From Rhodococcus pseudokoreensis (GTDB lineage Bacteria > Actinomycetota > Actinomycetes > Mycobacteriales > Mycobacteriaceae): 64,000 nucleotides of DNA. Below, in pieces: positions 1-64,000 of the stretch. The translations under genes were made by a program, and so were the position numbers. The notes beneath the pieces were generated by a model. The model saw nothing but the letters and a program-made list of their open reading frames with translations. It ran no database searches and was not told the origin of the DNA. How positions within the stretch are numbered: position 1 is the stretch's first letter; each line of letters starts with the position of its first letter. The DNA lies in assembly GCF_017068395.1 (NCBI RefSeq), contig NZ_CP070619.1, positions 6,014,001 through 6,078,000 on the forward strand, written 5' to 3'.

Positions 1-764
1 ACCGTCTGGAAGCGGGCAGCGCCGCAGTCACCGCGTTCCTCGACGACAGCATCGCCCGCGGCACCGGCACCGACGAGGACAAGACCGCGGTACTGACCCG
101 GATCATCACCACCACGCACGTCGCCGACCTCGCCGGTGTCGACGCCGTAATCGAGTCGGTCACCGAGAACGCAGAGGTGAAGACGGTCCTGTTGCGTGAA
201 GTCGCCACCGTGGTGGGGGAACAAATTCCCCTCCTGACCAACACCTCTGCACTCTCGGTCACCGACCTTGCTGCCGCACTGCCCAACCCGGCGCGTGTGG
301 CCGGGCTGCACTTCTTCAACCCAGCACCGGTACAGCGCACCATTGAGGTGGTGCGCGCTCTGCAGACCGACGGGGACCTGATCGAGCGGCTCGTCGCCTT
401 CGTCGACACCCTCGCCGAGAAATCCGCAGTCGTAGTCAGGGACCGGCCCGGGTTCTTGATCAATTCCCTATTGTTGCCTTATCTCAACGACGTCATCGCG
501 GAGTACGACGACGGATTGGCCACCGCGGAGGACATCGACGTCGCCCTCGAGCTCGGTCTCGGCTACAAGACCGGGCCCCTGAAGATGCTCGACACGATCG
601 GGCTCGACGACCACCTCCACGCATCCGAAGCGGCATACGCCGCCACACTGGACTCGCGATACGCGCCGCCACCCCTGCTGCGTCAGATGGTCGCCGCCGA
701 CCGGCTCGGCGACAAGAACGGCCACGGATTCCGCACCGGACAGCCCACCGAGGAGAAGAACTGA
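1..764 (+). CDS. 3-hydroxyacyl-CoA dehydrogenase, 5' part outside window
   Basis: NAD-dependent oxidation of a 3-hydroxyacyl-CoA to the 3-oxoacyl-CoA. The frame is open from base 3 to the TGA at 762-764, so the true start and the GxGxxG dinucleotide motif lie before the window. The GTG at 177 is internal, because conserved sequence (DAVIESVTENAEVK) runs through it. Family landmarks visible are TNTSALSV, the GLHFFNP block, VVVRDRPGF with the start of the helical C-terminal domain, and a C-terminal GYKTGPLKMLD segment. The stop is one base from the ATG of the BadI-like gene, so the two are probably co-transcribed. A second family member is encoded at 7013-7855. The substrate is not shown by sequence. 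Confidence 0.9.
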   Translation, partial: RLEAGSAAVTAFLDDSIARGTGTDEDKTAVLTRIITTTHVADLAGVDAVIESVTENAEVKTVLLREVATVVGEQIPLLTNTSALSVTDLAAALPNPARVAGLHFFNPAPVQRTIEVVRALQTDGDLIERLVAFVDTLAEKSAVVVRDRPGFLINSLLLPYLNDVIAEYDDGLATAEDIDVALELGLGYKTGPLKMLDTIGLDDHLHASEAAYAATLDSRYAPPPLLRQMVAADRLGDKNGHGFRTGQPTEEKN

Positions 765-765
765 C

Positions 766-1542
766 ATGGCATACGACGACATCCTGACCAGCACTGACGG
801 CCCAGTCCTCACCATCACCCTCAATCGGCCCGACGCAGGAAACAAATTCCGGTACCAGACCTGCCTGGAGCTCATCGACGCACTGCAGAAGTTCCGACTC
901 GATCCGCAACTGCGTGCCGCGGTACTGACCGGTGCCGGCGAAAAGTTCTTCTGCATCGGCGGCGAACACGATCCGATCACCTCCCTCGACCAGTCCCAGG
1001 TGCTGCCGATCATCGACGTCTACCAGGCGATCGACACCATCCCGAAGCCGATCATCGCCGCCGTCAACGGCTTCGCGGTCGGCGGCGGAAACGTGCTGCA
1101 CACCGTGTGCGACCTCACCATCGCATCGGATAACGCGGTCTTCCGGCAGGTCGGCCCGATGGTGGGCAGCTTCGACGCCGGATACGGCAGCTGGTACCTC
1201 GAGGACACCATCGGTCGTAAGCGCGCCAAGGAGATGTGGTACCTGAACAAGAAGTACACCGCCGAGCAGGCCCGCGAGATGGGCCTAGTCAACGAGGTCG
1301 TTCCTTCGGAGGAACTCCAGGCTCGCGCCGCCGAGGTGGCCCGCGAGATCACGAGCCGAAGCCCGCTGGCGATCGGCGGGATGAAGGGCGCCTTCTCCGC
1401 CCGCCACAACGGGGTCTCAGGCCAGGCACGGATGGCCCACGACCAGCAGCTGACCCTCTACCTCCAGACCAAGGAGGCGCACGAAGTCAGTGCTGCGTTC
1501 GGCGAGCGCCGTCAACCCAAGACCGAGAGTTTCTGGTCGTGA
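766..1542 (+). CDS. BadI/DHNA-CoA synthase-like crotonase (possible ring-opening hydrolase)
   Basis: A 258-aa crotonase-fold protein. Beyond general enoyl-CoA hydratase features (AVNGFAVGGGN oxyanion region near residue 105), it carries the block VGSFDAGYGSWYLEDTIG followed by AKEMWYLNKKY and EMGLVNEVVP. This is the pattern of MenB and of BadI, the 2-ketocyclohexanecarboxyl-CoA hydrolase that opens an alicyclic ring to pimeloyl-CoA. The C-terminal AFGERRQPKTESFW also fits BadI. Its neighbours are an acyl-CoA dehydrogenase, a CoA ligase and 3-hydroxyacyl-CoA dehydrogenases, with no menaquinone genes, so a catabolic ring-cleavage role is preferred over DHNA-CoA synthesis. The last codons overlap the next gene's GTG by 4 nt (GTGA). 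An ordinary enoyl-CoA hydratase role cannot be excluded. Confidence 0.8.
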   Translation: MAYDDILTSTDGPVLTITLNRPDAGNKFRYQTCLELIDALQKFRLDPQLRAAVLTGAGEKFFCIGGEHDPITSLDQSQVLPIIDVYQAIDTIPKPIIAAVNGFAVGGGNVLHTVCDLTIASDNAVFRQVGPMVGSFDAGYGSWYLEDTIGRKRAKEMWYLNKKYTAEQAREMGLVNEVVPSEELQARAAEVAREITSRSPLAIGGMKGAFSARHNGVSGQARMAHDQQLTLYLQTKEAHEVSAAFGERRQPKTESFWS

Positions 1543-2606
1543 GCTGGTCATCGGGGTGGTGGGGTCCCGCCCTCCACAGCGATCAGGGCGATCTACGCGC
1601 CATGTTGGACGCCTTCGTCGCCGCGCACAATCCGGTGCTCGACGACGAACCGGATGCGGTGGCCGGGTTGGTCACCGAACTAGCCGAACTCGGGGTCTGG
1701 ACCCTCGGCACAGTCGAATCCGCGGGTGGGGGAGGTGCGGCACGGGACCTGACCGCACTGGCCCTCGAACGGCTCGGCCGTGCCTGGCCCGCGCTGGGCT
1801 GGGCGGCCGCGCAGGCGCACGCCGCCGTCGACGTCCTCGCCGACGACAACCGGTTCGCCGACCTCGTCGCCCAGATCCATACCGGTCAGGCATCCGTCGC
1901 GGTCGCCGACAGCGTCTCGTCGCATGTCCGGTTGGCATTCACCGGCAATACGCTCACCGGCTCGATCGACCGAGTCGACGCGGCCGCCGCACAGCCGTAC
2001 TTGCTGGTGCTCGACGGTGACGACACAGCTCTACTGGTGTCTCCGGCCGCGGTGACGTTCACTCCGCTGCGGCGCACCGGGCTCGGCGGCGCACTCACGC
2101 GAACCGCCGATGTCGACGCCGCCGGTGACACACTCCACGAACTGACCGGAATCGACGCCAACGCCGCCAGAAACCGGCTGCGGCTCGGCGCGGCCGCTGT
2201 CGCGGCCGGTATCGCTGGTGCCGCTGCTGATGCGGCCGCGGACTACGCAGCCGACCGCCGTCAATTCGGTAACACACTCACCGCAATTCCCACGGTGCGT
2301 CAGTCCCTGCTCTACCAGGCCACCCGCTCGATAACCACACTCGGCGCCGCTCTGACCGCCGAGGACCCGGTGCAGACGTTTGCCGTCGCGCAGCAGGCGT
2401 GCGACAGCGCGATCCAGGTCGCTGCCGACGCCCTGCAGTCGCACGGCGGCTATGGCTACCTAGCGGAGTACAGCGCCGAGCGTCGACTGCGCGACGCGGT
2501 GTCGCTCCGCGCCGCGGTCGACACCCAGGGTGGCGCGGTCGCCACCGCCCGCGCTCTCGTAAGCCTTCCGCCCGCGCCCACTGCCCTCTGGAAGGACGTG
2601 TCATGA
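1539..2606 (+). CDS. Acyl-CoA dehydrogenase family protein
   Basis: FAD-dependent alpha,beta-dehydrogenation of an acyl-CoA is the family role. The GTG start at 1539 overlaps the previous stop (GTGA), giving 355 aa, a little short for the family (about 380). The C-terminal domain is recognisable from DYAADRRQFGNTL (about residues 235-247) and SHGGYGYLAEYSAERRLRDA. The stretch after RRLRDA reads VSLRAAVDTQGG where catalytic members have a Glu-containing YEGT motif. The base position is therefore apparently Asp or lost, as in some non-catalytic subunits of heteromeric steroid or alicyclic acyl-CoA dehydrogenases. The stop overlaps the next ATG (ATGA), implying translational coupling with the CoA ligase. 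Confidence 0.85.
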   Translation: MSWSSGWWGPALHSDQGDLRAMLDAFVAAHNPVLDDEPDAVAGLVTELAELGVWTLGTVESAGGGGAARDLTALALERLGRAWPALGWAAAQAHAAVDVLADDNRFADLVAQIHTGQASVAVADSVSSHVRLAFTGNTLTGSIDRVDAAAAQPYLLVLDGDDTALLVSPAAVTFTPLRRTGLGGALTRTADVDAAGDTLHELTGIDANAARNRLRLGAAAVAAGIAGAAADAAADYAADRRQFGNTLTAIPTVRQSLLYQATRSITTLGAALTAEDPVQTFAVAQQACDSAIQVAADALQSHGGYGYLAEYSAERRLRDAVSLRAAVDTQGGAVATARALVSLPPAPTALWKDVS

Positions 2607-4267
2607 CCTCGACCTACCGGCCACTGGCCGACGTCCTCGACGGGCAGGCCACACCGATCGACGACGAGACCGCCGAGGCCTGGCGAGCCGAGGGCTGGTG
2701 GGAGAACCGGTCGATCCGATCGCTGCTGACAGACATCGCCGAGACCGACCCCGACCGACTCGCTCTGATCGGCCGCCGCAGCGAGGGCAATCGGATCACC
2801 CGTACCTACCGGGAGTTCGACCAGAACGCGCACCACGCCGCGCGCGTCTTCGCCGCGCTCGGTGTCGGTGTCGGCGATGCGGTCGTGCTGATGCTGCCGA
2901 ACTGGGTGGAATACCCCGAGATGGTCTTCGGGATCAACGAGATCGGCGCGATCTATGCAGGTATCCCGGTCGCCTACGGTGAGAAGCAAGCTGCGGCGAT
3001 CCTGCGGCGCAGTAGGGCCAAGGTACTGGTCATCCCGCGCCGCTGGCGCAGCAACGATACCCTCGAACTCTCCCGTACGCTCCGTGCGCAGATTCCCACC
3101 CTCGAGCACGTGATCGTCCTCGACGAGGACGATTCAGACCTCCTGGACGGCGAGTCGCTGTGGTCCAGCCATGCCGATGTGCCCACCCGCCAGTTCCCGG
3201 ACCCGGAACCCAGCCGGGTCTGCTACCTCGGCTTCACCTCCGGCACCACCGGCGAGCCGAAGGGTGCGATGCACAGCCACAACACTCTGATCTACTCAGC
3301 CCGGCAACAGGCGACACACGTGGGACCGACCGCCTACGGGGATCCGATGGTCCAACTGGTGGCGTCACCGGTCGGCCACCACACAGGTTTTGTATGGGGC
3401 ATCCTCTTCACGGTCGTGCTCGGCGGGACGGGGGTGCACGTCGATCGCTGGGACCCGAAATGGGGTGTGCAGGTGATACGACAGGAAGGGGTGACCACGT
3501 TCTTCGGAGCACCAGCCTTCCTGCAAGACATGGTTCGCACCGACCTGGCCGGGGACCCGTCCAACCCATTGAAATGCCTTGTCATCGCAGGCTCGTCAGT
3601 ACCACGGGGTCTGCCGGCGCAGGCACAAGAGGCACTCGGCGCCTACATCTGCCCGGCCTGGGGAATGACCGAGTGCAGCATCATCGTCTCGTGTACGCCG
3701 ACCGAACCCGATACGATCCAGAGCACAGACGGCTCGGTCTTCGCCGGCTCGGAGGCGCGGGTCGTCGACGAGAACGGCGCGGACGTCGCAGTGGGCGAGG
3801 TCGGTGATCTACTCGTCCGTGGTCCGTCGGTGATCTACGGATACTACGATCGGCCCGACGCGACCGCCGATGCCTTCGCACCAGGATTGTGGTTCAAGAC
3901 CGGCGATCGGGCCAGCCTCGACGAGCACGGCTGGTTGTCCCTGCGGGGACGAACCAAAGACATCATCATCCGCGGCGGCGAAAACATCCCGGTCACGGAC
4001 GTCGAGTCGATCATTTTCGACCATCCCGACGTGCTGAACGCCGCCGTCGTCGGCCTGCCCGATGATCGGCTCGGTGAGCGGGTGTGCGCAGTCCTCGTCG
4101 TCAAAGCCGGCTGCCCGGAGCCGACCGTAGAAACTTTGGGTGATTACCTTCTCTCCCAGGGGCTCTCCAAGCACTACCTACCGGAGCGGGTGGTCGCACT
4201 CGCGGAGCTGCCGATGACTCCCAGCGGTAAAATTCAGAAGTTCAAGCTTCGGGAGATGATCGTGTGA
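2603..4267 (+). CDS. AMP-forming acyl-CoA synthetase/ligase
   Basis: A 554-aa ANL-superfamily ligase that activates a carboxylic acid with ATP and CoA through an acyl-adenylate. The start at 2603 overlaps the acyl-CoA dehydrogenase stop. Visible motifs are the phosphate loop TSGTTGEPKG near residue 212, WGMTEC, KTGDRASLDEHGWLSLRGR, the hinge-region KDIIIRGGENI, and the C-terminal catalytic-lysine segment TPSGKIQKFKL. It most resembles short/medium-chain and cyclohexanecarboxylate/2-succinylbenzoate-type ligases. As last gene of the overlapped block it would supply the CoA ester for the dehydrogenase and BadI-like enzyme upstream. The exact acid is inferred from context only. Confidence 0.9.
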   Translation: MTSTYRPLADVLDGQATPIDDETAEAWRAEGWWENRSIRSLLTDIAETDPDRLALIGRRSEGNRITRTYREFDQNAHHAARVFAALGVGVGDAVVLMLPNWVEYPEMVFGINEIGAIYAGIPVAYGEKQAAAILRRSRAKVLVIPRRWRSNDTLELSRTLRAQIPTLEHVIVLDEDDSDLLDGESLWSSHADVPTRQFPDPEPSRVCYLGFTSGTTGEPKGAMHSHNTLIYSARQQATHVGPTAYGDPMVQLVASPVGHHTGFVWGILFTVVLGGTGVHVDRWDPKWGVQVIRQEGVTTFFGAPAFLQDMVRTDLAGDPSNPLKCLVIAGSSVPRGLPAQAQEALGAYICPAWGMTECSIIVSCTPTEPDTIQSTDGSVFAGSEARVVDENGADVAVGEVGDLLVRGPSVIYGYYDRPDATADAFAPGLWFKTGDRASLDEHGWLSLRGRTKDIIIRGGENIPVTDVESIIFDHPDVLNAAVVGLPDDRLGERVCAVLVVKAGCPEPTVETLGDYLLSQGLSKHYLPERVVALAELPMTPSGKIQKFKLREMIV

Positions 4268-4690
4268 CCACTCGGCAAGCCCTGACCGGTCAACCGAATC
4301 GGTTTGTTGGCCTTCACGCGGGCATTGGACGCACACATGGTGGACGGCCCCTGAACCGATAGTGCCAAGCTGGCTGGACCTTCCCGCCTGCGGTGTTCTG
4401 GAACCCGCGGCGGAATCGGAATGCGAACCCTGAAGCGAATTTCAATGGGTACCCGCGCCAGCGGCATCACATCGACTCTACGGTGGAGCCAGCATCATGA
4501 TCGGCCAGCTCCGCCCACGGCTATCGCCGCGGCGCGATCTAGGCCATCACGAACTCGCGTTGTCACTGCTTGTCCACCCATGACCCGGCCCACCCCGGTC
4601 AGAGCACAACGTCATCGAACCTCGCGCCGCCTGCTCGTGTGCGGGATGCCTGAACAACGAAACTGCATCTACGAATTTAAGGAACTCACC
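4268..4690 (+). other. Intergenic region, 423 bp, no gene seen
   Basis: Separates the overlapped CoA-ligase block from the quinone-oxidoreductase-like gene. No open frame with a ribosome site, and no clear hairpin or IS remnant, was recognised. It presumably carries the promoter for the next block. Confidence 0.4.
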
Positions 4691-5674
4691 ATGCGTGCGG
4701 CTCTAGTCACGGAGTTCGGACCTCCGTCCGGCCTGGTGATCGCGGATGTCCCCGATCCGGTTCCCGGTCCCGGGGAGGTGGTCATCGAGGTCGGCGCGGT
4801 CAGCATCAACTTTCCGGACATCCTCGTTGTTGAAGGCAGCTACCAGAACCTTCCGCCGCGACCGTTCAGCCCCGGCAAGGAGGCCGCGGGTCGGGTCCTT
4901 GCGGTCGGAGAGGGTGTCGCCCGCATCGCCGTCGGGCAGCGGGTCCTGACACTTGTCGAGTACGGCGGCTACGCCGAGCAGCTGGTGGTGTCGGAGGAAT
5001 TGGTAGTGGAGCTGCCGGACAGCATGAGCTATGAGGAAGCCGCGGCCCTCGGGCTCGTAGCCTCCACGGCGCATCTCGGCCTGTTTCGCCGCGGCCAGGT
5101 GCAGCCGGGCGAGACGGTCCTGGTCACCGGTGCGGGCGGCGGAGTCGGGTCGGCCGGCGTGCAGTTGGCGAAGGCAAAGGGCGCCCGAGTAATTGCCCTC
5201 GCCCACGACGAAGTCAAGGGTGAACTCGCGCGGCGGCAGGGTGCAGACCTCGTGCTCACCTCCACTCCGGAAACATTACGTGACGACCTGCTCGCCGCTA
5301 CCGATGGCGCGGGCGTCAACGTCGTTCTCGAGACGCTCGGCGGCGAAATTCTCACCCAGATCATCCGCGCGACTGCCTGGGAAGGCCGGATTGTGATCGT
5401 CGGGTTCGCCTCCGGCAGTCAGAATTCCATCAAGCCCGGACACATTCTAGTGAAGAACATCAGCCTGATCGGTCTCCAGAGCAGTGACTACCACGACCGC
5501 GAACCCACAATGATGCGGTCAACCCTGGCTGAGATTTTCGAGTTGTTCGACCAAGGCCACATCAATGCTGCTATTGACACCACCTTTCCGTTGGACAACG
5601 TTGCCGACGCCCTGCAGTACCTCAAAGACGGCAAGGCCAAGGGCAAGGTCGTCGTCTCCACAGGGCTCGCCTGA
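4691..5674 (+). CDS. Zinc-free MDR family NADPH:quinone oxidoreductase-like protein
   Basis: A 327-aa medium-chain dehydrogenase/reductase. The start at 4691 (AAGGAACTCACC before ATG) gives the canonical N-terminus MRAALVTEFG. A GroES-like domain (residues 1-120) lacks the cysteine cluster of zinc alcohol dehydrogenases. The Rossmann motif VTGAGGGVGSAGVQLAK sits at about residues 146-162, followed by an NADPH-type fold and a C-terminal KAKGKVVV. Members reduce quinones or enoyl thioesters with NADPH. Located between the CoA ligase and the thiolase, it may act as an enoyl-CoA or enone reductase in the same pathway, but that is inference. Confidence 0.85.
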   Translation: MRAALVTEFGPPSGLVIADVPDPVPGPGEVVIEVGAVSINFPDILVVEGSYQNLPPRPFSPGKEAAGRVLAVGEGVARIAVGQRVLTLVEYGGYAEQLVVSEELVVELPDSMSYEEAAALGLVASTAHLGLFRRGQVQPGETVLVTGAGGGVGSAGVQLAKAKGARVIALAHDEVKGELARRQGADLVLTSTPETLRDDLLAATDGAGVNVVLETLGGEILTQIIRATAWEGRIVIVGFASGSQNSIKPGHILVKNISLIGLQSSDYHDREPTMMRSTLAEIFELFDQGHINAAIDTTFPLDNVADALQYLKDGKAKGKVVVSTGLA

Positions 5675-5816
5675 TGACAGTCTTGTTCGTCGCCCCAACC
5701 CACTGGCCGCACCCGGAACAGCACATCGCGCAGGGCCACCGAGCACCGGTACGAGACTGCCTCGTCACCACACGCCGGCCGAACGTGAGATCCGAACTCG
5801 TCGCAAAGGAGATCTA

Positions 5817-7013
5817 ATGACCGAGGCATATCTCTATGCCGCGGCCCGCACCCCGTTCGGGCGTTTCGGTGGAGAGCTGGCTGATAAGCGTCCGGATGAT
5901 CTGGCTGCGGCGGCTATTTCGGGCTTGCTAACGAAGGTTCCAACCCTGGATCCGTCGGAAATTGGTGACGTCGTCTGGGGCAATGCCAACGGCGCCGGTG
6001 AGGAGAATCGTAACGTCGGACGCATGGCGGTGCTGCTCGCGGGATTGCCGACGAGTGTGCCGGCGACCACGGTGAACCGGTTATGCGGATCGTCTCTGGA
6101 CGCGGCCATGTTGGGATCGCGAACCGTGGAGTCGGGGGATGCGGATATCGTGCTGGTCGGGGGAGTGGAATCAATGACGCGCGCGCCATGGGTATTGCCG
6201 AAGCCGTCGCGGGCCTACCCCGCGGGAGATATCGCTGCGGTGTCGACCACGCTGGGATGGCGATTGGTGAATCCGCAGATGCCCGCCGCGTGGACGGTGT
6301 CACTGGGAGAGTGTAACGAAATGCTCGCGGACCGATTTTCGATCTCCCGGCAGAGACAGGACGAGTTCGCGGTCCGTTCACACGTTCTGGCCGATACCGC
6401 TTGGAGTGAGGGGTGGTACGACGATCTCGTGATTAGTGTCCCAGGCGTCGATCTCTTCCGAGACGAGGGGATCCGGCCCGGGACGACAATTGACAAGCTG
6501 TCCACGCTAAAGCCGTCTTTTCGAAAGGCCGGAACGATCACCGCCGGGAATGCGAGCCCGCTCAACGATGGCGCGTCGGCGTTGCTTCTGGGGTCAGAGG
6601 CGGCGTTCGAGCGGATAGGTTCGGCACCGCTGGCCCGGGTCGCCGGGCGGGGTATGTATGCGCTTGACCCGCAAGACTTCGGGTTCGCGCCGGTAGAGGC
6701 CGCCAACGTGGCTCTCGCCCGAGCAGCAGTTAGCTGGGACGAGGTGGGGGCCATTGAACTCAACGAGGCTTTCGCGGTGCAATCACTTGCATGCGTCGAC
6801 GCTTGGAAGGTCAACCCCGACATAGTCAATTCCTGGGGTGGTGCGATCGCTATTGGCCACCCGCTGGGTGCCTCCGGCGCCAGAATCCTCGGCACCCTCG
6901 CCCACCGTCTGGTCCGGGACCGGAAAAGGTGGGGAGTGGCGGCCCTTTGTATCGGCGTCGGCCAGGCACTGGCCGTCGTCCTTGAAAACGTTTCGTCCGG
7001 ATCGGAGAACTGA
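5817..7013 (+). CDS. Acetyl-CoA C-acyltransferase (thiolase), beta-ketoadipyl-type
   Basis: A 398-aa degradative thiolase cleaving a 3-oxoacyl-CoA with CoA. The ATG at 5817 is preceded by AAAGGAGATCTA, a good ribosome site. The nucleophile is Cys90 in NRLCGSSLD. The C-terminal set NEAFAVQ, GGAIAIGHPLGASGAR and LCIGVGQ supplies the His and second Cys. The overall pattern resembles PcaF/PaaJ-type thiolases acting on dicarboxylic 3-oxoacyl-CoAs, consistent with degradation of a dicarboxyl-CoA made by ring opening. TGATG overlap with the next gene shows coupling with the 3-hydroxyacyl-CoA dehydrogenase. Confidence 0.93.
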   Translation: MTEAYLYAAARTPFGRFGGELADKRPDDLAAAAISGLLTKVPTLDPSEIGDVVWGNANGAGEENRNVGRMAVLLAGLPTSVPATTVNRLCGSSLDAAMLGSRTVESGDADIVLVGGVESMTRAPWVLPKPSRAYPAGDIAAVSTTLGWRLVNPQMPAAWTVSLGECNEMLADRFSISRQRQDEFAVRSHVLADTAWSEGWYDDLVISVPGVDLFRDEGIRPGTTIDKLSTLKPSFRKAGTITAGNASPLNDGASALLLGSEAAFERIGSAPLARVAGRGMYALDPQDFGFAPVEAANVALARAAVSWDEVGAIELNEAFAVQSLACVDAWKVNPDIVNSWGGAIAIGHPLGASGARILGTLAHRLVRDRKRWGVAALCIGVGQALAVVLENVSSGSEN

Positions 7014-7855
7014 TGACTTTGCCCTTGAACGTCGGTGTGTACGGAGGCGGCCGTATGGGAACGGGTATTGCGCACGCATTCCTGTTGGCCGGAGCCTCCG
7101 TGACGGTGATCGAAGCCGACAAAACGGCTGCCACTGCCGCGGCGCAGCGAGTCAGTGCCAGCCTGGCAAAAGCGGCCGAACGTGGCACCCTCGCAGAACC
7201 CGTCGACCAGGTCAGGGACCGGCTGACAGTCTCGACCGATCCGGCGGCACTGGCCGGGTCCGGGTTGGTGGTGGAAGCAGTGCCGGAACTCGTCGATCTC
7301 AAGACCCGAGTACTGGCACGGATCGAGGAGTTCGCCCCAGAAGCTTTCCTGGCCACCAACACCAGTTCATTGTCGGTGGATCAGCTGGCGACCGGACTGG
7401 CTCGACCCGAGCGGTTTCTTGGCCTGCACTTCTTCAACCCCGTGCCTGCTAGCGAGTTGGTAGAGATAGTGGTCGGTGCGAAGACCGCAGCGCAAATGGC
7501 CCTCGAAGCACAGGAATGGGTTGCTGCGCTGGGCAAGACCGCCATCACAGTCACCGATTCTCCCGGGTTCGCGTCATCGCGGCTGGGTGTGGCGATTGCC
7601 CTCGAGGCGATGCGGATGCTTGAGGAGGGGGTAGCGTCAGCGGAGGACATCGACACCGCGATGACCCTGGGTTACAAGCACCCCATGGGTCCACTGCGCA
7701 CCACGGACATTGTCGGCCTCGACGTGCGGTTGGCGATCGCTAAACACCTCGCCCGCGAGGTTAGTCCTCGATTCGAGCCACCAGCCATCCTGCGGGAGAA
7801 GGTCGACGCAGGTCACCTCGGCCGTAAGACCGGTCAAGGATTTTACGCCTGGTAA
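7013..7855 (+). CDS. 3-hydroxyacyl-CoA dehydrogenase (HbdA/FadB2 type)
   Basis: A complete 280-aa, single-function enzyme with an N-terminal NAD motif VYGGGRMGTGIA, TNTSSLSVDQLA, GLHFFNPVP, VTDSPGF and a C-terminal helical domain (GYKHPMGPLRTTDIVGLD, GRKTGQGFYAW at the end). It oxidises 3-hydroxyacyl-CoA and hands the product to the thiolase, with which it overlaps by one base. It is homologous to the partial gene at the window start, and the two may serve different steps before and after ring opening. The operon appears to end here, followed by about 430 bp of non-coding DNA. Confidence 0.93.
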   Translation: MTLPLNVGVYGGGRMGTGIAHAFLLAGASVTVIEADKTAATAAAQRVSASLAKAAERGTLAEPVDQVRDRLTVSTDPAALAGSGLVVEAVPELVDLKTRVLARIEEFAPEAFLATNTSSLSVDQLATGLARPERFLGLHFFNPVPASELVEIVVGAKTAAQMALEAQEWVAALGKTAITVTDSPGFASSRLGVAIALEAMRMLEEGVASAEDIDTAMTLGYKHPMGPLRTTDIVGLDVRLAIAKHLAREVSPRFEPPAILREKVDAGHLGRKTGQGFYAW

Positions 7856-8284
7856 AATTCAAGCCAGACTTTATGGGCTATCTCCTTCGTACGTCAACAA
7901 GGACGCATGGCCGCGAGTGTCGTCGATCTGGTGAGGAGCACGCCTCAGAGGAGACCGCACAGTGGGTAGCTTGCTGCACAGTTCTGGTAATCGGGAACAT
8001 CTTCCCTCGGAGATGTGGACACTAGTTTCTATGTGGCGGTGGTCAGCGTAGGCAATCAGTGTTCGACTGGATTGGAGTGATCTGACGGATTCACTTCCTC
8101 CAACCCAGAGTGGGACATACTGCTCCGGCCTTCGACGATGACCTCGAAGCGTTACCCGTCGGCGATCGGCCACGGCGGCACCGGTGCGTTTGCGCTCGGT
8201 ACGAGGCCGTGGTGGCAGGACGGGGGAGCGATCCGTCCCGGTCGTCGCCGTCAACCCGAACCGACGCGGACATCACTGCCGGGG
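7856..8284. other. Intergenic region, 429 bp, no gene seen
   Basis: Lies between the beta-oxidation operon and the IS481-type remnant. Frames on both strands are short and show no family resemblance. Probably decayed flanking DNA of the insertion. Confidence 0.4.
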
Positions 8285-8867
8285 GTGCCCTAGATGTAAT
8301 TCCTGGGGACGTTGTGAACGCGGACGCGGTCGATGGGCGACTTGCCGCCGATCCGGTATGGGGTCGGTGGTGATTGTAGTGATGCCGCCAGTCCTGAAGG
8401 TCGCGGCTCGGGCCTCATCGGAGAGGTAGGTATCCGCGAACGCCCATTCTGCGGCGAGGGTCCGGATTGAACCGTCGACTTTTCCGTTGGGCTGGGGGCG
8501 GTACGGTCGGGTCCGCTTGTGCGCGATGTCCGGCCCGAGTGCATCGGCGAAAGTTATTGAGCGGTAGCACGATCCATTATGGTCCAGCACCCGAGTGACG
8601 GTGATGTGGTGATCTGCGAAGAAGTCGTGCGACCGCGACCAGAAGCCGGCCGCGGTCTCCTTCTTCTCGTCGCAGAGGATCTGGCGAATACGCCGGCCGG
8701 GAATGATCGTCGACAGCATGGTGCAGGTAGGAGTAACCGCCCCCGGAGCGGTTGTGCCGTCCGGGCGGCGCGGCCAAGCCTACGATGTCCGCCGCCGTCC
8801 GGGATGCGAACGAGCTTCTTGATGTCGACGTGCACGAGGTCGCCAGGTTCGTCGTGCTCGCATTCGG
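8285..8867 (-). mobile_element. IS481-family transposase remnant, frameshifted
   Basis: Reading the minus strand from about 8867 to 8290, fragments of one DDE transposase appear in successive frames: DEPGDLVHVDIKKL and IPDGGGHR, then GYSYLHHAVDDHSRPAYS, then EKKETAAGFW and LDHNGSCYRS followed by HKRTRPYRPQPNGKV, then PYRIGGKSPIDRVR with NVPRNYI and a stop. This is the order found in IS481 transposases, with the catalytic Asp and Glu regions preserved in pieces. At least three frameshifts and loss of the N-terminal HTH make it non-functional. No terminal inverted repeats were identified with confidence. Confidence 0.85.
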
Positions 8868-9120
8868 CCGCGGCCCGGCACAGTTCGTCCGTGGTCCAGT
8901 TGCTGATGCCGTGGGAATGCGGACAGTCCGTGTAGGGCGCCAGCAGCGCCGCGGTGCCTGCCTCGATCACGCCATCGGCGAAGAACTTGACCGTTCCCGC
9001 CCTGACCGTGTCGCCGTCCCGTTCATCGAACGCAACTACCGGTGTCCATCCGTACCGTTCATTGTCTCTGAATTTCGGTGTGACCCCATCGACGCCGCGG
9101 GGATTTACGGATCGTCCCAC
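8868..9120 (-). pseudogene. Amidohydrolase (YtcJ-like, Amidohydro_3) fragment truncated by IS481 remnant
   Basis: About 84 codons on the minus strand encode TVKFFADGVIEAGTAALLAPY and GISNWTTDELCRAAAE, the pattern of the middle of YtcJ-like metal-dependent amidohydrolases. In the same frame the sequence then switches to the transposase segment CEHDEPGDLVHVDIKKL at about base 8868. The amidohydrolase gene was therefore apparently interrupted by the IS481 insertion. Neither the metal-binding N-terminus nor the C-terminus is found nearby, so this is an isolated scrap. Confidence 0.65.
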
Positions 9121-9438
9121 AGCGAATCAAGTTCGGCGTGGTGTCGCATGCCGGACGCGGTGCGGACGCATGATCGATTCCAGCCGGGCCGAACATCCGC
9201 ACCGCTTGAGTGGTCCCTCAAGTGCCTCCGCACGGAACACATCGCCTTCACCACCACTAGCGGGTCTACCCACGCATTCCAACCAGCATATTGCTATGGC
9301 GTGCCGAGCTGTCGGTGAGGAGAAGGGTCATGCACTTCGGACTCTGCGCCACGATCGCCGTTCACACGTGGCTTAACGGAGCACCCCTCTGCAAACTGAG
9401 TACTGGCCTAGATCGGTGACGTCGTCGGACAGATATAC
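9121..9438. other. Non-coding stretch, about 320 bp
   Basis: No gene recognised on either strand between the amidohydrolase scrap and the hexamer repeat. Confidence 0.35.
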
Positions 9439-9468
9439 CTCGACCTCGACCTCGACCTCGACCTCGAC
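9439..9468 (+). repeat. Tandem hexamer repeat (CTCGAC)5
   Basis: Five perfect consecutive copies of CTCGAC occupy 9439-9468, preceded by AC and followed by ATCGCC. It lies in decayed DNA just before an aldo/keto reductase remnant. If translated it would give Leu-Asp repeats, but no gene spans it. Confidence 0.9.
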
Positions 9469-9504
9469 ATCGCCGACAACGACTGGTGAAAGAGTGATCC
9501 TCGC

Positions 9505-9680
9505 TTGACCAGGGAGAACTTCGAGCAGAACCTCCGCATCGTCAGCGCGGTCCGAGCTATTGGCGTGAAGACGGTGCGACGACCGCGCAGGCCGCGCTTG
9601 CCTGGCTGCTCACCCGCCGCAATGGCATCGTGCCCATCCAGGGCACTCGTCGATCCGTCATAAGGAGAACGCTAACCGAC
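9505..9680 (+). pseudogene. Aldo/keto reductase C-terminal fragment, frameshifted
   Basis: One frame gives RENFEQNLRIVSAVRAIG. After a one-base frame change the next gives [27 protein letters not shown]. This matches, in order, the region [17 protein letters not shown] to [12 protein letters not shown] of the intact aldo/keto reductase at 28955-29941. It is a truncated and frame-disrupted copy of the same family; no start, catalytic tetrad or stop is retained. Confidence 0.75.
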
Positions 9681-10084
9681 CTCGTTCAGCCTCTGCGTAC
9701 GTCATTGGGCCGAGCCTCGCCGGCTGAGCGCACACAATCCTGACGGTTGTCCAGTAGCTGTGCTCAGCGTTTAGCTGGCAGCACCGAGTCGACATGTTCC
9801 GCGCCCTGGAGGCGCCGCTGATCGGGGAAGTCGAACAGCTGGTCGACTTCGTTACCCTCCGTTCCAGAGATTCTGGCTGGACGTCAGTGCGCTTGCTCTG
9901 GCGGTGAACTGCACAGTACAAAACATCTGGCAATAACCGTCTGGCAAATGATTGACATTCAACGCATGGATCAGACACACTTCAGTAGGCCCACGGAGTG
10001 GCCAACAACACACTGTGGGAACACGGTAGAGCTTGCGTGACCCGATCCAGGTTGGACGTCCGCTTAACAATCTCAGGAGTAACG
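9681..10084 (+). other. Intergenic region with a TCTGGCAA direct repeat upstream of the MHS transporter
   Basis: No gene is seen. Two direct copies of TCTGGCAA (9926-9933 and 9940-9947, period 14) precede a TTGACA hexamer at 9952-9957, about 130 bp before the transporter ATG. This could be an activator site and -35 box, but no convincing -10 was found. Confidence 0.35.
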
Positions 10085-11413
10085 ATGTCATCTGTTGCCG
10101 CCAGGCGTCGGTTGTTAGGAGGGGCCATAGGCACCTTCGTGGAGTGGTACGACTTCCTGATCTATGGGCTCTCCGTGCCCGTGCTCGCGCACCACTTCTT
10201 TTCCGACTCGAACCCGACTGCCGCCATTTTGGGCACTTTCGCTATCTATGCGGTCGCCTTCTTCGCCCGACCGCTCGGTGGCGTCGTCTTCGGCAAGCTT
10301 GGTGACCGTATGGGACGCATCAACATCCTGGGCATTACGGTTCTTCTCATGGGTGGTGCCACTTTGGCGATGGGCTTGCTGCCCACCTACGAGACGATCG
10401 GTCTCGCTGCCCCAGTGTTGCTCCTGCTCTGTCGCCTTGTACAGGGGTTCGCCGTCGGAGGTGAGACCACCGGTGGAATGACGTACGTAGTCGAGTCGGC
10501 GCCCCCCGGCCGGCGCGGACGGTGGGTTGGGTATGTGGGTGCGGCTGCGTTTGTTCCCGCGGCCGTCTCGGCAATGCTGATTCTCGGGATAACTGCTGCG
10601 GTAGGGCGTGACGCTTACGTGGATTGGGCTTGGCGTATCCCCTTCATCCTCGGTGCCCTCCTGGCGGTGGTCGGTTTCGTGCTTCGCCGTGCATTGGACG
10701 ACCCGGCCGAGTACACCGAAACGTTGAGTGAGACGCCTGCCGTTAACCCGGATGGTTTGACGGCCAGGAACAATCTGAAAGCGCTCATTACGGTTGTGCT
10801 GCTGGTCGCGATCATGGGCGTGGGGGGGTACATGATCGCCAGCTACATGTACTCCTATTTGGTCAAGGTCGTGGGGCTGGACACCACGCCGGCACTGCTG
10901 TCGAATGCGCTGGCAATGCTCGTCCTCACCGTCATGACCCCATTGTGGGGCGCGGTCAGCGACCGGATCGGTCGAAAGCCGCTGATGTTCGGCGGCACTG
11001 TCACGGTAGTGTTGCTTGCCTATCCCGCCTTTGAGTTGGCTTCGTCGGGCACCGTGGTTGGAGCGTTCGCCGGGCAGCTCCTCTTGGTGCTGGGTATCGC
11101 CCCGATTCATGCCGGTTGCTGGGTTACGATGGTTGAACTTTTCCCGACTAAGGTCCGGTTCAGCGGACACGCGCTGTCCTATAATCTTGGGTTTGCCATA
11201 TTCGGCGGCACGGCCCCATTGGTGGCGGCCGCTCTAGTATCGTCCACCGGATCCCCGCTTGCTCCGGCATTTTATCTAATGGCTATCGCCGTGTTCGCCC
11301 TGGTGGTCATTTTCTTCACGCCAGAGACCAAGGACGTGGAACTTCGCGAATCGGCCTTCGAGCGGGACACAATTGACGCACCTGCACCTACACCCGCACC
11401 TGCAGAGTACTGA
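10085..11413 (+). CDS. MFS transporter, MHS (metabolite:H+ symporter) family
   Basis: A 442-aa, 12-helix inner-membrane symporter. The start ATG at 10085 has CAGGAGT just upstream and gives [24 protein letters not shown]. The segment [11 protein letters not shown] and the loop [15 protein letters not shown] are hallmarks of the MHS subfamily (KgtP, ShiA, ProP, PcaT relatives), which import organic acids with protons. The central loop (about residues 220-245) is hydrophilic. The C-terminal tail ends in an Ala/Pro-rich stretch. It leads a run of + strand genes (aldehyde dehydrogenase, cupin, SDR), so it probably imports the substrate of that pathway, which is not identified. Confidence 0.92.
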
Positions 11414-11428
11414 GAAGGAGAAAACACC

Positions 11429-12907
11429 GTGTGGCACGGTCAGTTTCAAAAACTGTTCATTGATGGTGAATGGGTAGCCCCCAGTGGTAACCAGCAAATC
11501 GAGGTGGTTTCCCCATTTACCGAGCAGGTGGTCGAACGCGTCGCCGCTGCCACCCGAACTGACATCGATCGGGCGGCAACTGCCGCCCGGGAAGCATTTG
11601 ATCGGGGACCCTGGCCTCGTGTTCCGCTCGCCGAACGAGTGGAGGTGCTGACACGCTTCTCGAAGCTGTACGCGCAGCACGAAGATCTGATGGCGGAGTT
11701 GGTGACGGCGGAAATGGGATGCCCGATCCAGGTCTCGAGGAAGATTCAGGCTGGAGCCGCGCGACAGAAGATTGAGAGCTTTCTAGAACTCGCCCAGGAG
11801 TATCCGTTCGAAGCCATACGGGAATCGAGTTCAGGACGAGCTTTGGTCTCGCGACAACCGGTGGGGGTCGTGGCGGCTATTGTGCCCTGGAATGTTCCCC
11901 AAGCCATCACGATGCTGAAGCTGATGCCGGCTCTGCTGGCGGGGTGCACGTTGGTTCTGAAGCCAGCGCCGGAGGCCCCACTCGACGCATACCTCGTCGC
12001 CGAACTGCTGACAGAGGCGGGCTTGCCGCGAGGAGTCGTGAATGTGGTGCCCGCCGACCGCGAGGCAAGCGAGGCCCTGGTAACCCATCCGGCGGTCGAT
12101 AAGGTTTCGTTCACCGGCTCGACAGCCGCCGGGCGGCGAATCGCATCTTTATGTGGAAACGACCTTCGGCGGGTCACTCTGGAGCTGGGTGGCAAGTCCG
12201 CGGCAATCATCCTTGATGACGCCGATCTCGATGCGGCGGTGGAATCTTTGAGGTTCGGCTCCCTCCGCAACACCGGGCAGGTATGCAGTGCGAAGTCACG
12301 GATCCTCGTGTCCCGGAAGCGTCAGGCGGAACTCGTGGACAGGCTCACAGCGATGATCGCTGCGATGCCTGTAGGCGACCCGATGAGCGAAGCGACGGAA
12401 CTCGGACCGCTGGTGAGCGCCCGCCAGCGTGAGCGTGTCGAAGAGTACTTTGAAATCGGCCGCTCGGAAGGTGCGAAGATTGTGCTGGGCGGGGGCCGCC
12501 CTGGCAACACGGATCGCGGGTGGTTCGTTGATGCCACCGTGTTCACCGAAGTGGAATCATCGATGCGAATCGCGCAGGAGGAGATATTTGGGCCAGTCTT
12601 GTCTGTGATCGCATACGACGACGAGGCCCAAGCGATTGATATCTCTAACGACTCTCGATACGGCCTCAACGGTTCGGTCTTCACAACGGATGTGGACCAT
12701 GGGCTGGCGGTCGCGCGGCGCCTCCGGACCGGTACGGTCGAGCTGAACGGAAGCAGGGCAGGCTCACGTGCGCCGGCCGGCGGTTTCAAGAGCAGTGGAA
12801 TCGGTCGTGAAGGCGCGATAGAAGGTTTCGACAGTTACGTGGAGGTCCAATCGATCGGCTTGCCTCCGGGCTTCGTGTACGACGCCGCGCACGAACACAA
12901 ACAGTGA
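11429..12907 (+). CDS. Aldehyde dehydrogenase family protein
   Basis: A 492-aa NAD(P)-dependent oxidation enzyme converting an aldehyde to a carboxylate. The GTG start at 11429 follows AAGGAG with 8-nt spacing. Catalytic residues are Cys286 in NTGQVCSAKS and Glu252 in VTLELGGKS. The cofactor-pocket motif FTGSTAAGRR and the N-terminal catalytic Asn in VPWNVPQA are present. It begins 15 bp after the transporter stop, so the two are one transcript. The closest family look is the aromatic/terpenoid and feruloyl-type NAD aldehyde dehydrogenases. The substrate is unknown. Confidence 0.93.
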   Translation: MWHGQFQKLFIDGEWVAPSGNQQIEVVSPFTEQVVERVAAATRTDIDRAATAAREAFDRGPWPRVPLAERVEVLTRFSKLYAQHEDLMAELVTAEMGCPIQVSRKIQAGAARQKIESFLELAQEYPFEAIRESSSGRALVSRQPVGVVAAIVPWNVPQAITMLKLMPALLAGCTLVLKPAPEAPLDAYLVAELLTEAGLPRGVVNVVPADREASEALVTHPAVDKVSFTGSTAAGRRIASLCGNDLRRVTLELGGKSAAIILDDADLDAAVESLRFGSLRNTGQVCSAKSRILVSRKRQAELVDRLTAMIAAMPVGDPMSEATELGPLVSARQRERVEEYFEIGRSEGAKIVLGGGRPGNTDRGWFVDATVFTEVESSMRIAQEEIFGPVLSVIAYDDEAQAIDISNDSRYGLNGSVFTTDVDHGLAVARRLRTGTVELNGSRAGSRAPAGGFKSSGIGREGAIEGFDSYVEVQSIGLPPGFVYDAAHEHKQ

Positions 12908-13044
12908 ATCGTGGTCGTCCAAAAAACCAGGACGGCACCAATGTGTTTACAGCTTCGTGCCAGCGAGATCCGCGAGCCGAGGATGGCGGGGACGTTGACC
13001 CGTGAATATCCAGAACGTTGTTGAACCCATGAGAGGAGATCGAG

Positions 13045-13566
13045 ATGTCTGACTCTGTTAAAACCATCGTTACGCATATTAATGCTGACGGTAGTTCAGG
13101 AATGGAGGAGCGTGTCGTCGATCGTGTAACGACAATGGACGATAGCGGCAAGCCGACGCATGCCCTGAATCTGTTGTGGGGAACGAAAGACGGAATCGCA
13201 ACAGTGGGGCACTCGCAACCGGATACGTGTGTGGATCCCTTCTTTCCGGGTCCGGGAGGGCACCGTTTTGTCATCTATACCGTACTGCCAGAGACAGTCT
13301 CTTCAGACTCGGCCGATGAATGCGTAGAACTGCCGGGGCTGTTGGACGCATACGACGAGACCCGGTCCGGGATGCATGCGTCCGACTCGATCGACTACAC
13401 ATTCGTCGTATCGGGCGAAATCGTGCTGGAACTCGACGATGACGAAGTGGTGCTCCGGCCCGGAGATTGTGTGGTTCAACGGGGCACCAGGCACGCATGG
13501 CGCAATCGCACGGACGAACCGGCCGTGGTGGCTGCGGTTTTGATCGGAGCCGAACGAGGGGAATAG
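13045..13566 (+). CDS. Cupin-domain protein
   Basis: A 173-aa protein with a strong ribosome site (GAGAGGAGATCGAG before ATG). The C-terminal half (about residues 105-165) is a single cupin fold: SIDYTFVVSGEIVLELDDDEVVLRPGDCVVQRGTRHAWRN. The two cupin motifs include the G(X)5-7PxGxxH-like end as RPGDCVVQRGTRHAW. Only part of the usual His/Glu metal set is evident, with a Tyr in the first motif. Such proteins can be small dioxygenases, isomerases or sensors. In this cluster it may transform a pathway intermediate; no specific activity can be assigned. Confidence 0.85.
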   Translation: MSDSVKTIVTHINADGSSGMEERVVDRVTTMDDSGKPTHALNLLWGTKDGIATVGHSQPDTCVDPFFPGPGGHRFVIYTVLPETVSSDSADECVELPGLLDAYDETRSGMHASDSIDYTFVVSGEIVLELDDDEVVLRPGDCVVQRGTRHAWRNRTDEPAVVAAVLIGAERGE

Positions 13567-13817
13567 ATGCAAATACGTACGCGCACGCGGAATAGCATCT
13601 AGTTCAGGATGATTAATCGGAGTGATTCCGGCGCGGAGTTACTCGAATTGTCGGCTGGCGGCCCGATAATCCAACACCGATCGGTGACTAGTGGAGCCTG
13701 GGCCATCAATCGAGTGAGATTTGTAAGATTTGTCGTGTTCTTCGGCGACCTCGGCGTAGCTCAAAGCAACCGCCGCAGGCAATGCTCGAAGTGATTCCTT
13801 GGATAGATGGAGAAGAG

Positions 13818-14573
13818 ATGACCGAAGTTGCGGGCCGCTCAATAATTGTCACGGGTGGCGCCAGCGGCATCGGCGAAGCGGCCGCACGCCTCTTTGCCGA
13901 GAACCACGCGATGGTGACGATTGCCGACGTTAACGAAGCCGGCGAGGTGCTCGCGCAGGATCTCAATCGGCAAGGATTCAAGGCGCAGTTCGTCAGAACC
14001 GATGTCACGAACGAGGAGCAGGTCCAGGCTCTCGTAGGAGCGGCGGAGGCTGCGTACGGTCGGCTTGACGGGGCTTTCAACAATGCGGCGGTTCCCCAGA
14101 CGGGCAAGATGCTTGCCGACGTTACCCGCGAGGAGTTCGACCGATTGATGGCGATCAACGTAACAGGCCCCTTCCTGTGCATGAAGTACGAGGTGCCGGC
14201 GATGATTCGTGCAGGCGGCGGATCCATCGTCAACACGGCGTCGGTGGCTTCGTTCGTCTATGTGCCCAAGGCGGCAGAATATACTGCGTCAAAACATGCT
14301 CTGGTGGGCCTAACGAAGGCTGCAGCTGCGGAGTATGGCGAGCAAGGCATCCGCGTTAACGCCATCGGTCCGTCTGCCACCCGCACACAGATGTACCTCG
14401 ACTATTTGAAGATGAACCCGGACTACGAGGGCACAATGGCTGGTACGCATGCTCTGCGGCGAGCCAGTGAACCGGTCGAGCAGGCCGAGGCAGCAATGTG
14501 GCTGCTATCCGACGCCGCCTCGTATGTCACCGGAGTCACGCTCCCAGTCGACGGTGGGTACACACTGTACTGA
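13818..14573 (+). CDS. SDR family oxidoreductase (classical)
   Basis: A 251-aa short-chain dehydrogenase. The ATG at 13818 is preferred over the in-frame ATG at 13782 because GGAG lies 5 nt upstream and MTEVAGRSIIVTGGASGIG is the usual N-terminus. Features are TGGASGIG for NAD(P), an acidic residue after the second strand (TIADVNEAG, suggesting NAD), the NNA motif (FNNAAVPQ), catalytic Ser in NTASVASF, YTASK, and a C-terminal SYVTGVTLPVDGGYTLY. It probably oxidises a secondary alcohol in the same pathway as the upstream aldehyde dehydrogenase. Confidence 0.9.
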   Translation: MTEVAGRSIIVTGGASGIGEAAARLFAENHAMVTIADVNEAGEVLAQDLNRQGFKAQFVRTDVTNEEQVQALVGAAEAAYGRLDGAFNNAAVPQTGKMLADVTREEFDRLMAINVTGPFLCMKYEVPAMIRAGGGSIVNTASVASFVYVPKAAEYTASKHALVGLTKAAAAEYGEQGIRVNAIGPSATRTQMYLDYLKMNPDYEGTMAGTHALRRASEPVEQAEAAMWLLSDAASYVTGVTLPVDGGYTLY

Positions 14574-14623
14574 GCGGCCGGGCAGATTCCGTCGAAAGTC
14601 GCCAAAGACGGGCGGGCGATCTT

Positions 14624-14650
14624 GGGCTTAAACCCGAACGTGTTTAACCC
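14624..14650. promoter_or_regulatory. Imperfect inverted repeat between SDR and AcoR-like regulator
   Basis: GGGcTTAAAC (14624-14633) and GTTTAACCC (14642-14650) pair over nine bases with one bulged C and an 8-nt loop. It lies 51 bp after the SDR stop and about 190 bp before the regulator start. It could be a weak terminator (no T-run) or a regulator site. Confidence 0.35.
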
Positions 14651-14836
14651 GATTCGGCAGTGCGTTTTAGAAGAATCATAACCTTCACCGATGGTCGGTA
14701 CGCGCTCAATACGGTCTGCTAGATGCCAACGAGGGGGCGCGAGCCGAAGCTCTTCGTCTTTTCCGTGAAGTTCCTCATCGGTGTCGCAAAGATGCTGACG
14801 CAGCATCGGTCTGTTGAGGTGACGAGGAGTCGAAGA

Positions 14837-16528
14837 GTGGAACCACAAGTCCGATCGTCGCGCAGTGTGCAAGACCGCGGTTCTGGGCGTCCGGAGATCG
14901 CCGAATCATGGAAGCGTTCGGCGTTTTTCGGTCTGCATCCGGCATCAAACTATGATGTCAAGCAAACTAGCGAGATCGATAGCTCTAGCCGCCTCCGCCG
15001 GGCCGCCGAACCTGTTCTGGCGGAGATGCAACATCAGCTCACTGGTACAGAGTTCGGCGTCATCCTTGCCGATCCTAAATGCAGGATAGTGGCGACGCTT
15101 TTCGGTGGCAGCGCGACGGAACGACGCCTGCTTTCCTCAGGCGCTCTGCTCGGATCGAGCTTTGCAGAGGACCGAGTCGGCACAAACGCAATCGGGACCA
15201 CAGTGGAGTTGCGTCATGGGATTGTGATCCATAGTGACGAGCATTTCCTCGACCAATTCAAGGGATTCAGCTGTTATGGACACCCGATTGTCCATCCAGT
15301 GACTCGTCGGGTTGAGGGCGTGCTCGAGATGACTGGAATCGGGGCACGTGCCAACCCAATGTTTGTGCCGTTCATGACGCGCGCCGCGAGCGACATCGAA
15401 AAAGGATTGATCGACGGTGTGCACGCCTCACAGCAGCTACTAATCGATGCCTTTCAACGAGTGTCGTCCCAGAACACAATTGCGGTGAGCGCAATTGGTG
15501 AGGACATCTTCCTGAGCAACCGGGTTGCGCTCGACCTTCTCCAGATGTCCGATCATGCGACGTTACGAGCCGTGGCGGCCGATCTTCGCCCGAATCAGCA
15601 ACGGACCGTCCGAATCCAATTGTCTTCCGGAGAGGAGGCGCTTGTTCGGGCAGAGGGCGTGGCAGGGACTGATTGTGGTGCGGTGTTCGTGATTCGCTCA
15701 GACCGTAGGACAACAAACCCGATCCGACGTGCGCAGGCGCCGTCGAGCTCCGCACACGAACGTAGCCAATCCGATCTTGCCCGGTTACGCGACCTCTGCG
15801 ACCCGGTGGCCATCAGTGGGGAGCCTGGGACTGGACGCACCACCGCTGTCCGGAAACTCGCGAACGGCAGCACAACGGTATGTGTGGACGCGGCGACAAT
15901 CGCATTTGAAGGCGCGGACTCGTGGGCGGAACGTTTGATTGCCGCAAAAGCCGACACGACCGCGAAGGTCCTCGTTGTCGAAAATGTCCAGTTGATTCCT
16001 GATTCGCTACTGCCACTTATGGTGGGACTTGTCGAAGCGGTCGGTGGTCCGCGCGTGGTTGTCACTAGCACGCCAACTGGCGATTTGCCTCCCGGTGTCG
16101 CAGGGCTAGTCGGACGATGCCCTGGACAGGTCCTGCTTCCACCACTTAGTCAGCGGACTCGCGAGTTCGCAGACATTGCTCAGTCACTTCTCAACGCCAT
16201 CGAACCAGGTTTGATCCTATCCTTCAGTGCGGTCGAGGCACTGGCCTCCCGTGATTGGCCCGGAAATCTCGCCGAACTCGCCGTGGTCCTGCGGACGGCG
16301 GCGTGCAGGCGTTCAAGTTCCCGGATAGCCGTCGCCGATCTACCAGAGAAATACCGTGTTGCACCGCGGGTCGCGGGTCTCGGAGGTCGGGCGCGAGCCG
16401 AACGCGAAGCGATCATCGATGCTCTGGAGGAATGCGGAGGAAATAAGGTCCACGCGGCCAATCTGTTGGGAATTAGCCGCAGTACCATCTACTTACGTAT
16501 TCGGGCGCTCAAGATCACGCTTCAGTAG
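14837..16528 (+). CDS. AcoR-like Fis-family transcriptional activator lacking a sigma-54 contact motif
   Basis: A 563-aa regulator. The start is taken at GTG 14837 because GAGGAG lies 7 nt upstream and the frame begins MEPQVRSS then RPEIAESWKRS, the usual opening of this family; ATGs at 14723 and 14792 have poor ribosome sites. The N-terminal sensor is GAF-like (FGVILADPKCRIV, DRVGTNAIGT). The central AAA-type domain has a Walker A GEPGTGRTT and a degenerate Walker B (VLVVENVQ) but no GAFTGA loop. The C-terminal Fis-type HTH is NKVHAANLLGISRSTIYLRI. Actinobacteria lack sigma-54, so it must activate differently. It probably controls the flanking alcohol/aldehyde genes. Confidence 0.88.
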   Translation: MEPQVRSSRSVQDRGSGRPEIAESWKRSAFFGLHPASNYDVKQTSEIDSSSRLRRAAEPVLAEMQHQLTGTEFGVILADPKCRIVATLFGGSATERRLLSSGALLGSSFAEDRVGTNAIGTTVELRHGIVIHSDEHFLDQFKGFSCYGHPIVHPVTRRVEGVLEMTGIGARANPMFVPFMTRAASDIEKGLIDGVHASQQLLIDAFQRVSSQNTIAVSAIGEDIFLSNRVALDLLQMSDHATLRAVAADLRPNQQRTVRIQLSSGEEALVRAEGVAGTDCGAVFVIRSDRRTTNPIRRAQAPSSSAHERSQSDLARLRDLCDPVAISGEPGTGRTTAVRKLANGSTTVCVDAATIAFEGADSWAERLIAAKADTTAKVLVVENVQLIPDSLLPLMVGLVEAVGGPRVVVTSTPTGDLPPGVAGLVGRCPGQVLLPPLSQRTREFADIAQSLLNAIEPGLILSFSAVEALASRDWPGNLAELAVVLRTAACRRSSSRIAVADLPEKYRVAPRVAGLGGRARAEREAIIDALEECGGNKVHAANLLGISRSTIYLRIRALKITLQ

Positions 16529-17278
16529 TACTTTGGTAACTTGGCGTGGTGTTCTCGAGAGTTTGCAGGCAGGATACAGCCGCTCTACTCGGCCATTGCC
16601 GGATCGCCGTCAGTGCTCGCCTCGTCCGATGCGTGCCTCCACACCGCTCGGCCGCCGGCTGTCCCTGCCTCAGAACTGGGACGATCGGATCCAACCGCCG
16701 ATCCCGAAGCGGTCGCGGAGATCACAGCTCGCCGGCGGCGGATCGAGATCCCCGATACAGAGAATTGCCGCACCGGATGAGAAAATGACAAGCGCGGACG
16801 CCGATGCGGCGACTCGACCGCCTTCTCTGCTCGTGCTGACCGAGCGCGGCATCGATTTTCGTGGTCGTCGAAGGGTCGTCCACGGCAAAGCCGGCGATGC
16901 AATCCCGTAGAAGCCGACCCACAGCAGTCGCGGGCGTCGACCGGACCAGCACTGCCCCTCCGTTCGTTTCGCCCCCGTGACACTTCGCCGGCGCGGGGGC
17001 GCCGACCTGGGACTCCGCCGAATACCACTCTGCATCAGTGGCATCGCATCCTCTGTGCCCGTCTCGACCAGTGGTCGCGACATCCACCCTCGAGAGGTAC
17101 CCCCGAACGTGGGTTGGGGTGTCGCTTGTCTAAGGGCATGCCCTAACCCACGTTCGGAGTTCTCCTGCTGTCAATTTTGCCCCGTCGATATCGGTACCCG
17201 TCTCACGGCCGGGTACCGAGCGGCGATTGGCGACTGAGGGTTGAGCGCTGTGCAGCACTAGTTCTCCCTGCAGCGGGA
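16529..17278. other. Intergenic region, 750 bp, no gene seen
   Basis: Between the regulator (+) and the alcohol dehydrogenase (-). Open frames here lack ribosome sites or family resemblance. The only structure noted is the long inverted repeat at 17103-17157, annotated separately. Confidence 0.5.
17103..17157. repeat. 13-bp perfect inverted repeat enclosing a GGGCATGCCC palindrome
   Basis: CCGAACGTGGGTT (17103-17115) is exactly complementary to AACCCACGTTCGG (17145-17157). The 29-bp interior contains the 10-bp palindrome GGGCATGCCC (17134-17143). It lies downstream of the convergent ends of the activator and alcohol dehydrogenase genes. It may be a bidirectional terminator, a regulator site or the trace of a small mobile element. 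Confidence 0.7.
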
Positions 17279-18388
17279 TCATTCGAAGAGAATGACTCCA
17301 CGGATGTTCTTGCCGTCTTCCAGATCCTGGTAGCCCTGGTTGACCTCTTCGAGCGTGTACTTTGTCGTGATCAGCTCGTCGAGCTTGAGTTGACCCGCAT
17401 CGTAGAGCCGCAGTAGTCGGACAATGTCGTATTGAGGGTTCGCCGAGCCGAACAACGAACCCTTGATCGTCTTCTCGAAGAGCGTAACCTCAAAACTTGA
17501 CAACTGGATATTGAGTAGCTCGGGATGTGCGAGGCCGGTGATGACCACGGTTCCACCTTTGCCGATGATCGCGGTGGCATTCTGCACCACTTCAGCATCA
17601 ACGGACCCGACCAGAATCAGCGCTTGATCCGCTCCCTGCCCCCACGTGAGTTCTTTTACCTTCTCCGCCGCTGCAGCGGGTTCCGAGAACGCATGGGTGG
17701 CGCCGAACTTGAGCGCCACGTCGCGCTTCATCGCGACCGGATCGACCACAACGACATACTTGGCTCCGGCGCTCACAGCGCCTTGAACCGCATTGATTCC
17801 AAGCCCGCCGATTCCATAGATGACCACCGTGTCACCGGCCCGGACACCACCGGTGTACACCGCCGTTCCCCAGCCGGTCGGCACACCGCAGCCGACGAGC
17901 ACGGCCTTCTCCAGCGGCAGCCACTCATCGATCTTGACGACGGAGAACTGCGAAACCGTGGTCCGTTCGGAGAACGTCCCGACCATGCAGACCCCACCGA
18001 AATCGAGCCCGTCCTTGTGGAATCGGAAGGTACCGTCGGGCAATGAGCCCTCGAGGATGGTGGCCCCCATGTCACAGAGATTCTGCCGACCGGTGGAACA
18101 GTACCGGCAACTACCGCACATCGGGATGAAGCTGCAGACCACATGGTCCCCGGGCTTCAGCCGGGTGACCCCCGCTCCAACTTCCTCGATGATGCCGGCG
18201 CCTTCATGGCCCCCAACAATCGGATATCGCGGCGGCATGTCGCCGTTTGCCAGATGGAGATCTGAATGACACAGGCCCGCGGCTACCATCTTGACCATCA
18301 CCTCACCGGGGCCGGGACCGTCCAAATCGAGTTCCATGATCTCGAACGGCTTACCGGCCTCCAGCACGACTGCAGCTTTGGTCTTCAT
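17279..18388 (-). CDS. Zinc-dependent alcohol dehydrogenase, NDMA-dependent type
   Basis: A 369-aa MDR enzyme. It has the catalytic zinc motif GLCHSDLHLANG and GGHEGAGIIEEVG, the structural zinc cysteines CGSCRYCSTGRQNLC, and the Rossmann motif VIYGIGGLGINAVQGA. The layout and motifs match actinobacterial alcohol dehydrogenases with tightly bound NAD(H) that need NDMA in vitro and are thought to use mycofactocin in vivo. The start follows GAGGAGAAAAGGA. It lies 33 bp downstream of the aldehyde dehydrogenase on the same strand, so alcohol to aldehyde to acid oxidation is encoded by one operon. Confidence 0.9.
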   Translation of the reverse strand: MKTKAAVVLEAGKPFEIMELDLDGPGPGEVMVKMVAAGLCHSDLHLANGDMPPRYPIVGGHEGAGIIEEVGAGVTRLKPGDHVVCSFIPMCGSCRYCSTGRQNLCDMGATILEGSLPDGTFRFHKDGLDFGGVCMVGTFSERTTVSQFSVVKIDEWLPLEKAVLVGCGVPTGWGTAVYTGGVRAGDTVVIYGIGGLGINAVQGAVSAGAKYVVVVDPVAMKRDVALKFGATHAFSEPAAAAEKVKELTWGQGADQALILVGSVDAEVVQNATAIIGKGGTVVITGLAHPELLNIQLSSFEVTLFEKTIKGSLFGSANPQYDIVRLLRLYDAGQLKLDELITTKYTLEEVNQGYQDLEDGKNIRGVILFE

Positions 18389-18421
18389 TCCTTTTCTCCT
18401 CTTTGTCTTTGAGTATGTTTG

Positions 18422-19930
18422 TCAGAGAGCAATATTGACGGACTTGGTCTGGGTGTAGAGATCGAGTGCGGTCGCCCCTAGTTCGGATCCCCACCCTGAC
18501 TGCTTATATCCGCCGAAGGGCATGGCTACGTCGAAGCCGTTGTACTGGTTGATCCACACCGAACCGGCCTTGATTTGGCGAGCGGTGCGGTGAGCCTTCG
18601 AGATGTCCTTCGTCCAGATTCCGGCGGCGAGGCCATAGATGCTGTCGTTGGCCGCCTCGGTCACGCCGTCGGCGGCGTTGAAAGGCATCGCAACAACCAC
18701 CGGTCCGAAGATCTCTTCCTCGACAATGCTGAACTCAGGTTTGACGTCGACGAAGACTGTCGGTTCAACGTAGAACCCTTCCGTACCCCAACGCTTACCA
18801 CCAGTCAGTGCGCGCGCCCCGTCTGCAATTCCGGCCTCGAGGTAGCCGGTGACCTTGTCGAACTGCTGCTGTGAAATCAGCGGGCCGAGTTGGGTAGTGG
18901 GATCGAGGCCGGGACCGATTTTCACCTGGCTGGCAGCGTCTGCGACGGCAGCCGTGAAAGTGTCGAAGATTTTGTCCTCCACGAACATTCGGGTGCCGGC
19001 AACGCAGGACTGGCCATGGTTGAAGAGCCACGCGTTTAGAGAACCGACAACGGCGGAGTCGAGGTCGGCGTCGGCGAACACGATATTCGCGCTCTTGCCG
19101 CCGAGTTCCAAAGACACCTTCTTGAGGTTGCCCATGGATGCCTCGACAATCTTCTTGCCTACGCCGGTTGATCCGGTGAAGGCAATCTTGTCGACGTCCT
19201 CGTGTGCGGACAGAGCTGCTCCGGCGTCGCCGTAACCGGTGACGACGTTGACGACACCAGGTGGGAATCCCGCTTCCTCGAACACTTCGGCAAGTAGCAG
19301 GGCAGTCAACGGAGTCTGCTCGGCAGGTTTGAAGACCACCGTGTTGCCCGTCGCCAGGGCGGGTGCGTACTTCAAGGCCGACATCATCAACGGGAAGTTC
19401 CAGGGCACGATCAAGCCGCATACGCCCAGTGGTTCACGCAGGGTGTAAGCATGGAACTCTTGTCCCGGTGTGAAAGGCATGCTGACGTTGATCGTGGTGC
19501 CTTCAACCTTGGTGGCCCAGCCGGCGTAGTATCGGAACACGTCGGCCGCGAACGCTACATCGACAGCGGTCGCCACTGCGGCGGACTTGCCGTTATCGAG
19601 AGACTCGAGTTGCCCGAACTCCACCGCACGTTCGGACAGGATGTCGCCGACACGCCAGATCAAACGTTCGCGCTCATTCGCCTTCATAGTGGGCCACGGC
19701 CCCCCGTTGAAAGCTTTACGCGCAGCGGACACTGCACGATCGATGTCCTCCGGTCCACCGCGTGCAACGCTGGTCAGACGCTCGCCGGTCGCGGGGTCGA
19801 ACGTGTCGAATGTCGATCCGTTCGCCGCGTCCACCCACTCCCCACCGATATAGAGCTGTTTGGTGCCGGACAGGAACTGTCGAACTGATGGCAGCAGCTC
19901 TACCTGGCCGGGCTGAATCATCGCCGTCAT
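18422..19930 (-). CDS. NAD-dependent aldehyde dehydrogenase
   Basis: A 502-aa aldehyde dehydrogenase with the full set of class motifs: VPWNFPLMM (catalytic Asn), FTGSTGVGKK, VSLELGGKSAN (general base Glu), NHGQSCVAGTR (nucleophile Cys) and a C-terminal PFGGYKQSGWGSELG. The start is at ATG 19930 after GGAGGTTCAC on the minus strand. It precedes the NDMA-type alcohol dehydrogenase in one operon and diverges from the aldehyde dehydrogenase at 20178 across 247 bp. It resembles the broad-specificity betaine/phenylacetaldehyde-type group. Confidence 0.94.
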   Translation of the reverse strand: MTAMIQPGQVELLPSVRQFLSGTKQLYIGGEWVDAANGSTFDTFDPATGERLTSVARGGPEDIDRAVSAARKAFNGGPWPTMKANERERLIWRVGDILSERAVEFGQLESLDNGKSAAVATAVDVAFAADVFRYYAGWATKVEGTTINVSMPFTPGQEFHAYTLREPLGVCGLIVPWNFPLMMSALKYAPALATGNTVVFKPAEQTPLTALLLAEVFEEAGFPPGVVNVVTGYGDAGAALSAHEDVDKIAFTGSTGVGKKIVEASMGNLKKVSLELGGKSANIVFADADLDSAVVGSLNAWLFNHGQSCVAGTRMFVEDKIFDTFTAAVADAASQVKIGPGLDPTTQLGPLISQQQFDKVTGYLEAGIADGARALTGGKRWGTEGFYVEPTVFVDVKPEFSIVEEEIFGPVVVAMPFNAADGVTEAANDSIYGLAAGIWTKDISKAHRTARQIKAGSVWINQYNGFDVAMPFGGYKQSGWGSELGATALDLYTQTKSVNIAL

Positions 19931-20125
19931 GTGAACCTCCGAGCTAACAGAATGTGACTTAGTTCATAATGCACTAGTTCGCACGGTGCTAACTGTCGGA
20001 CTTTCGGACATCTCGCGCTCGTGGTGCGTGCGGCGGCGCGGATGCCTCTCCCGAGAACTGGGGTCCGGTTGAATGCCGAGTGGGAACCGCGGTGCTTCGG
20101 GATGGAGGGGTTGTTTTGCGCAGTA

Positions 20126-20162
20126 ATGTCTGACATATTTTGTTGAAGAACTGTCTGACAGT
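20126..20162 (+). promoter_or_regulatory. Paired palindromic operators TGTC-T-GACA
   Basis: Two palindromes share the core TGTCTGACA: ATGTCtGACAT (20126-20136) and ACTGTCtGACAGT (20150-20162). Their centres are 25 bp apart. The second ends four bases before the AAGGAG of the gene at 20178, so a bound protein would block transcription or translation initiation of that gene. The spacing suggests two dimers, but which regulator binds is not known. Confidence 0.65.
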
Positions 20163-20177
20163 CTCAAGGAGATGTAA

Positions 20178-21626
20178 GTGTCGAAGCCCGTACAGATCGG
20201 CAATCAAGGTCCTGTGGTGGCTACGTCCGCGATGACCATCGACGGTCATTCCGTGAAGGCCGACCGGACATTCGAAGTGGTGAACCCGGCGACCGCGCGC
20301 CGCGTCGCGGACGCGCCTGAATGCGCCCCGTCGCAGGTGGACGATGTGATGGAGGCCGCAGTGCGCGCCTTTGCGAGCTGGAAGGTCGATGATGATGCAC
20401 GGCGACGCGCCTTGCGCGCCGGTGCCGACGAACTCGACGCCGCGGCGCACGAGCTGGCTGTCACCCTGACGGCAGAACATGGTAAGCCACTTCGTGATTC
20501 ACTGAGAGAAGTCGCGACCGCGGCCACATGGTTCCGCTGGTACGCAGACCTTGATCTTGGAGAACCTGAGATCGTCGAAGACAGTGCAGCGCGCAGAATT
20601 GCCGTCTACCGTCGTCCGTTAGGACCAGCGGTCGCGATCACCCCGTGGAACTACCCGATTCAAATGGCAGGTAAGAAGGCCGCGCAGGCCTTGCGGCCCG
20701 GCAACACTGTGGTCGTCAAGCCGTCTCCGTACACGCCGCTTGCAACGTTGAAATTTGTCGAGATTCTGCAGCGCGTCTTCCCGCCGGGCGTCTTGAGCGC
20801 TGTCACGGGCAGCAGCAATGATCTTGGCAGGTGGCTAACAGAGCACCCGCTAACCCGAAAGGTCAGCTTCACGGGATCGACCGGTGTTGGCAAACTTGTC
20901 GCCGCGTCTGCGGTGCCAGACCTCAAACGGGTGACTCTGGAACTCGGTGGGAACGACGCGGCGATCGTGCTCGACGACGCCGCACCTGAATTGATCGCGA
21001 AAGAAATTTTTGCGCGCGCATTCGTGAACTGCGGGCAGACTTGTGCAGCTATCAAACGGCTTTATGTGCCGGAACAGTTACACGAACTGGTCGTTGACGC
21101 TCTGGCTGAATACGCTCGAGCGGCGGTTGTGGGAAACGGAATGGAGTCAGACACCGAACTCGGACCGCTGAACAACCATCCGCAGCAGCAATTGGTCTCT
21201 GAACTCGTCGACGATGCACTGCGGAACGGTGCCCGCGCGGCGGCCGGCGGTCGACGGCCGGATACCGAAGGGTACTTCTACCGGCCAACGATCCTGACCG
21301 ATGTTGATGACGGTATGCGGATCGTGAACGAGGAGCAGTTCGGTCCCGCACTACCCGTTCTGTCCTACCGTCATCTGGACGACGCGATCGAACGTGCGAA
21401 CAACAGTAACTACGGACTTGGCGGATCGGTGTGGACGTCGGATCCCGACCGAGGCGCTGAAATAGCTCGTCGTCTGGACTGCGGCACGGCATGGGTCAAT
21501 ACCCACGCGATCACACTCCCACATCAGCCGTTCGCCGGCGCGAAGTGGAGTGGGATGGGTGTAGAGAACGGACGGTGGGGACTCCATGACTTCACCCAAC
21601 TGCAAGCCATCCACACCGCTCGTTGA
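20178..21626 (+). CDS. Aldehyde dehydrogenase, succinate-semialdehyde dehydrogenase-like
   Basis: A 482-aa enzyme with a GTG start after AAGGAG (20166-20171). Motifs are TPWNYPIQM (catalytic Asn), FTGSTGVGKL, VTLELGGNDAA (general base Glu), NCGQTCAAIKR (nucleophile Cys) and HQPFAGAKWSGMGVENG near the C-terminus. The pattern resembles succinate-semialdehyde and related short aldehyde dehydrogenases. It is transcribed away from the aldehyde/alcohol dehydrogenase operon and sits behind two palindromic operators, so it is probably regulated separately. Confidence 0.93.
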   Translation: MSKPVQIGNQGPVVATSAMTIDGHSVKADRTFEVVNPATARRVADAPECAPSQVDDVMEAAVRAFASWKVDDDARRRALRAGADELDAAAHELAVTLTAEHGKPLRDSLREVATAATWFRWYADLDLGEPEIVEDSAARRIAVYRRPLGPAVAITPWNYPIQMAGKKAAQALRPGNTVVVKPSPYTPLATLKFVEILQRVFPPGVLSAVTGSSNDLGRWLTEHPLTRKVSFTGSTGVGKLVAASAVPDLKRVTLELGGNDAAIVLDDAAPELIAKEIFARAFVNCGQTCAAIKRLYVPEQLHELVVDALAEYARAAVVGNGMESDTELGPLNNHPQQQLVSELVDDALRNGARAAAGGRRPDTEGYFYRPTILTDVDDGMRIVNEEQFGPALPVLSYRHLDDAIERANNSNYGLGGSVWTSDPDRGAEIARRLDCGTAWVNTHAITLPHQPFAGAKWSGMGVENGRWGLHDFTQLQAIHTAR

Positions 21627-21770
21627 CGTTCGGGATTACCCGGAACAGCTGTCCTGGTCACGAAGGTGTCAGAAGCGCGCTAGACGATGTGGCAGCATGA
21701 AAGCCCTATCCGCAATCCTGACGTCGGCTGTTGCCAGTCATCAATCGAACAACGATGGAGGAAAGTAGAA

Positions 21771-22520
21771 ATGATCGAAGCGCCAGTGGTGATCGTGACC
21801 GGCGGAGCAGGCTACATCGGTCGCGGATTGTGCGAATTGTTTCTGAAAGACGGCTATGTAGTCGTCGTCGCTGACCTGAATGCGGAAGCGGCGGAACGCA
21901 CCGCGTCCGAGATCGGCGGATCGGACGGTCACGCAATCGGGGTTGGAATTGACGTCACCGATGAGACGAGTGCTGCCGACATGGTGCATGCCGTCGAATC
22001 ACGCTTTGGGCGAATCGATGCGCTCATCAACAATGCTGGCCTGTTCGGTGACCCGACCTGGACCGGACCGATGCTCGGTGTGGACATGAAGGCGTGGGAC
22101 GCGGTCATGGAGGTCAACGTGAAAGGGCCTGTTGTGGTTACCCGCGCAGTCGCACCTATCATGCGCAAAGCCAAGTGGGGGCGCATCGTGAACGTGTCGT
22201 CGCAAGGCGCGTACAAACCTGCCGGTGTCTACTCGGCCAGCAAGTTGGCTGTTCATCAAGTTACCTGGAATCTTGCGAAAGAGCTCGGGGATGACGGCAT
22301 CACGGTCAACTGCGTGGCGCCCGGCACGATGGACACACCCACCGCTTTCGCGAACAAGCCCAGAGCGCACGTACTTTCTATGCCTGAGAAGTCGATTGTC
22401 AAGCGCCTCGGAAACGCGGCAGACCTGTACGCCGCGATGAAGTATTTTGTGAGTAAGGAATCCGAATGGTGCACCGGGCAGTCGCTCTTGGTCAACGGTG
22501 GCGCTGAAGTTCGCCTCTAG
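21771..22520 (+). CDS. SDR family oxidoreductase
   Basis: A 249-aa classical short-chain dehydrogenase. The ATG at 21771 has GGAGGAAAG upstream. It has VTGGAGYIGRG in place of the usual GxxxGxG spacing, Asp in VVADLN (NAD preference), NNAGLFGD, catalytic Ser in NVSSQGAY, YSASK, and a C-terminal GQSLLVNGGAEVRL. It starts 144 bp after the aldehyde dehydrogenase on the same strand and may oxidise or reduce a hydroxyl group in the same route. Confidence 0.9.
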   Translation: MIEAPVVIVTGGAGYIGRGLCELFLKDGYVVVVADLNAEAAERTASEIGGSDGHAIGVGIDVTDETSAADMVHAVESRFGRIDALINNAGLFGDPTWTGPMLGVDMKAWDAVMEVNVKGPVVVTRAVAPIMRKAKWGRIVNVSSQGAYKPAGVYSASKLAVHQVTWNLAKELGDDGITVNCVAPGTMDTPTAFANKPRAHVLSMPEKSIVKRLGNAADLYAAMKYFVSKESEWCTGQSLLVNGGAEVRL

Positions 22521-22651
22521 CACCAATGGGGTGTAGTTAGCGGGGACGGCTGGCGGTCCAGAATGCGCGTCTTGGGTGTCGTGCACGAATAGGGAGCGAA
22601 GTTTCGGTAGGAGAGGGCGTGCTCCCAGACATCTTCAACCCAGAAGTTCCG

Positions 22652-23470
22652 CTAACTAGTGTTCGTCAGGCAACCAGGGCCGGATAATGCGGGTATTCGG
22701 TCCACGTCCGGATCGGTGAGTCCGGCGCGAAGTTGATCTTCGGTTCGGCGTGGGGCGTTGCGCCAGCGCACGTAGGCGGCGATGGCGGCGTTCTGCTCGG
22801 CGTGACTGCGGTGATCGGTCCCGTTCAACGCGAAGTACCGCAGCGCGGCGAACTCGGACTCGATCCAGTTCAGCCAGAACCGTACGTCGGAAGGAATACC
22901 AACTCGACATCGTTGGCGGCGGCCCACGCCTTCACTGTCGGGGGCCGGTGCGGGGAGAAGTTGTCGAGAACGACGTACAACTTCTCCCCGGGCCACCGGA
23001 CCCGCAGCACTTTGAGCAGGCCCCGGAACTCACCGGGAACGCATACGCGGCCGGATTCGGTAATACAATTCTCCCGCTGGCCAAATCAAGTGCCGCGAGC
23101 ATGTACATCACACCGCCGTAGCGGTGGTACGTGGCCCGCTGCCGGTGCGGATGGGTGACCGGCCGCCAGCACTTGCCCTTACGAGGCTGTAGGTTCAGCG
23201 GGCCGAACGCGTCGACACAGACCACCCGGCCGGTGGCCGGTCGCACAGATCGCCTGCATCGTCGTCAGGAAATCCGGGTCGGTCGACGCCTTCCACGTGG
23301 TGGTCGCCTGCCAGGCGGCCTTGCCGTCCCGCAGGATCCGTCGCAGGGTCTCCCGACTGATCGCCGGTAGTTTGACAGCCGCTCCCGCGCGCGAGAATCG
23401 ATACACAGCTGACTGCTGGAAAATTGGCGGACGCAGACCAAATAGCCCCGTTCCAGAGTGCTCGGCTCAC
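22652..23470 (-). mobile_element. IS630-family transposase remnant (copy 1), frameshifted
   Basis: On the minus strand, pieces of one transposase appear in order but in different frames: ISRETLRRILRDGKAAWQAT and TWKASTDPDF, then FGPLNLQPRKGKCW and GGVMYMLAALDLASG, then FWLNWIESEFAALRYFALNG and DHRSHAEQNAAIAAYVRWRN. These are typical IS630 DDE-transposase segments. Several frame changes and the lack of the N-terminal HTH make it inactive. It separates the SDR gene from the LLM oxidoreductase gene and belongs to a different IS630 subgroup from the remnant at 33488-33945. Confidence 0.85.
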
Positions 23471-23691
23471 TGGGTCGCGACGTTCGTTTCAGCCGGTCAA
23501 TCTCTCGACGGACCATGGCCATAGTCCTCTTGGTTGTCGCTCGGGGCCATTGCCAACCATCGCGTAGTGGTCTGCATGATAGCAATATTCGTGAGCATGC
23601 GTTGGATCGTCTCCGTGACACGGCGGGGTGTGAGCAGTCTGGCGACTGCGATCGCAGCGTGAAGGATGAGTACGGGCATTTATCGAACCTT

Positions 23692-24888
23692 TTAGGCTTT
23701 CGGCGAGGTCCCGAGTCGAGGCACCGGGCACGTCGCGAATGCGGTATCTGCTGGGGAAGTTGGATTGGGCGTACCGTCAAAAGGCTTCTGGCACGGGCCA
23801 TTAGAGTCCTCACGTGTGACAAGGCCGCTCATGGCCGGTGCTGTCTGTGTGTCGACTAGCCGGGGCAGCACCTCGTAACCAAGCAATTCCAGAGATTCAT
23901 GGACGAAGCGCTCAGGTGTGCCAGGCAGGCCGACTTGGAAGACGATCTCGTTAAAGCCAAGTCGCTGGTACTCCGCGATTTGCCTAATGACTGTCTCGGG
24001 GCTGCCCACGACGGCACGCCCGGGAGGGAGTCGACATGCCGAGCTGTCGATCGAGTGCCGTTCTCCTACGACTTCTTTGAAAATCCCCCAGTCGCCCAAA
24101 GCTCGATAATAGGCCTCGAAGGCATTGACGAATCTCTGGGTGGCCAACTCGTCGGTAGCTGCGACAATGCAATGCCTCAGCAGGGGGCGGCGTTGGACAA
24201 CCCGACCTTCCGTGGCCAAAGTTGTGTCGAAGCACTTGGAGAATGATGCCAAGTCTTCGAATGGCGTATGACTACTGCCCAACCACGCGTCACCGAGCTG
24301 TGCGGCACGCCGCACGCCGACCTCGGAGCTAGCCCCTATCCAAATGGGGATTCCCCCAGGACGCTCAGACCGCGAAACCATGTTGACTCGGTCGAATGAG
24401 TAATACTTCCCGTTGAAGTTCAGCGGTTCGGCACTGGACCACAAGTGCCGGATCACCGTGATGATCTCCTCGAACCGTTTCACTCGTTCACGGATTGGGA
24501 TACCGATGGCAGCGAACTCGCGTGGGGCCCAACCTAGCGCTGCGCACAGGTTGAAGCGGCCACCGGAGATGTTGTCCAGGCTCATCAACGACTCGGCCAG
24601 ACGAATCGGATGCGAGAGAGGCAACAGGTAGACACCGCCGATCTCCAGGGTCTCTGTCGCCCCAGAAATTCGGCCTAGGAAGACACTCGTATCTAGCACG
24701 GGCCAAGGATCTCCAAGCAAGTGCTGGCCCACCCAGACGGACGTGAAACCTGCTTGCTCGGCTGCGACGACACGACCCAGCAGGGTGTCGATCAAAGCCT
24801 TGGCACTCGGCGCTCCCGGGTCGAGCCACCCCGATAAAAACAGTCCCATTCGGAACGACGAACCCTTCACATTGAGCGACTGTGTCAC
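23692..24888 (-). CDS. LLM-class flavin-dependent oxidoreductase
   Basis: A 398-aa luciferase-like monooxygenase-fold protein. The GTG at 24888 is chosen because AAGGAGGT lies directly upstream and a longer frame to 24939 has no ribosome site. It shows the family's N-terminal GLFLSGWLDPG strand, SVWVGQHLL, LEIGGVYLLPLSHPIRLAE, SGGRFNLCAALGW and PIWIGASS. Members use FMN or F420; the pattern here is compatible with F420-type actinobacterial enzymes. The last about 50 residues after LLGYEVLPRLVD have no family counterpart and look like read-through into non-conserved DNA, perhaps after a rearrangement near the IS630 remnant. Confidence 0.85.
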   Translation of the reverse strand: MTQSLNVKGSSFRMGLFLSGWLDPGAPSAKALIDTLLGRVVAAEQAGFTSVWVGQHLLGDPWPVLDTSVFLGRISGATETLEIGGVYLLPLSHPIRLAESLMSLDNISGGRFNLCAALGWAPREFAAIGIPIRERVKRFEEIITVIRHLWSSAEPLNFNGKYYSFDRVNMVSRSERPGGIPIWIGASSEVGVRRAAQLGDAWLGSSHTPFEDLASFSKCFDTTLATEGRVVQRRPLLRHCIVAATDELATQRFVNAFEAYYRALGDWGIFKEVVGERHSIDSSACRLPPGRAVVGSPETVIRQIAEYQRLGFNEIVFQVGLPGTPERFVHESLELLGYEVLPRLVDTQTAPAMSGLVTREDSNGPCQKPFDGTPNPTSPADTAFATCPVPRLGTSPKA

Positions 24889-25079
24889 TCGGACCTCCTT
24901 GCGGTTGCATAGATGACCGAGAGTCACAACAGTGGGCAACTATGACAAAGCGCTAAAAAGACTGACAATACTCTTATCGCAGGTCAGGGATGGAAATCGA
25001 CCGGGGAACTCGTCGATGATCGCCACGGAGGTCCTTGCTGTGGCATTCGGTTCGGGTGGTGCCTGTAGGTGTCCACCTG

Positions 25080-25238
25080 TTACGCCACCTCGCTCCGACG
25101 ACGGTGCGGGATGTGATTGAGGTCTTCGTCGAGTGCATCGACGAAGTCGTAGTATGCATACGTCTGAATCGCGACCATGAGGTGGTCGAGGAATGCGGCC
25201 AGGTGTGTGACAGCCATCCCTGCAAGCCTGAATCTCAT
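25080..25238 (-). CDS. Small unrecognised protein, 52 aa
   Basis: A short minus-strand frame starting at ATG 25238 with GCAGGAAAACAG upstream, a reasonable ribosome site. The product has a hydrophobic N-terminal helix (LAGMAVTHLAAFLDHLMVAI), then YAYYDFVDALDEDL and a basic tail PHRRRSEVA. I do not recognise the family. It stands alone between the LLM gene and the thioesterase and could be a chance frame. Confidence 0.3.
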   Translation of the reverse strand: MRFRLAGMAVTHLAAFLDHLMVAIQTYAYYDFVDALDEDLNHIPHRRRSEVA

Positions 25239-25647
25239 CTGTTTTCCTGCCTCTCGCGGGGCTGCGCAGTTGAAGTCGATGGGGTGTGGTGTAGGCGAGA
25301 TCTCAACATGCGAAGTTGCTTTAGGGATCAACGGACACTGGCGCGATTCGGTGGAGCTTCTGCGCCAGGTAACGAAACGGATTGCGTGCATATAGATGTC
25401 TGAATGATGGGGGACGACTGGTTCCGCGACCGGTCACCGAACGTGCTGTGTTCCCGCGGCGCCCTCGGGTCTGGACGTGCCGTTGACGATCGCCGGATAC
25501 CTTGGCCTGCGAGTTCAGAGGGCGGCTCGAACCGTATCCGATCCGGGGATGAAGATCGCTGACAGACATCTCGATCGCTGACGGGCAAGAACTCTTACGC
25601 CTGGTGATCGGGCCAGCGGTCTCGCAATGAGTCCGCGTGACAGGTGT
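25239..25647. other. Intergenic region, about 410 bp, no gene seen
   Basis: Frames on the minus strand here are rich in Arg, Ser and Pro with no family resemblance. Probably decayed DNA. Confidence 0.35.
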
Positions 25648-26088
25648 TCATCTGGTTAGGTTCTGCAACCGAACTTGACCGCGTGCTATTAGCGTGTGTT
25701 GATTATTCCTGATGAGTACCTGCCACAGCTGCTGAGAGCGTCCACGATGGAGTGGGGTTGCCTCACCGAAATGCGTGCCGTCCGTCGATGCTTGCAGGAA
25801 GTCGGTGTTGTTGTTGACGCCGACCACGCGGCCATGCGCGCCGAAGAATATCGATGCCCCGATGCTCGCCAATGTCTCCACGGCAGTACAGTACGCGCCG
25901 CCATGAACGATTCCATGTGACTGGTGGATTGTAGGCTCCACAACCCAATTCGCTCGTACTCGATCCCCGGTCGCCTCGGTGAACTGAAGGCCGATATTGC
26001 CAGCGAATCCAACTTCTGTTACCCGTGCGATTTCAGCGAGGGACATCTCGTGAAAGGCTCGTCGGCTACTCGTGCTTACTCTTTCCAT
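25648..26088 (-). CDS. PaaI-type hotdog-fold acyl-CoA thioesterase
   Basis: A 146-aa hotdog thioesterase that hydrolyses an acyl-CoA. The start is ATG 26088 with CAGGAGCAACG before it. The frame stays open upstream on the minus strand to 27165, but that part is only the reverse of the MBL gene. The signature IHQSHGIVHGGAYCTAVETLAS (HGG with a downstream Glu) is at about residues 55-76, followed by VVGVNNNTDFLQAS and a C-terminal LIARGQVRLQNL. It diverges from the MBL-fold gene across 249 bp. Confidence 0.88.
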   Translation of the reverse strand: MERVSTSSRRAFHEMSLAEIARVTEVGFAGNIGLQFTEATGDRVRANWVVEPTIHQSHGIVHGGAYCTAVETLASIGASIFFGAHGRVVGVNNNTDFLQASTDGTHFGEATPLHRGRSQQLWQVLIRNNQHTLIARGQVRLQNLTR

Positions 26089-26337
26089 CGTTGCTCCTGT
26101 CGGATTCACTGGTCTGATCGGGTAGCACTCCAACCACTGACCAATAGTGATAATGTTCGACATTCGCGTGACTGTCAAGAGCTTGTTTGTAGCCAGCCGA
26201 CCCAAAGGGCAGTTGCAGGACCACAGCGTCGAGCGGCCCGGCGCGATCCGAAGCCCAATTGCGAGCGCAATCATGCGATACATCAGTCCGGTCCGCCAAA
26301 CGGCTCCTGGAGCCACTGTGCGAGAAAGGTATTGAAA

Positions 26338-27150
26338 ATGCACTTCGGAGACATTGAAGTCCAGCCCGTTCTCGACGGGATCGGCCACGAGGACCCGCAC
26401 CGCATCCTCACCCGGCCGGGCGTCGACGACCCCTGGTCGAGCAAGGCAGAGGCCCTCGACGAGCAGGGTGTTCTCGACTTCGACATCGGCGGCTTCCTCA
26501 TCCGGACCGGTGAGCGCGTCGTTGTCGTCGACACCGGAGTAGGCACCATCGATGACAAGTTGCTCGGACACGGGGGTCGGTACACCGGCGGCAAGTTCCT
26601 CGACTCCCTGCGCGCCCACGGGGTGGCGCCCGAAGAGGTGACGGACGTCCTGCTCACCCACCTGCACTTCGATCACGTGGGCTGGACGACCCAGAAGGGG
26701 CAGGTCGTCTTTCCGGGTGCCACCTATCGTGCGCATCGCCTCGACTGGGAACACTTCGTCGACGCTCCGGACGCCAGCCCCGGTGCCGTGCGCAAGCTTT
26801 CGCCCATCGCCGACCAGCTCGAGCTGTTCGACCAGGACATCACCCTGGCCCCGGGCGTGGACGCTCTGCACAGCCCCGGACACACACCCGGTTCGACCGT
26901 GTTCGTCGTCTCGGGTGAGAGCCGGCGGGGGTATCTCCTGGGTGACGTCGTGCATTCGACTGTCGAGCTCGAGGAACCGGACTGGCGGGCCATCTTCGAC
27001 GAGGATCCCGAGCTCGCCTCCCAGACCCGCAACCGGCTCGCCGACGAGCTCGCCGGCAGTGGGGATCTGGTCGCGGGGGCGCACTTTCCCGGCCTCAATT
27101 TCGGGCGGATGGTGCTGACCGACGGGCAGCGCCGATTCTCCGCCCTCTGA
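26338..27150 (+). CDS. MBL-fold metallo-hydrolase
   Basis: A 270-aa metallo-beta-lactamase-fold hydrolase. The start at ATG 26338 gives MHFGDIEVQPVLDG, a typical N-terminus, although the ribosome site (GAAAGG) is weak. The dinuclear zinc motif is THLHFDHVGW (HxHxDH), followed by SPGHTPGS with a third His, a later LGDVVH Asp ligand and GAHFPGLNFG near the end. The pattern resembles quorum-lactonase-like and organophosphate-hydrolase-like MBL proteins. No substrate is indicated by neighbours. Confidence 0.88.
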   Translation: MHFGDIEVQPVLDGIGHEDPHRILTRPGVDDPWSSKAEALDEQGVLDFDIGGFLIRTGERVVVVDTGVGTIDDKLLGHGGRYTGGKFLDSLRAHGVAPEEVTDVLLTHLHFDHVGWTTQKGQVVFPGATYRAHRLDWEHFVDAPDASPGAVRKLSPIADQLELFDQDITLAPGVDALHSPGHTPGSTVFVVSGESRRGYLLGDVVHSTVELEEPDWRAIFDEDPELASQTRNRLADELAGSGDLVAGAHFPGLNFGRMVLTDGQRRFSAL

Positions 27151-27234
27151 GGGGCTCGGTGTCATGATCTTCAGGAAGCATCGAAAGGACGACGATGGTC
27201 ACCTACGGCTAGCAACTCACCATCGGGCAGACGA

Positions 27235-27450
27235 GACCTGCACGCCCAGTCGCACCTGCTCCGCCACAAGACTGCGATCCTCGAAGGAGGAAACCGTCTC
27301 ACCTGGCTGGACGGGGCGAGCGTATGGCAATACTGGCCAACGCGGTGGCGAGACTGGGCGTACACAATGGCACGAAGGTGGTGGTGATTCTCACCAACCG
27401 TGCGCAGTACGTCGAGATCGCCTATGCCGTTCCGGGCTGGGCGCGGCGGT
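27235..27450 (+). pseudogene. AMP-dependent acyl-CoA ligase N-terminal remnant
   Basis: One frame reads HLLRHKTAILEGGNRLTWL; after a frame change the next reads MAILANAVARLGVHNGTKVV and ILTNRAQYVEIAYAVPG. Together these match the N-terminal 'RHPDKTAI...RLTY...ALARLGVxxGDxV...NRxEYxEIAYAVP' region of acyl-CoA synthetases. The reading frame then collapses; no phosphate loop follows. A dead 5' fragment. Confidence 0.6.
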
Positions 27451-27660
27451 GCCGGACTGAGCGCAGCGGTCGTAGGGCTAGCATCCGGAAGCGGAGTCGT
27501 TGGCCTGCGGGCTGTCGAAACGTGCAGCCGCTGCCGACAAAACTGGGAGGCGGCGCCGCGCCCGGAGCCGGTCTTGCCGGCCCGTAACCGCATCTCCGCG
27601 ACCACCGGGGCCGCCTGGGTTGTGCCGTCACACGTGGCTGTGGAACCAATCGAGCCTCAC

Positions 27661-27856
27661 CTATCGGTTGCCGCCGAAGTAGTTGTAGTCTGCGAATCGT
27701 TCGTCGGTTCCTTCGATCCAGAAAAAGCGTTTGTCGGTGCTGGGGGTCGCGAAGGTCTCTTCGACATTGGGGGTTCCGTTCGAAAGAGGTCGGGGTGACG
27801 TCGGTCGTCGCCCCGACCATGACGAGGCCAGGGCGGGTGACCGACGCCCCGAGCAC
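27661..27856 (-). pseudogene. Alpha/beta hydrolase C-terminal remnant
   Basis: The minus strand encodes RPGLVMVGATTDVTP in one frame and, after a shift near 27785, PNVEETFATPSTDKRFFWIE with GTDERFADYNYFGGNR and a stop. This is the usual end of dienelactone-hydrolase-like alpha/beta hydrolases (late Asp loop, then WIEGTxxRF and YNYFG). It abuts the end of the aldo/keto reductase gene by six bases. Confidence 0.6.
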
Positions 27857-27862
27857 GGTGAG

Positions 27863-28918
27863 CTAGTACAGCTCGCCGATCGCTTGACTGCTCGAATCGA
27901 CATAGCGCTCACGCTGCTTCGTGCCGAACGGCCCATACGGATAGTCGCCCGACACGGGCGCGCTGACGGTGTCCAGCCGCTGAGTCTCATCGGCGGTCAG
28001 GACGAATTCACTCGCCACGAGATTCTGTTCCAGTTGTGTGATGGTCCTCGCACCGATGATCGGTGCGGTGACTCCCGGACGGTTCACCACCCAACTGAGA
28101 GCCACCTGTGTCGGGGTTACATCATTGGCTGCCGCGATCTCGCGGACCACATCGAGAGTCGCCCAGTTCTGCTCACTCGCGCGCAGTTCCCCGAAAATGT
28201 GCTCATTCATCGGGTTCCCTGCACCGGCGCGGGTGTCTGCCCCAGCATCTACGTTCTTCCGGTATTTCCCGCTGAGGAACCCAGCGGCCAGGGGAGACCA
28301 CGGCAGCAAGCCAATGTTGTTGTGGAGGGCAGCTGGCACGATCTCGAACTCGAGTTCGCGTGAGACCAGACTGTACTGAGGCTGGAGGCTTACAGGCACC
28401 TGCAGGCCCATCGACTTTGCGGTGGACAAGGTCAACTGCATTTGCCATCCGGTGAAATTGGACAAGCCGATGTAGTTGATCTTCCCCGCGTGCACGGCGT
28501 CGTCGAGGAAGCCCAGCGTTTCGGCGATCGGGGTGAGTGGGTCCCATCCGTGCAGCTGGTACAGGTCGAGGTTGTCACGTCCGAGGCGCCGGAGGGATGC
28601 GGTCAATGCCCGGTCGAGGTTACGCCGGGAGTTGCCGACCTCGTTGACATCCGGGCCGGTGCCGAAACGTGCCTTGGTTGCCAAGACGACTCGGTCGGTC
28701 ACCGAGTGAGGACGAGAGGCGTACCAGCGTCCCAGCAACTCTTCGGATGCGCCGGCCCCGTAGACGTTGGCGGTATCGATGAGGTTGCCGTCGGCTTCGA
28801 TGAAGCGGTCCAGGATCGCGAAGGCCTCGGCTTCTTCTGTCTCCGTGCCGAAGCCCATGGTTCCCAAGGCGAGGTTGGACACGCTGATGCCGGTGGCTGG
28901 CAGGGTGCGGTACTTCAT
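27863..28918 (-). CDS. Aldo/keto reductase (long form, 351 aa)
   Basis: An NADPH-dependent aldo/keto reductase on a TIM-barrel fold. Catalytic tetrad regions are visible: Asp/Tyr in LIDTANVYGAGASEE, Lys in VVLATKARFG, His in LYQLHGWD. The cofactor segment IIGARTITQLEQNL is near the C-terminus. It resembles the YajO/Tas-like and aryl-alcohol-dehydrogenase-type group. It is the last gene of a minus-strand run (SDR, SDR, AKR, AKR) headed by 31604, with a 36-bp gap to the preceding AKR. Confidence 0.92.
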   Translation of the reverse strand: MKYRTLPATGISVSNLALGTMGFGTETEEAEAFAILDRFIEADGNLIDTANVYGAGASEELLGRWYASRPHSVTDRVVLATKARFGTGPDVNEVGNSRRNLDRALTASLRRLGRDNLDLYQLHGWDPLTPIAETLGFLDDAVHAGKINYIGLSNFTGWQMQLTLSTAKSMGLQVPVSLQPQYSLVSRELEFEIVPAALHNNIGLLPWSPLAAGFLSGKYRKNVDAGADTRAGAGNPMNEHIFGELRASEQNWATLDVVREIAAANDVTPTQVALSWVVNRPGVTAPIIGARTITQLEQNLVASEFVLTADETQRLDTVSAPVSGDYPYGPFGTKQRERYVDSSSQAIGELY

Positions 28919-28954
28919 GTGTGCTGTCCGTTCCGTTGCTTGCGCAAATGGTGG

Positions 28955-29941
<987 letters not shown>

Positions 29942-29963
29942 GTGTCCCGCTTTCCTTGTTCGT

Positions 29964-30731
29964 TCAAGCCTGAGATGTGGGCATGTTCCAGAGTTCGGCG
30001 ATCGACGCGCGGCGGGGGCGGGTGACCATGAATGTGATGCTGTCGGCGATGTCGTCAGGTTCGAGGAGTTCGGGGATGTTCTCGGCCTCGGCAGCGGCAA
30101 GCTGCTGCTGGATTGCTTCACTGTTGTGAAGCTTGAGTTCGGTGGCGACGGCGCCGGGCTCAAGCACGCCGACGCGAACATGCTTCTGGGTGACTTCTTG
30201 GCGGAGCGCTTCGGTGAATCCGTTCACGCCGAACTTCGTCATGTTGTAGGTCGCGAAGTTCGGCGACGCCACGCGCCCTGCGTACGAGGAGATGTTCACG
30301 ATGTCGGCGACCTCACGGGGGCCTGTCGTGGTTGCTTCGAGCAGATGTGGGAGGGCAGCGCTGGTCATGTACAGCAGCCCCTTCTGATTGATGTCGATCA
30401 TCCGCTCCCAGTCGGTCACATCTTGATCGAGAACGGTGCCCAGCAACATGAGTCCTGCGTTGTTGATCAGTATGTCGATGCGCCCATAGCGATCGACGAC
30501 CGTCTTCACGGCCTGTTCGGCTTCAGCGCGGTTCGTGATGTCAGCGGTCACCGCGAGGGCGGTGCCACCGTCTGATTCGATCGATGACACAAGCGTATCG
30601 AGGCGTTCTTTTCGACGCGCGACGACGGCGACTCTGGCCCCTTGGGAGGCGAGCTGCCGGGCAGCTGCGTCACCGATGCCACTACTGGCGCCGGTGACAA
30701 TCGCGACGGTTCCGTGAAGCTTCGAAGTCAT
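29964..30731 (-). CDS. SDR family NAD(P)-dependent oxidoreductase
   Basis: A 255-aa classical SDR with [13 protein letters not shown], an Arg pair after the second strand ([14 protein letters not shown] preference), [10 protein letters not shown], catalytic Ser in NISSYAGR and YNMTK. It resembles YdfG/serine-dehydrogenase-like SDRs. It sits 22 bp before the AKR start and 33 bp after the preceding SDR, so all four are probably one transcript. Confidence 0.92.
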
Positions 30732-30764
30732 CAGGTGAGATCTTCCTTACTGCGTGATCAGCGT

Positions 30765-31604
30765 TCACGCGTCGTAGGCGAGAGAGGTGGACAGGTCGCG
30801 GTTGGCGTCGATCTGGCCCTGTATGGCGGCGAGGTTCTGCTCGACCCCCTCGACCGCGTCGGCGCCACCGACGAATCGGAGCGGCAGAGCGTCTGAATCG
30901 GAAAGGGTCACCAGCGCTTGAGCAAGCTTGCGAGGGTCACCACCCTGCTGACCGTTCATGCTTTTCCACGCCTCGATGGTCTGCGCGGTGCGCTCGGCGT
31001 AGTCTGCGATGTCCAGTTCGGGCCAGATCGTCGAGGATCCCTCGACGAGTAGCTCGGTGCGGAAGAAGCCTGGCTCGACCGCCATCGTTTTGATACCGAA
31101 GGGCTTGACGTCGAAACGGAGCGACTCCATCCATCCCTCCAGGGCGAATTTGGACGCGGCGTAAGCGCCGACGAACTCCTGGCCGATCAGACCCGCCGTT
31201 GAGGTGACGGTGATGATCTGACCGGAGCGCTGCTTGCGCATGGTCGGAAGGATCGCCCGGGTGACGTTGAGGGGACCGAAGAAGTTCGTCTCCATCTGGG
31301 CGCGGAACTGCTCGGGGCTTATGTTTTCGAAGTAGCCGGCGTAGAAGTTGCCGGCGTTGTTGACCAACACGTCGACCTGACCGAACCGCTCCACCGCGGC
31401 GCGCGTAGCGGCCTCGGCCGCGGACGGATCGGTGATGTCGAGTTCGACGGTCAACAGATTCTCGTGCGCACCGATGGCGTCGAGGACCTTGTTAGGGATG
31501 CGGCCGGTAGCGACAACGGAGTGGCCTGCGGCGAGGGCGGTCTGGGCGATGTCGATGCCGAGGCCGCGCCCGGCGCCTGTGATGAACCAGACGGCGTTGC
31601 TCAT
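30765..31604 (-). CDS. SDR family oxidoreductase
   Basis: A 279-aa SDR, first gene of the four-gene operon. ATG 31604 is chosen because GGAAAGGACATCCGAAC gives a ribosome site and MSNAVWFITGAGRGLG is the usual N-terminus; a longer frame to 31640 has no such site. Features: FITGAGRGLGID, NNAGNFYAGYF, Ser in VTSTAGLIG, YAASKFALEG. The type is retinol/ketoreductase-like SDRs with a longer C-terminal lid. It diverges from the XRE regulator at 31737. Confidence 0.92.
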   Translation of the reverse strand: MSNAVWFITGAGRGLGIDIAQTALAAGHSVVATGRIPNKVLDAIGAHENLLTVELDITDPSAAEAATRAAVERFGQVDVLVNNAGNFYAGYFENISPEQFRAQMETNFFGPLNVTRAILPTMRKQRSGQIITVTSTAGLIGQEFVGAYAASKFALEGWMESLRFDVKPFGIKTMAVEPGFFRTELLVEGSSTIWPELDIADYAERTAQTIEAWKSMNGQQGGDPRKLAQALVTLSDSDALPLRFVGGADAVEGVEQNLAAIQGQIDANRDLSTSLAYDA

Positions 31605-31693
31605 GTTCGGATGTCCTTTCCAGTGACGATCGGATGACACCAGTCAACAAGGATGTCGCCCCGCGAGGGAGTCCCGGCTGATAGGGGTATTGA

Positions 31694-31706
31694 CAGGGAC
31701 ACCCTG
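31694..31706. promoter_or_regulatory. Palindrome CAGGG-ACA-CCCTG in divergent promoter region
   Basis: A 13-bp palindrome overlapping a TTGACA hexamer (31690-31695), in the 132-bp gap between the SDR operon start and the XRE regulator start. Position makes it a candidate site for the regulator. No matching -10 was found for the TTGACA. Confidence 0.4.
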
Positions 31707-31736
31707 GAACTCGAAAGGCGACGTAAACTTCGTCTC

Positions 31737-32639
31737 GTGGACATTCGGAGCGACCTCCGTGAGTTTCTGACCACCCGGCGGGCCAGGCTCACCCCGGGCG
31801 ACGTCGGCCTCCCCGACTTCGGCGGGCGGCGCCGCGTACCCGGCCTCCGCCGCGAAGAAGTCGCGCTGGTCGCCGGTATGAGCGTCGAGTACTACACCCG
31901 CCTCGAACGCGGCCAGGCGGCAGGTGTGTCCGAATCCGTTCTCGAAGGCGTCAGTCGTGCGTTGAAGCTCAACGACGCCGAGCGCGCACATCTCTATGAT
32001 CTGGTTCGCGCGGCCAATGATGGTACCAACCCGAAACGGCGCAAACTACGCCCACAGAATCGGCAAGTCCGCGCTAGCGTTCAGCAATTGTTGGACGCGA
32101 TGGCCACCGTGCCGGCCTTCGTACAGAACGGCCGACTCGACCTGGTCGCGATCAATCGTCTCGGGCGAGCGGTCTATTCCGAGCTGTACGCCGACCCACG
32201 ACGTCCCGCGAACTTCGCACGATTCGCTTTTCTCGACCCGCGTGCTGCATCCTTCTACCAGGACTGGCACGAAGCCGCCCAACAGATTGTGGCGATCCTG
32301 CGCGCCGAAGCCGGACGCAACCCCCACGACCGCGAACTCAGCGACCTCGTCGGAGAGCTCGCCACCCGCAGCGACCCGTTTCGCGCGCTGTGGGCATCGC
32401 ACGACGTCCGCGATCACCGCTCCGGCGTCAAGGCAATCAACCACCCGATCGTCGGCCCGCTCGAACTCAAATACGAAGCGATGGACCTTTCGCTGGAGCG
32501 TGGACTGCAACTCATCGCCTACTTCGCGCTCCCGGACACCCCGGCACACGACGCCCTCGCACTGCTCGAGAGCTGGGTCGGTGCAGGCGATCCGACCGCC
32601 GAGCGATCCAACGACAACGCATCACAAGGGCTCAGCTGA
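31737..32639 (+). CDS. XRE-family regulator with MmyB-like ligand-binding domain
   Basis: A 300-aa regulator. The GTG at 31737 gives MDIRSDLREFLTTRRARL, the usual start of this family; the in-frame ATG at 31653 would add 28 atypical residues. The N-terminal HTH reads VPGLRREEVALVAGMSVEYYTRLERG (about residues 37-62). The C-terminal part from about residue 115 (NRLGRAVYSELYADPRRPANFARFAFLDPRA) is the MmyB-like PAS-type ligand domain. Such regulators are commonly divergent from SDR/AKR genes and repress them until a small ligand binds, fitting the gene order here. Confidence 0.92.
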   Translation: MDIRSDLREFLTTRRARLTPGDVGLPDFGGRRRVPGLRREEVALVAGMSVEYYTRLERGQAAGVSESVLEGVSRALKLNDAERAHLYDLVRAANDGTNPKRRKLRPQNRQVRASVQQLLDAMATVPAFVQNGRLDLVAINRLGRAVYSELYADPRRPANFARFAFLDPRAASFYQDWHEAAQQIVAILRAEAGRNPHDRELSDLVGELATRSDPFRALWASHDVRDHRSGVKAINHPIVGPLELKYEAMDLSLERGLQLIAYFALPDTPAHDALALLESWVGAGDPTAERSNDNASQGLS

Positions 32640-33487
32640 CCTCTGGAACCGCGGCCGACAGTCGGGAGTCGGGAAGGCGATCGAATACCGGCCAAGGGCT
32701 TTACGGGCTCAAAGCCGTGAAGGTGGCGGGATTCGAAGTTCGCATTTGAAGAACGGCCACCCGATCGTCAACCAGGACGGGAAGCTCACCACGACGTTCT
32801 CAAGTTCGGCGAGCGATCCGCGACGAGCAGGAAAGGATTCAGTCCAGGTCACCGCGACGGCGCTGGCGGTGCTCGGACGTATGAGCGGCCGGCTCGGTCG
32901 CTGGGGGTGCTCAGAACGGCCGATTTCGATCGTCTCACCGATGTCGTGGCTGCCGCCGCTCGTCTCGGTGCAGAGGAAGCGGCCGACGGGCTCGGGATGA
33001 CCTGTCAGGGCGTGTTGAAGGCCATCAAGAGCAGCCAGCGGTCGACCTCCCCCACCGCAAGAAACGCACTCGCGGTCTTCAATATCTACCGCCGCCGGCA
33101 CGGCGGGGTACTCCATCGCCCACTGAGATAGCCGGATATTTTGTGTGCCACTGTCCTCAAGGACTTCGGGCCCTGTCCTGCTGACAGTATCCGCCGCGCC
33201 GACTTGTTTTCACCATTTGCTCGCGGTCGGTCCGGCGAATACCGGGTGTTGCTGGCGCCACGGAGATCGGTGCCCCGAACAGCGAAGGCGTTGTCCGTCG
33301 CGGTCGTGCTCCGGCTCGGGACTGGGTGGTGAGATTGCGCCATTGTGCTTGCCGGACTCTCAGTCGCACTGATATGCGTTCTGTGCACGTGGTCTTGGAT
33401 CTGGAACCTTGTGGCACTCACTGTCGTTGCTGACCTGGGTGGTGCAGGTGAGCGACTTCTACATGCAACGTGGACCCGTTGGCCGAA
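32640..33487. other. Intergenic region, about 850 bp, no gene seen
   Basis: Downstream of the XRE regulator and ahead of the IS630-type remnant. Short frames only, none with a family match or ribosome site. Likely decayed DNA at an insertion hot spot. Confidence 0.45.
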
Positions 33488-33945
33488 CTAGCGTCCCGCG
33501 TCAGAAATTCTTGAGATATATTTGGCGAGGGAATCGAGGATCTCCTCGGCGGTCTTATGCAAGACGAACGGCTTCGGGTCGTCGTTCCAGGTCTTGATCC
33601 AGTTGCGAACGTCTTTCCCCAGTGCTGCAACGCTTTTGTGTACACCACGGCGGAGCAGCTGATCGGTCAGGAATGCGAACCATCGCTCGACCTGATTAAT
33701 CCAGGAAGACCCGATCGGGCTGAAGTGGACTGAAAACGTGGGTGCTTGGCCAGCCTGTCGCCCACTGCCGGTGTTTTGTGGGTGGCCAGGTTGTCGCAGG
33801 CGAGATGCACGTCCAACTTGTCGGGGCCTTGTCGATCGCAGTGAGGAACTTCTTGAACTCCACGGCCCGGTGACGTCAATGAAGCTCGGAGATCACTGTG
33901 CCGTCGGCGATGTTGAACGCCGCGACTCCCCAAGGACTACGTCGA
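33488..33945 (-). mobile_element. IS630-family transposase C-terminal remnant (copy 2)
   Basis: The minus strand from about 33730 to the stop at 33488 encodes an uninterrupted C-terminal half: FSPIGSSWINQVERWFAFLT, RRGVHKSVAALGKDVRNWIK and TAEEILDSLAKYISRISDAG. Upstream, in other frames, are DKLDVHLACDNLATHKTPAV and SPWGVAAFNIADGTVISELH. The catalytic Asp region and the final Glu region are present, but frameshifts and loss of the N-terminus make it inactive. Its broken end faces the truncated NRPS gene. Confidence 0.85.
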
Positions 33946-34060
33946 GGGAGGTACCCCCAGGCTGGTGACGCCGCTGCGGGCGTAGTCATGACTGCGCCCG
34001 TTCCGGCATGCCGGGCATTATCGGCAGCACCGGCTGAGAACGGTTCAATGCCTGCATCTG

Positions 34061-36160
34061 GCTCTTCCGCCGGGCGCCGTCGGTGAGCTCTACCTCGCCA
34101 CCCCGGCGCTCGCGCGGGGCTATCACCGGCGCCACGGCCTGACCGCCGCACGGTTCGTCGCCGCCCCGTTCGGCCGCCGCGGGTCCCGGATGTTCCGCAC
34201 CGGGGACGTGGTCCGGTGGACGAACACGGGGACGCTCGAGTTCCTGGACAGGGCGGACGACCAGATCAAGATCCGCGGATTCCGTGTCGAGCTCGGCGAG
34301 ATCGACGCCACACTGACCGCACAACCGGGCGTCACGTTCGCGGCGACGGTGCTGCACCGGAACCCGGCAGGCAACCCGAACCTGGTGTCCTACATCATGG
34401 CCGAGCCGGACACCTCGATCGATCGTGAACTGATGACAGCGCAGCTGGCACGATTCCTGCCCGACTACATGGTCCCGAAATCGATCATGCTGTTGAATTC
34501 GATCCCGCTGACACCGACGGGGAAGCTCGACCGGGCTGCGCTCCCGCTGCCGGAGTTCGGCTCGGGCTCGGTGCCTCATCGCGACCCGTCGACGCCGGCC
34601 GAGCGTCGGGTCGCGCGAGTGTTCGCCCAGGTTCTCGGTGTGGACGCGGTCGGTGCCGACGATTCGTTCTTCGACCTCGGCGGCGACTCGCTGTCGGCGA
34701 TCCGGGTGGTCGCGCGGATCAACGCCGAGCTCGGCACCGGCATGGGCGTGCGCGACCTCTTCGACGCACCGACGGTCGCCGCACTGGCGCTGAGGGTCGC
34801 GGAGGCCTGCGCACAGTCGCCGGCCATCCGCCCGCAGCGCGGGCCGACGGTGGGTGCCACACCGCTGCCCGCGCTCGTGCCGCTGTCCCCGTCGCAATTC
34901 TTCATCGACCGCACCGTCGTGGAACCGGCTCTCCACAACATCCCCTTCACCGTGCGCGTGCGCGGCGAATTCGACGCCGATGCCCTGCGCTCGGCGATGG
35001 CGGACGTCGTCGGCAGACACCGGGCCCTGCGGACCGTGTTCCCCGACTCGCCGTCGGGGCCGTACCAGCACGTGCTCGACGTGGTCGACGCGATGCCCGA
35101 CCTCGGTCCGGTGGTGACGAGTGCGGCGGACGCGGACGCCCGGACGACGGACCTGCTGTCCGCCGGATTCGACGTGCGGCGGGACCCGCCGCTGCGCGCC
35201 CGGCTGTTCCGGCTCGGCGATCGCGACCACCTGCTCGCGTGCGTCCTCCACCACATCGCCGCCGACGGCTGGTCGCTCGCGCCGCTGGCACGGGATCTCG
35301 CGGACGCCTACGGTGCCCGGTCTGCGGGCGGGTCGCCCGACTGGGAGCCCCCGACCGCGACGTATGCGGACTACACCGTGTGGCGGCGGGCGTTGCTCGG
35401 CGACGAGGACGACCCGGCGAGTGTCGCGTCGAAGCAGATCGCCCACTGGGCGAAGGAACTGTCGGGGCTGCGCGGGGAGCTTGCGCTGCCCACCGACCGC
35501 CCGCGGCCGGAGCAGTGGACGTACCGGGCGGGGCGACTTCCGTTCTCGCTCGACGAGCATGCGCATCGAGGCCTGCTGGCCACCGCGCACGAGCACCACG
35601 CCAGCCTGTTCACGGCGCTCAGGTCGGCAGTGGCGATCCTGCTCGCCCGCCTCAGCGGAGATCCCGACATCGCGATCGGCACCCCGATCGCGGGTCGGGG
35701 AGACCCGGCGCTCGACGACGTGGTGGGCATGTTCGTCAACACGCTGGTTCTGCGGACCCGGGTCGACCCGAGCATGACGCTGTGCGACATCGTCGAAGGA
35801 TCCCGGGGCGTGGAACTTCGCGCGCTGGCGAACGCCGACGTGCAGTTCGAACGACTCGTGCAGGTACTCGACCCGCCGCGGTCGCCGTCCCTGCACCCGC
35901 TGTTCCAGGTTGCGCTGTCGCTGAACAACTTCGCGCCCGCCACCCTCAACGCGTCCGGGCTCGACTTCGAGGTCACTCCGCGTCCGCTCGACATCGCCAA
36001 GTGCGATCTGCACTTCCACTTCACCGAACGTCACGACGTCGACGGGAGGCCCGCGGGAATCGACGCCGAACTGGTGTATTCCGCCGACCTCTACGACGCA
36101 TCCACCGCACAGGGGTTCGTCGACACGCTGCACACCGTCGTCGACCCGATCGGTAGGTGA
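34061..36160 (+). pseudogene. 5'-truncated nonribosomal peptide synthetase: A(C-term)-PCP-C
   Basis: The frame enters in the middle of an adenylation domain ([20 protein letters not shown], then FRTGDVVRW and [15 protein letters not shown]-domain motifs A6-A8, and [13 protein letters not shown]10). A carrier domain ([13 protein letters not shown], phosphopantetheine Ser) follows, then a full condensation domain with HHIAADGWS at about 35250. It ends at TGA 36158 without a thioesterase or further module. The N-terminal part of the A domain and any start codon are missing where the IS630 remnant ends, so this is probably the surviving 3' end of a larger gene. An internal ATG at 34190 could only yield a broken protein. 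Confidence 0.8.
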
Positions 36161-36189
36161 GCGGGCATCGGACGTGGTAGAGATGCCTG

Positions 36190-36972
36190 ATGAGAGGCTT
36201 GCGGAGATCGATTCTGGTGTCACTGGTCGGCGGCGCCGTGCTCCTCGCGCCCGCCGCCTGCTCCGACCAATCCGGCACGGCGGTGAGTGAGCCGTCGACC
36301 GTGTCCGACGCGGGACCGTCCACGACCGACCCGGCGACCGGTTCGGCGACACCGGCGGGTGCGCCCTACACGGAGTCCGAACTGCAGGTCACCGGTTCCA
36401 CCGGCCGCGTCCGCTACGACGTGCTCATCCCGCAGATCGAGGGCGGCGACCCGGCGGTCACCGCCGAGTTCAACGAATCGATGCGCGCCGCGCTCCAGGA
36501 CCAGATCGACGGCTCGGGAACCGACGCGTTCACGCTGAGCAGCCAGGAACACAGCGTGGCGCACATCGGTGAGCACGTGATCAGTGGGCTGCTCGTGACG
36601 TCCTGGAACGCAGATCCGCCCGGGGCGCATCCCACGCCGATCGTCGCGACGGTGGTGGTGAACTCCGACACGGCCGCACCGATCACGCTCGGCGACCTCT
36701 TCCCCGACCTGCCTGCCGGGCTGCAGGCGCTGTCGGACAGTTCCGCGCGCCTGCTCCCCGAGACGGTCGCCGGACCGGACTTCGATCGGTCGGGCATCGA
36801 GCCGACCGAGGCGAACTTCGCCAACTGGCTGGCCACCCCGGCGGGCATGGAGATCCACTTCAACGACTACCAGGTGGGACCGCACGCCATCGGACTCGTC
36901 ACCGTCACGGTGCCGTGGGACGACCTCGCGGACGTGATCGACCCCGAACTGGCTCCCGTCGTGTCGAGTTAG
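36190..36972 (+). CDS. RsiV/DUF3298-type secreted lipoprotein
   Basis: A 260-aa protein with a bacterial lipoprotein signal: MRGLRRS, a hydrophobic stretch and lipobox ending APAAC at residue 24, then a low-complexity Ser/Thr/Pro linker (about 25-60). The rest fits the DUF3298/RsiV extracellular fold (LQVTGSTGRVRYDVLIPQIE, NSDTAAPITLGDLFPD, IHFNDYQVGPHAIGL). Mycobacterial relatives are secreted or membrane-anchored proteins of uncertain role. It starts 30 bp after the NRPS remnant and seems unrelated to it. Confidence 0.82.
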   Translation: MRGLRRSILVSLVGGAVLLAPAACSDQSGTAVSEPSTVSDAGPSTTDPATGSATPAGAPYTESELQVTGSTGRVRYDVLIPQIEGGDPAVTAEFNESMRAALQDQIDGSGTDAFTLSSQEHSVAHIGEHVISGLLVTSWNADPPGAHPTPIVATVVVNSDTAAPITLGDLFPDLPAGLQALSDSSARLLPETVAGPDFDRSGIEPTEANFANWLATPAGMEIHFNDYQVGPHAIGLVTVTVPWDDLADVIDPELAPVVSS

Positions 36973-36993
36973 ACATCCCAGGGCTGTAAATCG

Positions 36994-37080
36994 TCAAGCG
37001 GCGTGGGCGGTGCGACGGTGGTCCCAGGCAATGTGTTCGTCGTAGTGGGTGCGGTGGCGGAGGCAGCCGTGGAGGATGCC
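36994..37080 (-). mobile_element. IS110-type transposase C-terminal scrap
   Basis: The minus strand reads GILHGCLRHRTHYDEHIAWD and ends HAA plus TGA at 36994-36996. The LHGCLxxxxxYDExxAW pattern is the usual end of IS110/IS1111 transposases. Only about 29 codons remain, directly after the lipoprotein gene. Confidence 0.55.
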
Positions 37081-37337
37081 GGCCCCGCTCCCCGCGGGCG
37101 CCGTTGCTCGAAGAGGACATTCTGACCATCGTCGGATCGGCCCGGCAGGCTGTTACCGGCTGGGCATCGGACTCTCCCAAGACTTCCCGGCTCGGCGCTG
37201 CATACGTAAGAAGCCGCACTCTCCGGTTCGTCGAGGGGCGACGAGGTGCGTGAGAAGGCGCTGACCCGCACGGACCTGTGCCGGCAGTGGATACCCGCGG
37301 CGGAGCTGCGGATAGGCTCCGCCGCGGTCCTGCGTCG

Positions 37338-38741
37338 CTACGTGTTCGTGCTGAGCTCTTCGGCGGCAACGCCTTCGAGTGAACGGTTGGTGGTACGGGG
37401 TCCGAATGCCGAGACGACGAGTGCGAATGCGATGTAGCAGGCCGCGGCTGTGATCATCACGCCGCCGAGACCCCAGCTGCCGTAGAGCGCCGCACCCAGG
37501 ACACCCGAAACGGCGCCGCCGAACCGTCCGACGCCGATGATGATCCCGCTTCCGATGCCGCGCGCTCCCGTGGGAATCGCTTCGGGGATGTAGGCGTAGA
37601 ACACGGTGAGGACGAGTCCGGTGGTGATGGCTGCGGCGCCGCCGGCTGCCGTGACGATCCAGCTGCTGGTCGACATGCCCAGCAGCAAGAACGGAAGCAC
37701 GCTGACGAGGGAGGTGACGAGGATCAGGGTTTTGCGTTCCACCTTGTCCATGACCAGGAGTGCCACCAGGGGGGTGACGCAGTAGACCATGTTCCATACC
37801 AATTGGACTTCGTACGCGTGGGTTTCCGAGTAGCCGAGACCGTTGATGAGCGCGTAGAGCGCCCAATTGCCGAACAGGTAGTAGCCCAGGGTGGCACCGA
37901 AGTAGCCCAGGGATACGACGGTGATGACGCGGAGCACCCGACGGTTCCCGAGGATCTGGCGGAGTGACAGCTGCTCGGTGTCGGTGCCGACGACCACCGG
38001 CGGGTCACTGAGCGGTCCGCGGCGGCGGGCGCGGGCCTCGAGCTTCTCCACGATCTGTTCGGCCGTGTCGATCTGGCCGCGCGAGACGTACCAGCGGACC
38101 GATTCCGGCAGGATCAGTCGCGCAAGGGGAGCGATCAGCAATCCGACACTGCCGATGATGAACAGATGCCTCCACGTGTCGGGCCCGCCGCCCGGGATCG
38201 TGAACAGCGCGAGCAACGCGACAAGCGGGGCGACGATCACGAATCCCGTCGTCAGGATCGATACGAACCGGCCACGTGTCTTGCTCGGGAACATTTCGGC
38301 GACGTACACCAGCAGGACCGATGTCGCCGCCTGCACACCGACCCCGGTGACGAAGCGCGCGAGGATCATTGCCTCGAAGTTCGGTGCGAACGCGGTTGCG
38401 AGTGCCCCAAGCGAATAGAGGACCGTGGACCACACGAGGACCTGCCGCCGGCCGAGCCGGTCGGACAGCCACCCGCCGGCCAATGCGCCCGCTACCATCC
38501 CGACGAAGAAGGCGCTGCTGACGGTACCGAGCTGCCCCAGGCTCAGGCCGGTGCTGTCTGCGATTGCCGGCATCGTGTAAGCGAACAGGGCGTTGTCGTA
38601 GTACTCGAGTGCCAGATTGACGGCCAGTATCGAAATCCAGATGATGTGTGGCGCCATGACCGGCAGGCGGTCGAGCCGGGCAGGAACGTCCAGAGATTTC
38701 CTCGTGCGGACATTTTCGTCCGCAGAATCCAACAGATCCAT
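37338..38741 (-). CDS. MFS transporter, sugar/aromatic-acid porter type
   Basis: A 467-aa 12-TM transporter. ATG 38741 is preceded by GAAAGGCATAACA; further upstream frame to 38987 overlaps the TetR promoter region and lacks a ribosome site. Features: Loop 2-3 motif GGWLSDRLGRRQ, TM4 RFVTGVGVQAA, and after TM6 the sugar-porter signature ILPESVRWYVSRGQIDTAEQ, then loop 8-9 MDKVERK. It diverges from the TetR gene (202 bp gap) that contains a site shared with the amine operon promoter, so it probably imports the amine substrate or exports a product of that pathway. Confidence 0.92.
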   Translation of the reverse strand: MDLLDSADENVRTRKSLDVPARLDRLPVMAPHIIWISILAVNLALEYYDNALFAYTMPAIADSTGLSLGQLGTVSSAFFVGMVAGALAGGWLSDRLGRRQVLVWSTVLYSLGALATAFAPNFEAMILARFVTGVGVQAATSVLLVYVAEMFPSKTRGRFVSILTTGFVIVAPLVALLALFTIPGGGPDTWRHLFIIGSVGLLIAPLARLILPESVRWYVSRGQIDTAEQIVEKLEARARRRGPLSDPPVVVGTDTEQLSLRQILGNRRVLRVITVVSLGYFGATLGYYLFGNWALYALINGLGYSETHAYEVQLVWNMVYCVTPLVALLVMDKVERKTLILVTSLVSVLPFLLLGMSTSSWIVTAAGGAAAITTGLVLTVFYAYIPEAIPTGARGIGSGIIIGVGRFGGAVSGVLGAALYGSWGLGGVMITAAACYIAFALVVSAFGPRTTNRSLEGVAAEELSTNT

Positions 38742-38904
38742 TGTTATGCCTTTCGTGCGACGGCATTTCGCCCTTGCGGACGAGGAGAAGGGAGGAGGTG
38801 ACACACGTGCCTCGTGGCGCGGGAAGCGTTGTATCCGATCGACTCGGTTCGAGGCCGTCACGTCAGAGTGACACGGATCACTGTATCCCCGGAGGATGTT
38901 TTGC

Positions 38905-38916
38905 ACAACGGATGTT
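38905..38916. promoter_or_regulatory. TetR operator candidate, ACAACGGATGTT
   Basis: Located 28 bp before the TetR start and in front of the divergent MFS gene. It differs by one base from ACAACGGTTGTT at 43696-43707, which occurs as part of an inverted pair before the PhyH operon. The wider context CACAACGGATGTTCTG also parallels CACAACGGTTGTTGTG there. Confidence 0.6.
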
Positions 38917-38943
38917 CTGTGAAGTCTGTGACACAATCGAAGA

Positions 38944-39603
38944 GTGCTGAAGAAGCAGATCGGACAGGCGAGCGGTAACGGCGACACCGAGTTGCCGTCG
39001 CGGCGGGGCCGCCCACCGGGGGACCCCGAGGTGAAGCGTGCAGAGTTGCTGAAGGCGGCGACATCGGTGATCGCGCAGGAGGGCTACGCCAGCGCATCGC
39101 TGCGCAAGGTGGCCCAACGAGCGGGGTACACCACCGGGGCGGTGACCTACTACTTCGCGAACAAGGAAGAACTGATCCTCGCGTTGATCGAGAGCCGGTT
39201 CGACCGCTACGACGCGATGATCGACGACATCCAGGCAGACACCGCCATCGAAGGGCTCTTCGAACGTTGGCTGCGGCTGACCACCGGTGACCCGGAATTC
39301 TGGCCGGTGATGTCGGAACTGCTCGCGCACGCACGGCACGACCCGAAGCTCGCTGCGGTCTACAAGCAGCGCTACGCGCGATTCCGCGATGTGTACACCT
39401 CGATCCTCGCTGCCGGGCAAGCGCGGGGCACCGTCCGGGACGACATCCCCGCGGACTTGCTCGCCGACCAATTGAGCGCCATGGGCGACGGCTGGGCGCT
39501 GCTGTTCCCTCTCGAACCGGAGAGGTTCACTCCGAGCCGGGTCAAGGAACTCGTCGCCGCCGCCATCGCATTGATCGCCCCGGTCCCCGGCACGCCGCGC
39601 TAG
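38944..39603 (+). CDS. TetR-family transcriptional regulator
   Basis: A 219-aa repressor-type regulator with a GTG start. The HTH is at about residues 40-65 (ASLRKVAQRAGYTTGAVTYYF), preceded by a basic RRGRPPGDPEVKR arm. The C-terminal ligand domain (VMSELLAHARHDPKLA) resembles the TetR_C_6/BetI-like group, whose members respond to choline- or amine-type ligands. It diverges from the MFS gene and converges with the amine oxidase gene. The shared operator suggests it controls both. Confidence 0.92.
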   Translation: MLKKQIGQASGNGDTELPSRRGRPPGDPEVKRAELLKAATSVIAQEGYASASLRKVAQRAGYTTGAVTYYFANKEELILALIESRFDRYDAMIDDIQADTAIEGLFERWLRLTTGDPEFWPVMSELLAHARHDPKLAAVYKQRYARFRDVYTSILAAGQARGTVRDDIPADLLADQLSAMGDGWALLFPLEPERFTPSRVKELVAAAIALIAPVPGTPR

Positions 39604-39645
39604 CCGGGTGCCCCGGCTGGTACGGTGACCGCCCGCACCAGCCGG
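39602..39645. terminator. Overlapping alternative hairpins between convergent TetR and amine oxidase genes
   Basis: AGCCGGG-tgc-CCCGGCT (39602-39618) forms a 7-bp stem. The right arm also belongs to CCGGCTGGT (39613-39621), complementary to ACCAGCCGG (39637-39645). The two structures are mutually exclusive. Position between convergent genes suggests a bidirectional terminator; there is no T-run. Confidence 0.5.
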
Positions 39646-39682
39646 ATACCGCGCTTCCGGTGGCGACGTCTATGGGCTCCGA

Positions 39683-40984
39683 TCAGCGTGTTGCGTTGGC
39701 CAGTGCTCGTGCGATCTCGCGGGCTGTCCTGGTGCCGGTCTCGATCGCACCGTCGATGCCGCCGATTCCGATCTCGGCGATGTCGCCACCAGCGAAGTGG
39801 ATGTGGCCGTGAGGATCCCGCATCCGCGGCACCGCCTGGGTGAGGTTCCCCGGTCGGTGGTGAACCCACGCGCCCTGGGAGAACTCGTCGGCCACCCAGT
39901 CGTGACAGGCGGTGTCGACCACCTCGATGTCGGGGACGAACAGCCGGAGCGCGCGTTGCACCGCTTCGCGATCTCGGCCGTCGATAGCGGAGGCGTCGGA
40001 GCAGAAACACACGACCAGCGTGTCACCCTCGTGCCGGTACTCCACCCGGGCGGTGTTGATCGGATGCTGCCCGGCCGGGGCGAGGGCGGCGAAGGCTTCG
40101 ATCTCACCCTTGATCCGCGCCCAGATCTTGACGGTTTTCATCGGGTGCTTCTGATCGACCATCGTGCGGACCTGCTCGGCGAGTGCAGGGGTGATGGTCA
40201 CATCGCCGAGCGTGTTGAGCGGGACCGCGGAGACCACGTACCGCGCGCGCAGGGTGTCGCCCGTACGGGTGGTGAGCACGGCTCCCCATTCGGCATCTTC
40301 GATCGCCGTCACCGGAGTGGACAAGCGCAATTCGGCCGTCGACTCACCGTTGATCGCGTCGAGCAGCCGTTTGGTCCCGCCCACGATCGGCCAGTGGCCG
40401 GCCGCTTCCTTGAACGCGTCCCAATGGCCGCAACTGATCGAAGCCCACCACAGGAACTGCGCAATGCCCTGCTCGCTCTCGGAGTGGACCAGCGACGACA
40501 TCGCGCCCGCGAGCACATCGCGATCATGGGGGGACAGGTTCAACGAGTCGATTCGGTCGGCCAGTGTCTGCTTTTCGATCACGCCGGTATCTGCGGCGGC
40601 GATATCGCTCGGTCGCGGAAACCACTCCCGCGAATCCGACAGACAACGAGCAGTCAGCGGGTCGGCGACGCCCGCGTACTCGGCTGAGGTTCCGGAGTGC
40701 ACGACTCCGTCTGCGAGCCAGTAGATCTTCGTGAGTTCCAAGGGTGTGGCCAGGCCGAGGCCGTAGCGCCTGAGTTCGTGCCAGACGTGCGCCTGAGTCC
40801 AGTGCACATAGGTGCCACCGAATTCCACCGACCGGCCGAACGCATCACCGAGAAACGTTCGGCCGCCGATTCTGTCGCGCGCCTCGAGCAACACGACCGA
40901 GTGGCCGTCGAGGCTGAGATCCCTGGCCGCGGTCACACCGGCAAAGCCGGCACCGACTACTGCAACGTCGAAAATTTCCTTCAC
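39683..40984 (-). CDS. Flavin-containing amine oxidase (FAD)
   Basis: A 433-aa monoamine-oxidase-family flavoprotein. The dinucleotide motif VVGAGFAGVTAARDL with LLEARDRIGGR is at residues 9-43, and the C-terminal flavin segment HFAGGDIAEIGIGGIDGA lies near residue 405. There is no Cys for covalent flavin, as usual in bacterial members. It would oxidise a primary or secondary amine to an imine with release of peroxide. It is last in the operon PhyH, Rid, DAO, amine oxidase, starting 49 bp after the DAO gene. Confidence 0.92.
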   Translation of the reverse strand: MKEIFDVAVVGAGFAGVTAARDLSLDGHSVVLLEARDRIGGRTFLGDAFGRSVEFGGTYVHWTQAHVWHELRRYGLGLATPLELTKIYWLADGVVHSGTSAEYAGVADPLTARCLSDSREWFPRPSDIAAADTGVIEKQTLADRIDSLNLSPHDRDVLAGAMSSLVHSESEQGIAQFLWWASISCGHWDAFKEAAGHWPIVGGTKRLLDAINGESTAELRLSTPVTAIEDAEWGAVLTTRTGDTLRARYVVSAVPLNTLGDVTITPALAEQVRTMVDQKHPMKTVKIWARIKGEIEAFAALAPAGQHPINTARVEYRHEGDTLVVCFCSDASAIDGRDREAVQRALRLFVPDIEVVDTACHDWVADEFSQGAWVHHRPGNLTQAVPRMRDPHGHIHFAGGDIAEIGIGGIDGAIETGTRTAREIARALANATR

Positions 40985-41033
40985 GAGAAACCTCTCAGGG
41001 TTCGGGCACCAGATGGTGACGGGATGAGCGGAC

Positions 41034-42338
41034 TCAGCCGCGACGGTCGGTGAACCGGTCCGCCATCCACGCCAGCTTGATCGTGTGCGAGTTGACCAGT
41101 CCGGGAGCGAATTTCGGTTTCGCCCGCCACACAGCTCTCAGGTCGTCGTGCATGTCCTTGCCGCAGATGTAATCGGCCACAAGACTTCCGAGATACGGTG
41201 CTTGAGCCAAACCGTGGCCGTTGCAGGCGCTGTTGTAGACGACCCGCGGAGACGCATATCCGGCTACCGGCAAGACCGACGGTGTCATGCCGATCCATCC
41301 AGCCCACGCCTTCGCCGGCTGGACATCGTGCAATGTGGGAAACCGTGTGCGGAATGCCCGTACCAGGTCGGCGACGATCGCTTGATCAGGTTGGCGGTCG
41401 TCGATCTTTCCACGCGTCGTCTGGAGCTTTCGGGTGGTGACGACAATCGTGCCGCGGGCTGTGGTTCGATAGCTCTCCATCACCATGTGCCTGGTCACCA
41501 TCGGGGTGCGGCTCGTCCAGCCGGCCGCGTCGAGAAGGCCGGGCGCCACCTGCTCGGTCTCGATGGCGGTCACCCGCACAGGGGTGGCGAGCCATCGCGG
41601 GGTGATCGACAATTCGTTCGCGTGAGCGTTGTTCGTCAGCACCACCTTCTCGGCGTGGACGAGACCACCGGACGTGTCGAGCGTGACCGAGTTGCCCGTG
41701 TCTGTGACGTCGAGGACCCGACTCTGCTCGAACGTCGTGACATCCGATGCCAGGACCGCATCGCGGATACCGAGAGCGAACGTGCCCGGATTCATGATCC
41801 CGCCGATGCGCGCGTAGATGCCGCCCAGGAAGGCATCCGGAACGCCCATGTCACGACCGTCGACAATCACCGAGTCCATGCCGGCGTCGATAAGTATCCG
41901 GGCGCCGGCTTTCACCGCCTCGAGCTGGGACGGTGTCACGGCAGAAGCGAGAATGCCGGTTTGCTCGTAGTCGCAGTCGATCGAATGATGGTCCATCAGG
42001 TCTTCGGTGAAGCGAACCGCAGAGTCGGCGAAGCGCACCAAGCCGCGGAAACGATCCCGGTAGTACTTCGCGAGGATGCGTGGGTCGCTTCCCACGGCGC
42101 TCGACAGGTAGCCCGCATTGCGCGCGCTCGCGCCCCAGCCGCAGAGGTCGGATTCCAGTAGGGCGACGTCACGACCATGTTCGGCAAGTCGCAGCGCCGT
42201 GAGCATCCCGCCCACGCCACCACCGACCACGGCGATGTCACAATGGTGCTCGCCCTGAAAGGGCGCCGCGAGATGCGTGGGACGGTCGACCCAGCCCGTG
42301 TGCGGGTAGTACTGCATCGGCGAGGTGAGAGTCTTCAT
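41034..42338 (-). CDS. FAD-dependent DAO-family oxidoreductase (amine/amino-acid oxidase)
   Basis: A 434-aa DAO-fold flavoprotein. The start at 42338 overlaps the Rid stop (ATGA). The Rossmann motif VVGGGVGGMLTALRLAEHG with ESDLCGWGASARNAGY is typical of PuuB/gamma-glutamylputrescine- and glycine-oxidase-like enzymes. The C-terminal WAGWIGMTPSVLPVAG and YNSACNGHGLAQAPYLG is the second flavin region. It would oxidatively deaminate or dealkylate a secondary amine. Coupling with a Rid protein fits formation of a reactive imine or enamine. A longer upstream frame to 43199 is the reverse of the Rid and PhyH genes. Confidence 0.92.
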   Translation of the reverse strand: MKTLTSPMQYYPHTGWVDRPTHLAAPFQGEHHCDIAVVGGGVGGMLTALRLAEHGRDVALLESDLCGWGASARNAGYLSSAVGSDPRILAKYYRDRFRGLVRFADSAVRFTEDLMDHHSIDCDYEQTGILASAVTPSQLEAVKAGARILIDAGMDSVIVDGRDMGVPDAFLGGIYARIGGIMNPGTFALGIRDAVLASDVTTFEQSRVLDVTDTGNSVTLDTSGGLVHAEKVVLTNNAHANELSITPRWLATPVRVTAIETEQVAPGLLDAAGWTSRTPMVTRHMVMESYRTTARGTIVVTTRKLQTTRGKIDDRQPDQAIVADLVRAFRTRFPTLHDVQPAKAWAGWIGMTPSVLPVAGYASPRVVYNSACNGHGLAQAPYLGSLVADYICGKDMHDDLRAVWRAKPKFAPGLVNSHTIKLAWMADRFTDRRG

Positions 42339-42802
42339 CGCGTTCCGTGCGTTCTGCCCAATTCGTGCCGCTGCCGGGCCGCGACGGCGACGACGCGGAT
42401 CTCGACGACGAACTCCGGCCGGGCGAGCTGAGTGACGCCGACTCCGGTCCACGACGGGTACGGCTCGCCGATGTACTGATCCTTCACCGCCCCGAAGCCC
42501 GGGCCGTCCCCGTGCAGATCGGTGTGGAAGGTCGTCAACTCGACGATGTCGTCCAGAGATGAACCCGCCTCTTCCAGAACCTGTTTGACGCCTTCGAACG
42601 CCAGTCGTGCCTGGGCCTGCGGATCTTCGGGAATCTCGCCGGTGGCACGGTCGAGACCTACTTGCCCGGACACCCAGATGAGGTTTCCGGCCCGGGTCGC
42701 CTGCGAAAAGTGCAGCCGCTCGTACGTGGCCACGGTGGTGTCGAGATTGATCGCTTCGCGCTTCATGGTCTTCGTGTCGTCCTCTGCTCGCGGGGTGGTC
42801 AT
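42335..42802 (-). CDS. Rid (YjgF/YER057c/UK114) family protein, non-RidA subgroup
   Basis: A 155-aa protein; ATG 42802 overlaps the PhyH stop, and a second ATG at 42766 (MKREAINLD) is possible. The fold is clear from WVSGQVGLDRATGEI, TTFHTDL and YPSWTGVGVTQLARPEFVVE. The Arg that archetypal RidA uses for imine/enamine deamination (in the YPAR-type motif) is replaced by Ser-Trp, placing it in a Rid subgroup without demonstrated RidA activity. It overlaps both neighbours by 4 nt, so it is co-translated with an iron dioxygenase and an amine oxidase. Confidence 0.9.
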   Translation of the reverse strand: MTTPRAEDDTKTMKREAINLDTTVATYERLHFSQATRAGNLIWVSGQVGLDRATGEIPEDPQAQARLAFEGVKQVLEEAGSSLDDIVELTTFHTDLHGDGPGFGAVKDQYIGEPYPSWTGVGVTQLARPEFVVEIRVVAVAARQRHELGRTHGTR

Positions 42803-43632
42803 CGGAGCTGGCGGAAGATCGGCGAGCGGAACGGGTCGCCGTCGTCGAGCTTGGCCATCTCCTCCTTGAACAGCGCCCCGTTACGGGCGTAGTGCGGGTT
42901 CGATTCGGGCAGAACACGAAACGTTGCGTCGTCACCGAAAAATCGGAGGACCAGGGTGTGGCGTGTCGGAGTCTCCCGATCGACGCCCGCGCCGCCGTGC
43001 AGCGACGAGGGGTGCAGTGCGACGATGTCGCCTGGTTCGACCGTCCACGACATGACATCCCAGGAATTGGGGTCCTGGGCGAGGTCGCGGTCGATGTGCG
43101 GCAGGCGGGGCAGCGTGCCGTCGCCGAATGCAGGGTCGGTCGGATCGTCCGCGTTCGAGAAGCTCGCGCCGTCGTACCTGACGCCGTGATGGCTGGCACG
43201 AATGATCTCCAAGGAGTTCTTCTTCGGGAGATTCTGAAAGCTGATCCAGGCGTTGCCCCAATGTTCGCCCGCCAGGGGCATCACGGAGGTGTCCTGGTGC
43301 CAGGGACCGCGACCGCTGGCGCCGCCGTCCTTGAGGAACACCTCTTCGGCGTAGTACCAGACGTGCTCGGAACCCCAGAGTTCGGCATACAGGTCCGCGA
43401 ATGGCATCTGGGCCACCAGTTGGTCCAACTTGTCCTTGGCATGGGGGTTCGCATTGTCGATGTGCGTCTGCAACTCGGTGCCGTCGAGCCGGTTGAACAC
43501 GTGTGGACCGGGGTTGGCGACGTTCCACAGAAATGCGTCGTGGAGTTCGCCCATCTGCTCTGGGTTCAGCCAGTTCTTGATCAGGGTCGCTCCGTCTTCG
43601 CGGAACTGCTGCTTGGTTGCCTCGTCGATCAT
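42799..43632 (-). CDS. Phytanoyl-CoA dioxygenase (PhyH) family Fe(II)/2-oxoglutarate enzyme
   Basis: A 277-aa dioxygenase; the iron ligands are His112 and Asp114 in PWHQDTS and His212 in SSLHGGAG, with an Arg further on (TRHTLVLRF) for 2-oxoglutarate. Preceded by GGAGCAACC. This family hydroxylates small molecules, including betaines and amino-acid-like compounds. As first gene of the operon it may hydroxylate or dealkylate the amine substrate before the flavin oxidases act. Its promoter region carries the paired operator at 43696-43742. Confidence 0.92.
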   Translation of the reverse strand: MIDEATKQQFREDGATLIKNWLNPEQMGELHDAFLWNVANPGPHVFNRLDGTELQTHIDNANPHAKDKLDQLVAQMPFADLYAELWGSEHVWYYAEEVFLKDGGASGRGPWHQDTSVMPLAGEHWGNAWISFQNLPKKNSLEIIRASHHGVRYDGASFSNADDPTDPAFGDGTLPRLPHIDRDLAQDPNSWDVMSWTVEPGDIVALHPSSLHGGAGVDRETPTRHTLVLRFFGDDATFRVLPESNPHYARNGALFKEEMAKLDDGDPFRSPIFRQLR

Positions 43633-43996
43633 GGTTGCTCCAACCCGTGGTTGTTGTCGTGACGAGCGTCACGGTAGGGGATCGACGCGATTAACACAAC
43701 GGTTGTTGTGAGAATTGCTGAAATTCTAATAACAACCGTTGTCTGAAAAGGCTCGGGATTGTAGACTGACGTACGCCCCTACAGGGCGGGGCGGAGAAGA
43801 CGCCCGCGGTTCGGCGGCACGGGCAGGCATCGACATCAGAAGCCTCCACTCGCCCAGCTCGCTGATCGACCCACGTCAGCCGCTGCCCGACCGCTCACCG
43901 GGAACGAACCTGTGGTTGCCCGGGTGCTCCGACCTACCGTCCCAGACAGGCCTTTGCTGCCGAAATGTGTCTGTCGAATGGGAGAGGAGCGCGCCC
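43633..43996. other. Divergent intergenic region, 364 bp
   Basis: Separates the PhyH operon (-) from the Baeyer-Villiger monooxygenase (+). Apart from the paired operator at 43696-43742 no gene was seen. An open frame from 43739 in register with the monooxygenase exists, but its first 86 codons look non-coding and the good ribosome site is at the GTG 43997. Confidence 0.5.
43696..43742. promoter_or_regulatory. Nested inverted repeat, double TetR-type operator
   Basis: ACAACGGTTGTT (43696-43707) and AACAACCGTTGT (43731-43742) are exact reverse complements. Between them AGAATT and AATTCT form an inner inverted repeat about a 5-bp centre. Each outer arm is itself a near-palindrome ACAAC-N-GTTGT. 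One base distinguishes the arm from ACAACGGATGTT at 38905-38916. Located 64 bp upstream of PhyH and 255 bp upstream of the monooxygenase, so it may control either or both. Confidence 0.7.
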
Positions 43997-45658
43997 GTGA
44001 GTGCACGCACCGAAGTTGATGCTCGGGCGAATCGGATCTGCGACGTGGACGCGGTCGTCGTCGGCGCGGGATTCGCGGGTCTGTACGCCGTCCACAAACT
44101 GCGGAGCCTGGGCCTGACGGTCCAGGGTGTCGAGGCCGCGGACGGCGTCGGCGGAACCTGGTACTGGAACCGCTATCCCGGCGCCCGGTGCGACGTGGAA
44201 AGCGTCGACTACTCGTACTCGTTCTCGCGGGAACTCGAGCAGGAGTGGGACTGGAGCGAGAAGTACGCCACCCAGCCCGAGATCCTGGCGTACATCGATC
44301 ACGTCGCGGACCGGTTCGACCTCCGCGACCGTTTCCTGTTCGGCACCCGCGTGACGTCCGCGGAACTGGACGAGGAGACGCTGCGGTGGGAGGTGCGCAC
44401 CGACCGCGGCGACATCCTGTCCGCGCGGTACTGCGTCTTCGCGACCGGGGCGCTGTCCACCGCGAACATGCCGAACATCCCGGGCCGCGAATCCTTCACG
44501 GGCGAAACGCATCACACCGGGCACTGGCCGCACCAGGGGGTCGACTTCACCGGCAGGCGGGTCGGGATCATCGGCACCGGATCCTCGGGCATCCAGTCGA
44601 TTCCCGAGATCGCCGAGCAGGCCGATCACCTGTACGTGTTCCAGCGCAGCGCCAACTACAGCGTCCCCGCGGGCAACGAGACGTGGGACGACGAGATGCG
44701 GCGCGCGATCAAGGCCGGGTACGACGAGCGCAGGCGACTGTCCCGGGAGAGCGGCGGCGGGTCACCGTACAACGCGCACCCGAAGTCGGCACTGGAGGTG
44801 TCCGAGGAGGAACGCCGCGACGCCTACGAGACGCGCTGGAAGCTTGGCGGGGTGCTGTTCGCGAAAACCTTTCCGGACCAGACGAAGACCGAGGCCGCCA
44901 ACGCAACGGCGCGGGAGTTCGCGGAGGAGAAGATCCGCCGCCTCGTCGACGACCCCGCGGTCGCGGACAAGCTGATCCCGAACGATCACCCCATCGGGAC
45001 CAAACGGATCGTCACCGACACCCACTATTTCGAAACGTACAACCGGCCGAACGTCACCCTGGTGGATCTCAAGGCGGCGCCGATCGAGTCGATCACCCCG
45101 TCGGGTGTCACCACCGCCGATGCCGACTACGGACTCGACACGCTGGTGTTCGCCACCGGATTCGACGCCATGACCGGAGCCCTCGACCGCATGCGGATCG
45201 TCGGCCGGAACGGCGTGTCTCTCGCCGAGTACTGGAGTGAGGGACCGAAAACCTATCTGGGTCTGGGTGTTCCGGGGTTCCCGAACCTGTTCGTCGTGAC
45301 GGGGCCGGGCAGCCCGTCGGTGCTGGCGAACATGGTGCTCGGCGCCGAGCAGCACGTCGACTGGATCGCGGACTGCATCGCACACCTGTGGGAGAAGGAC
45401 TACGACGCGGTCGAGGCGTCGGTGCCGGCCACCGAGCAGTGGGTGGAGCACTGCCGCGAGCTTGCCGCACAGACCCTGTTCCCGCTGGCGAACTCCTGGT
45501 ACATGGGGGCCAACATTCCGGGCAAACCGCGTGTGTTCATGCCGTACCTCGGGGGCTTCGGCGCGTACGGGCGGATCTGCGCCGACGTCGCAGAGGAGGG
45601 GTTCCGCGGGTTCGAATTCAGCCGGTCCCGCACGAGGCTCGCCGACCCGGTGGGGTAG
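43997..45658 (+). CDS. Baeyer-Villiger monooxygenase, steroid/phenylacetone monooxygenase type
   Basis: A 553-aa FAD/NADPH enzyme that inserts oxygen next to a ketone to give an ester or lactone. The GTG start at 43997 follows GAGGAG at 7-nt spacing. FAD motif GAGFAG near residue 23, NADPH motif GTGSSG near 195, and the type I BVMO fingerprint FTGETHHTGHWPH at about 167-179. Blocks such as RYPGARCDVESVDYSYSFS, LSRESGGGSP, PKSALEVSEEERR and TGPGSPSVLANMV closely resemble, from memory, the steroid monooxygenase of R. rhodochrous and phenylacetone monooxygenase. Followed by KshA-type steroid genes, so a 20-ketosteroid is a reasonable substrate guess. Confidence 0.9.
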   Translation: MSARTEVDARANRICDVDAVVVGAGFAGLYAVHKLRSLGLTVQGVEAADGVGGTWYWNRYPGARCDVESVDYSYSFSRELEQEWDWSEKYATQPEILAYIDHVADRFDLRDRFLFGTRVTSAELDEETLRWEVRTDRGDILSARYCVFATGALSTANMPNIPGRESFTGETHHTGHWPHQGVDFTGRRVGIIGTGSSGIQSIPEIAEQADHLYVFQRSANYSVPAGNETWDDEMRRAIKAGYDERRRLSRESGGGSPYNAHPKSALEVSEEERRDAYETRWKLGGVLFAKTFPDQTKTEAANATAREFAEEKIRRLVDDPAVADKLIPNDHPIGTKRIVTDTHYFETYNRPNVTLVDLKAAPIESITPSGVTTADADYGLDTLVFATGFDAMTGALDRMRIVGRNGVSLAEYWSEGPKTYLGLGVPGFPNLFVVTGPGSPSVLANMVLGAEQHVDWIADCIAHLWEKDYDAVEASVPATEQWVEHCRELAAQTLFPLANSWYMGANIPGKPRVFMPYLGGFGAYGRICADVAEEGFRGFEFSRSRTRLADPVG

Positions 45659-45672
45659 TTGCGCAGGCATTG

Positions 45673-45706
45673 GTCAGCCGCGCAGGCAATTGCCTGCGCG
45701 GCTGAC
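45673..45706. terminator. 34-bp perfect palindrome, likely bidirectional terminator
   Basis: The arm GTCAGCCGCGCAGGCAA (45673-45689) is followed without a loop by its exact complement to 45706; three further A/T pairs flank it beyond one mismatch. It sits 14 bp after the monooxygenase stop and 42 bp from the convergent gene's stop. No long T-run, as is common in actinobacterial terminators. Confidence 0.75.
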
Positions 45707-45748
45707 TAATTCGTGGGATTCTGGTCGTTCGTGGGATGGGGGGCGCGC

Positions 45749-46255
45749 TCAGTCGGGCAGGGCGTACGTGGCCCAGGCCCGGGCGAGCACGTCCCCGTCG
45801 AGCGTGCACGTGACGGTGACGTCGGTCATGCGCACGCCGTCCTGGACGTACGTCTGCTGCAACGAAGACGTGAACTCCGCCTCGGACGGCACGGCCCGCC
45901 GGATGCGGGTGCGGAACCTGCGGAGGTCACCGGGAAACTGCTCGGCGCAGTGGCGCTCGAGCAGGTCGGCCGACCGGTCGTCCTGTGTCGCGGCGCCGGT
46001 GAAGCTGTTCGTCCAGAACTCGAAGACCAACTGCTCGTCGCGGTTGCGGAAGCGGATCAGCAGGTCGTGGTCGTCCAGCCGGTGGATCCGAGGGAACAGG
46101 GCGTCGTCCGCGGTCGGGTGTGGTCGCAGCAGCAGGAAGTCCTGCTCGACGGCCGCGCCCGGTTGGGGTGCGACGACCACCCCGTCCGGGAGGGCGTCGG
46201 CGCAGAGCCGGCGGATCTCCGCTGTGCACGGCTGCGAAGAGATGAGTGCGGCCAT
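45749..46255 (-). CDS. Hypothetical protein, 168 aa
   Basis: A minus-strand gene starting at ATG 46255 with TTGGGAGGAACG before it, a strong ribosome site. The product is soluble, with no signal or membrane segment; distinctive stretches are FPRIHRLDDHDLLIRFRNRD and QLVFEFWTNSFTGA. I do not recognise the family. It may be an NTF2/SnoaL-like or ring-hydroxylating-dioxygenase beta-subunit-like fold, but this is weak. It diverges from KshA across 227 bp and sits between two steroid-type oxygenases. Confidence 0.7.
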   Translation of the reverse strand: MAALISSQPCTAEIRRLCADALPDGVVVAPQPGAAVEQDFLLLRPHPTADDALFPRIHRLDDHDLLIRFRNRDEQLVFEFWTNSFTGAATQDDRSADLLERHCAEQFPGDLRRFRTRIRRAVPSEAEFTSSLQQTYVQDGVRMTDVTVTCTLDGDVLARAWATYALPD

Positions 46256-46482
46256 CGTTCCTCCCAAATCACGGGGTCTGTAGTCCGCACGGTAGTCGCC
46301 GCGGCCGGGAAACGGGGGCCGTGGTCCCTGTGATCGGGACGCCGAAATCCCGCCGTGACGACTCGCTGCGAAAGCCTCTCGCTCAGTGGGAGAGTCGGGT
46401 ACCGCAACGGACCGTGTGCGCCGACTATGAGCTACACCACACCCCGAGGGTGTTCTTGACGTACAGCGAGGCGGAGGTAGAC

Positions 46483-47643
46483 ATGGCGCGCAACAGTGCC
46501 GTTGACGGCGACGAAGTCCGGATGATCGAAGTGGGATCGGCACCAACGCGTTTCGCGCGAGGGTGGCACTGCCTGGGTCTGGCGAAGACCTTCAGGGACG
46601 GCACCCCGCACCAGATCGACGCGTTCGGCACGTCGCTGGTGGTGTTCGAGACGTCCGACGGCACCCTCAGTGTGCTCGACGCCTACTGCCGCCACATGGG
46701 TGGCAACCTGGCGCACGGCACCGTGAAGGGCGACTCCATCGCCTGCCCGTTCCACGACTGGCGCTGGGGCGGCAACGGCAAGTGCACCGGAATCCCGTAT
46801 GCGCGGCGCGTCCCGCCGCTGGCACGGACCCGGGCCTGGACGACCATCGAGCGCAACGGGCAGCTCTACGTCTGGAACGACCCGCAGGGCAACCCGCCGC
46901 CCGCCGACGTGACGATTCCCGAGATCGAGGGATTCGGCTCCCCGGAATGGACCGACTGGACCTGGAATTCGCTGCTCGTCGAGGGTTCGCACTGCCGCGA
47001 GATCGTCGACAACGTGGTCGACATGGCGCACTTCTACTACGTCCACTTCTCGTTCCCGCGCTACTTCAAGAACGTCTTCGAAGGGCACGTGGCCACCCAG
47101 TACATGCAGTCGACGCCCCGCCACGACATCTCGGTGGGCACCAGCTACGACGACCCCAATTCCACGCTGCGCTCGGACGCGTCGTATTTCGGCCCGTCCT
47201 ACATGATCGACAAGCTGTGGAGCGAGGCGAACGGCATGATGATCGAGACGGTGCTGATCAACTGCCATTACCCGGTCAGCGCCGATTCGTTCGTCCTGCA
47301 GTGGGGCGCCATGGTGAAGAAGCCCGAGGGGCTGTCGGACGAGATGGCGAACGGCATGGCGGCCCAGTTCGCCGAGGGCGTGGAGCTCGGGTTCAAGCAG
47401 GACGTCGACATCTGGCTGAACAAGTCGCGCATCGACAACCCGCTGCTGTCGGAGGAGGACGGGCCGGTGTACCAGCTTCGCCGCTGGTACCAGCAGTTCT
47501 ACGTGGACGTCGAGGACATCACCGAGGACATGACCAAGCGCTTCGAATTCGAGATCGACACCACCCGGGCAGTGCAGAGCTGGGAGGCGGAGGTTGCCGA
47601 CAACCTCGCCAACGGCGTCGTCCCGCTCGACACCAACGCCTGA
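46483..47643 (+). CDS. kshA: 3-ketosteroid 9-alpha-hydroxylase oxygenase-like Rieske protein (KshA type)
   Basis: A 386-aa Rieske oxygenase; the start at ATG 46483 has GGAGGTAG upstream. The [2Fe-2S] ligands are Cys69/His71 (AYCRHMGG) and Cys88/His91 (ACPFHDW); the mononuclear iron ligands begin with His183 and His188 in VDMAHFYYVHFSF, with a later Asp in QDVDIWLNK. Spacing and residues closely follow KshA, which with the reductase KshB hydroxylates C9 of 1,4-androstadiene-3,17-dione and so opens ring B. No kshB is present in the window. It leads an HsaA-HsaC block on the same strand. Confidence 0.88.
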   Translation: MARNSAVDGDEVRMIEVGSAPTRFARGWHCLGLAKTFRDGTPHQIDAFGTSLVVFETSDGTLSVLDAYCRHMGGNLAHGTVKGDSIACPFHDWRWGGNGKCTGIPYARRVPPLARTRAWTTIERNGQLYVWNDPQGNPPPADVTIPEIEGFGSPEWTDWTWNSLLVEGSHCREIVDNVVDMAHFYYVHFSFPRYFKNVFEGHVATQYMQSTPRHDISVGTSYDDPNSTLRSDASYFGPSYMIDKLWSEANGMMIETVLINCHYPVSADSFVLQWGAMVKKPEGLSDEMANGMAAQFAEGVELGFKQDVDIWLNKSRIDNPLLSEEDGPVYQLRRWYQQFYVDVEDITEDMTKRFEFEIDTTRAVQSWEAEVADNLANGVVPLDTNA

Positions 47644-47671
47644 GCCGGCTCAGAGAAGAAGGACACGACAG

Positions 47672-48853
47672 ATGACCCACGAGGTTCTCGACAACATCAT
47701 GGCGATCGCGGACCAGCTCCGCGATCAGGCGCCCGAGGCCGAGCGGATCGGCCGGCTGCCCGACGAGACGGCGAAGAAGCTCCGCGAGGCGGGCCCGATC
47801 AAGCTCCTCCAGCCGGGCACGTACGGCGGGTTCGAGGCGCATCCGCGGGAGTTCGCGGAGACGGTGATGGCCGCGGCGTCGCTCGACCCGGCCACGGGAT
47901 GGGTGTGCGGCATCGTCGGGGTGCACCCCTGGCAGTTGGCGTTCGCCGACCCGAAGGTGCAGGAGGAGGTGTGGGCGGCCGACTCCGACACCTGGATGGC
48001 CTCGCCGTACGCGCCGACCGGGATCGCGACTCCCGTCGACGGCGGCTACCTGTTCAGCGGACGCTGGCAGTTCTCCTCGGGCACCGATCACTGCGACTGG
48101 ATCTTCCTCGGCGCGATGCTCGGCGACAAGGACGGCGCCATGGCGCTGCCGCCGAAGATGCTGCACATGATCCTGCCGCGCAGCGACTACGAGATCGTCG
48201 AGGACTCGTGGAACGTCGTCGGGCTCAAGGGCACCGGGTCCAAGGACATCATCGTCCAGAACGCCTTCGTCCCCGACTACCGGGTGATGGACGCCGACGA
48301 GGTCATGAACGGCACCGCGGTGCAGAAGTTCGGGCGCACCGAGACGCTGTACAACATGCCGTGGTCGACGATGTTCCCGCTCGGAATCTCCTCCGCCGTG
48401 GTGGGAATCGCGGAGGGCGCACTGGCCGCCCACCTCGACTACCAGCGCGACCGCGTCGGTGCGCAGGGCACCGCGATCAAGGACGACCCCTACGTGCTGT
48501 TCGCGGTGGGTGAGGCGGCGGCCGACATCAACGCCGCCCGGCAGGAACTGCTCGCCAACGTCGACCGGATCTGGGACCTCGTCGAGTCGGGCAAGGAGGT
48601 CACGTTCGAGGACCGCGCGGCCGGACGCCGCACCCAGGTGCGGGCGGCGTGGCGGGCGGTCACCGCCGTCGACCAGATCTTCGCCCGCTCGGGCGGCAAC
48701 GCGCTGCGCATGGACAAGCCCCTGCAGCGGTACTGGCGGGACGCGCACGCCGGCCTGGCGCACGCGATCCACGTGCCGAGCACCGTGTACCACGCATCGG
48801 CGCTCAGTTCCCTCGGCCTCGACCCGGCCGACAACCTCAAGTCGATGATCTGA
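47672..48853 (+). CDS. hsaA: HsaA-type flavin-dependent monooxygenase oxygenase subunit
   Basis: A 393-aa protein of the acyl-CoA-dehydrogenase-fold, two-component monooxygenase group. HsaA hydroxylates 3-HSA to the catechol 3,4-DHSA using FMNH2 from HsaB. Family blocks are GPIKLLQPGTYGGFEAHP, SLDPATGWVCGIVGVHPW, FSGRWQFSSGTDHCDW and GLKGTGSKD. Starts 28 bp after the KshA stop (GAAGGACACGACAG). The likely reductase partner is encoded at 52593-53111. Confidence 0.88.
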   Translation: MTHEVLDNIMAIADQLRDQAPEAERIGRLPDETAKKLREAGPIKLLQPGTYGGFEAHPREFAETVMAAASLDPATGWVCGIVGVHPWQLAFADPKVQEEVWAADSDTWMASPYAPTGIATPVDGGYLFSGRWQFSSGTDHCDWIFLGAMLGDKDGAMALPPKMLHMILPRSDYEIVEDSWNVVGLKGTGSKDIIVQNAFVPDYRVMDADEVMNGTAVQKFGRTETLYNMPWSTMFPLGISSAVVGIAEGALAAHLDYQRDRVGAQGTAIKDDPYVLFAVGEAAADINAARQELLANVDRIWDLVESGKEVTFEDRAAGRRTQVRAAWRAVTAVDQIFARSGGNALRMDKPLQRYWRDAHAGLAHAIHVPSTVYHASALSSLGLDPADNLKSMI

Positions 48854-48890
48854 CCGTCGCCGGCACACGAAAACAGCAGAAGGACAACAC

Positions 48891-49796
48891 ATGACAGACA
48901 TCAAGGGCCTGGGCTACGTCAAGATCCAGACCAACGACCTGGAGCGCTGGCGCACGTTCGCGTTCGACGTCCTCGGATTCGCCGAGGGGTCGGGACCGGA
49001 CGAGGACGCCCTCTACCTCCGCATGGACGAGCGGGCGGCGCGCATCGTGATCGTGCCGGGGGAGACCGACGAGGTCGTCACCATCGGGTGGGAGGTCCGC
49101 GACCATGCGGGCCTGGTCCGCGTCCAGGAGGCGGTCGAGGGCGCAGGCATCGCCGTCAAACCGCTGTCGGTGGAAGAGGCCGACGCGCGCCGCGTCGAGG
49201 AGGTCGTCACGTTCCAGGACCCGACGGGCGCGACGATCGAGATCTTCCACGGCGCCGTCCTCGACCACAGCCCGGTGGTCACCCCGTTCGGCGCGAAGTT
49301 CGTGACCGGGGCGCAGGGCCTCGGCCACGTCGTGCTGCCGGTGATGGACTTCGGGGGAGCGTTCGACTTCTACACCGAGGTGCTCGGCTTCCTGCCCCGC
49401 GGTGCGTTCCGGATCCCGGCCCCGCCGGAGTTCGGGCCGATGCGGGTGCGTTTCCTCGGCGTCAACGAGCGGCACCACAGCCTGGCGCTGTGCCCCGCAC
49501 CGCACGGTGGTGCGCCGGGACTGGTGCACATCATGGTGGAGGTCGACACGCTCGACGCTGTCGGGCAGGCTCTCGACCGCGTCGTCAAGGACGGGTTCTC
49601 CGTCTCCTCGACGCTCGGTCGGCACACCAACGACAAGATGGTGTCGTTCTACGTGCGGGCGCCCGGCGGCTGGGACGTCGAGTTCGGCACCGAGGGCATG
49701 AAGGTGGACGAGAAGTACTACTCCGCGGAGGAGATCACCGCCGACAGTTACTGGGGACACGACTGGTCGGGGAGTGAGCCGCTGGCGGCGATGTAA
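48891..49796 (+). CDS. hsaC: HsaC-type extradiol catechol dioxygenase
   Basis: A 301-aa type I extradiol dioxygenase with two VOC domains. Fe(II) ligands are His146 (GLGHVVL), His213 (GLVHIMV) and Glu264 (DVEFGTEG), at positions nearly identical to BphC/HsaC. The reaction is meta-cleavage of a catechol such as 3,4-DHSA. Starts 37 bp after HsaA with GAAGGACAACAC. No hydrolase of the HsaD type follows in the window; the cluster continues with a regulator. Confidence 0.9.
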   Translation: MTDIKGLGYVKIQTNDLERWRTFAFDVLGFAEGSGPDEDALYLRMDERAARIVIVPGETDEVVTIGWEVRDHAGLVRVQEAVEGAGIAVKPLSVEEADARRVEEVVTFQDPTGATIEIFHGAVLDHSPVVTPFGAKFVTGAQGLGHVVLPVMDFGGAFDFYTEVLGFLPRGAFRIPAPPEFGPMRVRFLGVNERHHSLALCPAPHGGAPGLVHIMVEVDTLDAVGQALDRVVKDGFSVSSTLGRHTNDKMVSFYVRAPGGWDVEFGTEGMKVDEKYYSAEEITADSYWGHDWSGSEPLAAM

Positions 49797-49806
49797 GGGG
49801 TGTCCG

Positions 49807-49845
49807 GGCCCGGTGTGCGTATCCACTCGATGCGCGCACCGGGCC
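49807..49845 (+). terminator. Hairpin terminator after hsaC
   Basis: GGCCCGGTGTGCG (49807-49819) pairs with CGCGCACCGGGCC (49833-49845), 13 bp with one G-T wobble and a 13-nt loop, followed by TTTCGG. It lies 10 bp after the HsaC stop and ends the KshA-HsaA-HsaC transcript. Confidence 0.75.
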
Positions 49846-49884
49846 TTTCGGCTGTTCGGGGGCTGTGCCGCGAAGCACTATTGC

Positions 49885-49904
49885 AAATAGGTATATGCCT
49901 ATTT
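49885..49904. promoter_or_regulatory. Palindrome AAATAGG-N6-CCTATTT before iclR-type gene
   Basis: A 20-bp inverted repeat with 9 of 10 matched pairs, in an AT-rich island (unlike the surrounding high-GC DNA) 64 bp upstream of the IclR-family start. A good candidate for an autoregulatory operator and/or promoter core. Confidence 0.6.
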
Positions 49905-49968
49905 ATAGTAAGTGTCGCCAGTCACACAGCGCGGCGCCGCACCGAGCAGCGCCGTTACGGAGGTCCCC

Positions 49969-50760
49969 ATGACGACGACACTCAGCCCCACTCCCACCGC
50001 CGGCCTCGATCGCGCCGCCCTTCTCCTCGACGCCTTCGACGGCCCGGGCAGGCTCACGCTCGCGCAGATCGTGCGCCGCACGGGGCTCCCGCGATCCTCC
50101 GCGCACCGGATGCTCGAACGTCTCGTCCAGCTGCGGTGGCTCCGCCGGGAGGGCCGGGACTACGAACTCGGCATGCGGCTGTTCGAACTCGGGTCCCTCG
50201 CCGTGCACCAGGACCGTCTGCACCGGGCGGCGCTGCCCTTCCTGCACGAACTGCACCGCCTCACCGGGCACGCCGTGCACCTCGCCGTGCTGGAGGGGAT
50301 CGACGTCGTCTACCTGGAGAAGATTGCCGGACGGTTCGGCGTCGGGCTGCCGTCCCGCGTCGGCGGCCGCCAGCCCGCGCACTGCACGAGCGTCGGCAAG
50401 GTGCTGCTGGCCCACGCGCCCGAGTCGGTGGTCGACCGTGTCGTCGAGGCCGGTCTGCCCCGCAGCACACGATTCAGCATCGACTCGCCGGCCGCTTTCC
50501 GTGCCGAGTTGCAGAAGACCCGCGAACGCGGAGCGGCCTACGACCGCGAAGAGGATCTCGTGGGCGTGAGCTGCGTCGCGGTGCCCGTGGGCACCGAGGA
50601 CAACGTGGTGGCCGCCATCTCCGTGTGCGGTCCGAGCAGCCAGATCAAGCTCGATCACCGTCTGACCGCGCCGATTCGCATGTCCGCCAAGGGCACCTGG
50701 CGCAACTACATGTCGACCGCGACACCGGCAGGCGGACGCGCCGACCGATACTCCGCCTGA
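49969..50760 (+). CDS. IclR-family transcriptional regulator
   Basis: A 263-aa regulator; ATG 49969 is preceded by GGAGGTCCCC, better than the in-frame ATG at 49912. The N-terminal winged HTH reads LTLAQIVRRTGLPRSSAHRML (about residues 27-47); the C-terminal effector domain contains HCTSVGKVLLAH and GVSCVAVPV. It is in line between HsaC and the esterase gene (20 bp before it) and probably controls the flanking steroid-type genes. Confidence 0.93.
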   Translation: MTTTLSPTPTAGLDRAALLLDAFDGPGRLTLAQIVRRTGLPRSSAHRMLERLVQLRWLRREGRDYELGMRLFELGSLAVHQDRLHRAALPFLHELHRLTGHAVHLAVLEGIDVVYLEKIAGRFGVGLPSRVGGRQPAHCTSVGKVLLAHAPESVVDRVVEAGLPRSTRFSIDSPAAFRAELQKTRERGAAYDREEDLVGVSCVAVPVGTEDNVVAAISVCGPSSQIKLDHRLTAPIRMSAKGTWRNYMSTATPAGGRADRYSA

Positions 50761-50780
50761 GACGGGACCGAGGAGCATAG

Positions 50781-51734
50781 ATGCCGCTCGACGAGCAGGC
50801 CGAGACCATCCTCCGGGGACTCAACGAGAACTTTCCCCGGGTCGAGACCATGACCGGCGCCCAGGCTCGGGCGGCGACGAAGGCCGGACGCAGGGCCGTA
50901 TCCGACCCCGAGCCGGTCGGTGCCGTGTACGACCGGGAGATTCCCGGCGGGGCCGGATCGATTGCGGTACGGATCTATTCGCCCGCCGGGAACTCCGCGG
51001 GACCGCGTCCCGTCGTCGTCTTCTTCCACGGCGGCGGGTTCGTGATCTGCGACCTCGACAGCCACGACGGCTTCTGCCGCGCCATGTGCAACGGGATCGG
51101 CGCCGTCGTCGTCTCCGTCGACTACCGCCTGGCCCCGGAATCGCCGTGGCCCGCCGCGGCGGACGACGCCTACGCCGCGACGTGCTGGGTCGCGCAGCAT
51201 GCCCCCGAGTTCGGCGGCGATCCGGACCGTCTGCTCGTCGCCGGTGACAGCAGCGGGGGCAACCTCGCCGCCGTCACGGCACTGATGTCCCGCGACCGGG
51301 GCGGACCCGCCGTCGCCGGACAGGTGCTGGTCTACCCCGTCGTGGAACCGGACTTCGACACCGAGTCCTACGTGCAGTTCGCGGAAGACCACTTTCTCAC
51401 CCGCGCTGCGATGCAATGGTATTGGGACCAGTACCTGCCTGCTCACCGCGAGACGGTGCCCACCTACGCGGCCCCGGTCCGGGCCGAGGACCTCGGCGGG
51501 CTGCCGCCCGCGGTCGTGATCACCGCCGAACGCGACCCGCTCCGGTACGAGGGGGAGAAGTACGCCGCGGCGCTCGCCGACGCCGGTGTTCCCGTGCAGC
51601 TCGAGCGGGTCGAGGGAATGTTCCACGGATTCCTGACGATCGACGCGATGACCGCGGCGCAGCGGGTGCGGGAACAGCTGTGGCCGCAGCTTCGGAATCT
51701 GGTGGCCGAACGGGTGCGCACCCCGTCCGACTAG
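50781..51734 (+). CDS. HSL-family alpha/beta-hydrolase esterase
   Basis: A 317-aa esterase. The oxyanion motif FFHGGGF is near residue 82, the nucleophile Ser in GDSSGGN near 157, an Asp in the ERDPLRYEG segment near 250 and His in GMFHGFL near 280 complete the triad. Starts 20 bp after the IclR stop. HSL-type enzymes cleave short acyl esters; in this cluster it could hydrolyse the acetate ester made by the Baeyer-Villiger enzyme from a 20-ketosteroid. Its end overlaps the convergent PadR gene by 4 bp. Confidence 0.92.
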   Translation: MPLDEQAETILRGLNENFPRVETMTGAQARAATKAGRRAVSDPEPVGAVYDREIPGGAGSIAVRIYSPAGNSAGPRPVVVFFHGGGFVICDLDSHDGFCRAMCNGIGAVVVSVDYRLAPESPWPAAADDAYAATCWVAQHAPEFGGDPDRLLVAGDSSGGNLAAVTALMSRDRGGPAVAGQVLVYPVVEPDFDTESYVQFAEDHFLTRAAMQWYWDQYLPAHRETVPTYAAPVRAEDLGGLPPAVVITAERDPLRYEGEKYAAALADAGVPVQLERVEGMFHGFLTIDAMTAAQRVREQLWPQLRNLVAERVRTPSD

Positions 51735-52462
51735 GTCTCGGCCTCGTCGCCGGAATCCTGCGCCGCCTTCATGGCGGCCTGGTACTCCTGCTGCGCCGCC
51801 CTCGAGCGCCGGATCGAATGCGATTCGGTCGGTTTCGGCACACCGGGATGCTCCGGGGTCCCTTCGCCGCGCATCCGCAGGGCGGCCTCGTCGATGTCGG
51901 CGAGCATCTGCTTCGCGAGTTCGCTCTCGGCGGCGTAGTAGCGCTCGGACCACTTGTTGACCATGTGCGCGAACGCCCACTCGGGTTCGACGGCGGAATC
52001 GCGGGCGTCGAGCGCGGCCTGCCTGCTCATCCCCTCCACATACGAGATATGTTCTTCGAGGGCCTCTTTGAGCTGTTCCGGCTCCGTGAGGTGGCCGAGC
52101 CACATGCGCAGCATCACCCCGTGCTTGAGGACGGGCGGATCGATCGGCGCCTCCCGCGCCCAGCTGCGCATGACGGCCATACCGGCGTCCGTGATCTTGT
52201 ACAGCCGCTTGGGTTTCACCCGCGCCTCGTCGTCCACGACGGTCCGCGACGTCACGTATCCCAGATCTTCGAGCTTCTTCAGCTCCGAGTACACCTGACT
52301 GAACGACGGGCTCCAGTAGAAGAAGCGCACACTGTACGAGGCCCACTTCTTGAGGTCGTAGCCGGACATTTCCTCGCCGAACGACAGGATGCCGAGTACC
52401 GGCCAGCTCGTGGATCGGAGGCCGGCGTACCCGGAGCTCTGGGTGGGGTCGGACGAAGGCAT
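51731..52462 (-). CDS. PadR-family transcriptional regulator
   Basis: A 243-aa PadR regulator with the N-terminal winged helix (LGILSFGEEMSGYDLKKWA, SFSQVYSELKKLEDLGYV, KRLYKITDAG) and a long C-terminal helical dimer arm (Vir-type) ending in an unusually long acidic/polar tail. It diverges from the HsaB-type reductase gene across 130 bp and may regulate it and the KstD gene. Confidence 0.92.
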   Translation of the reverse strand: MPSSDPTQSSGYAGLRSTSWPVLGILSFGEEMSGYDLKKWASYSVRFFYWSPSFSQVYSELKKLEDLGYVTSRTVVDDEARVKPKRLYKITDAGMAVMRSWAREAPIDPPVLKHGVMLRMWLGHLTEPEQLKEALEEHISYVEGMSRQAALDARDSAVEPEWAFAHMVNKWSERYYAAESELAKQMLADIDEAALRMRGEGTPEHPGVPKPTESHSIRRSRAAQQEYQAAMKAAQDSGDEAET

Positions 52463-52592
52463 TTCCCGAGCCTATCAACCGTGCGCCGCCCGCCGGTTGC
52501 CGCGAAACCCTGCCGCTGGGCGGGACGGGGCATTTCCCGCCCGCAGGTGTCGCGGCCACGCTGAACGCAACCCGTCGATCCGAGGAGACACG

Positions 52593-53111
52593 ATGACCCG
52601 AACCGAAGAACCCGCGCCGCCGGTGGTGCGCCGCATCGACCCCGCCGACCTCAAGTCGGTGCTCGGGCACTTCTGCACCGGCGTCACGGTGATCACCGCG
52701 CACGACGGCGAGAGCCCGCACGGCTTCACGTGTCAGTCCTTCGTGTCGCTGTCGCTGGACCCGCCGTACGTGTCGTTCAGCCCCGCACGGACGTCGACCA
52801 GCTGGCCGCGGCTGCGGGCGAGCGAGCACCTGTGCGTCAACGTCCTCGCCCACGACCAGCGGGACGTGTGCGGGACGTTCGCGACCAGCGGCGCCGACAA
52901 GTTCGCCGGCGTCGGGTGGTCGCACGCCGGCAACGGCGCCCCCGCGCTGGACGGAGTGCTGGCCCGGGTGCAGGCGACCGTCGAATTCGAGCACGACGCC
53001 GGCGACCACACCATCGTCGTCGCACGCGTGACCGGACTGGACGTGCTGCGGGACGTGCCGCCGCTCCTGGTGTACCGCGGCGGGCTCGGCATCTTCACCG
53101 CCGCCACGTAG
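52593..53111 (+). CDS. hsaB: HsaB-type flavin reductase
   Basis: A 172-aa FMN reductase (flavin_reduct fold) that supplies FMNH2 to the HsaA oxygenase. The start at ATG 52593 has CGAGGAGACACG upstream. Family features: VLGHFCTGVTVIT, FTCQSFVSLSLDPPYVSFSP, LCVNVLAHDQ, a central FEHDAGDHTIVVARV. It is separated from HsaA by four genes but is the only reductase in the window. Confidence 0.9.
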   Translation: MTRTEEPAPPVVRRIDPADLKSVLGHFCTGVTVITAHDGESPHGFTCQSFVSLSLDPPYVSFSPARTSTSWPRLRASEHLCVNVLAHDQRDVCGTFATSGADKFAGVGWSHAGNGAPALDGVLARVQATVEFEHDAGDHTIVVARVTGLDVLRDVPPLLVYRGGLGIFTAAT

Positions 53112-53116
53112 CCGAT

Positions 53117-53201
53117 CCTTCTCCCGCTCGGCCCTTCTCCCGCTCGGCGCCGGTGCCGCTGTCTCCCGCTCCGCGTCGGTGCCGCTGTCTCCCGCTCCGC
53201 G
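53117..53201. repeat. Short tandem repeats built on CTCCCGCTC
   Basis: CCTTCTCCCGCTCGG occurs at 53117-53131 and 53133-53147. GGTGCCGCTGTCTCCCGCTC plus CGCG occurs at 53152-53175 and 53178-53201 (24-bp copies, period 26). All four units share CTCCCGCTC. They fill the gap between the HsaB and KstD genes. Confidence 0.85.
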
Positions 53202-53271
53202 GGAAGGGCTGTGGGAAAGAGCAATTGACACCGGCAGGATGTGATCGAGACCACTTCGGAAGGTGTGCACG

Positions 53272-54948
53272 ATGAGCGTAGACGAGCAGAACTGGGACCG
53301 GGAGGTCGATCTCCTGGTGATCGGCAGCGGTGCGGGCGGCATGACCGCCGCCCTCGCCGGGGCCGAGCGAGGACTCGACACCCTCGTCGTCGAAAAGTCC
53401 GGCGTGTACGGCGGTTCGACGGCGCTGTCCGGTGGCGCCCTGTGGATCCCCAACTCGCCGATCCTCGTCCGTGAAGGCCGCGCCGACGACCCCGCCGACG
53501 TCCGGAAGTACCTGGAGTCGATCGTCGGCGACAGCGTGCCCGCCGAACGCCTCGACGCGTACATCGAGCAGGGCCCGGCGATGATGCAGTTCTTCGAACA
53601 GCACTGCCCGCACCTCCGGTTCTCCTGGTGCGAGGACTATTCCGACTACCACCCCGAGAACGTCGGCGGACGGCCGAAGGGGCGGACGGTCGAACCGCTG
53701 CCGTTCGACATGAACCAACTCGGCGCCGACCGCGAACAGCAGCGCCCGAACTCCCTCGCCATGCCGGGCGGGCTCTACATGACGTCCACCGAGTTCCGGC
53801 ACCTCAACATGTTCTTCCGCACCTGGGCCGGCCGCAGGACCGCACTGGGCGTCGGCTGGCGTTCGGTGGTCGCGATGGTGCGGCGCCGGCGGATGGAGAC
53901 CCTGGGGCAGGCCCTCGTCGGCCGGCTGCGGCTCAGTCTCCAGGAGGCCGGCGTCCTACTGTGGCTGAACTCCCCGCTGAAGGGGCTGATCACGGACGAG
54001 TCCGGGGCCGTCACGGGCGCGGTCGTCGAGTCCGGAGAACGGGAACTGCGCATCCACGCCCGCCGCGGCGTCATGATGGCCACCGGCGGATTCGAGCAGA
54101 GCGAGGAGATGCGGAAGCGGTACCTGAGGGAGGGCGGCAAGGACAACTACAGTGCCGGCTCGCCCGACAACACCGGCGACGGAATTTTGGCGGGCGAAGA
54201 GGTCGGCGCCGCCGTCGACCTGATGGACGACGCCTGGTGGATGCCGTCGTTCCGGCGCCCGGACGGCATCATGCACGTCCTGGTGTCGGAGCGGTCGATC
54301 CCGCCGTCGCTGATCGTCGACCAGAACGGCAAGCGGTTCACCAACGAGGCGTCCCCGTACGTGTCGTTCGTCCACGACCAGATCGCGGGCGGGCACGACC
54401 CGGTGTGGTTCGTGTTCGACTCGAAGGCCAAGAGCCGCTACCAGTTCGGTGGTGTGATGCCCGGGCAGAAGTTCCCGGCGGAATGGTTCTCCACGGGCCT
54501 GATGCTGCGCGCGGAGACCCTCGGCGAACTGGCGCAGCAGATGAGTGTGCCCGCCGAGGCGCTGTCCGCCGAGATCACCCGGTTCAACGGTTTCGCCCGG
54601 GCGGGAGTCGACGCCGACTTCGGTCGCGGCGACAGCGCGTACGACCGGTACTACGGCGACCCGGGCCTGCCCAACCCGACCCTGGACGAGGTGGACAAGG
54701 CCCCGTACTACGCGGTGCGGATGGAGGCCGGCGACCTCGGCACCAAGGGCGGACTCGTGTGCAACGAGCACAGCCAGGTGCTGACCGGCAGCGGCGAACC
54801 GATCCCCGGGCTGTACGCCACCGGAAACACGTCGGCGTCCGTGATGGGCAACGACTACGCCGGCGCCGGCGCGACGATCGGCCCCGCGATGGTGTTCGGC
54901 TGGGTCGGCGCACGGCACGCGGCAGCCACTGCAGAGGCGGTGAGCTGA
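53272..54948 (+). CDS. kstD: 3-ketosteroid delta-1-dehydrogenase-type flavoprotein (KstD)
   Basis: A 558-aa flavoprotein; ATG 53272 is chosen over GTG 53263 because GGAAGG sits 8 nt upstream. N-terminal FAD motif LVIGSGAGGMTAALAG with EKSGVYGGSTALSGGALW; C-terminal GLYATGNTSASVMGNDYAGA with GATIGPAM. The Tyr and the Gly four residues later in DYAGAG match the pair that contacts the C3 carbonyl in known KstDs. It would introduce the C1-C2 double bond in ring A of a 3-ketosteroid, the partner reaction of KshA. Some 3-ketosteroid-4-ene or other 3-oxo desaturases look similar. Confidence 0.88.
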   Translation: MSVDEQNWDREVDLLVIGSGAGGMTAALAGAERGLDTLVVEKSGVYGGSTALSGGALWIPNSPILVREGRADDPADVRKYLESIVGDSVPAERLDAYIEQGPAMMQFFEQHCPHLRFSWCEDYSDYHPENVGGRPKGRTVEPLPFDMNQLGADREQQRPNSLAMPGGLYMTSTEFRHLNMFFRTWAGRRTALGVGWRSVVAMVRRRRMETLGQALVGRLRLSLQEAGVLLWLNSPLKGLITDESGAVTGAVVESGERELRIHARRGVMMATGGFEQSEEMRKRYLREGGKDNYSAGSPDNTGDGILAGEEVGAAVDLMDDAWWMPSFRRPDGIMHVLVSERSIPPSLIVDQNGKRFTNEASPYVSFVHDQIAGGHDPVWFVFDSKAKSRYQFGGVMPGQKFPAEWFSTGLMLRAETLGELAQQMSVPAEALSAEITRFNGFARAGVDADFGRGDSAYDRYYGDPGLPNPTLDEVDKAPYYAVRMEAGDLGTKGGLVCNEHSQVLTGSGEPIPGLYATGNTSASVMGNDYAGAGATIGPAMVFGWVGARHAAATAEAVS

Positions 54949-55203
54949 GTGCTTCCCGTCGAATGCCGGCGCTGCGGTAACGCGGTGCTCGTGGAGAAAT
55001 ACAGCGAGGCGCACACGAGCGTGCAGTGGCTGGGTGACGCCGAGCAGACCTGCCCGGAGTTCGCGCTGCGTGCGCAGGAGGGGGAGCACTCGATGTTCGT
55101 CCCCACCTGCGGCGCGCTGCGCGGATCGATCGACGACGCGGTGGAGGACGGGCGGGTGGGGCTCTCCCTGCGCAGCTACCCGACCCCCGGCCGCCTGGAC
55201 TAG
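54949..55203 (+). CDS. Small Cys-containing protein, 84 aa
   Basis: A GTG start at 54949 directly adjoins the KstD stop (TGAGTG). The product has CRRCGN near the N-terminus, KYSEAHTSVQW, then CPEF and PTC, so four spaced cysteines that could bind zinc or an Fe-S cluster. I do not recognise a named family. Tight coupling to KstD suggests a role as partner, electron carrier or assembly factor. It is followed by an SDR gene 12 bp later. Confidence 0.7.
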   Translation: MLPVECRRCGNAVLVEKYSEAHTSVQWLGDAEQTCPEFALRAQEGEHSMFVPTCGALRGSIDDAVEDGRVGLSLRSYPTPGRLD

Positions 55204-55215
55204 AAGGGACAACCG

Positions 55216-56016
55216 ATGTCACGGATGGCAGGCAAGGTCGCCTTCATCACCGGTGCCGGAAACGGTATGGGGCGCAGTCACGCGGTCCGGCTCGCGGAGG
55301 AGGGCGCCGACGTCGTTGCCGTCGACCTTCCCTCGGCCGCAGCCGATCTCGACGACACCCGAAGGCTGGTGGTCGAACTCGGCCGCCGGGCCGTCGTGGC
55401 CCACGCCGATGTGCGGGACCCGGCGGCGCTGCGGGCGGCCGTCGACGCCGGAGTCGCGGAACTGGGGCCCCTCGACGTCGTCGTCGCGAACGCCGGCGTC
55501 TGCGACAACCCCGGCCCGGCCTGGACGATCGACGACGAGATCTGGCACCGCTCGCTCGACGTCAACCTCAGCGGCGTCTGGAACACGGCGACCGCCGCGG
55601 TCCCGGCGATGCGGGACGGCGGCGGATCCGTCGTGATCGTCAGTTCGACGGCAGGCATCAAGGCGGTGGCCGGGGCCGCCCACTATTCGGCGTCCAAGAC
55701 CGCCGTGGTCGGGTTGGCCCGGACCCTCGCCAACGAACTCGGACCGCAGTTCATCCGGGTCAACGTGCTGCACCCCGGTGCCGTCGGCACCCGCATGACC
55801 CTGAACCCGGAGACGATGGCACGGCTGCGGCCGGACCTCGACAACCCCACCCGTGACGACGTCGTCCCCGTCCTCGCGGCCAACCACGTCCTGCCCGTTC
55901 CGTGGCTGGACTCGCGGGACGTCAGCAACGCGCTGCTGTTCCTCGCCTCGGACGAATCGCGATACATCACCGGCACACAACTCGTGGTCGACGCCGGACT
56001 GACCCAGAAGGTGTAG
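55216..56016 (+). CDS. Mycofactocin-coupled SDR family oxidoreductase (1)
   Basis: A 266-aa SDR: KVAFITGAGNGMGRSHAVRLAEEGADVVAVD, VANAGVCDN, Ser in IVSSTAGI, YSASK. The HAVRLAEEGAD motif, an insertion after the second strand, and the end LPVPWLDSRDVSNALLFLAS fit the mycofactocin-coupled SDR subfamily with non-exchangeable NAD. Such enzymes oxidise secondary alcohols; a 17-hydroxysteroid is a plausible substrate here. The stop is 2 bp from the next SDR. Confidence 0.88.
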   Translation: MSRMAGKVAFITGAGNGMGRSHAVRLAEEGADVVAVDLPSAAADLDDTRRLVVELGRRAVVAHADVRDPAALRAAVDAGVAELGPLDVVVANAGVCDNPGPAWTIDDEIWHRSLDVNLSGVWNTATAAVPAMRDGGGSVVIVSSTAGIKAVAGAAHYSASKTAVVGLARTLANELGPQFIRVNVLHPGAVGTRMTLNPETMARLRPDLDNPTRDDVVPVLAANHVLPVPWLDSRDVSNALLFLASDESRYITGTQLVVDAGLTQKV

Positions 56017-56018
56017 AG

Positions 56019-56849
56019 ATGACAGGTCGAGTGAACGGAAGAGTCGTCCTGGTCACCGGTGCCGCGCGCGGGATCGGCCGGGCGCAGGCACTGCGATTCG
56101 CGCAGGAGGGCGCGGACGTCGTGGCCGTCGACCTGTGCGGGCCGGTCGGCACGGTGGTGACACCACCGGCGAGCACGGAGGACCTCGAGGTGACCGCGAA
56201 ACTGGTCCGGGACACGGGCCGCCGGATCGTGACGGCGCAGGTGGACGTGCGCGACGGCACCGCGCTCGCCGACGCGGTGACGGCCGCGGCCGGGGAGCTG
56301 GGCGGGCTGGACTTCGTGTGCGCCACGGCCGGCATCACGTCCTCGGGCGCTGCGCTGGAACTCGATACGCAGACGTGGCAGACGATGCTCGACGTCAACC
56401 TGACGGGGGTGTGGCAGACGTGCAAGGCGGCGGCCCCGCACCTGATCGAGCGGGGCGGCGGGGCGATGATCCTGACGAGTTCCATCGCCGGTCTGCGCGG
56501 ACTTGTCGGCGTCGCGCACTACACCGCGGCCAAGCACGGGGTGGTGGGTCTGATGCGGTCGCTGGCCAAGGAACTCGCACCGCACCGGGTGCGGGTCAAC
56601 AGCGTGCATCCCACCAACGTCGACACGGACATGATCCAGAACGACATGGTGCGGCGGGCGTTCCGGCCCGACCTCGAGCACCCCACCCGGGAGGAGTTCG
56701 CCGCGGCCGCGGTGACGATGAACATGCTGCCGATTCCGTGGATCGAACCGGTCGATGTGGCCAACGCCGCGCTGTTCCTGGCCTCCGACGAGGCGCGGTA
56801 CATCACGGCGGTCGCCCTGCCGGTCGACGCGGGCAGCGTCAGCAGATAG
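56019..56849 (+). CDS. Mycofactocin-coupled SDR family oxidoreductase (2)
   Basis: A 276-aa paralogue of the preceding SDR: VVLVTGAARGIGRAQALRFAQEGADVVAVD, a long insertion with a Pro-rich turn, CATAGITSSG, Ser in LTSSIAGLRG, YTAAKHGVVGLMR, and LPIPWIEPVDVANAALFLAS. The same subfamily features as the upstream gene indicate a bound NAD recycled by mycofactocin. The ATG at 56019 has a poor ribosome site (GTAGAG), so it is probably translated by coupling. Confidence 0.88.
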   Translation: MTGRVNGRVVLVTGAARGIGRAQALRFAQEGADVVAVDLCGPVGTVVTPPASTEDLEVTAKLVRDTGRRIVTAQVDVRDGTALADAVTAAAGELGGLDFVCATAGITSSGAALELDTQTWQTMLDVNLTGVWQTCKAAAPHLIERGGGAMILTSSIAGLRGLVGVAHYTAAKHGVVGLMRSLAKELAPHRVRVNSVHPTNVDTDMIQNDMVRRAFRPDLEHPTREEFAAAAVTMNMLPIPWIEPVDVANAALFLASDEARYITAVALPVDAGSVSR

Positions 56850-56931
56850 CAAATCCCCGAGTCCGCCCCGACACCTGACGATCCGTGGTAGAACAGGTGT
56901 CAGTTTTGGGGGCGGACGAAGGGTGTATGCC

Positions 56932-57414
56932 GTGGATCTCGAGGCCGTCGCCGCGATCAGCAGGCTCAAGTACACGTATCTGCGCGCCCTCGACACGAAG
57001 TGCTGGGACGAGTTCGCCGACACGCTCCTTCCCGACGCGACCGCGAACTACGGCGAGCATCTCGCGTTCGAGTCGCGGGACGCGCTGGTCGAGTTCATGA
57101 AGTCGAATCTGGGGCCGCGGACCATCACCGAGCATCACTGCGGTCACCCGGAGATCGACGTCGACGGCGACACGGCGACGGGGCGGTGGTTCCTGTCCGA
57201 CACCGTGCTGATCCCAGAACACGACATGGTGCTGCGTGGGGCCGCGTTCTACTCCGACCGCTACGCCCGCGGGCCGGACGGGCGATGGCGGATCGCCCAC
57301 ACCGGCTACGAGCGCACGTACGAGGCGGTGATGTCGCTGGCCGACATTCCCAGCTTCCGGCTGACGGCCAACCGGTGGGCAGCCGACACGGAATCAGCGA
57401 GAGGGGACTCGTGA
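56932..57414 (+). CDS. SnoaL-like / NTF2-fold protein
   Basis: A 160-aa small protein. The GTG at 56932 gives MDLEAVAAISRLKYTYLRALD, the normal start of SnoaL_4-type proteins, with GAAGGG upstream; a GTG at 56923 is also possible. Features: DEFADTLLPDATANYG, ITEHHCGHPEIDVDGDTATGRW and DGRWRIAHTGYERTYE. The family includes isomerases, hydratases and dehydrases of steroid and polyketide routes. The stop overlaps the next SDR start by one base. Confidence 0.88.
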   Translation: MDLEAVAAISRLKYTYLRALDTKCWDEFADTLLPDATANYGEHLAFESRDALVEFMKSNLGPRTITEHHCGHPEIDVDGDTATGRWFLSDTVLIPEHDMVLRGAAFYSDRYARGPDGRWRIAHTGYERTYEAVMSLADIPSFRLTANRWAADTESARGDS

Positions 57415-58175
57415 TGGGGACGCTGGACGGCAAGGTCGCACTGATCACCGGCGCCGGTCAGGGCGTGGGTGCCGGGATGGCGTTCGCGCTGGCCAAGGAA
57501 GGTGCACGGATCGCGGTGGTCGGGCGCACGGAGGCGAAACTCGTCGACACGTGCGCCGCGATCGCCGACTTCGGCGGCGTCGCCGAGCCGATCGTCTGCG
57601 ACGTCAGCAAACGCGATCAGCTGGGTCCGATGGTCGACCGCGTCGTGGAGGTGTTCGGCGGGATCGACATCCTCGTCAACAACGCCAACGCGAGCGCGCT
57701 CGGGCCACTCCTGGAGATCACCCCGAAGCTTCTCGACCGCGCGATGGCCGTCGGCCCGGTGGCCACGCTGTTCCTGATGCAGCTGTGTTACCCGCACCTG
57801 AAGGCGCGCGGCGGCGGCTCGATCATCAACCTCGTCAGCTCGTCGGCCGTGCGCTGGGACACGAGCGGCTACGGGCTGTACGCGGCCACCAAGGAGGCGA
57901 TGCGTTCGCTCACCCGGACCGCGGCCAGCGAATGGGGTCCGGACGGCATCCGCGTCAACGCGATTGCGCCGCACGCACTGTCCCCGGGACTGAAGTGGTG
58001 GACGGAGACCAATCCGGAGGAGGCCGCCGAGTTCGTGAAGTCGATTCCGCTCGGCCGGATCGGTGATTGCGAACGCGACATCGGGCGCGCCGTCGTCTTC
58101 CTCGTCGGTCCCGACGCCGGCTACCTGTCGGGAGCCACCATCCCGCTCGACGGCGGTCAGGCGCGCTGGAGCTGA
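57414..58175 (+). CDS. SDR family oxidoreductase
   Basis: A 253-aa SDR: VALITGAGQGVGAGMA, Arg after the second strand (VVGRTEAK, NADPH-type), NNANAS instead of NNAG, Ser in LVSSSAVRW, YAATK, ending LSGATIPLDGGQARWS. The ATG at 57414 overlaps the SnoaL-like stop; a GTG at 57411 is an alternative. Last gene of the steroid-type run before the leader-peptide region. Confidence 0.9.
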   Translation: MGTLDGKVALITGAGQGVGAGMAFALAKEGARIAVVGRTEAKLVDTCAAIADFGGVAEPIVCDVSKRDQLGPMVDRVVEVFGGIDILVNNANASALGPLLEITPKLLDRAMAVGPVATLFLMQLCYPHLKARGGGSIINLVSSSAVRWDTSGYGLYAATKEAMRSLTRTAASEWGPDGIRVNAIAPHALSPGLKWWTETNPEEAAEFVKSIPLGRIGDCERDIGRAVVFLVGPDAGYLSGATIPLDGGQARWS

Positions 58176-58232
58176 TCGCGCGCGATTGCCCCGAGCTTGC
58201 TCATTTCCCTCCCATCCGGTAGGAATTGCGTC

Positions 58233-58307
58233 GTGCATACGACTCACCTGGTGCGACGCCTGACCGTCGACCTGTGCCGTACGTGCGCCAACATCTGTTG
58301 TTGCTGA
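58233..58307 (+). CDS. Cysteine-rich leader peptide (24 aa), putative attenuator
   Basis: A GTG at 58233 with TAGGAATTGCGTC upstream opens a 24-codon frame ending RLTVDLCRTCANICCC and TGA at 58305-58307. The (R)xxVDLCR motif with a run of Cys codons at the end matches the class of short actinobacterial leader peptides found before sulfur-assimilation genes, where ribosome stalling on Cys codons senses cysteine shortage. The TauD-type dioxygenase begins 140 bp downstream on the same strand. Confidence 0.75.
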   Translation: MHTTHLVRRLTVDLCRTCANICCC

Positions 58308-58447
58308 TGGCCCCGGCGCGCGCACCGCGTGCTGTCCATTCCTCGGTGGCCGCCGGCATCCGGTAATTCCTCACGCATCCTCCGCGTTCGCAGGTCCGGG
58401 CCGGTCCTCCCGTACCCAGGCACGATCCACCTTCGCGGAAAGACATC

Positions 58448-59314
58448 ATGAGCACTGCATTCGAAACCAGGACCGCGTCGCTGACGCTCGACAAGTTCGG
58501 CCCGTCGTTCGGGGCCGAGATCATCGGACTGGACGTCGCGTCCGCCACCGACGCCGAGGTGGCCGCGATCCGGTCGGCGTTGACCGAGCACAAGGTGCTG
58601 GTCCTGCGGGGCCAGTCGCTCGACGACTCGGGCCACATCGAGTTCGGTCGCCGACTCGGTCAGCTGACCGCGGGCCATCCCGTCCACGACAGCGGCAACG
58701 TCGCCCGGGAGGTGTACGCGCTCGACAGCCAGGACAACGGTTTCGCCGACGTGTGGCACACCGACGTCACGTTCATGAAGCGGCCGCCGCTCGGGTCGAT
58801 CCTCCGGCCCGTCGTCCTCCCACCGCACGGCGGCGACACCAACTGGGCCGACAGCCAACTGGCGTACGAGTCGCTGTCGCTGCCGATCCGGCAGATGATC
58901 GACCAGCTGACCGCGGTGCACGACGGCAACCGCGAATTCGGGTACTACCTCGCGCAGAAGCGCGGCGGCAAGGGAAACATCTGGGACGGTGAGGAAGTCA
59001 CGGCACTCGTGCCCGTCGAGCATCCCGTCGTGCGGGTGCACCCGGAGACGGGGCGCAAGGGCATCTTCGTGAATCCGGGTTTCACGTCCCACATCGCCGG
59101 AGTGTCCGAGGCGGAGAGCCGGGGCATCCTCGACTTCCTGTACGCCCACCTCACCAAACCGGAGCACGTCGTGCGGCACCGCTGGCGTCTCGGCGACCTC
59201 GTGCTGTGGGACAACCGCAGCACCGCGCACTACGCCAACCGCGACTACGGAACCCAGCACCGCGTCATGCACCGCATCACGCTGGAAGGCGATGTGCCGG
59301 TGGGCCCGCGGTAG
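58448..59314 (+). CDS. TauD/TfdA-family Fe(II)/2-oxoglutarate dioxygenase
   Basis: A 288-aa dioxygenase; iron ligands His104 and Asp106 (VWHTDVTF) and His261 (STAHYANRDYG), and a late Arg (QHRVMHRI) for 2-oxoglutarate. Closest family type is alkylsulfatase/taurine dioxygenase, which release sulfite or sulfate from organosulfur compounds. The Cys-codon leader peptide upstream supports a sulfur-scavenging role. GCGGAAAGACATC gives the ribosome site. Confidence 0.9.
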   Translation: MSTAFETRTASLTLDKFGPSFGAEIIGLDVASATDAEVAAIRSALTEHKVLVLRGQSLDDSGHIEFGRRLGQLTAGHPVHDSGNVAREVYALDSQDNGFADVWHTDVTFMKRPPLGSILRPVVLPPHGGDTNWADSQLAYESLSLPIRQMIDQLTAVHDGNREFGYYLAQKRGGKGNIWDGEEVTALVPVEHPVVRVHPETGRKGIFVNPGFTSHIAGVSEAESRGILDFLYAHLTKPEHVVRHRWRLGDLVLWDNRSTAHYANRDYGTQHRVMHRITLEGDVPVGPR

Positions 59315-59370
59315 GGCAACGTGCGCATTCACCGGGCGGGCGGCGTCCGCAGCGACTAGCGTCACGATCC

Positions 59371-60906
59371 GTGACCCCGGCATCGGACATCTCACGTCGC
59401 AAGTTCCTCGCCTCCGCCGCAGCGGCAGGCGGCGCCGCATTCCTCAGTTCGTGGGCGGGCCCGGTGATCGACCGGGCGTACGCGCAGGATCCGGGTGGCA
59501 GCGGATCGTTGGACGACATCGAGCACTTCGTCTACCTCATGCAGGAGAACCGCTCGTTCGACCACTACTACGGCACGCTGTCGGGGGTGCGCGGGTTCGA
59601 CGACCCGTCGCCGGCGTGGCAGCAGTACGGCTGGACGCCGGGCGCCGGGCCCACCCCGACCGGTTTTCTCAACCCCTTCCGGCTCGACACCACGCAGGGC
59701 ACGCACCTCGACGGCGAATGCATCAACGACCCCACCCATGCGTGGGGACCGCAGCACGACGCGTGGAACGGCGGCGCGATGGACCGGTGGATGCCGGTGC
59801 ACATCGCGCACGAGGGGCCGCTCAACGGTCCCGCCACGATGGGCTACTACACGCGGGCCGACATCCCCGTCCACTACGACCTCGCCGACGCCTTCACGAT
59901 CTGCGACCACTACTTCTGCTCCGTGCTCGGGCCGACGGACCCGAATCGGCTGTACTGGATGACGGGAACCATCGACCCGGACGGGCTGGCGGGCGGCCCG
60001 CTCGTCGAGACACCGACGGTGATCCCGAGGTTCGCCTACTCCTGGCGCACCTATCCGGAGAACCTGCAAGAGGCCGGCGTCACCTGGAAGGTGTACGCCA
60101 ACAAGGACCTCGGACCGGTGTCGAGTGTCGCGCTCGACGGGATGCTCGGCTGCTTCAAGCAGTACAGCGACCCGAATTCGGAACTCGCTCGCCGCGGCCT
60201 CGATCCGACGTACCCGAACGACTTCCGGGCCGACGTCGCGAACGGCACCCTGCCCGCGGTGTCGTGGATCGTCCCCAACATCTTCACGTGCGAGCACCCG
60301 GCGCTGCCCCCCGCCGCGGGCGCGGTCGGGATCGTCGAGGTGCTCGACATCCTCACGTCCAACCCGGCGATCTGGGAGAAGACGGCGCTGATCATCAGTT
60401 ACGACGAGAACGGCGGCTTCTTCGACCACGTCACCCCGCCCACACCGCCGCCGGGCACCCCGGGCGAATACCTGACGGTCCCGTTGAACACGGTGTCGGA
60501 GAGCGAGAACAATCCGGGTCCGATCGGCCTCGGTTTCCGGGTGCCGTCGCTGATCATTTCCCCGTACAGCCGCGGCGGCCTCGTCGCGTCCGACACGTTC
60601 GACCACACGTCGCAACTACGCCTGCTCGAGAAGCGGTTCGGTGTTCCCGTCCCCAACCTCACCGACTGGCGTCGCGGCGCGGTCGGCGACATGACGTCCG
60701 CCTTCGACTTCTCGTCGGCACCGAACGCCGGCGTGCCCGCGATGACCGACCCCGGGCCACGCCTGCAGGCGGCGATCGCCCAGTGCGGGCCCAACGTGGC
60801 CGCGGGAACGCTCAACGCCGGTGCGCCCTACCCGGTTCCGCCGAATCAGATGCCCGTGCAGGAGCCGTCGCCGCTGCGGCGACGGCCCAGCGGGCTGATC
60901 ATGTAG
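59371..60906 (+). CDS. Tat-exported phosphoesterase, phospholipase C family
   Basis: A 511-aa secreted enzyme; the GTG at 59371 gives MTPASDISRRKFLASAAAAGG, a Tat signal with SRRKFL at residues 8-13 and a likely cleavage after AYA near residue 37. The phosphoesterase fold begins YLMQENRSFDHYYG (active-site region with the nucleophile Thr/Ser family) and continues with DHYFCSVLGPTDPNR and SYDENGGFFDHVTPP. Mycobacterial relatives cleave phospholipids or phosphate esters outside the cell. Stop lies 4 bp from the convergent Gfo/Idh gene. Confidence 0.9.
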   Translation: MTPASDISRRKFLASAAAAGGAAFLSSWAGPVIDRAYAQDPGGSGSLDDIEHFVYLMQENRSFDHYYGTLSGVRGFDDPSPAWQQYGWTPGAGPTPTGFLNPFRLDTTQGTHLDGECINDPTHAWGPQHDAWNGGAMDRWMPVHIAHEGPLNGPATMGYYTRADIPVHYDLADAFTICDHYFCSVLGPTDPNRLYWMTGTIDPDGLAGGPLVETPTVIPRFAYSWRTYPENLQEAGVTWKVYANKDLGPVSSVALDGMLGCFKQYSDPNSELARRGLDPTYPNDFRADVANGTLPAVSWIVPNIFTCEHPALPPAAGAVGIVEVLDILTSNPAIWEKTALIISYDENGGFFDHVTPPTPPPGTPGEYLTVPLNTVSESENNPGPIGLGFRVPSLIISPYSRGGLVASDTFDHTSQLRLLEKRFGVPVPNLTDWRRGAVGDMTSAFDFSSAPNAGVPAMTDPGPRLQAAIAQCGPNVAAGTLNAGAPYPVPPNQMPVQEPSPLRRRPSGLIM

Positions 60907-60910
60907 CGCC

Positions 60911-61888
60911 TCAGACGCGTACCGCCCGGCCCTCCTCGATCGACTGCAGAATCGCCAGCGCGGCGGTCGCCGAACGCAATCCGTCGAGTCCCGTCGCCAC
61001 GGGTTCACCGACCCTGCGGACGGCGTCGACGAACGCCTGGATCCCCGGCGCGTACAGGTTGTCGACGGTTTCGAGCGGGGCGGCCGTGTCGTGCCCGTCC
61101 CGGATCATGCGCAGCGTTCCGGTCGGATCGGGGCGCATGCAGTCCGCGGCGACGAGAGTGCCCGCCGTTCCGTGGATCTCGAATCCGGTCACCGCGCCGG
61201 GAACCGTGTACGCGTCGTGCAGCGAGAACAGGGTGCCGGTGCCGAGGATGCCGCTCGTCATCACGGCGTCCGCCGGACCGTCGCTGAGTCCCTGGCACAC
61301 GCCCACCGCTGTGACCGTGGTCGGTTCCATCCCGGTGACGAAGCGGAGCGTGTCGATGTCGTGCACCGCGAGATCGAGGACGACGCCGCCGCCGACGCCG
61401 TCGAGACGCCACCCCCGCAGGGCCTGGCGCAGCAGGATGGCGTTGCTCACGCGCACCGACAGGATGTCGCCGATCGCGCCCTCGGCCAGCAACTTTCGCG
61501 CCGCGCGGTGGACGGGATGGGTGCGGAGGTGGTGGTTCGTCGCGAACACGACCCCCGCGGATGCGGCCGCGTCGACCATCTTCTGCGCCTGAGTGACGTC
61601 GAACGAGAGCGGTTTCTCGCACAGCACGTGCAGGCCCGCGTCGATCGCGGCCATGGCGTGGTCGAAGTGCTTGTCGTTGGTGGAGGAGATGTACGCGGCC
61701 CGGACGTCGCCGCCCACCGCCTCGCGCAGGTCGCCCGTGGCGGACTCGATGTCGTGGGTCCGCCGGTAGTCCTCCGCGCGCGCCGCGTCACCGCTGAGTA
61801 CCACCGCCGCGGTCTCCCCGCACTCGCGTAGCGCGGGGAGCACGCGGGTGGCGGCGACATTGCTCGCGCCGAGAATCGCCCACCTCAT
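60911..61888 (-). CDS. Gfo/Idh/MocA-family oxidoreductase
   Basis: A 325-aa NAD(P)-dependent dehydrogenase: N-terminal WAILGASNVAATRVLPAL, then AAYISSTNDKHF and the catalytic-lysine motif CEKPLSFD near residue 93, C-terminal alpha/beta domain with HDIDTLRFVTG. Typically acts on sugars, inositols or related polyols. A GTTCG-N5-CGAAC palindrome lies 81 bp upstream. Downstream of, and on the same strand as, the permease. Confidence 0.92.
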   Translation of the reverse strand: MRWAILGASNVAATRVLPALRECGETAAVVLSGDAARAEDYRRTHDIESATGDLREAVGGDVRAAYISSTNDKHFDHAMAAIDAGLHVLCEKPLSFDVTQAQKMVDAAASAGVVFATNHHLRTHPVHRAARKLLAEGAIGDILSVRVSNAILLRQALRGWRLDGVGGGVVLDLAVHDIDTLRFVTGMEPTTVTAVGVCQGLSDGPADAVMTSGILGTGTLFSLHDAYTVPGAVTGFEIHGTAGTLVAADCMRPDPTGTLRMIRDGHDTAAPLETVDNLYAPGIQAFVDAVRRVGEPVATGLDGLRSATAALAILQSIEEGRAVRV

Positions 61889-61968
61889 GAGCTTCGGTCC
61901 TTCCTCGGGCCGGTGGGTCCGGCCTTCCCTCGGCGGGACTGTACGCCGAGTTCAGTGAGCGCACTAAT

Positions 61969-61983
61969 GTTCGTTATGCGAAC
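61969..61983. promoter_or_regulatory. Palindrome GTTCG-TTATG-CGAAC
   Basis: A 15-bp inverted repeat in the gap upstream of the Gfo/Idh gene. The same arms and spacing occur at 63646-63660. The layout resembles IclR- or LacI-type operators; no regulator gene is next to it. Confidence 0.55.
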
Positions 61984-61997
61984 GTGCGGGACCGGGC

Positions 61998-63416
61998 TCA
62001 GGGGCGGAGGGCGTCGACCGTTTCTTCGCCGGAAGTCGAGGGATCCGGCGCCTCGCCGGTGACCTGGCGGGTCCGCTGACGGTAGATCCCGATTCCCACC
62101 ACCACGGCGGCGAGCCCCATCGAGACGTACATCTGGCTCCTCGTCTCCGGCAGCACGAGCATGCCGATGCAGAGCGCGATGATGGCGGCGATGGTGCACC
62201 ACGTCAGATACGGGAACAGCCACATCTTCAGCGTCAGGTCCTTGCCCTCCGCCTCGAGTCGGCGCCGCATGCGCAGCTGCGACACCGAGATCGCCAGCCA
62301 CACGAACAGGGCGATCGCGCCCGACGAGTTGACGAGGAACAGGAACACGGTGTCCGGGTACAGGTAGTTCAGGCCCACGGTCAGGAATCCGACGACCGTC
62401 GAGACGAGCACGGCCTGGCGCGGGACGCCGGACGAACCGATCTTCGCCAGCGAGGCCGGGGCATCGCCACGGCGGGAGAGCGAGAAGATCATGCGGCTCG
62501 CCGTGTACAGGCCGGAGTTCAGGCAGGACAGCACGGACGTGAGCACGACGACGTCCATGATGTTGCCTGCCGCCGGGATGCCGAACGAGTCCATGACCGC
62601 GACGTACGGGCTCAGCGCGACGGAGGCGTCGTCCCAGGGGAGAAGCGTCACGACGACGGCGATCGACCCGATGTAGAAGATCAGGATGCGCCACACGACG
62701 GACCGCACGGCGTTGCGCACCGCAGCGACGGGGTTCGCGGATTCCCCGGCCGCGATGGTGGCGATCTCGGCGCCGAAGAAGGAGAACACGACCACGAGCA
62801 CTGCCGCGAACACGGCACCGGCCCCGTTGGGGAAGAACCCGCCGTGCCCGGTGAGGTTGGTGAGGCCGGGTGCTTCGACACCGGGCAGGAACCCGCAGAT
62901 CGCGAGGATGCCGAGCCCCAGGAAGATGACGATCGCCGCGACCTTGATCGACGCGAACCAGAACTCGAACTCGCCGAACGACTTCACGGACGCGATGTTC
63001 GTCAGCGTGAGCAGCACCATCAGGATCAGTGCCCAACTCCACTGGGGGACGTCGGGGATCCAGCGGTTCATGATGACGGCGCCCGCGGTCGCCTCGATGC
63101 CGAGGACGATGATCCAGAACCACGCGTAGAGCCAGCCGATGCTGAATCCCGCCCACCGGCCGATCGCCTGGTCCGCGTACGCGGAGAACGAGCCGGTCTC
63201 GGGGTTGGCGGTCGACATCTCGCCGAGCATGCGCATCACGAGGATGACGACGATGCCGGCGAGTGCGTAGGCGACCAGAACGCCGGGGCCCGTCTCGCGG
63301 ATCGCGACCCCGGAGCCCACGAAGAGGCCTGCTCCGATCACCCCCGCGATAGCGATCATCGAGAGGTGCCGCTTCTTCAGCGTGTGCTGAAGCTGCGGAT
63401 CGGTGGTTCCTGACAT
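61998..63416 (-). CDS. Amino-acid permease (APC family)
   Basis: A 472-aa 12-TM permease: LKKRHLSMIAIAGVIGAGLFVGSG (TM1, substrate backbone loop), ETGPGVLVAYALAGIVVI, AYADQAIGRWAGFSIGWLYW-type helix 3 region, FSFFGAEIATIAAGES. It belongs to the GABA/asparagine/basic amino-acid permease branch that uses the proton gradient. Preceded by GAAGGGATTTCTCC. Diverges from the MHS transporter across 280 bp. Confidence 0.93.
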   Translation of the reverse strand: MSGTTDPQLQHTLKKRHLSMIAIAGVIGAGLFVGSGVAIRETGPGVLVAYALAGIVVILVMRMLGEMSTANPETGSFSAYADQAIGRWAGFSIGWLYAWFWIIVLGIEATAGAVIMNRWIPDVPQWSWALILMVLLTLTNIASVKSFGEFEFWFASIKVAAIVIFLGLGILAICGFLPGVEAPGLTNLTGHGGFFPNGAGAVFAAVLVVVFSFFGAEIATIAAGESANPVAAVRNAVRSVVWRILIFYIGSIAVVVTLLPWDDASVALSPYVAVMDSFGIPAAGNIMDVVVLTSVLSCLNSGLYTASRMIFSLSRRGDAPASLAKIGSSGVPRQAVLVSTVVGFLTVGLNYLYPDTVFLFLVNSSGAIALFVWLAISVSQLRMRRRLEAEGKDLTLKMWLFPYLTWCTIAAIIALCIGMLVLPETRSQMYVSMGLAAVVVGIGIYRQRTRQVTGEAPDPSTSGEETVDALRP

Positions 63417-63645
63417 GGAGAAATCCCTTCGGCGCTACTCCGGATGTGATGTGCGTCGCTGATTCGAGAAAGTGTGGACGAGTCAGTGCGGCCGCGGAAC
63501 CGCCGATTCGGTGAATTTGGAGCTGCCGGGATAGACGAAACGGCAGTACCACGCATCTGCCCTGCGGTGTGACCGCGCATCGGCACTGTCTTGACAACCT
63601 GGAAACGCTATGGCTACCGTCACATTATTCAATCAGCGGACACGC

Positions 63646-63660
63646 GTTCGGCATACGAAC
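63646..63660. promoter_or_regulatory. Palindrome GTTCG-GCATA-CGAAC
   Basis: Second copy of the GTTCG-N5-CGAAC element, in the divergent gap 37 bp before the MHS transporter start. Suggests common control with the Gfo/Idh gene. Confidence 0.6.
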
Positions 63661-63696
63661 ACCAGGGTCCGGCATCAACCTAGACGGGACATCGGA

Positions 63697-64000
63697 ATGA
63701 GCGATCACGCCTTCACCCCGGCGGCCGAGAAGCAGGCGCGCAGAGCAGCGCTGAGCAGCTTCGTCGGCGCGGTCATCGACTGGTACGACTTCCTGCTCTA
63801 CGGGCTGGTCGCGGCACTGGTCTTCAACTCGGAGTTCTTCCCGAACGTCAGCCCGGCGATCGGAACGCTCGCCGCGTTCGCGACGTTCGGCGTCGGATTC
63901 CTGTTCCGCCCGCTCGGCGGCGTGGTGTTCGGCCACTACGGCGACCGCATCGGACGCAAGCGGATGCTGATCCTCACCGTGCTGATCATGGGCACGAGCA
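63697..64000 (+). CDS. MFS transporter, MHS family, 3' part outside window
   Basis: The first 101 codons of an MHS-type symporter. The ATG at 63697 begins MSDHAFTPAAEKQARRAALSSF; AVIDWYDFLLYG and GVVFGHYGDRIGRKRML are the MHS signatures also seen in the transporter at 10085. The gene runs off the window end. Its upstream palindrome is shared with the Gfo/Idh gene. Confidence 0.9.
   Translation, partial: MSDHAFTPAAEKQARRAALSSFVGAVIDWYDFLLYGLVAALVFNSEFFPNVSPAIGTLAAFATFGVGFLFRPLGGVVFGHYGDRIGRKRMLILTVLIMGTS

Follow-up and report, generated by a model that had tools for sequence, protein, structure and literature searches.

Baeyer–Villiger monooxygenases (BVMOs) as a class act on many ketones. 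Among those with a described role in steroid breakdown, the steroid monooxygenase (STMO) of Rhodococcus rhodochrous acts on progesterone and yields testosterone acetate (PMC12239570). A type I BVMO encoded in the pdc cluster of Caenibius tardaugens likewise gives testosterone acetate from progesterone, leading into the 9,10-seco pathway; pdc comprises four genes (encoding the BVMO, LLM, TetR, and LuxR) in 4.6 kb, and the pdc BVMO shares 30.4% identity with STMO (PMC12239570). Progesterone is a widespread hormone pollutant, and this 2025 account presents the R. rhodochrous progesterone pathway as undescribed, though its monooxygenase is known (PMC12239570). The side chain of cholesterol is removed by beta-oxidation (PMC4810484). 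In the same source, the proteins of “gene cluster 2” of R. jostii RHA1 are called of unknown function, and the genes on the RHA1 plasmid pRHL1 are most similar to the cholate pathway (PMC4810484).

The locus compared here with these systems lies in a 64,000-nucleotide stretch of Rhodococcus pseudokoreensis DNA (NZ_CP070619.1, 6014001–6078000, forward strand), termed the window, whose positions are used below. Between 43,997 and 58,175 are encoded a BVMO, KshA, HsaA/HsaB/HsaC-like enzymes, a hormone-sensitive-lipase (HSL)-type esterase, KstD, three SDRs, and regulators of the IclR and PadR families. A first-pass annotation had read this stretch as a possible complete Baeyer–Villiger route from a 20-ketosteroid to ring opening, and every gene that it named is an open ORF at or near the position given there. 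The cluster probably serves the catabolism of progesterone-type 20-ketosteroids.

The BVMO (43997..45658, plus strand) is an STMO-type, type I enzyme, predicted to turn a 20-ketosteroid into its 17-acetate ester. Its proposed likeness to steroid monooxygenase is borne out by its top PDB match, STMO (4aos, 807.9 bits, versus 642.3 for phenylacetone monooxygenase), with which it shares 68% identity across 522 amino acids. The fingerprint FTGETHHTGHWP at residue 167 and the Rossmann motifs GAGFAG and GTGSSG conform to what is presumably the type I consensus, FxGxxxHxxxW(P/D) together with two Rossmann motifs. Also kept are the equivalents of K295 and T345 (PDB alignment numbering), the two sites that were changed in the STMO structures 4ap1 and 4ap3. 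Strict one-to-one orthology with STMO was rejected because the genome encodes a second BVMO, at C6:4223936, that is nearer to STMO both by identity (73% versus 68%) and in the tree, where this paralogue groups in one subclade with STMO and the window BVMO belongs to the sister subclade. No KshA or Hsa genes were found in the 20 kb surrounding the paralogue.

The genomic setting of STMO itself is informative. One genome, G154, has a gene whose product matches STMO at 100% identity, and within 20 kb of that gene lie homologues of SDR1, SDR2, KshA, HsaA, HsaC, IclR, PadR, and HsaB, together with a distant KstD-like gene. Farther upstream come two esterase genes, about 13–15 kb from STMO, along with an IclR gene and a KstD-like gene. 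The KstD-like genes of the STMO locus reach only 33–35% identity to the window KstD. The KshA encoded next to STMO shares 99.7% identity with the crystallised KshA 4qdc, taken here to be KshA5. Three KshA genes at an E value of 1e-40 or better were found in G154, whereas five KshA are in print for R. rhodochrous DSM 43269, so G154 is either another strain or some KshA are missing. The STMO locus also has a luciferase-like monooxygenase; none occurs among the 19 annotated proteins at 42.8–63.4 kb of the window. A dedicated route for progesterone-type steroids is likely, given that a relative has its progesterone-splitting enzyme encoded in a comparable cluster. Counting against it are the luciferase-like monooxygenase, the distant KstD-like genes, and the remoteness of the esterases at the STMO locus, as well as the published description of KshA2-type enzymes for androgens (PMC8228715) and of the pRHL1 genes as closest to the cholate pathway (PMC4810484).

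The enzymes for the steroid nucleus are represented by members of the expected families. KshA, the oxygenase of 3-ketosteroid 9alpha-hydroxylase (46483..47643, plus strand), has 4qdc as its best match (705.7 bits), carries a Rieske motif, and is 99% identical to a chromosomal KshA of RHA1. Four KshA genes were found in RHA1, in agreement with print, and by position and elimination the RHA1 match is apparently the kshA2 (ro02490) cluster, that is, gene cluster 2. The HsaA-like flavin-dependent hydroxylase (47672..48853, plus strand; HsaA model 404.9 bits, cut-off 450; 2or0 571.7 bits), the HsaC-like extradiol dioxygenase (48891..49796, plus strand; HsaC model 367.9 bits, cut-off 450; 2zi8 292.9 bits), and the HsaB-like flavin reductase (52593..53111, plus strand; HsaB model 191.7 bits, cut-off 230; 3nfw 143.2 bits) belong to the right families, yet all three score under the NCBIfam equivalog cut-offs. 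The HsaC-like protein passes the 2,3-dihydroxybiphenyl dioxygenase model (397.2, cut-off 366.45) and is 87% identical to the HsaC near STMO. The top PDB match of the HsaA-like protein, 2or0, was considered as an HsaA of RHA1; at only 62% identity to the chromosomal HsaA and 60% to the pRHL1 HsaA, it is neither. KstD, the 3-ketosteroid delta1-dehydrogenase (53272..54948, with a start that may lie at 53263; plus strand), has 3-ketosteroid dehydrogenases as its best solved matches (7p18, 396.6 bits; 4c3x, 305.8 bits); it scores under the cut-offs of the NCBIfam 3-oxosteroid/3-ketosteroid 1-dehydrogenase models and above that of the FAD-binding subfamily model PRK12835.1. In a by-eye alignment with solved structures, what are presumably the active-site residues of R. 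erythropolis KstD1 seem to be conserved.

Two nucleus genes had been reported missing from the window, kshB and hsaD, and none of the 25 FAD_binding_6 matches or 59 HsaD-model matches of the genome falls inside 6014001–6078000. An HsaD is encoded at C6:3358195 (516.9 bits, cut-off 400), and two PaaE-like reductases outside the window, among the eight of 25 FAD_binding_6 matches scanned with NCBIfam, are KshB candidates that score under the model's cut-off. Because KshB, HsaD, and the later steps are encoded at other loci, the word “complete” overstated the route.

In the proposed route, the BVMO would insert oxygen between C17 and C20 of a 20-ketosteroid, yielding the 17-acetate ester. The HSL-type esterase (50781..51734, plus strand), which passes the LipP1 model (387.1 bits, cut-off 350) and has HGGG and GDSSGG motifs, is the predicted 17-acetate hydrolase and would split the ester into acetate and a 17-hydroxysteroid. 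A mycofactocin-coupled SDR would then convert the 17-hydroxyl to a ketone. SDR1 (55216..56016, plus strand; TIGR03971 323.1 bits, cut-off 300) is the candidate 17-hydroxysteroid dehydrogenase; it is followed by a second mycofactocin-coupled enzyme, SDR2 (56019..56849, plus strand; TIGR03971 372.8 bits, cut-off 300), whose closest solved chains are labelled carveol dehydrogenases. Homologues of both occur near related BVMOs, and the mycofactocin maturase MftC is present elsewhere in the genome (663.2 bits, cut-off 265). SDR3 (57414..58175, plus strand) is an ordinary SDR (top model PRK07231, 201.8 bits, cut-off 215) that is 97% identical to its counterpart in RHA1. KstD and KshA, with KshB from another locus, would open ring B, HsaA and HsaB would make the catechol that HsaC would then cleave, and HsaD and the later steps would be supplied from other loci.

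The same nucleus genes would also fit a C19 (androgen) cluster, in which testosterone and androstenedione are the substrates of KshA, KstD, and the Hsa enzymes, and the BVMO has only an occasional part or attacks the 17-ketone. KshA2 orthologues have been described for steroids with a short or no side chain (PMC8228715), the proteins of RHA1 cluster 2 fall in one subclade with proteins from M. smegmatis and R. erythropolis (PMC4810484), and a C-19+ cluster, which may be of the same type as RHA1 cluster 2, is described for M. smegmatis (PMC5962712). This reading is nevertheless judged unlikely: in several genera, nucleus genes are again accompanied by the BVMO, two SDRs, and a homologue of the esterase, and STMO did not lactonise androstenedione (PMC12239570). 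Androgens are expected intermediates of the progestin route, and the two readings therefore overlap. It is rather improbable that the cluster belongs to a mixed route, in which the cell itself makes a 20-ketone from steroids whose side chains are longer or hydroxylated, leaving the last step to the BVMO. A plasmid of R. qingshengii has an SDR–SDR–BVMO–KshA group after genes for an ABC transporter, acyl-CoA dehydrogenase, CoA transferase, MaoC, and thiolase, as such a route would have it, and the two STMO-clade BVMOs of the source genome suggest more than one ketone. However, no enzyme of the beta-oxidation type was found among the 19 annotated proteins at 42.8–63.4 kb of the window or among the 12 Pfam-scanned ORFs of the STMO locus (four of which had no match at all).

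The association of such BVMOs with steroid genes was surveyed at 80 named BVMO loci (the best 80 of 166 relatives), with several strains of one species among them and some loci shortened by contig ends. Divided at an identity break of 61.5%, which like the per-gene identity thresholds was chosen after the first table was seen, these best 80 of 166 had KshA, HsaA, or HsaC within 10 kb of the BVMO at 38 of 50 close loci and at none of 30 distant ones, a co-location far above chance. A homologue of the HSL esterase (at least 48% identity) occurs, again among the best 80 of 166, at 32 of the 50 close loci and 0 of the 30 distant; in the band of 65–90% identity, only 4 of 18 loci have it within 10 kb. 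Twelve close loci have no KshA, HsaA, or HsaC within 10 kb. At least six of these (L017, L021, L026, L027, L031, and L032) have HsaA about 11–32 kb off, apparently on the same contig; other members of the counted set of ten genes are present at L018, L019, L020, and L038, and not one of the ten at L034 and L051.

A tree of 121 BVMOs (21 of 142 sequences, identical over a slice or short, were left out) was built quickly and rooted at the midpoint, with SH-aLRT values as its sole measure of support. Loci L009–L088 were labelled by the 10 kb distance and L104–L163 by hand from HsaA among the matches listed, up to about 22 kb away, with eight of the 121 unlabelled. On these labels (HsaA among the matches listed), the window BVMO and STMO belong to one group of 91 rows (SH-aLRT 98), which also takes in all 61 rows near HsaA, HsaC, or KshA, 22 far rows, and the 8 unlabelled ones, and none of the 30 rows outside it lies near these genes. 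No label shuffle in 500 was as clustered as the observed labels. At the positions probed in 4ap1 and 4ap3, lysine is found in 91 of 91 and threonine in 90 of 91 members of the group, and in 0 of 30 each outside it. The core of the first-pass annotation, in which a 20-keto side chain is lost by Baeyer–Villiger chemistry and the nucleus is then opened, is independently supported by a protein 100% identical to STMO in a homologous cluster and by a shared clade tied to steroid genes, even if the claim of completeness falls away and the window BVMO is sister to the STMO lineage. That the BVMO acts on a non-steroid ketone amid incidental steroid neighbours is highly improbable, as the co-location (38 of 50 versus 0 of 30) and the setting of STMO itself in such a cluster argue against it, although the genome has 31 FMO-like matches and BVMOs take many ketones (PMC12239570).

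Control of the 20-ketosteroid cluster would probably lie with its IclR and PadR proteins rather than with KstR. The IclR-family regulator (49912..50760, with a start that may lie at 49969; plus strand; PF01614 and PF09339) has a homologue near STMO at 55% identity, and the PadR-family regulator (51731..52462, minus strand; PF03551) one at 48%. The KstR operator TnnAACnnGTTnnA has no exact match in the 64,000 bases (0.16 expected by chance), nor does AnCAAGnnCTTGnT, taken to be the KstR2 operator motif (0.01 expected); control by KstR or KstR2 was rejected on the absence of these operators from the window. A 26-nt imperfect inverted repeat at 43691–43747, left of the BVMO, is the longest in six intergenic stretches searched.

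Besides the two regulators, a SnoaL-like protein and a reverse-strand ORF are additions to the earlier gene list. The SnoaL-like protein (56932..57414, plus strand; PF13577) is 93% identical to its RHA1 counterpart. The reverse-strand ORF (45749..46255) has no Pfam or NCBIfam match; across the compared loci its homologues, with 74–88% identity in L009–L013 and 79% in RHA1, occur only in the R. opacus/jostii/koreensis group. Beyond the cluster, a TauD-family dioxygenase (58448..59314, plus strand; PF02668) is 96% identical and collinear in RHA1. The STMO loci have no SnoaL or TauD match.

The occurrence of STMO, the crystallised KshA, and the Hsa set in one conserved actinobacterial cluster provides a genetic address for the R. 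rhodochrous progesterone pathway, and makes the esterase and two of the dehydrogenases candidate enzymes for the steps after the BVMO. For two clusters of RHA1, a strain used in steroid genetics, that are listed as of unknown function (PMC4810484), it suggests a substrate that can be tested.

Compared with known systems, the window shares with STMO (R. rhodochrous, 4aos) a BVMO clade, the fingerprint, two structure-probed positions, and a homologous cluster, but differs in gene order and in the sister lineage of its BVMO. RHA1 has two STMO-type BVMO genes, one on pRHL1 and one on the chromosome, the latter an orthologue with 95% identity to the window BVMO. The chromosomal cluster of RHA1 is collinear with the whole window cluster at 79–99% identity, and no BVMO-based role for RHA1 cluster 2 was found in the open-access literature, among the matches listed. 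It is conceivable, if doubtful, that the chromosomal kshA2 and pRHL1 clusters of RHA1 are both C21-steroid clusters, with divergent HsaA/B/C acting on secosteroids that still carry a C17 acetyl, acetoxy, or hydroxyl group. If so, rings would open before or alongside Baeyer–Villiger loss of the side chain, in a seco-pregnane branch instead of a plain convergence on androstenedione. In R. ruber Chol-4, the legend to Fig. 5c of PMC6498646 gives, among others and in this order, kstD, kshA, a hydroxylase, hsaC, iclR, padR, ntaA (flavin-reductase-like), and chnB, which suggests that they form one cluster; chnB is named there as a cyclohexanone monooxygenase, and the word “progesterone” is absent from the main text of that paper (PMC6498646). 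Within the source genome, the cluster at C6:3.36 Mb, which encodes HsaD and KshA and is read as the cholesterol cluster, has nucleus-opening enzyme types in common with the window, although identities are 42% for HsaA, 49% for HsaC, and 69% for KshA. Unlike pdc, finally, the window has IclR and PadR regulators and its own nucleus-opening enzymes.

The steroid gene cluster spans window positions 43,997-58,175 of a 9.87-Mb actinobacterial genome, and ORF, profile and family checks over this interval bear out the gene list of the first-pass annotation. The first half comprises a BVMO (43997..45658, forward strand), a reverse-strand ORF (45749-46255), KshA, HsaA-like and HsaC-like genes, an IclR gene and an esterase of the hormone-sensitive-lipase (HSL) type. 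The second half carries a reverse-strand PadR gene, an HsaB-like gene, KstD, two mycofactocin-type SDRs (SDR1 and SDR2), a SnoaL-like gene and another SDR (SDR3). Intergenic gaps run from -4 to 267 bases, and spacing is tight within KshA-HsaA-HsaC and SDR1-SDR2. The reverse-strand ORF has no Pfam or NCBIfam match, and among the loci compared its homologues occur in close relatives only. Left of the BVMO, a PhyH-family dioxygenase gene (42799-43632) has no match in the loci of the best 80 of 166 relatives, so the conserved cluster seems to begin at the BVMO. An inverted repeat between the BVMO and this divergent gene (43691-43747; 26 nt, 85% complementary, 5 nt between arms) is a possible operator, as judged from sequence; the 64-kb window has no exact match to a KstR or KstR2 operator motif. 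Elsewhere in the window lie an NRPS-like ORF (34190-36160; 656 aa) that combines a carrier and a condensation domain and a PF04185 phosphoesterase (59371-60906), whose nearest model, phosphocholine-specific phospholipase C, scores 493.5 bits, below its cut-off of 580.25. G+C content is 59-61% over 12001-28000 (4-kb steps), lower than the 67-70% of the 44-60 kb stretch that includes the steroid cluster.

The BVMO had been described as close to steroid monooxygenase, and it shares 68% identity (807.9 bits) with STMO, the Rhodococcus rhodochrous enzyme (PDB 4aos), vs 642.3 bits with phenylacetone monooxygenase. KshA scores 705.7 bits against 4qdc, and the top solved match of KstD is 7p18. In NCBIfam, KstD exceeds the cut-off of an FAD-binding subfamily model and falls below those of the ketosteroid dehydrogenase models. 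HsaA, HsaB and HsaC belong to the expected families with scores below the curated equivalog cut-offs, and for HsaC a 2,3-dihydroxybiphenyl dioxygenase model exceeds its own cut-off. The esterase passes the LipP1 cut-off and contains the motifs HGGG and GDSSGG. As first reported, kshB is missing from the cluster: none of the 25 FAD_binding_6 matches of the genome lies in the window, and two PaaE-like reductases outside it are no more than candidates. An HsaD above cut-off at C6:3358195 in the same genome adjoins KshA and an Hsa set, a region read as the cholesterol cluster. A weaker HsaD relative at C6:1464918 shares its region, read as the cholate cluster, with a further KshA that has 80% identity to 4qdf chain B. 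MftC is present in the genome, in line with mycofactocin-coupled SDRs.

The association of this BVMO type with steroid genes is conserved. A scan recovered 166 BVMO relatives, and the loci of the best 80 were divided at 61.5% BVMO identity; the named species nearest by BVMO are Rhodococcus koreensis, wratislaviensis, opacus and jostii. At least one of KshA, HsaA and HsaC is encoded no more than 10 kb from the BVMO in 38 of the 50 loci with at least 61.5% identity and in 0 of the 30 below; counting any of KshA, HsaA, HsaC, HsaB and KstD gives 43/50 vs 0/30, and the figures for an HSL esterase of at least 48% identity are 32/50 vs 0/30. Six of the 12 close loci lacking KshA, HsaA and HsaC within 10 kb appear to have HsaA 11-32 kb away. 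Chance adjacency is very unlikely, since the window's genome has just three KshA genes (E 1e-40 or better), and the varying gene order among genera argues for an association beyond a single inherited block. On the R. qingshengii plasmid NZ_CP147922.1, SDR-SDR-BVMO-KshA (L103:11591-16134) directly follows beta-oxidation-type genes and an ABC transporter.

STMO itself lies in a homologous cluster. In one genome (G154), probably close to R. rhodochrous, a gene product matches the crystallised STMO at 100% identity over 527 residues, and within the 20-kb neighbourhood of this gene relatives of SDR2 (64%), SDR1 (67%), KshA (76%), HsaA (68%), HsaC (87%), IclR (55%) and PadR (48%) lie on one side, and HsaB (62%) and a KstD-like gene (35%) on the other, the two halves being separated by DnaJ and Hsp70 genes. 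Farther upstream come a pair of HSL esterases (49% and 43%), another KstD-like gene (33%) and a further IclR gene. In this region SnoaL and TauD have no match, and SDR3 has weak matches only (29-35%). The adjoining KshA is 99.7% identical to 4qdc, so that one cluster holds two enzymes known from crystal structures. The gene group recurs in three genomes (G182, G092 and G120) with STMO at 98, 96 and 93%. A luciferase-like monooxygenase gene at the STMO locus (L164:1368-2402) adjoins the HsaB flavin reductase.

In a tree of 121 BVMOs, most of them labelled as near to or far from HsaA, HsaC or KshA, a 91-row group (SH-aLRT 98) includes STMO and the window BVMO. It contains all 61 near rows, 22 far and 8 unlabelled, with 0/30 near rows outside, and the near label changes 14 times vs 37.6 for shuffled labels (0/500 shuffles as low). 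The window BVMO falls in a 48-row subclade with both RHA1 (R. jostii) enzymes, chromosomal and pRHL1 (plasmid), R. erythropolis and Nocardia, sister to the 36-row subclade of STMO. The latter includes a second BVMO of the same genome (C6:4223936, in C6:4214000-4233900; 73% identity to STMO), which rules out the window BVMO as a strict STMO orthologue and leaves it a close relative. The second BVMO is flanked by an SDR, an AraC regulator, a TauD protein and transporters, with no KshA or Hsa genes in the 20 kb examined. Relative to 4aos, PDB entry 4ap1 is altered at K295 and 4ap3 at T345. Lys occupies the first position in 91/91 rows of the group and Thr the second in 90/91, each in 0/30 outside, counts that are tied to the tree rather than independent of it; at these positions phenylacetone monooxygenase carries Ala and Leu.

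The most likely mechanism is a 20-ketosteroid route. The BVMO would convert a 20-ketosteroid to the 17-acetate, the best-supported step; the esterase would release the 17-hydroxysteroid and a mycofactocin SDR would oxidize it to the 17-ketosteroid, two steps predicted from conservation and family. The nucleus would be opened by KstD, KshA with KshB, HsaA with HsaB, and then HsaC, with HsaD and the ring C/D steps supplied from other loci. KstD could act before or after the BVMO; 1,2-dehydroprogesterone is also a substrate in Caenibius tardaugens (PMC12239570). R. ruber KstD2 is reported to prefer progesterone (PMC5348764). The Baeyer-Villiger reading of the first-pass annotation is strengthened, but not proven, by the homologous cluster around STMO and the shared BVMO clade.

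In the genome taken as RHA1, the chromosome carries a collinear cluster from TauD to BVMO (79-99% identity). The genome has four KshA genes, as in print (ro04538, ro02490, ro05811 and ro09003; PMC4064121), and by position and elimination we infer that the collinear one is ro02490, kshA2. RHA1 gene cluster 2, described in PMC4810484 as having proteins of unknown function, is probably this kshA2 cluster. The same paper gives unknown function for the pRHL1 cluster, with genes most similar to the cholate pathway. At 949110-1003900, plasmid pRHL1 has relatives of KshA (71%), HsaA (71%), HsaC (64%), HsaB, PadR and KstD, and an STMO-type BVMO (63%) with an adjoining HSL esterase (48%), ~29 kb from KshA. 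An STMO-type module is thus present in both RHA1 clusters, and the cluster gains a proposed substrate where the print consulted on it gives none. Among the hits examined in a mostly open-access literature, no link of STMO to the cluster was found, and PMC12239570 states that the R. rhodochrous progesterone pathway has not been described. For R. ruber Chol-4, a figure legend of the genome paper (PMC6498646) names genes that correspond to this set, one of them given as a 'cyclohexanone monooxygenase'. The pdc progesterone cluster of C. tardaugens, whose type I BVMO forms testosterone acetate from progesterone, offers a notable parallel, as an LLM gene occurs both there and at the STMO locus (PMC12239570). 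The enzyme types and the reaction are known; here they occur in an actinobacterial cluster that has isozymes of its own for opening the nucleus.
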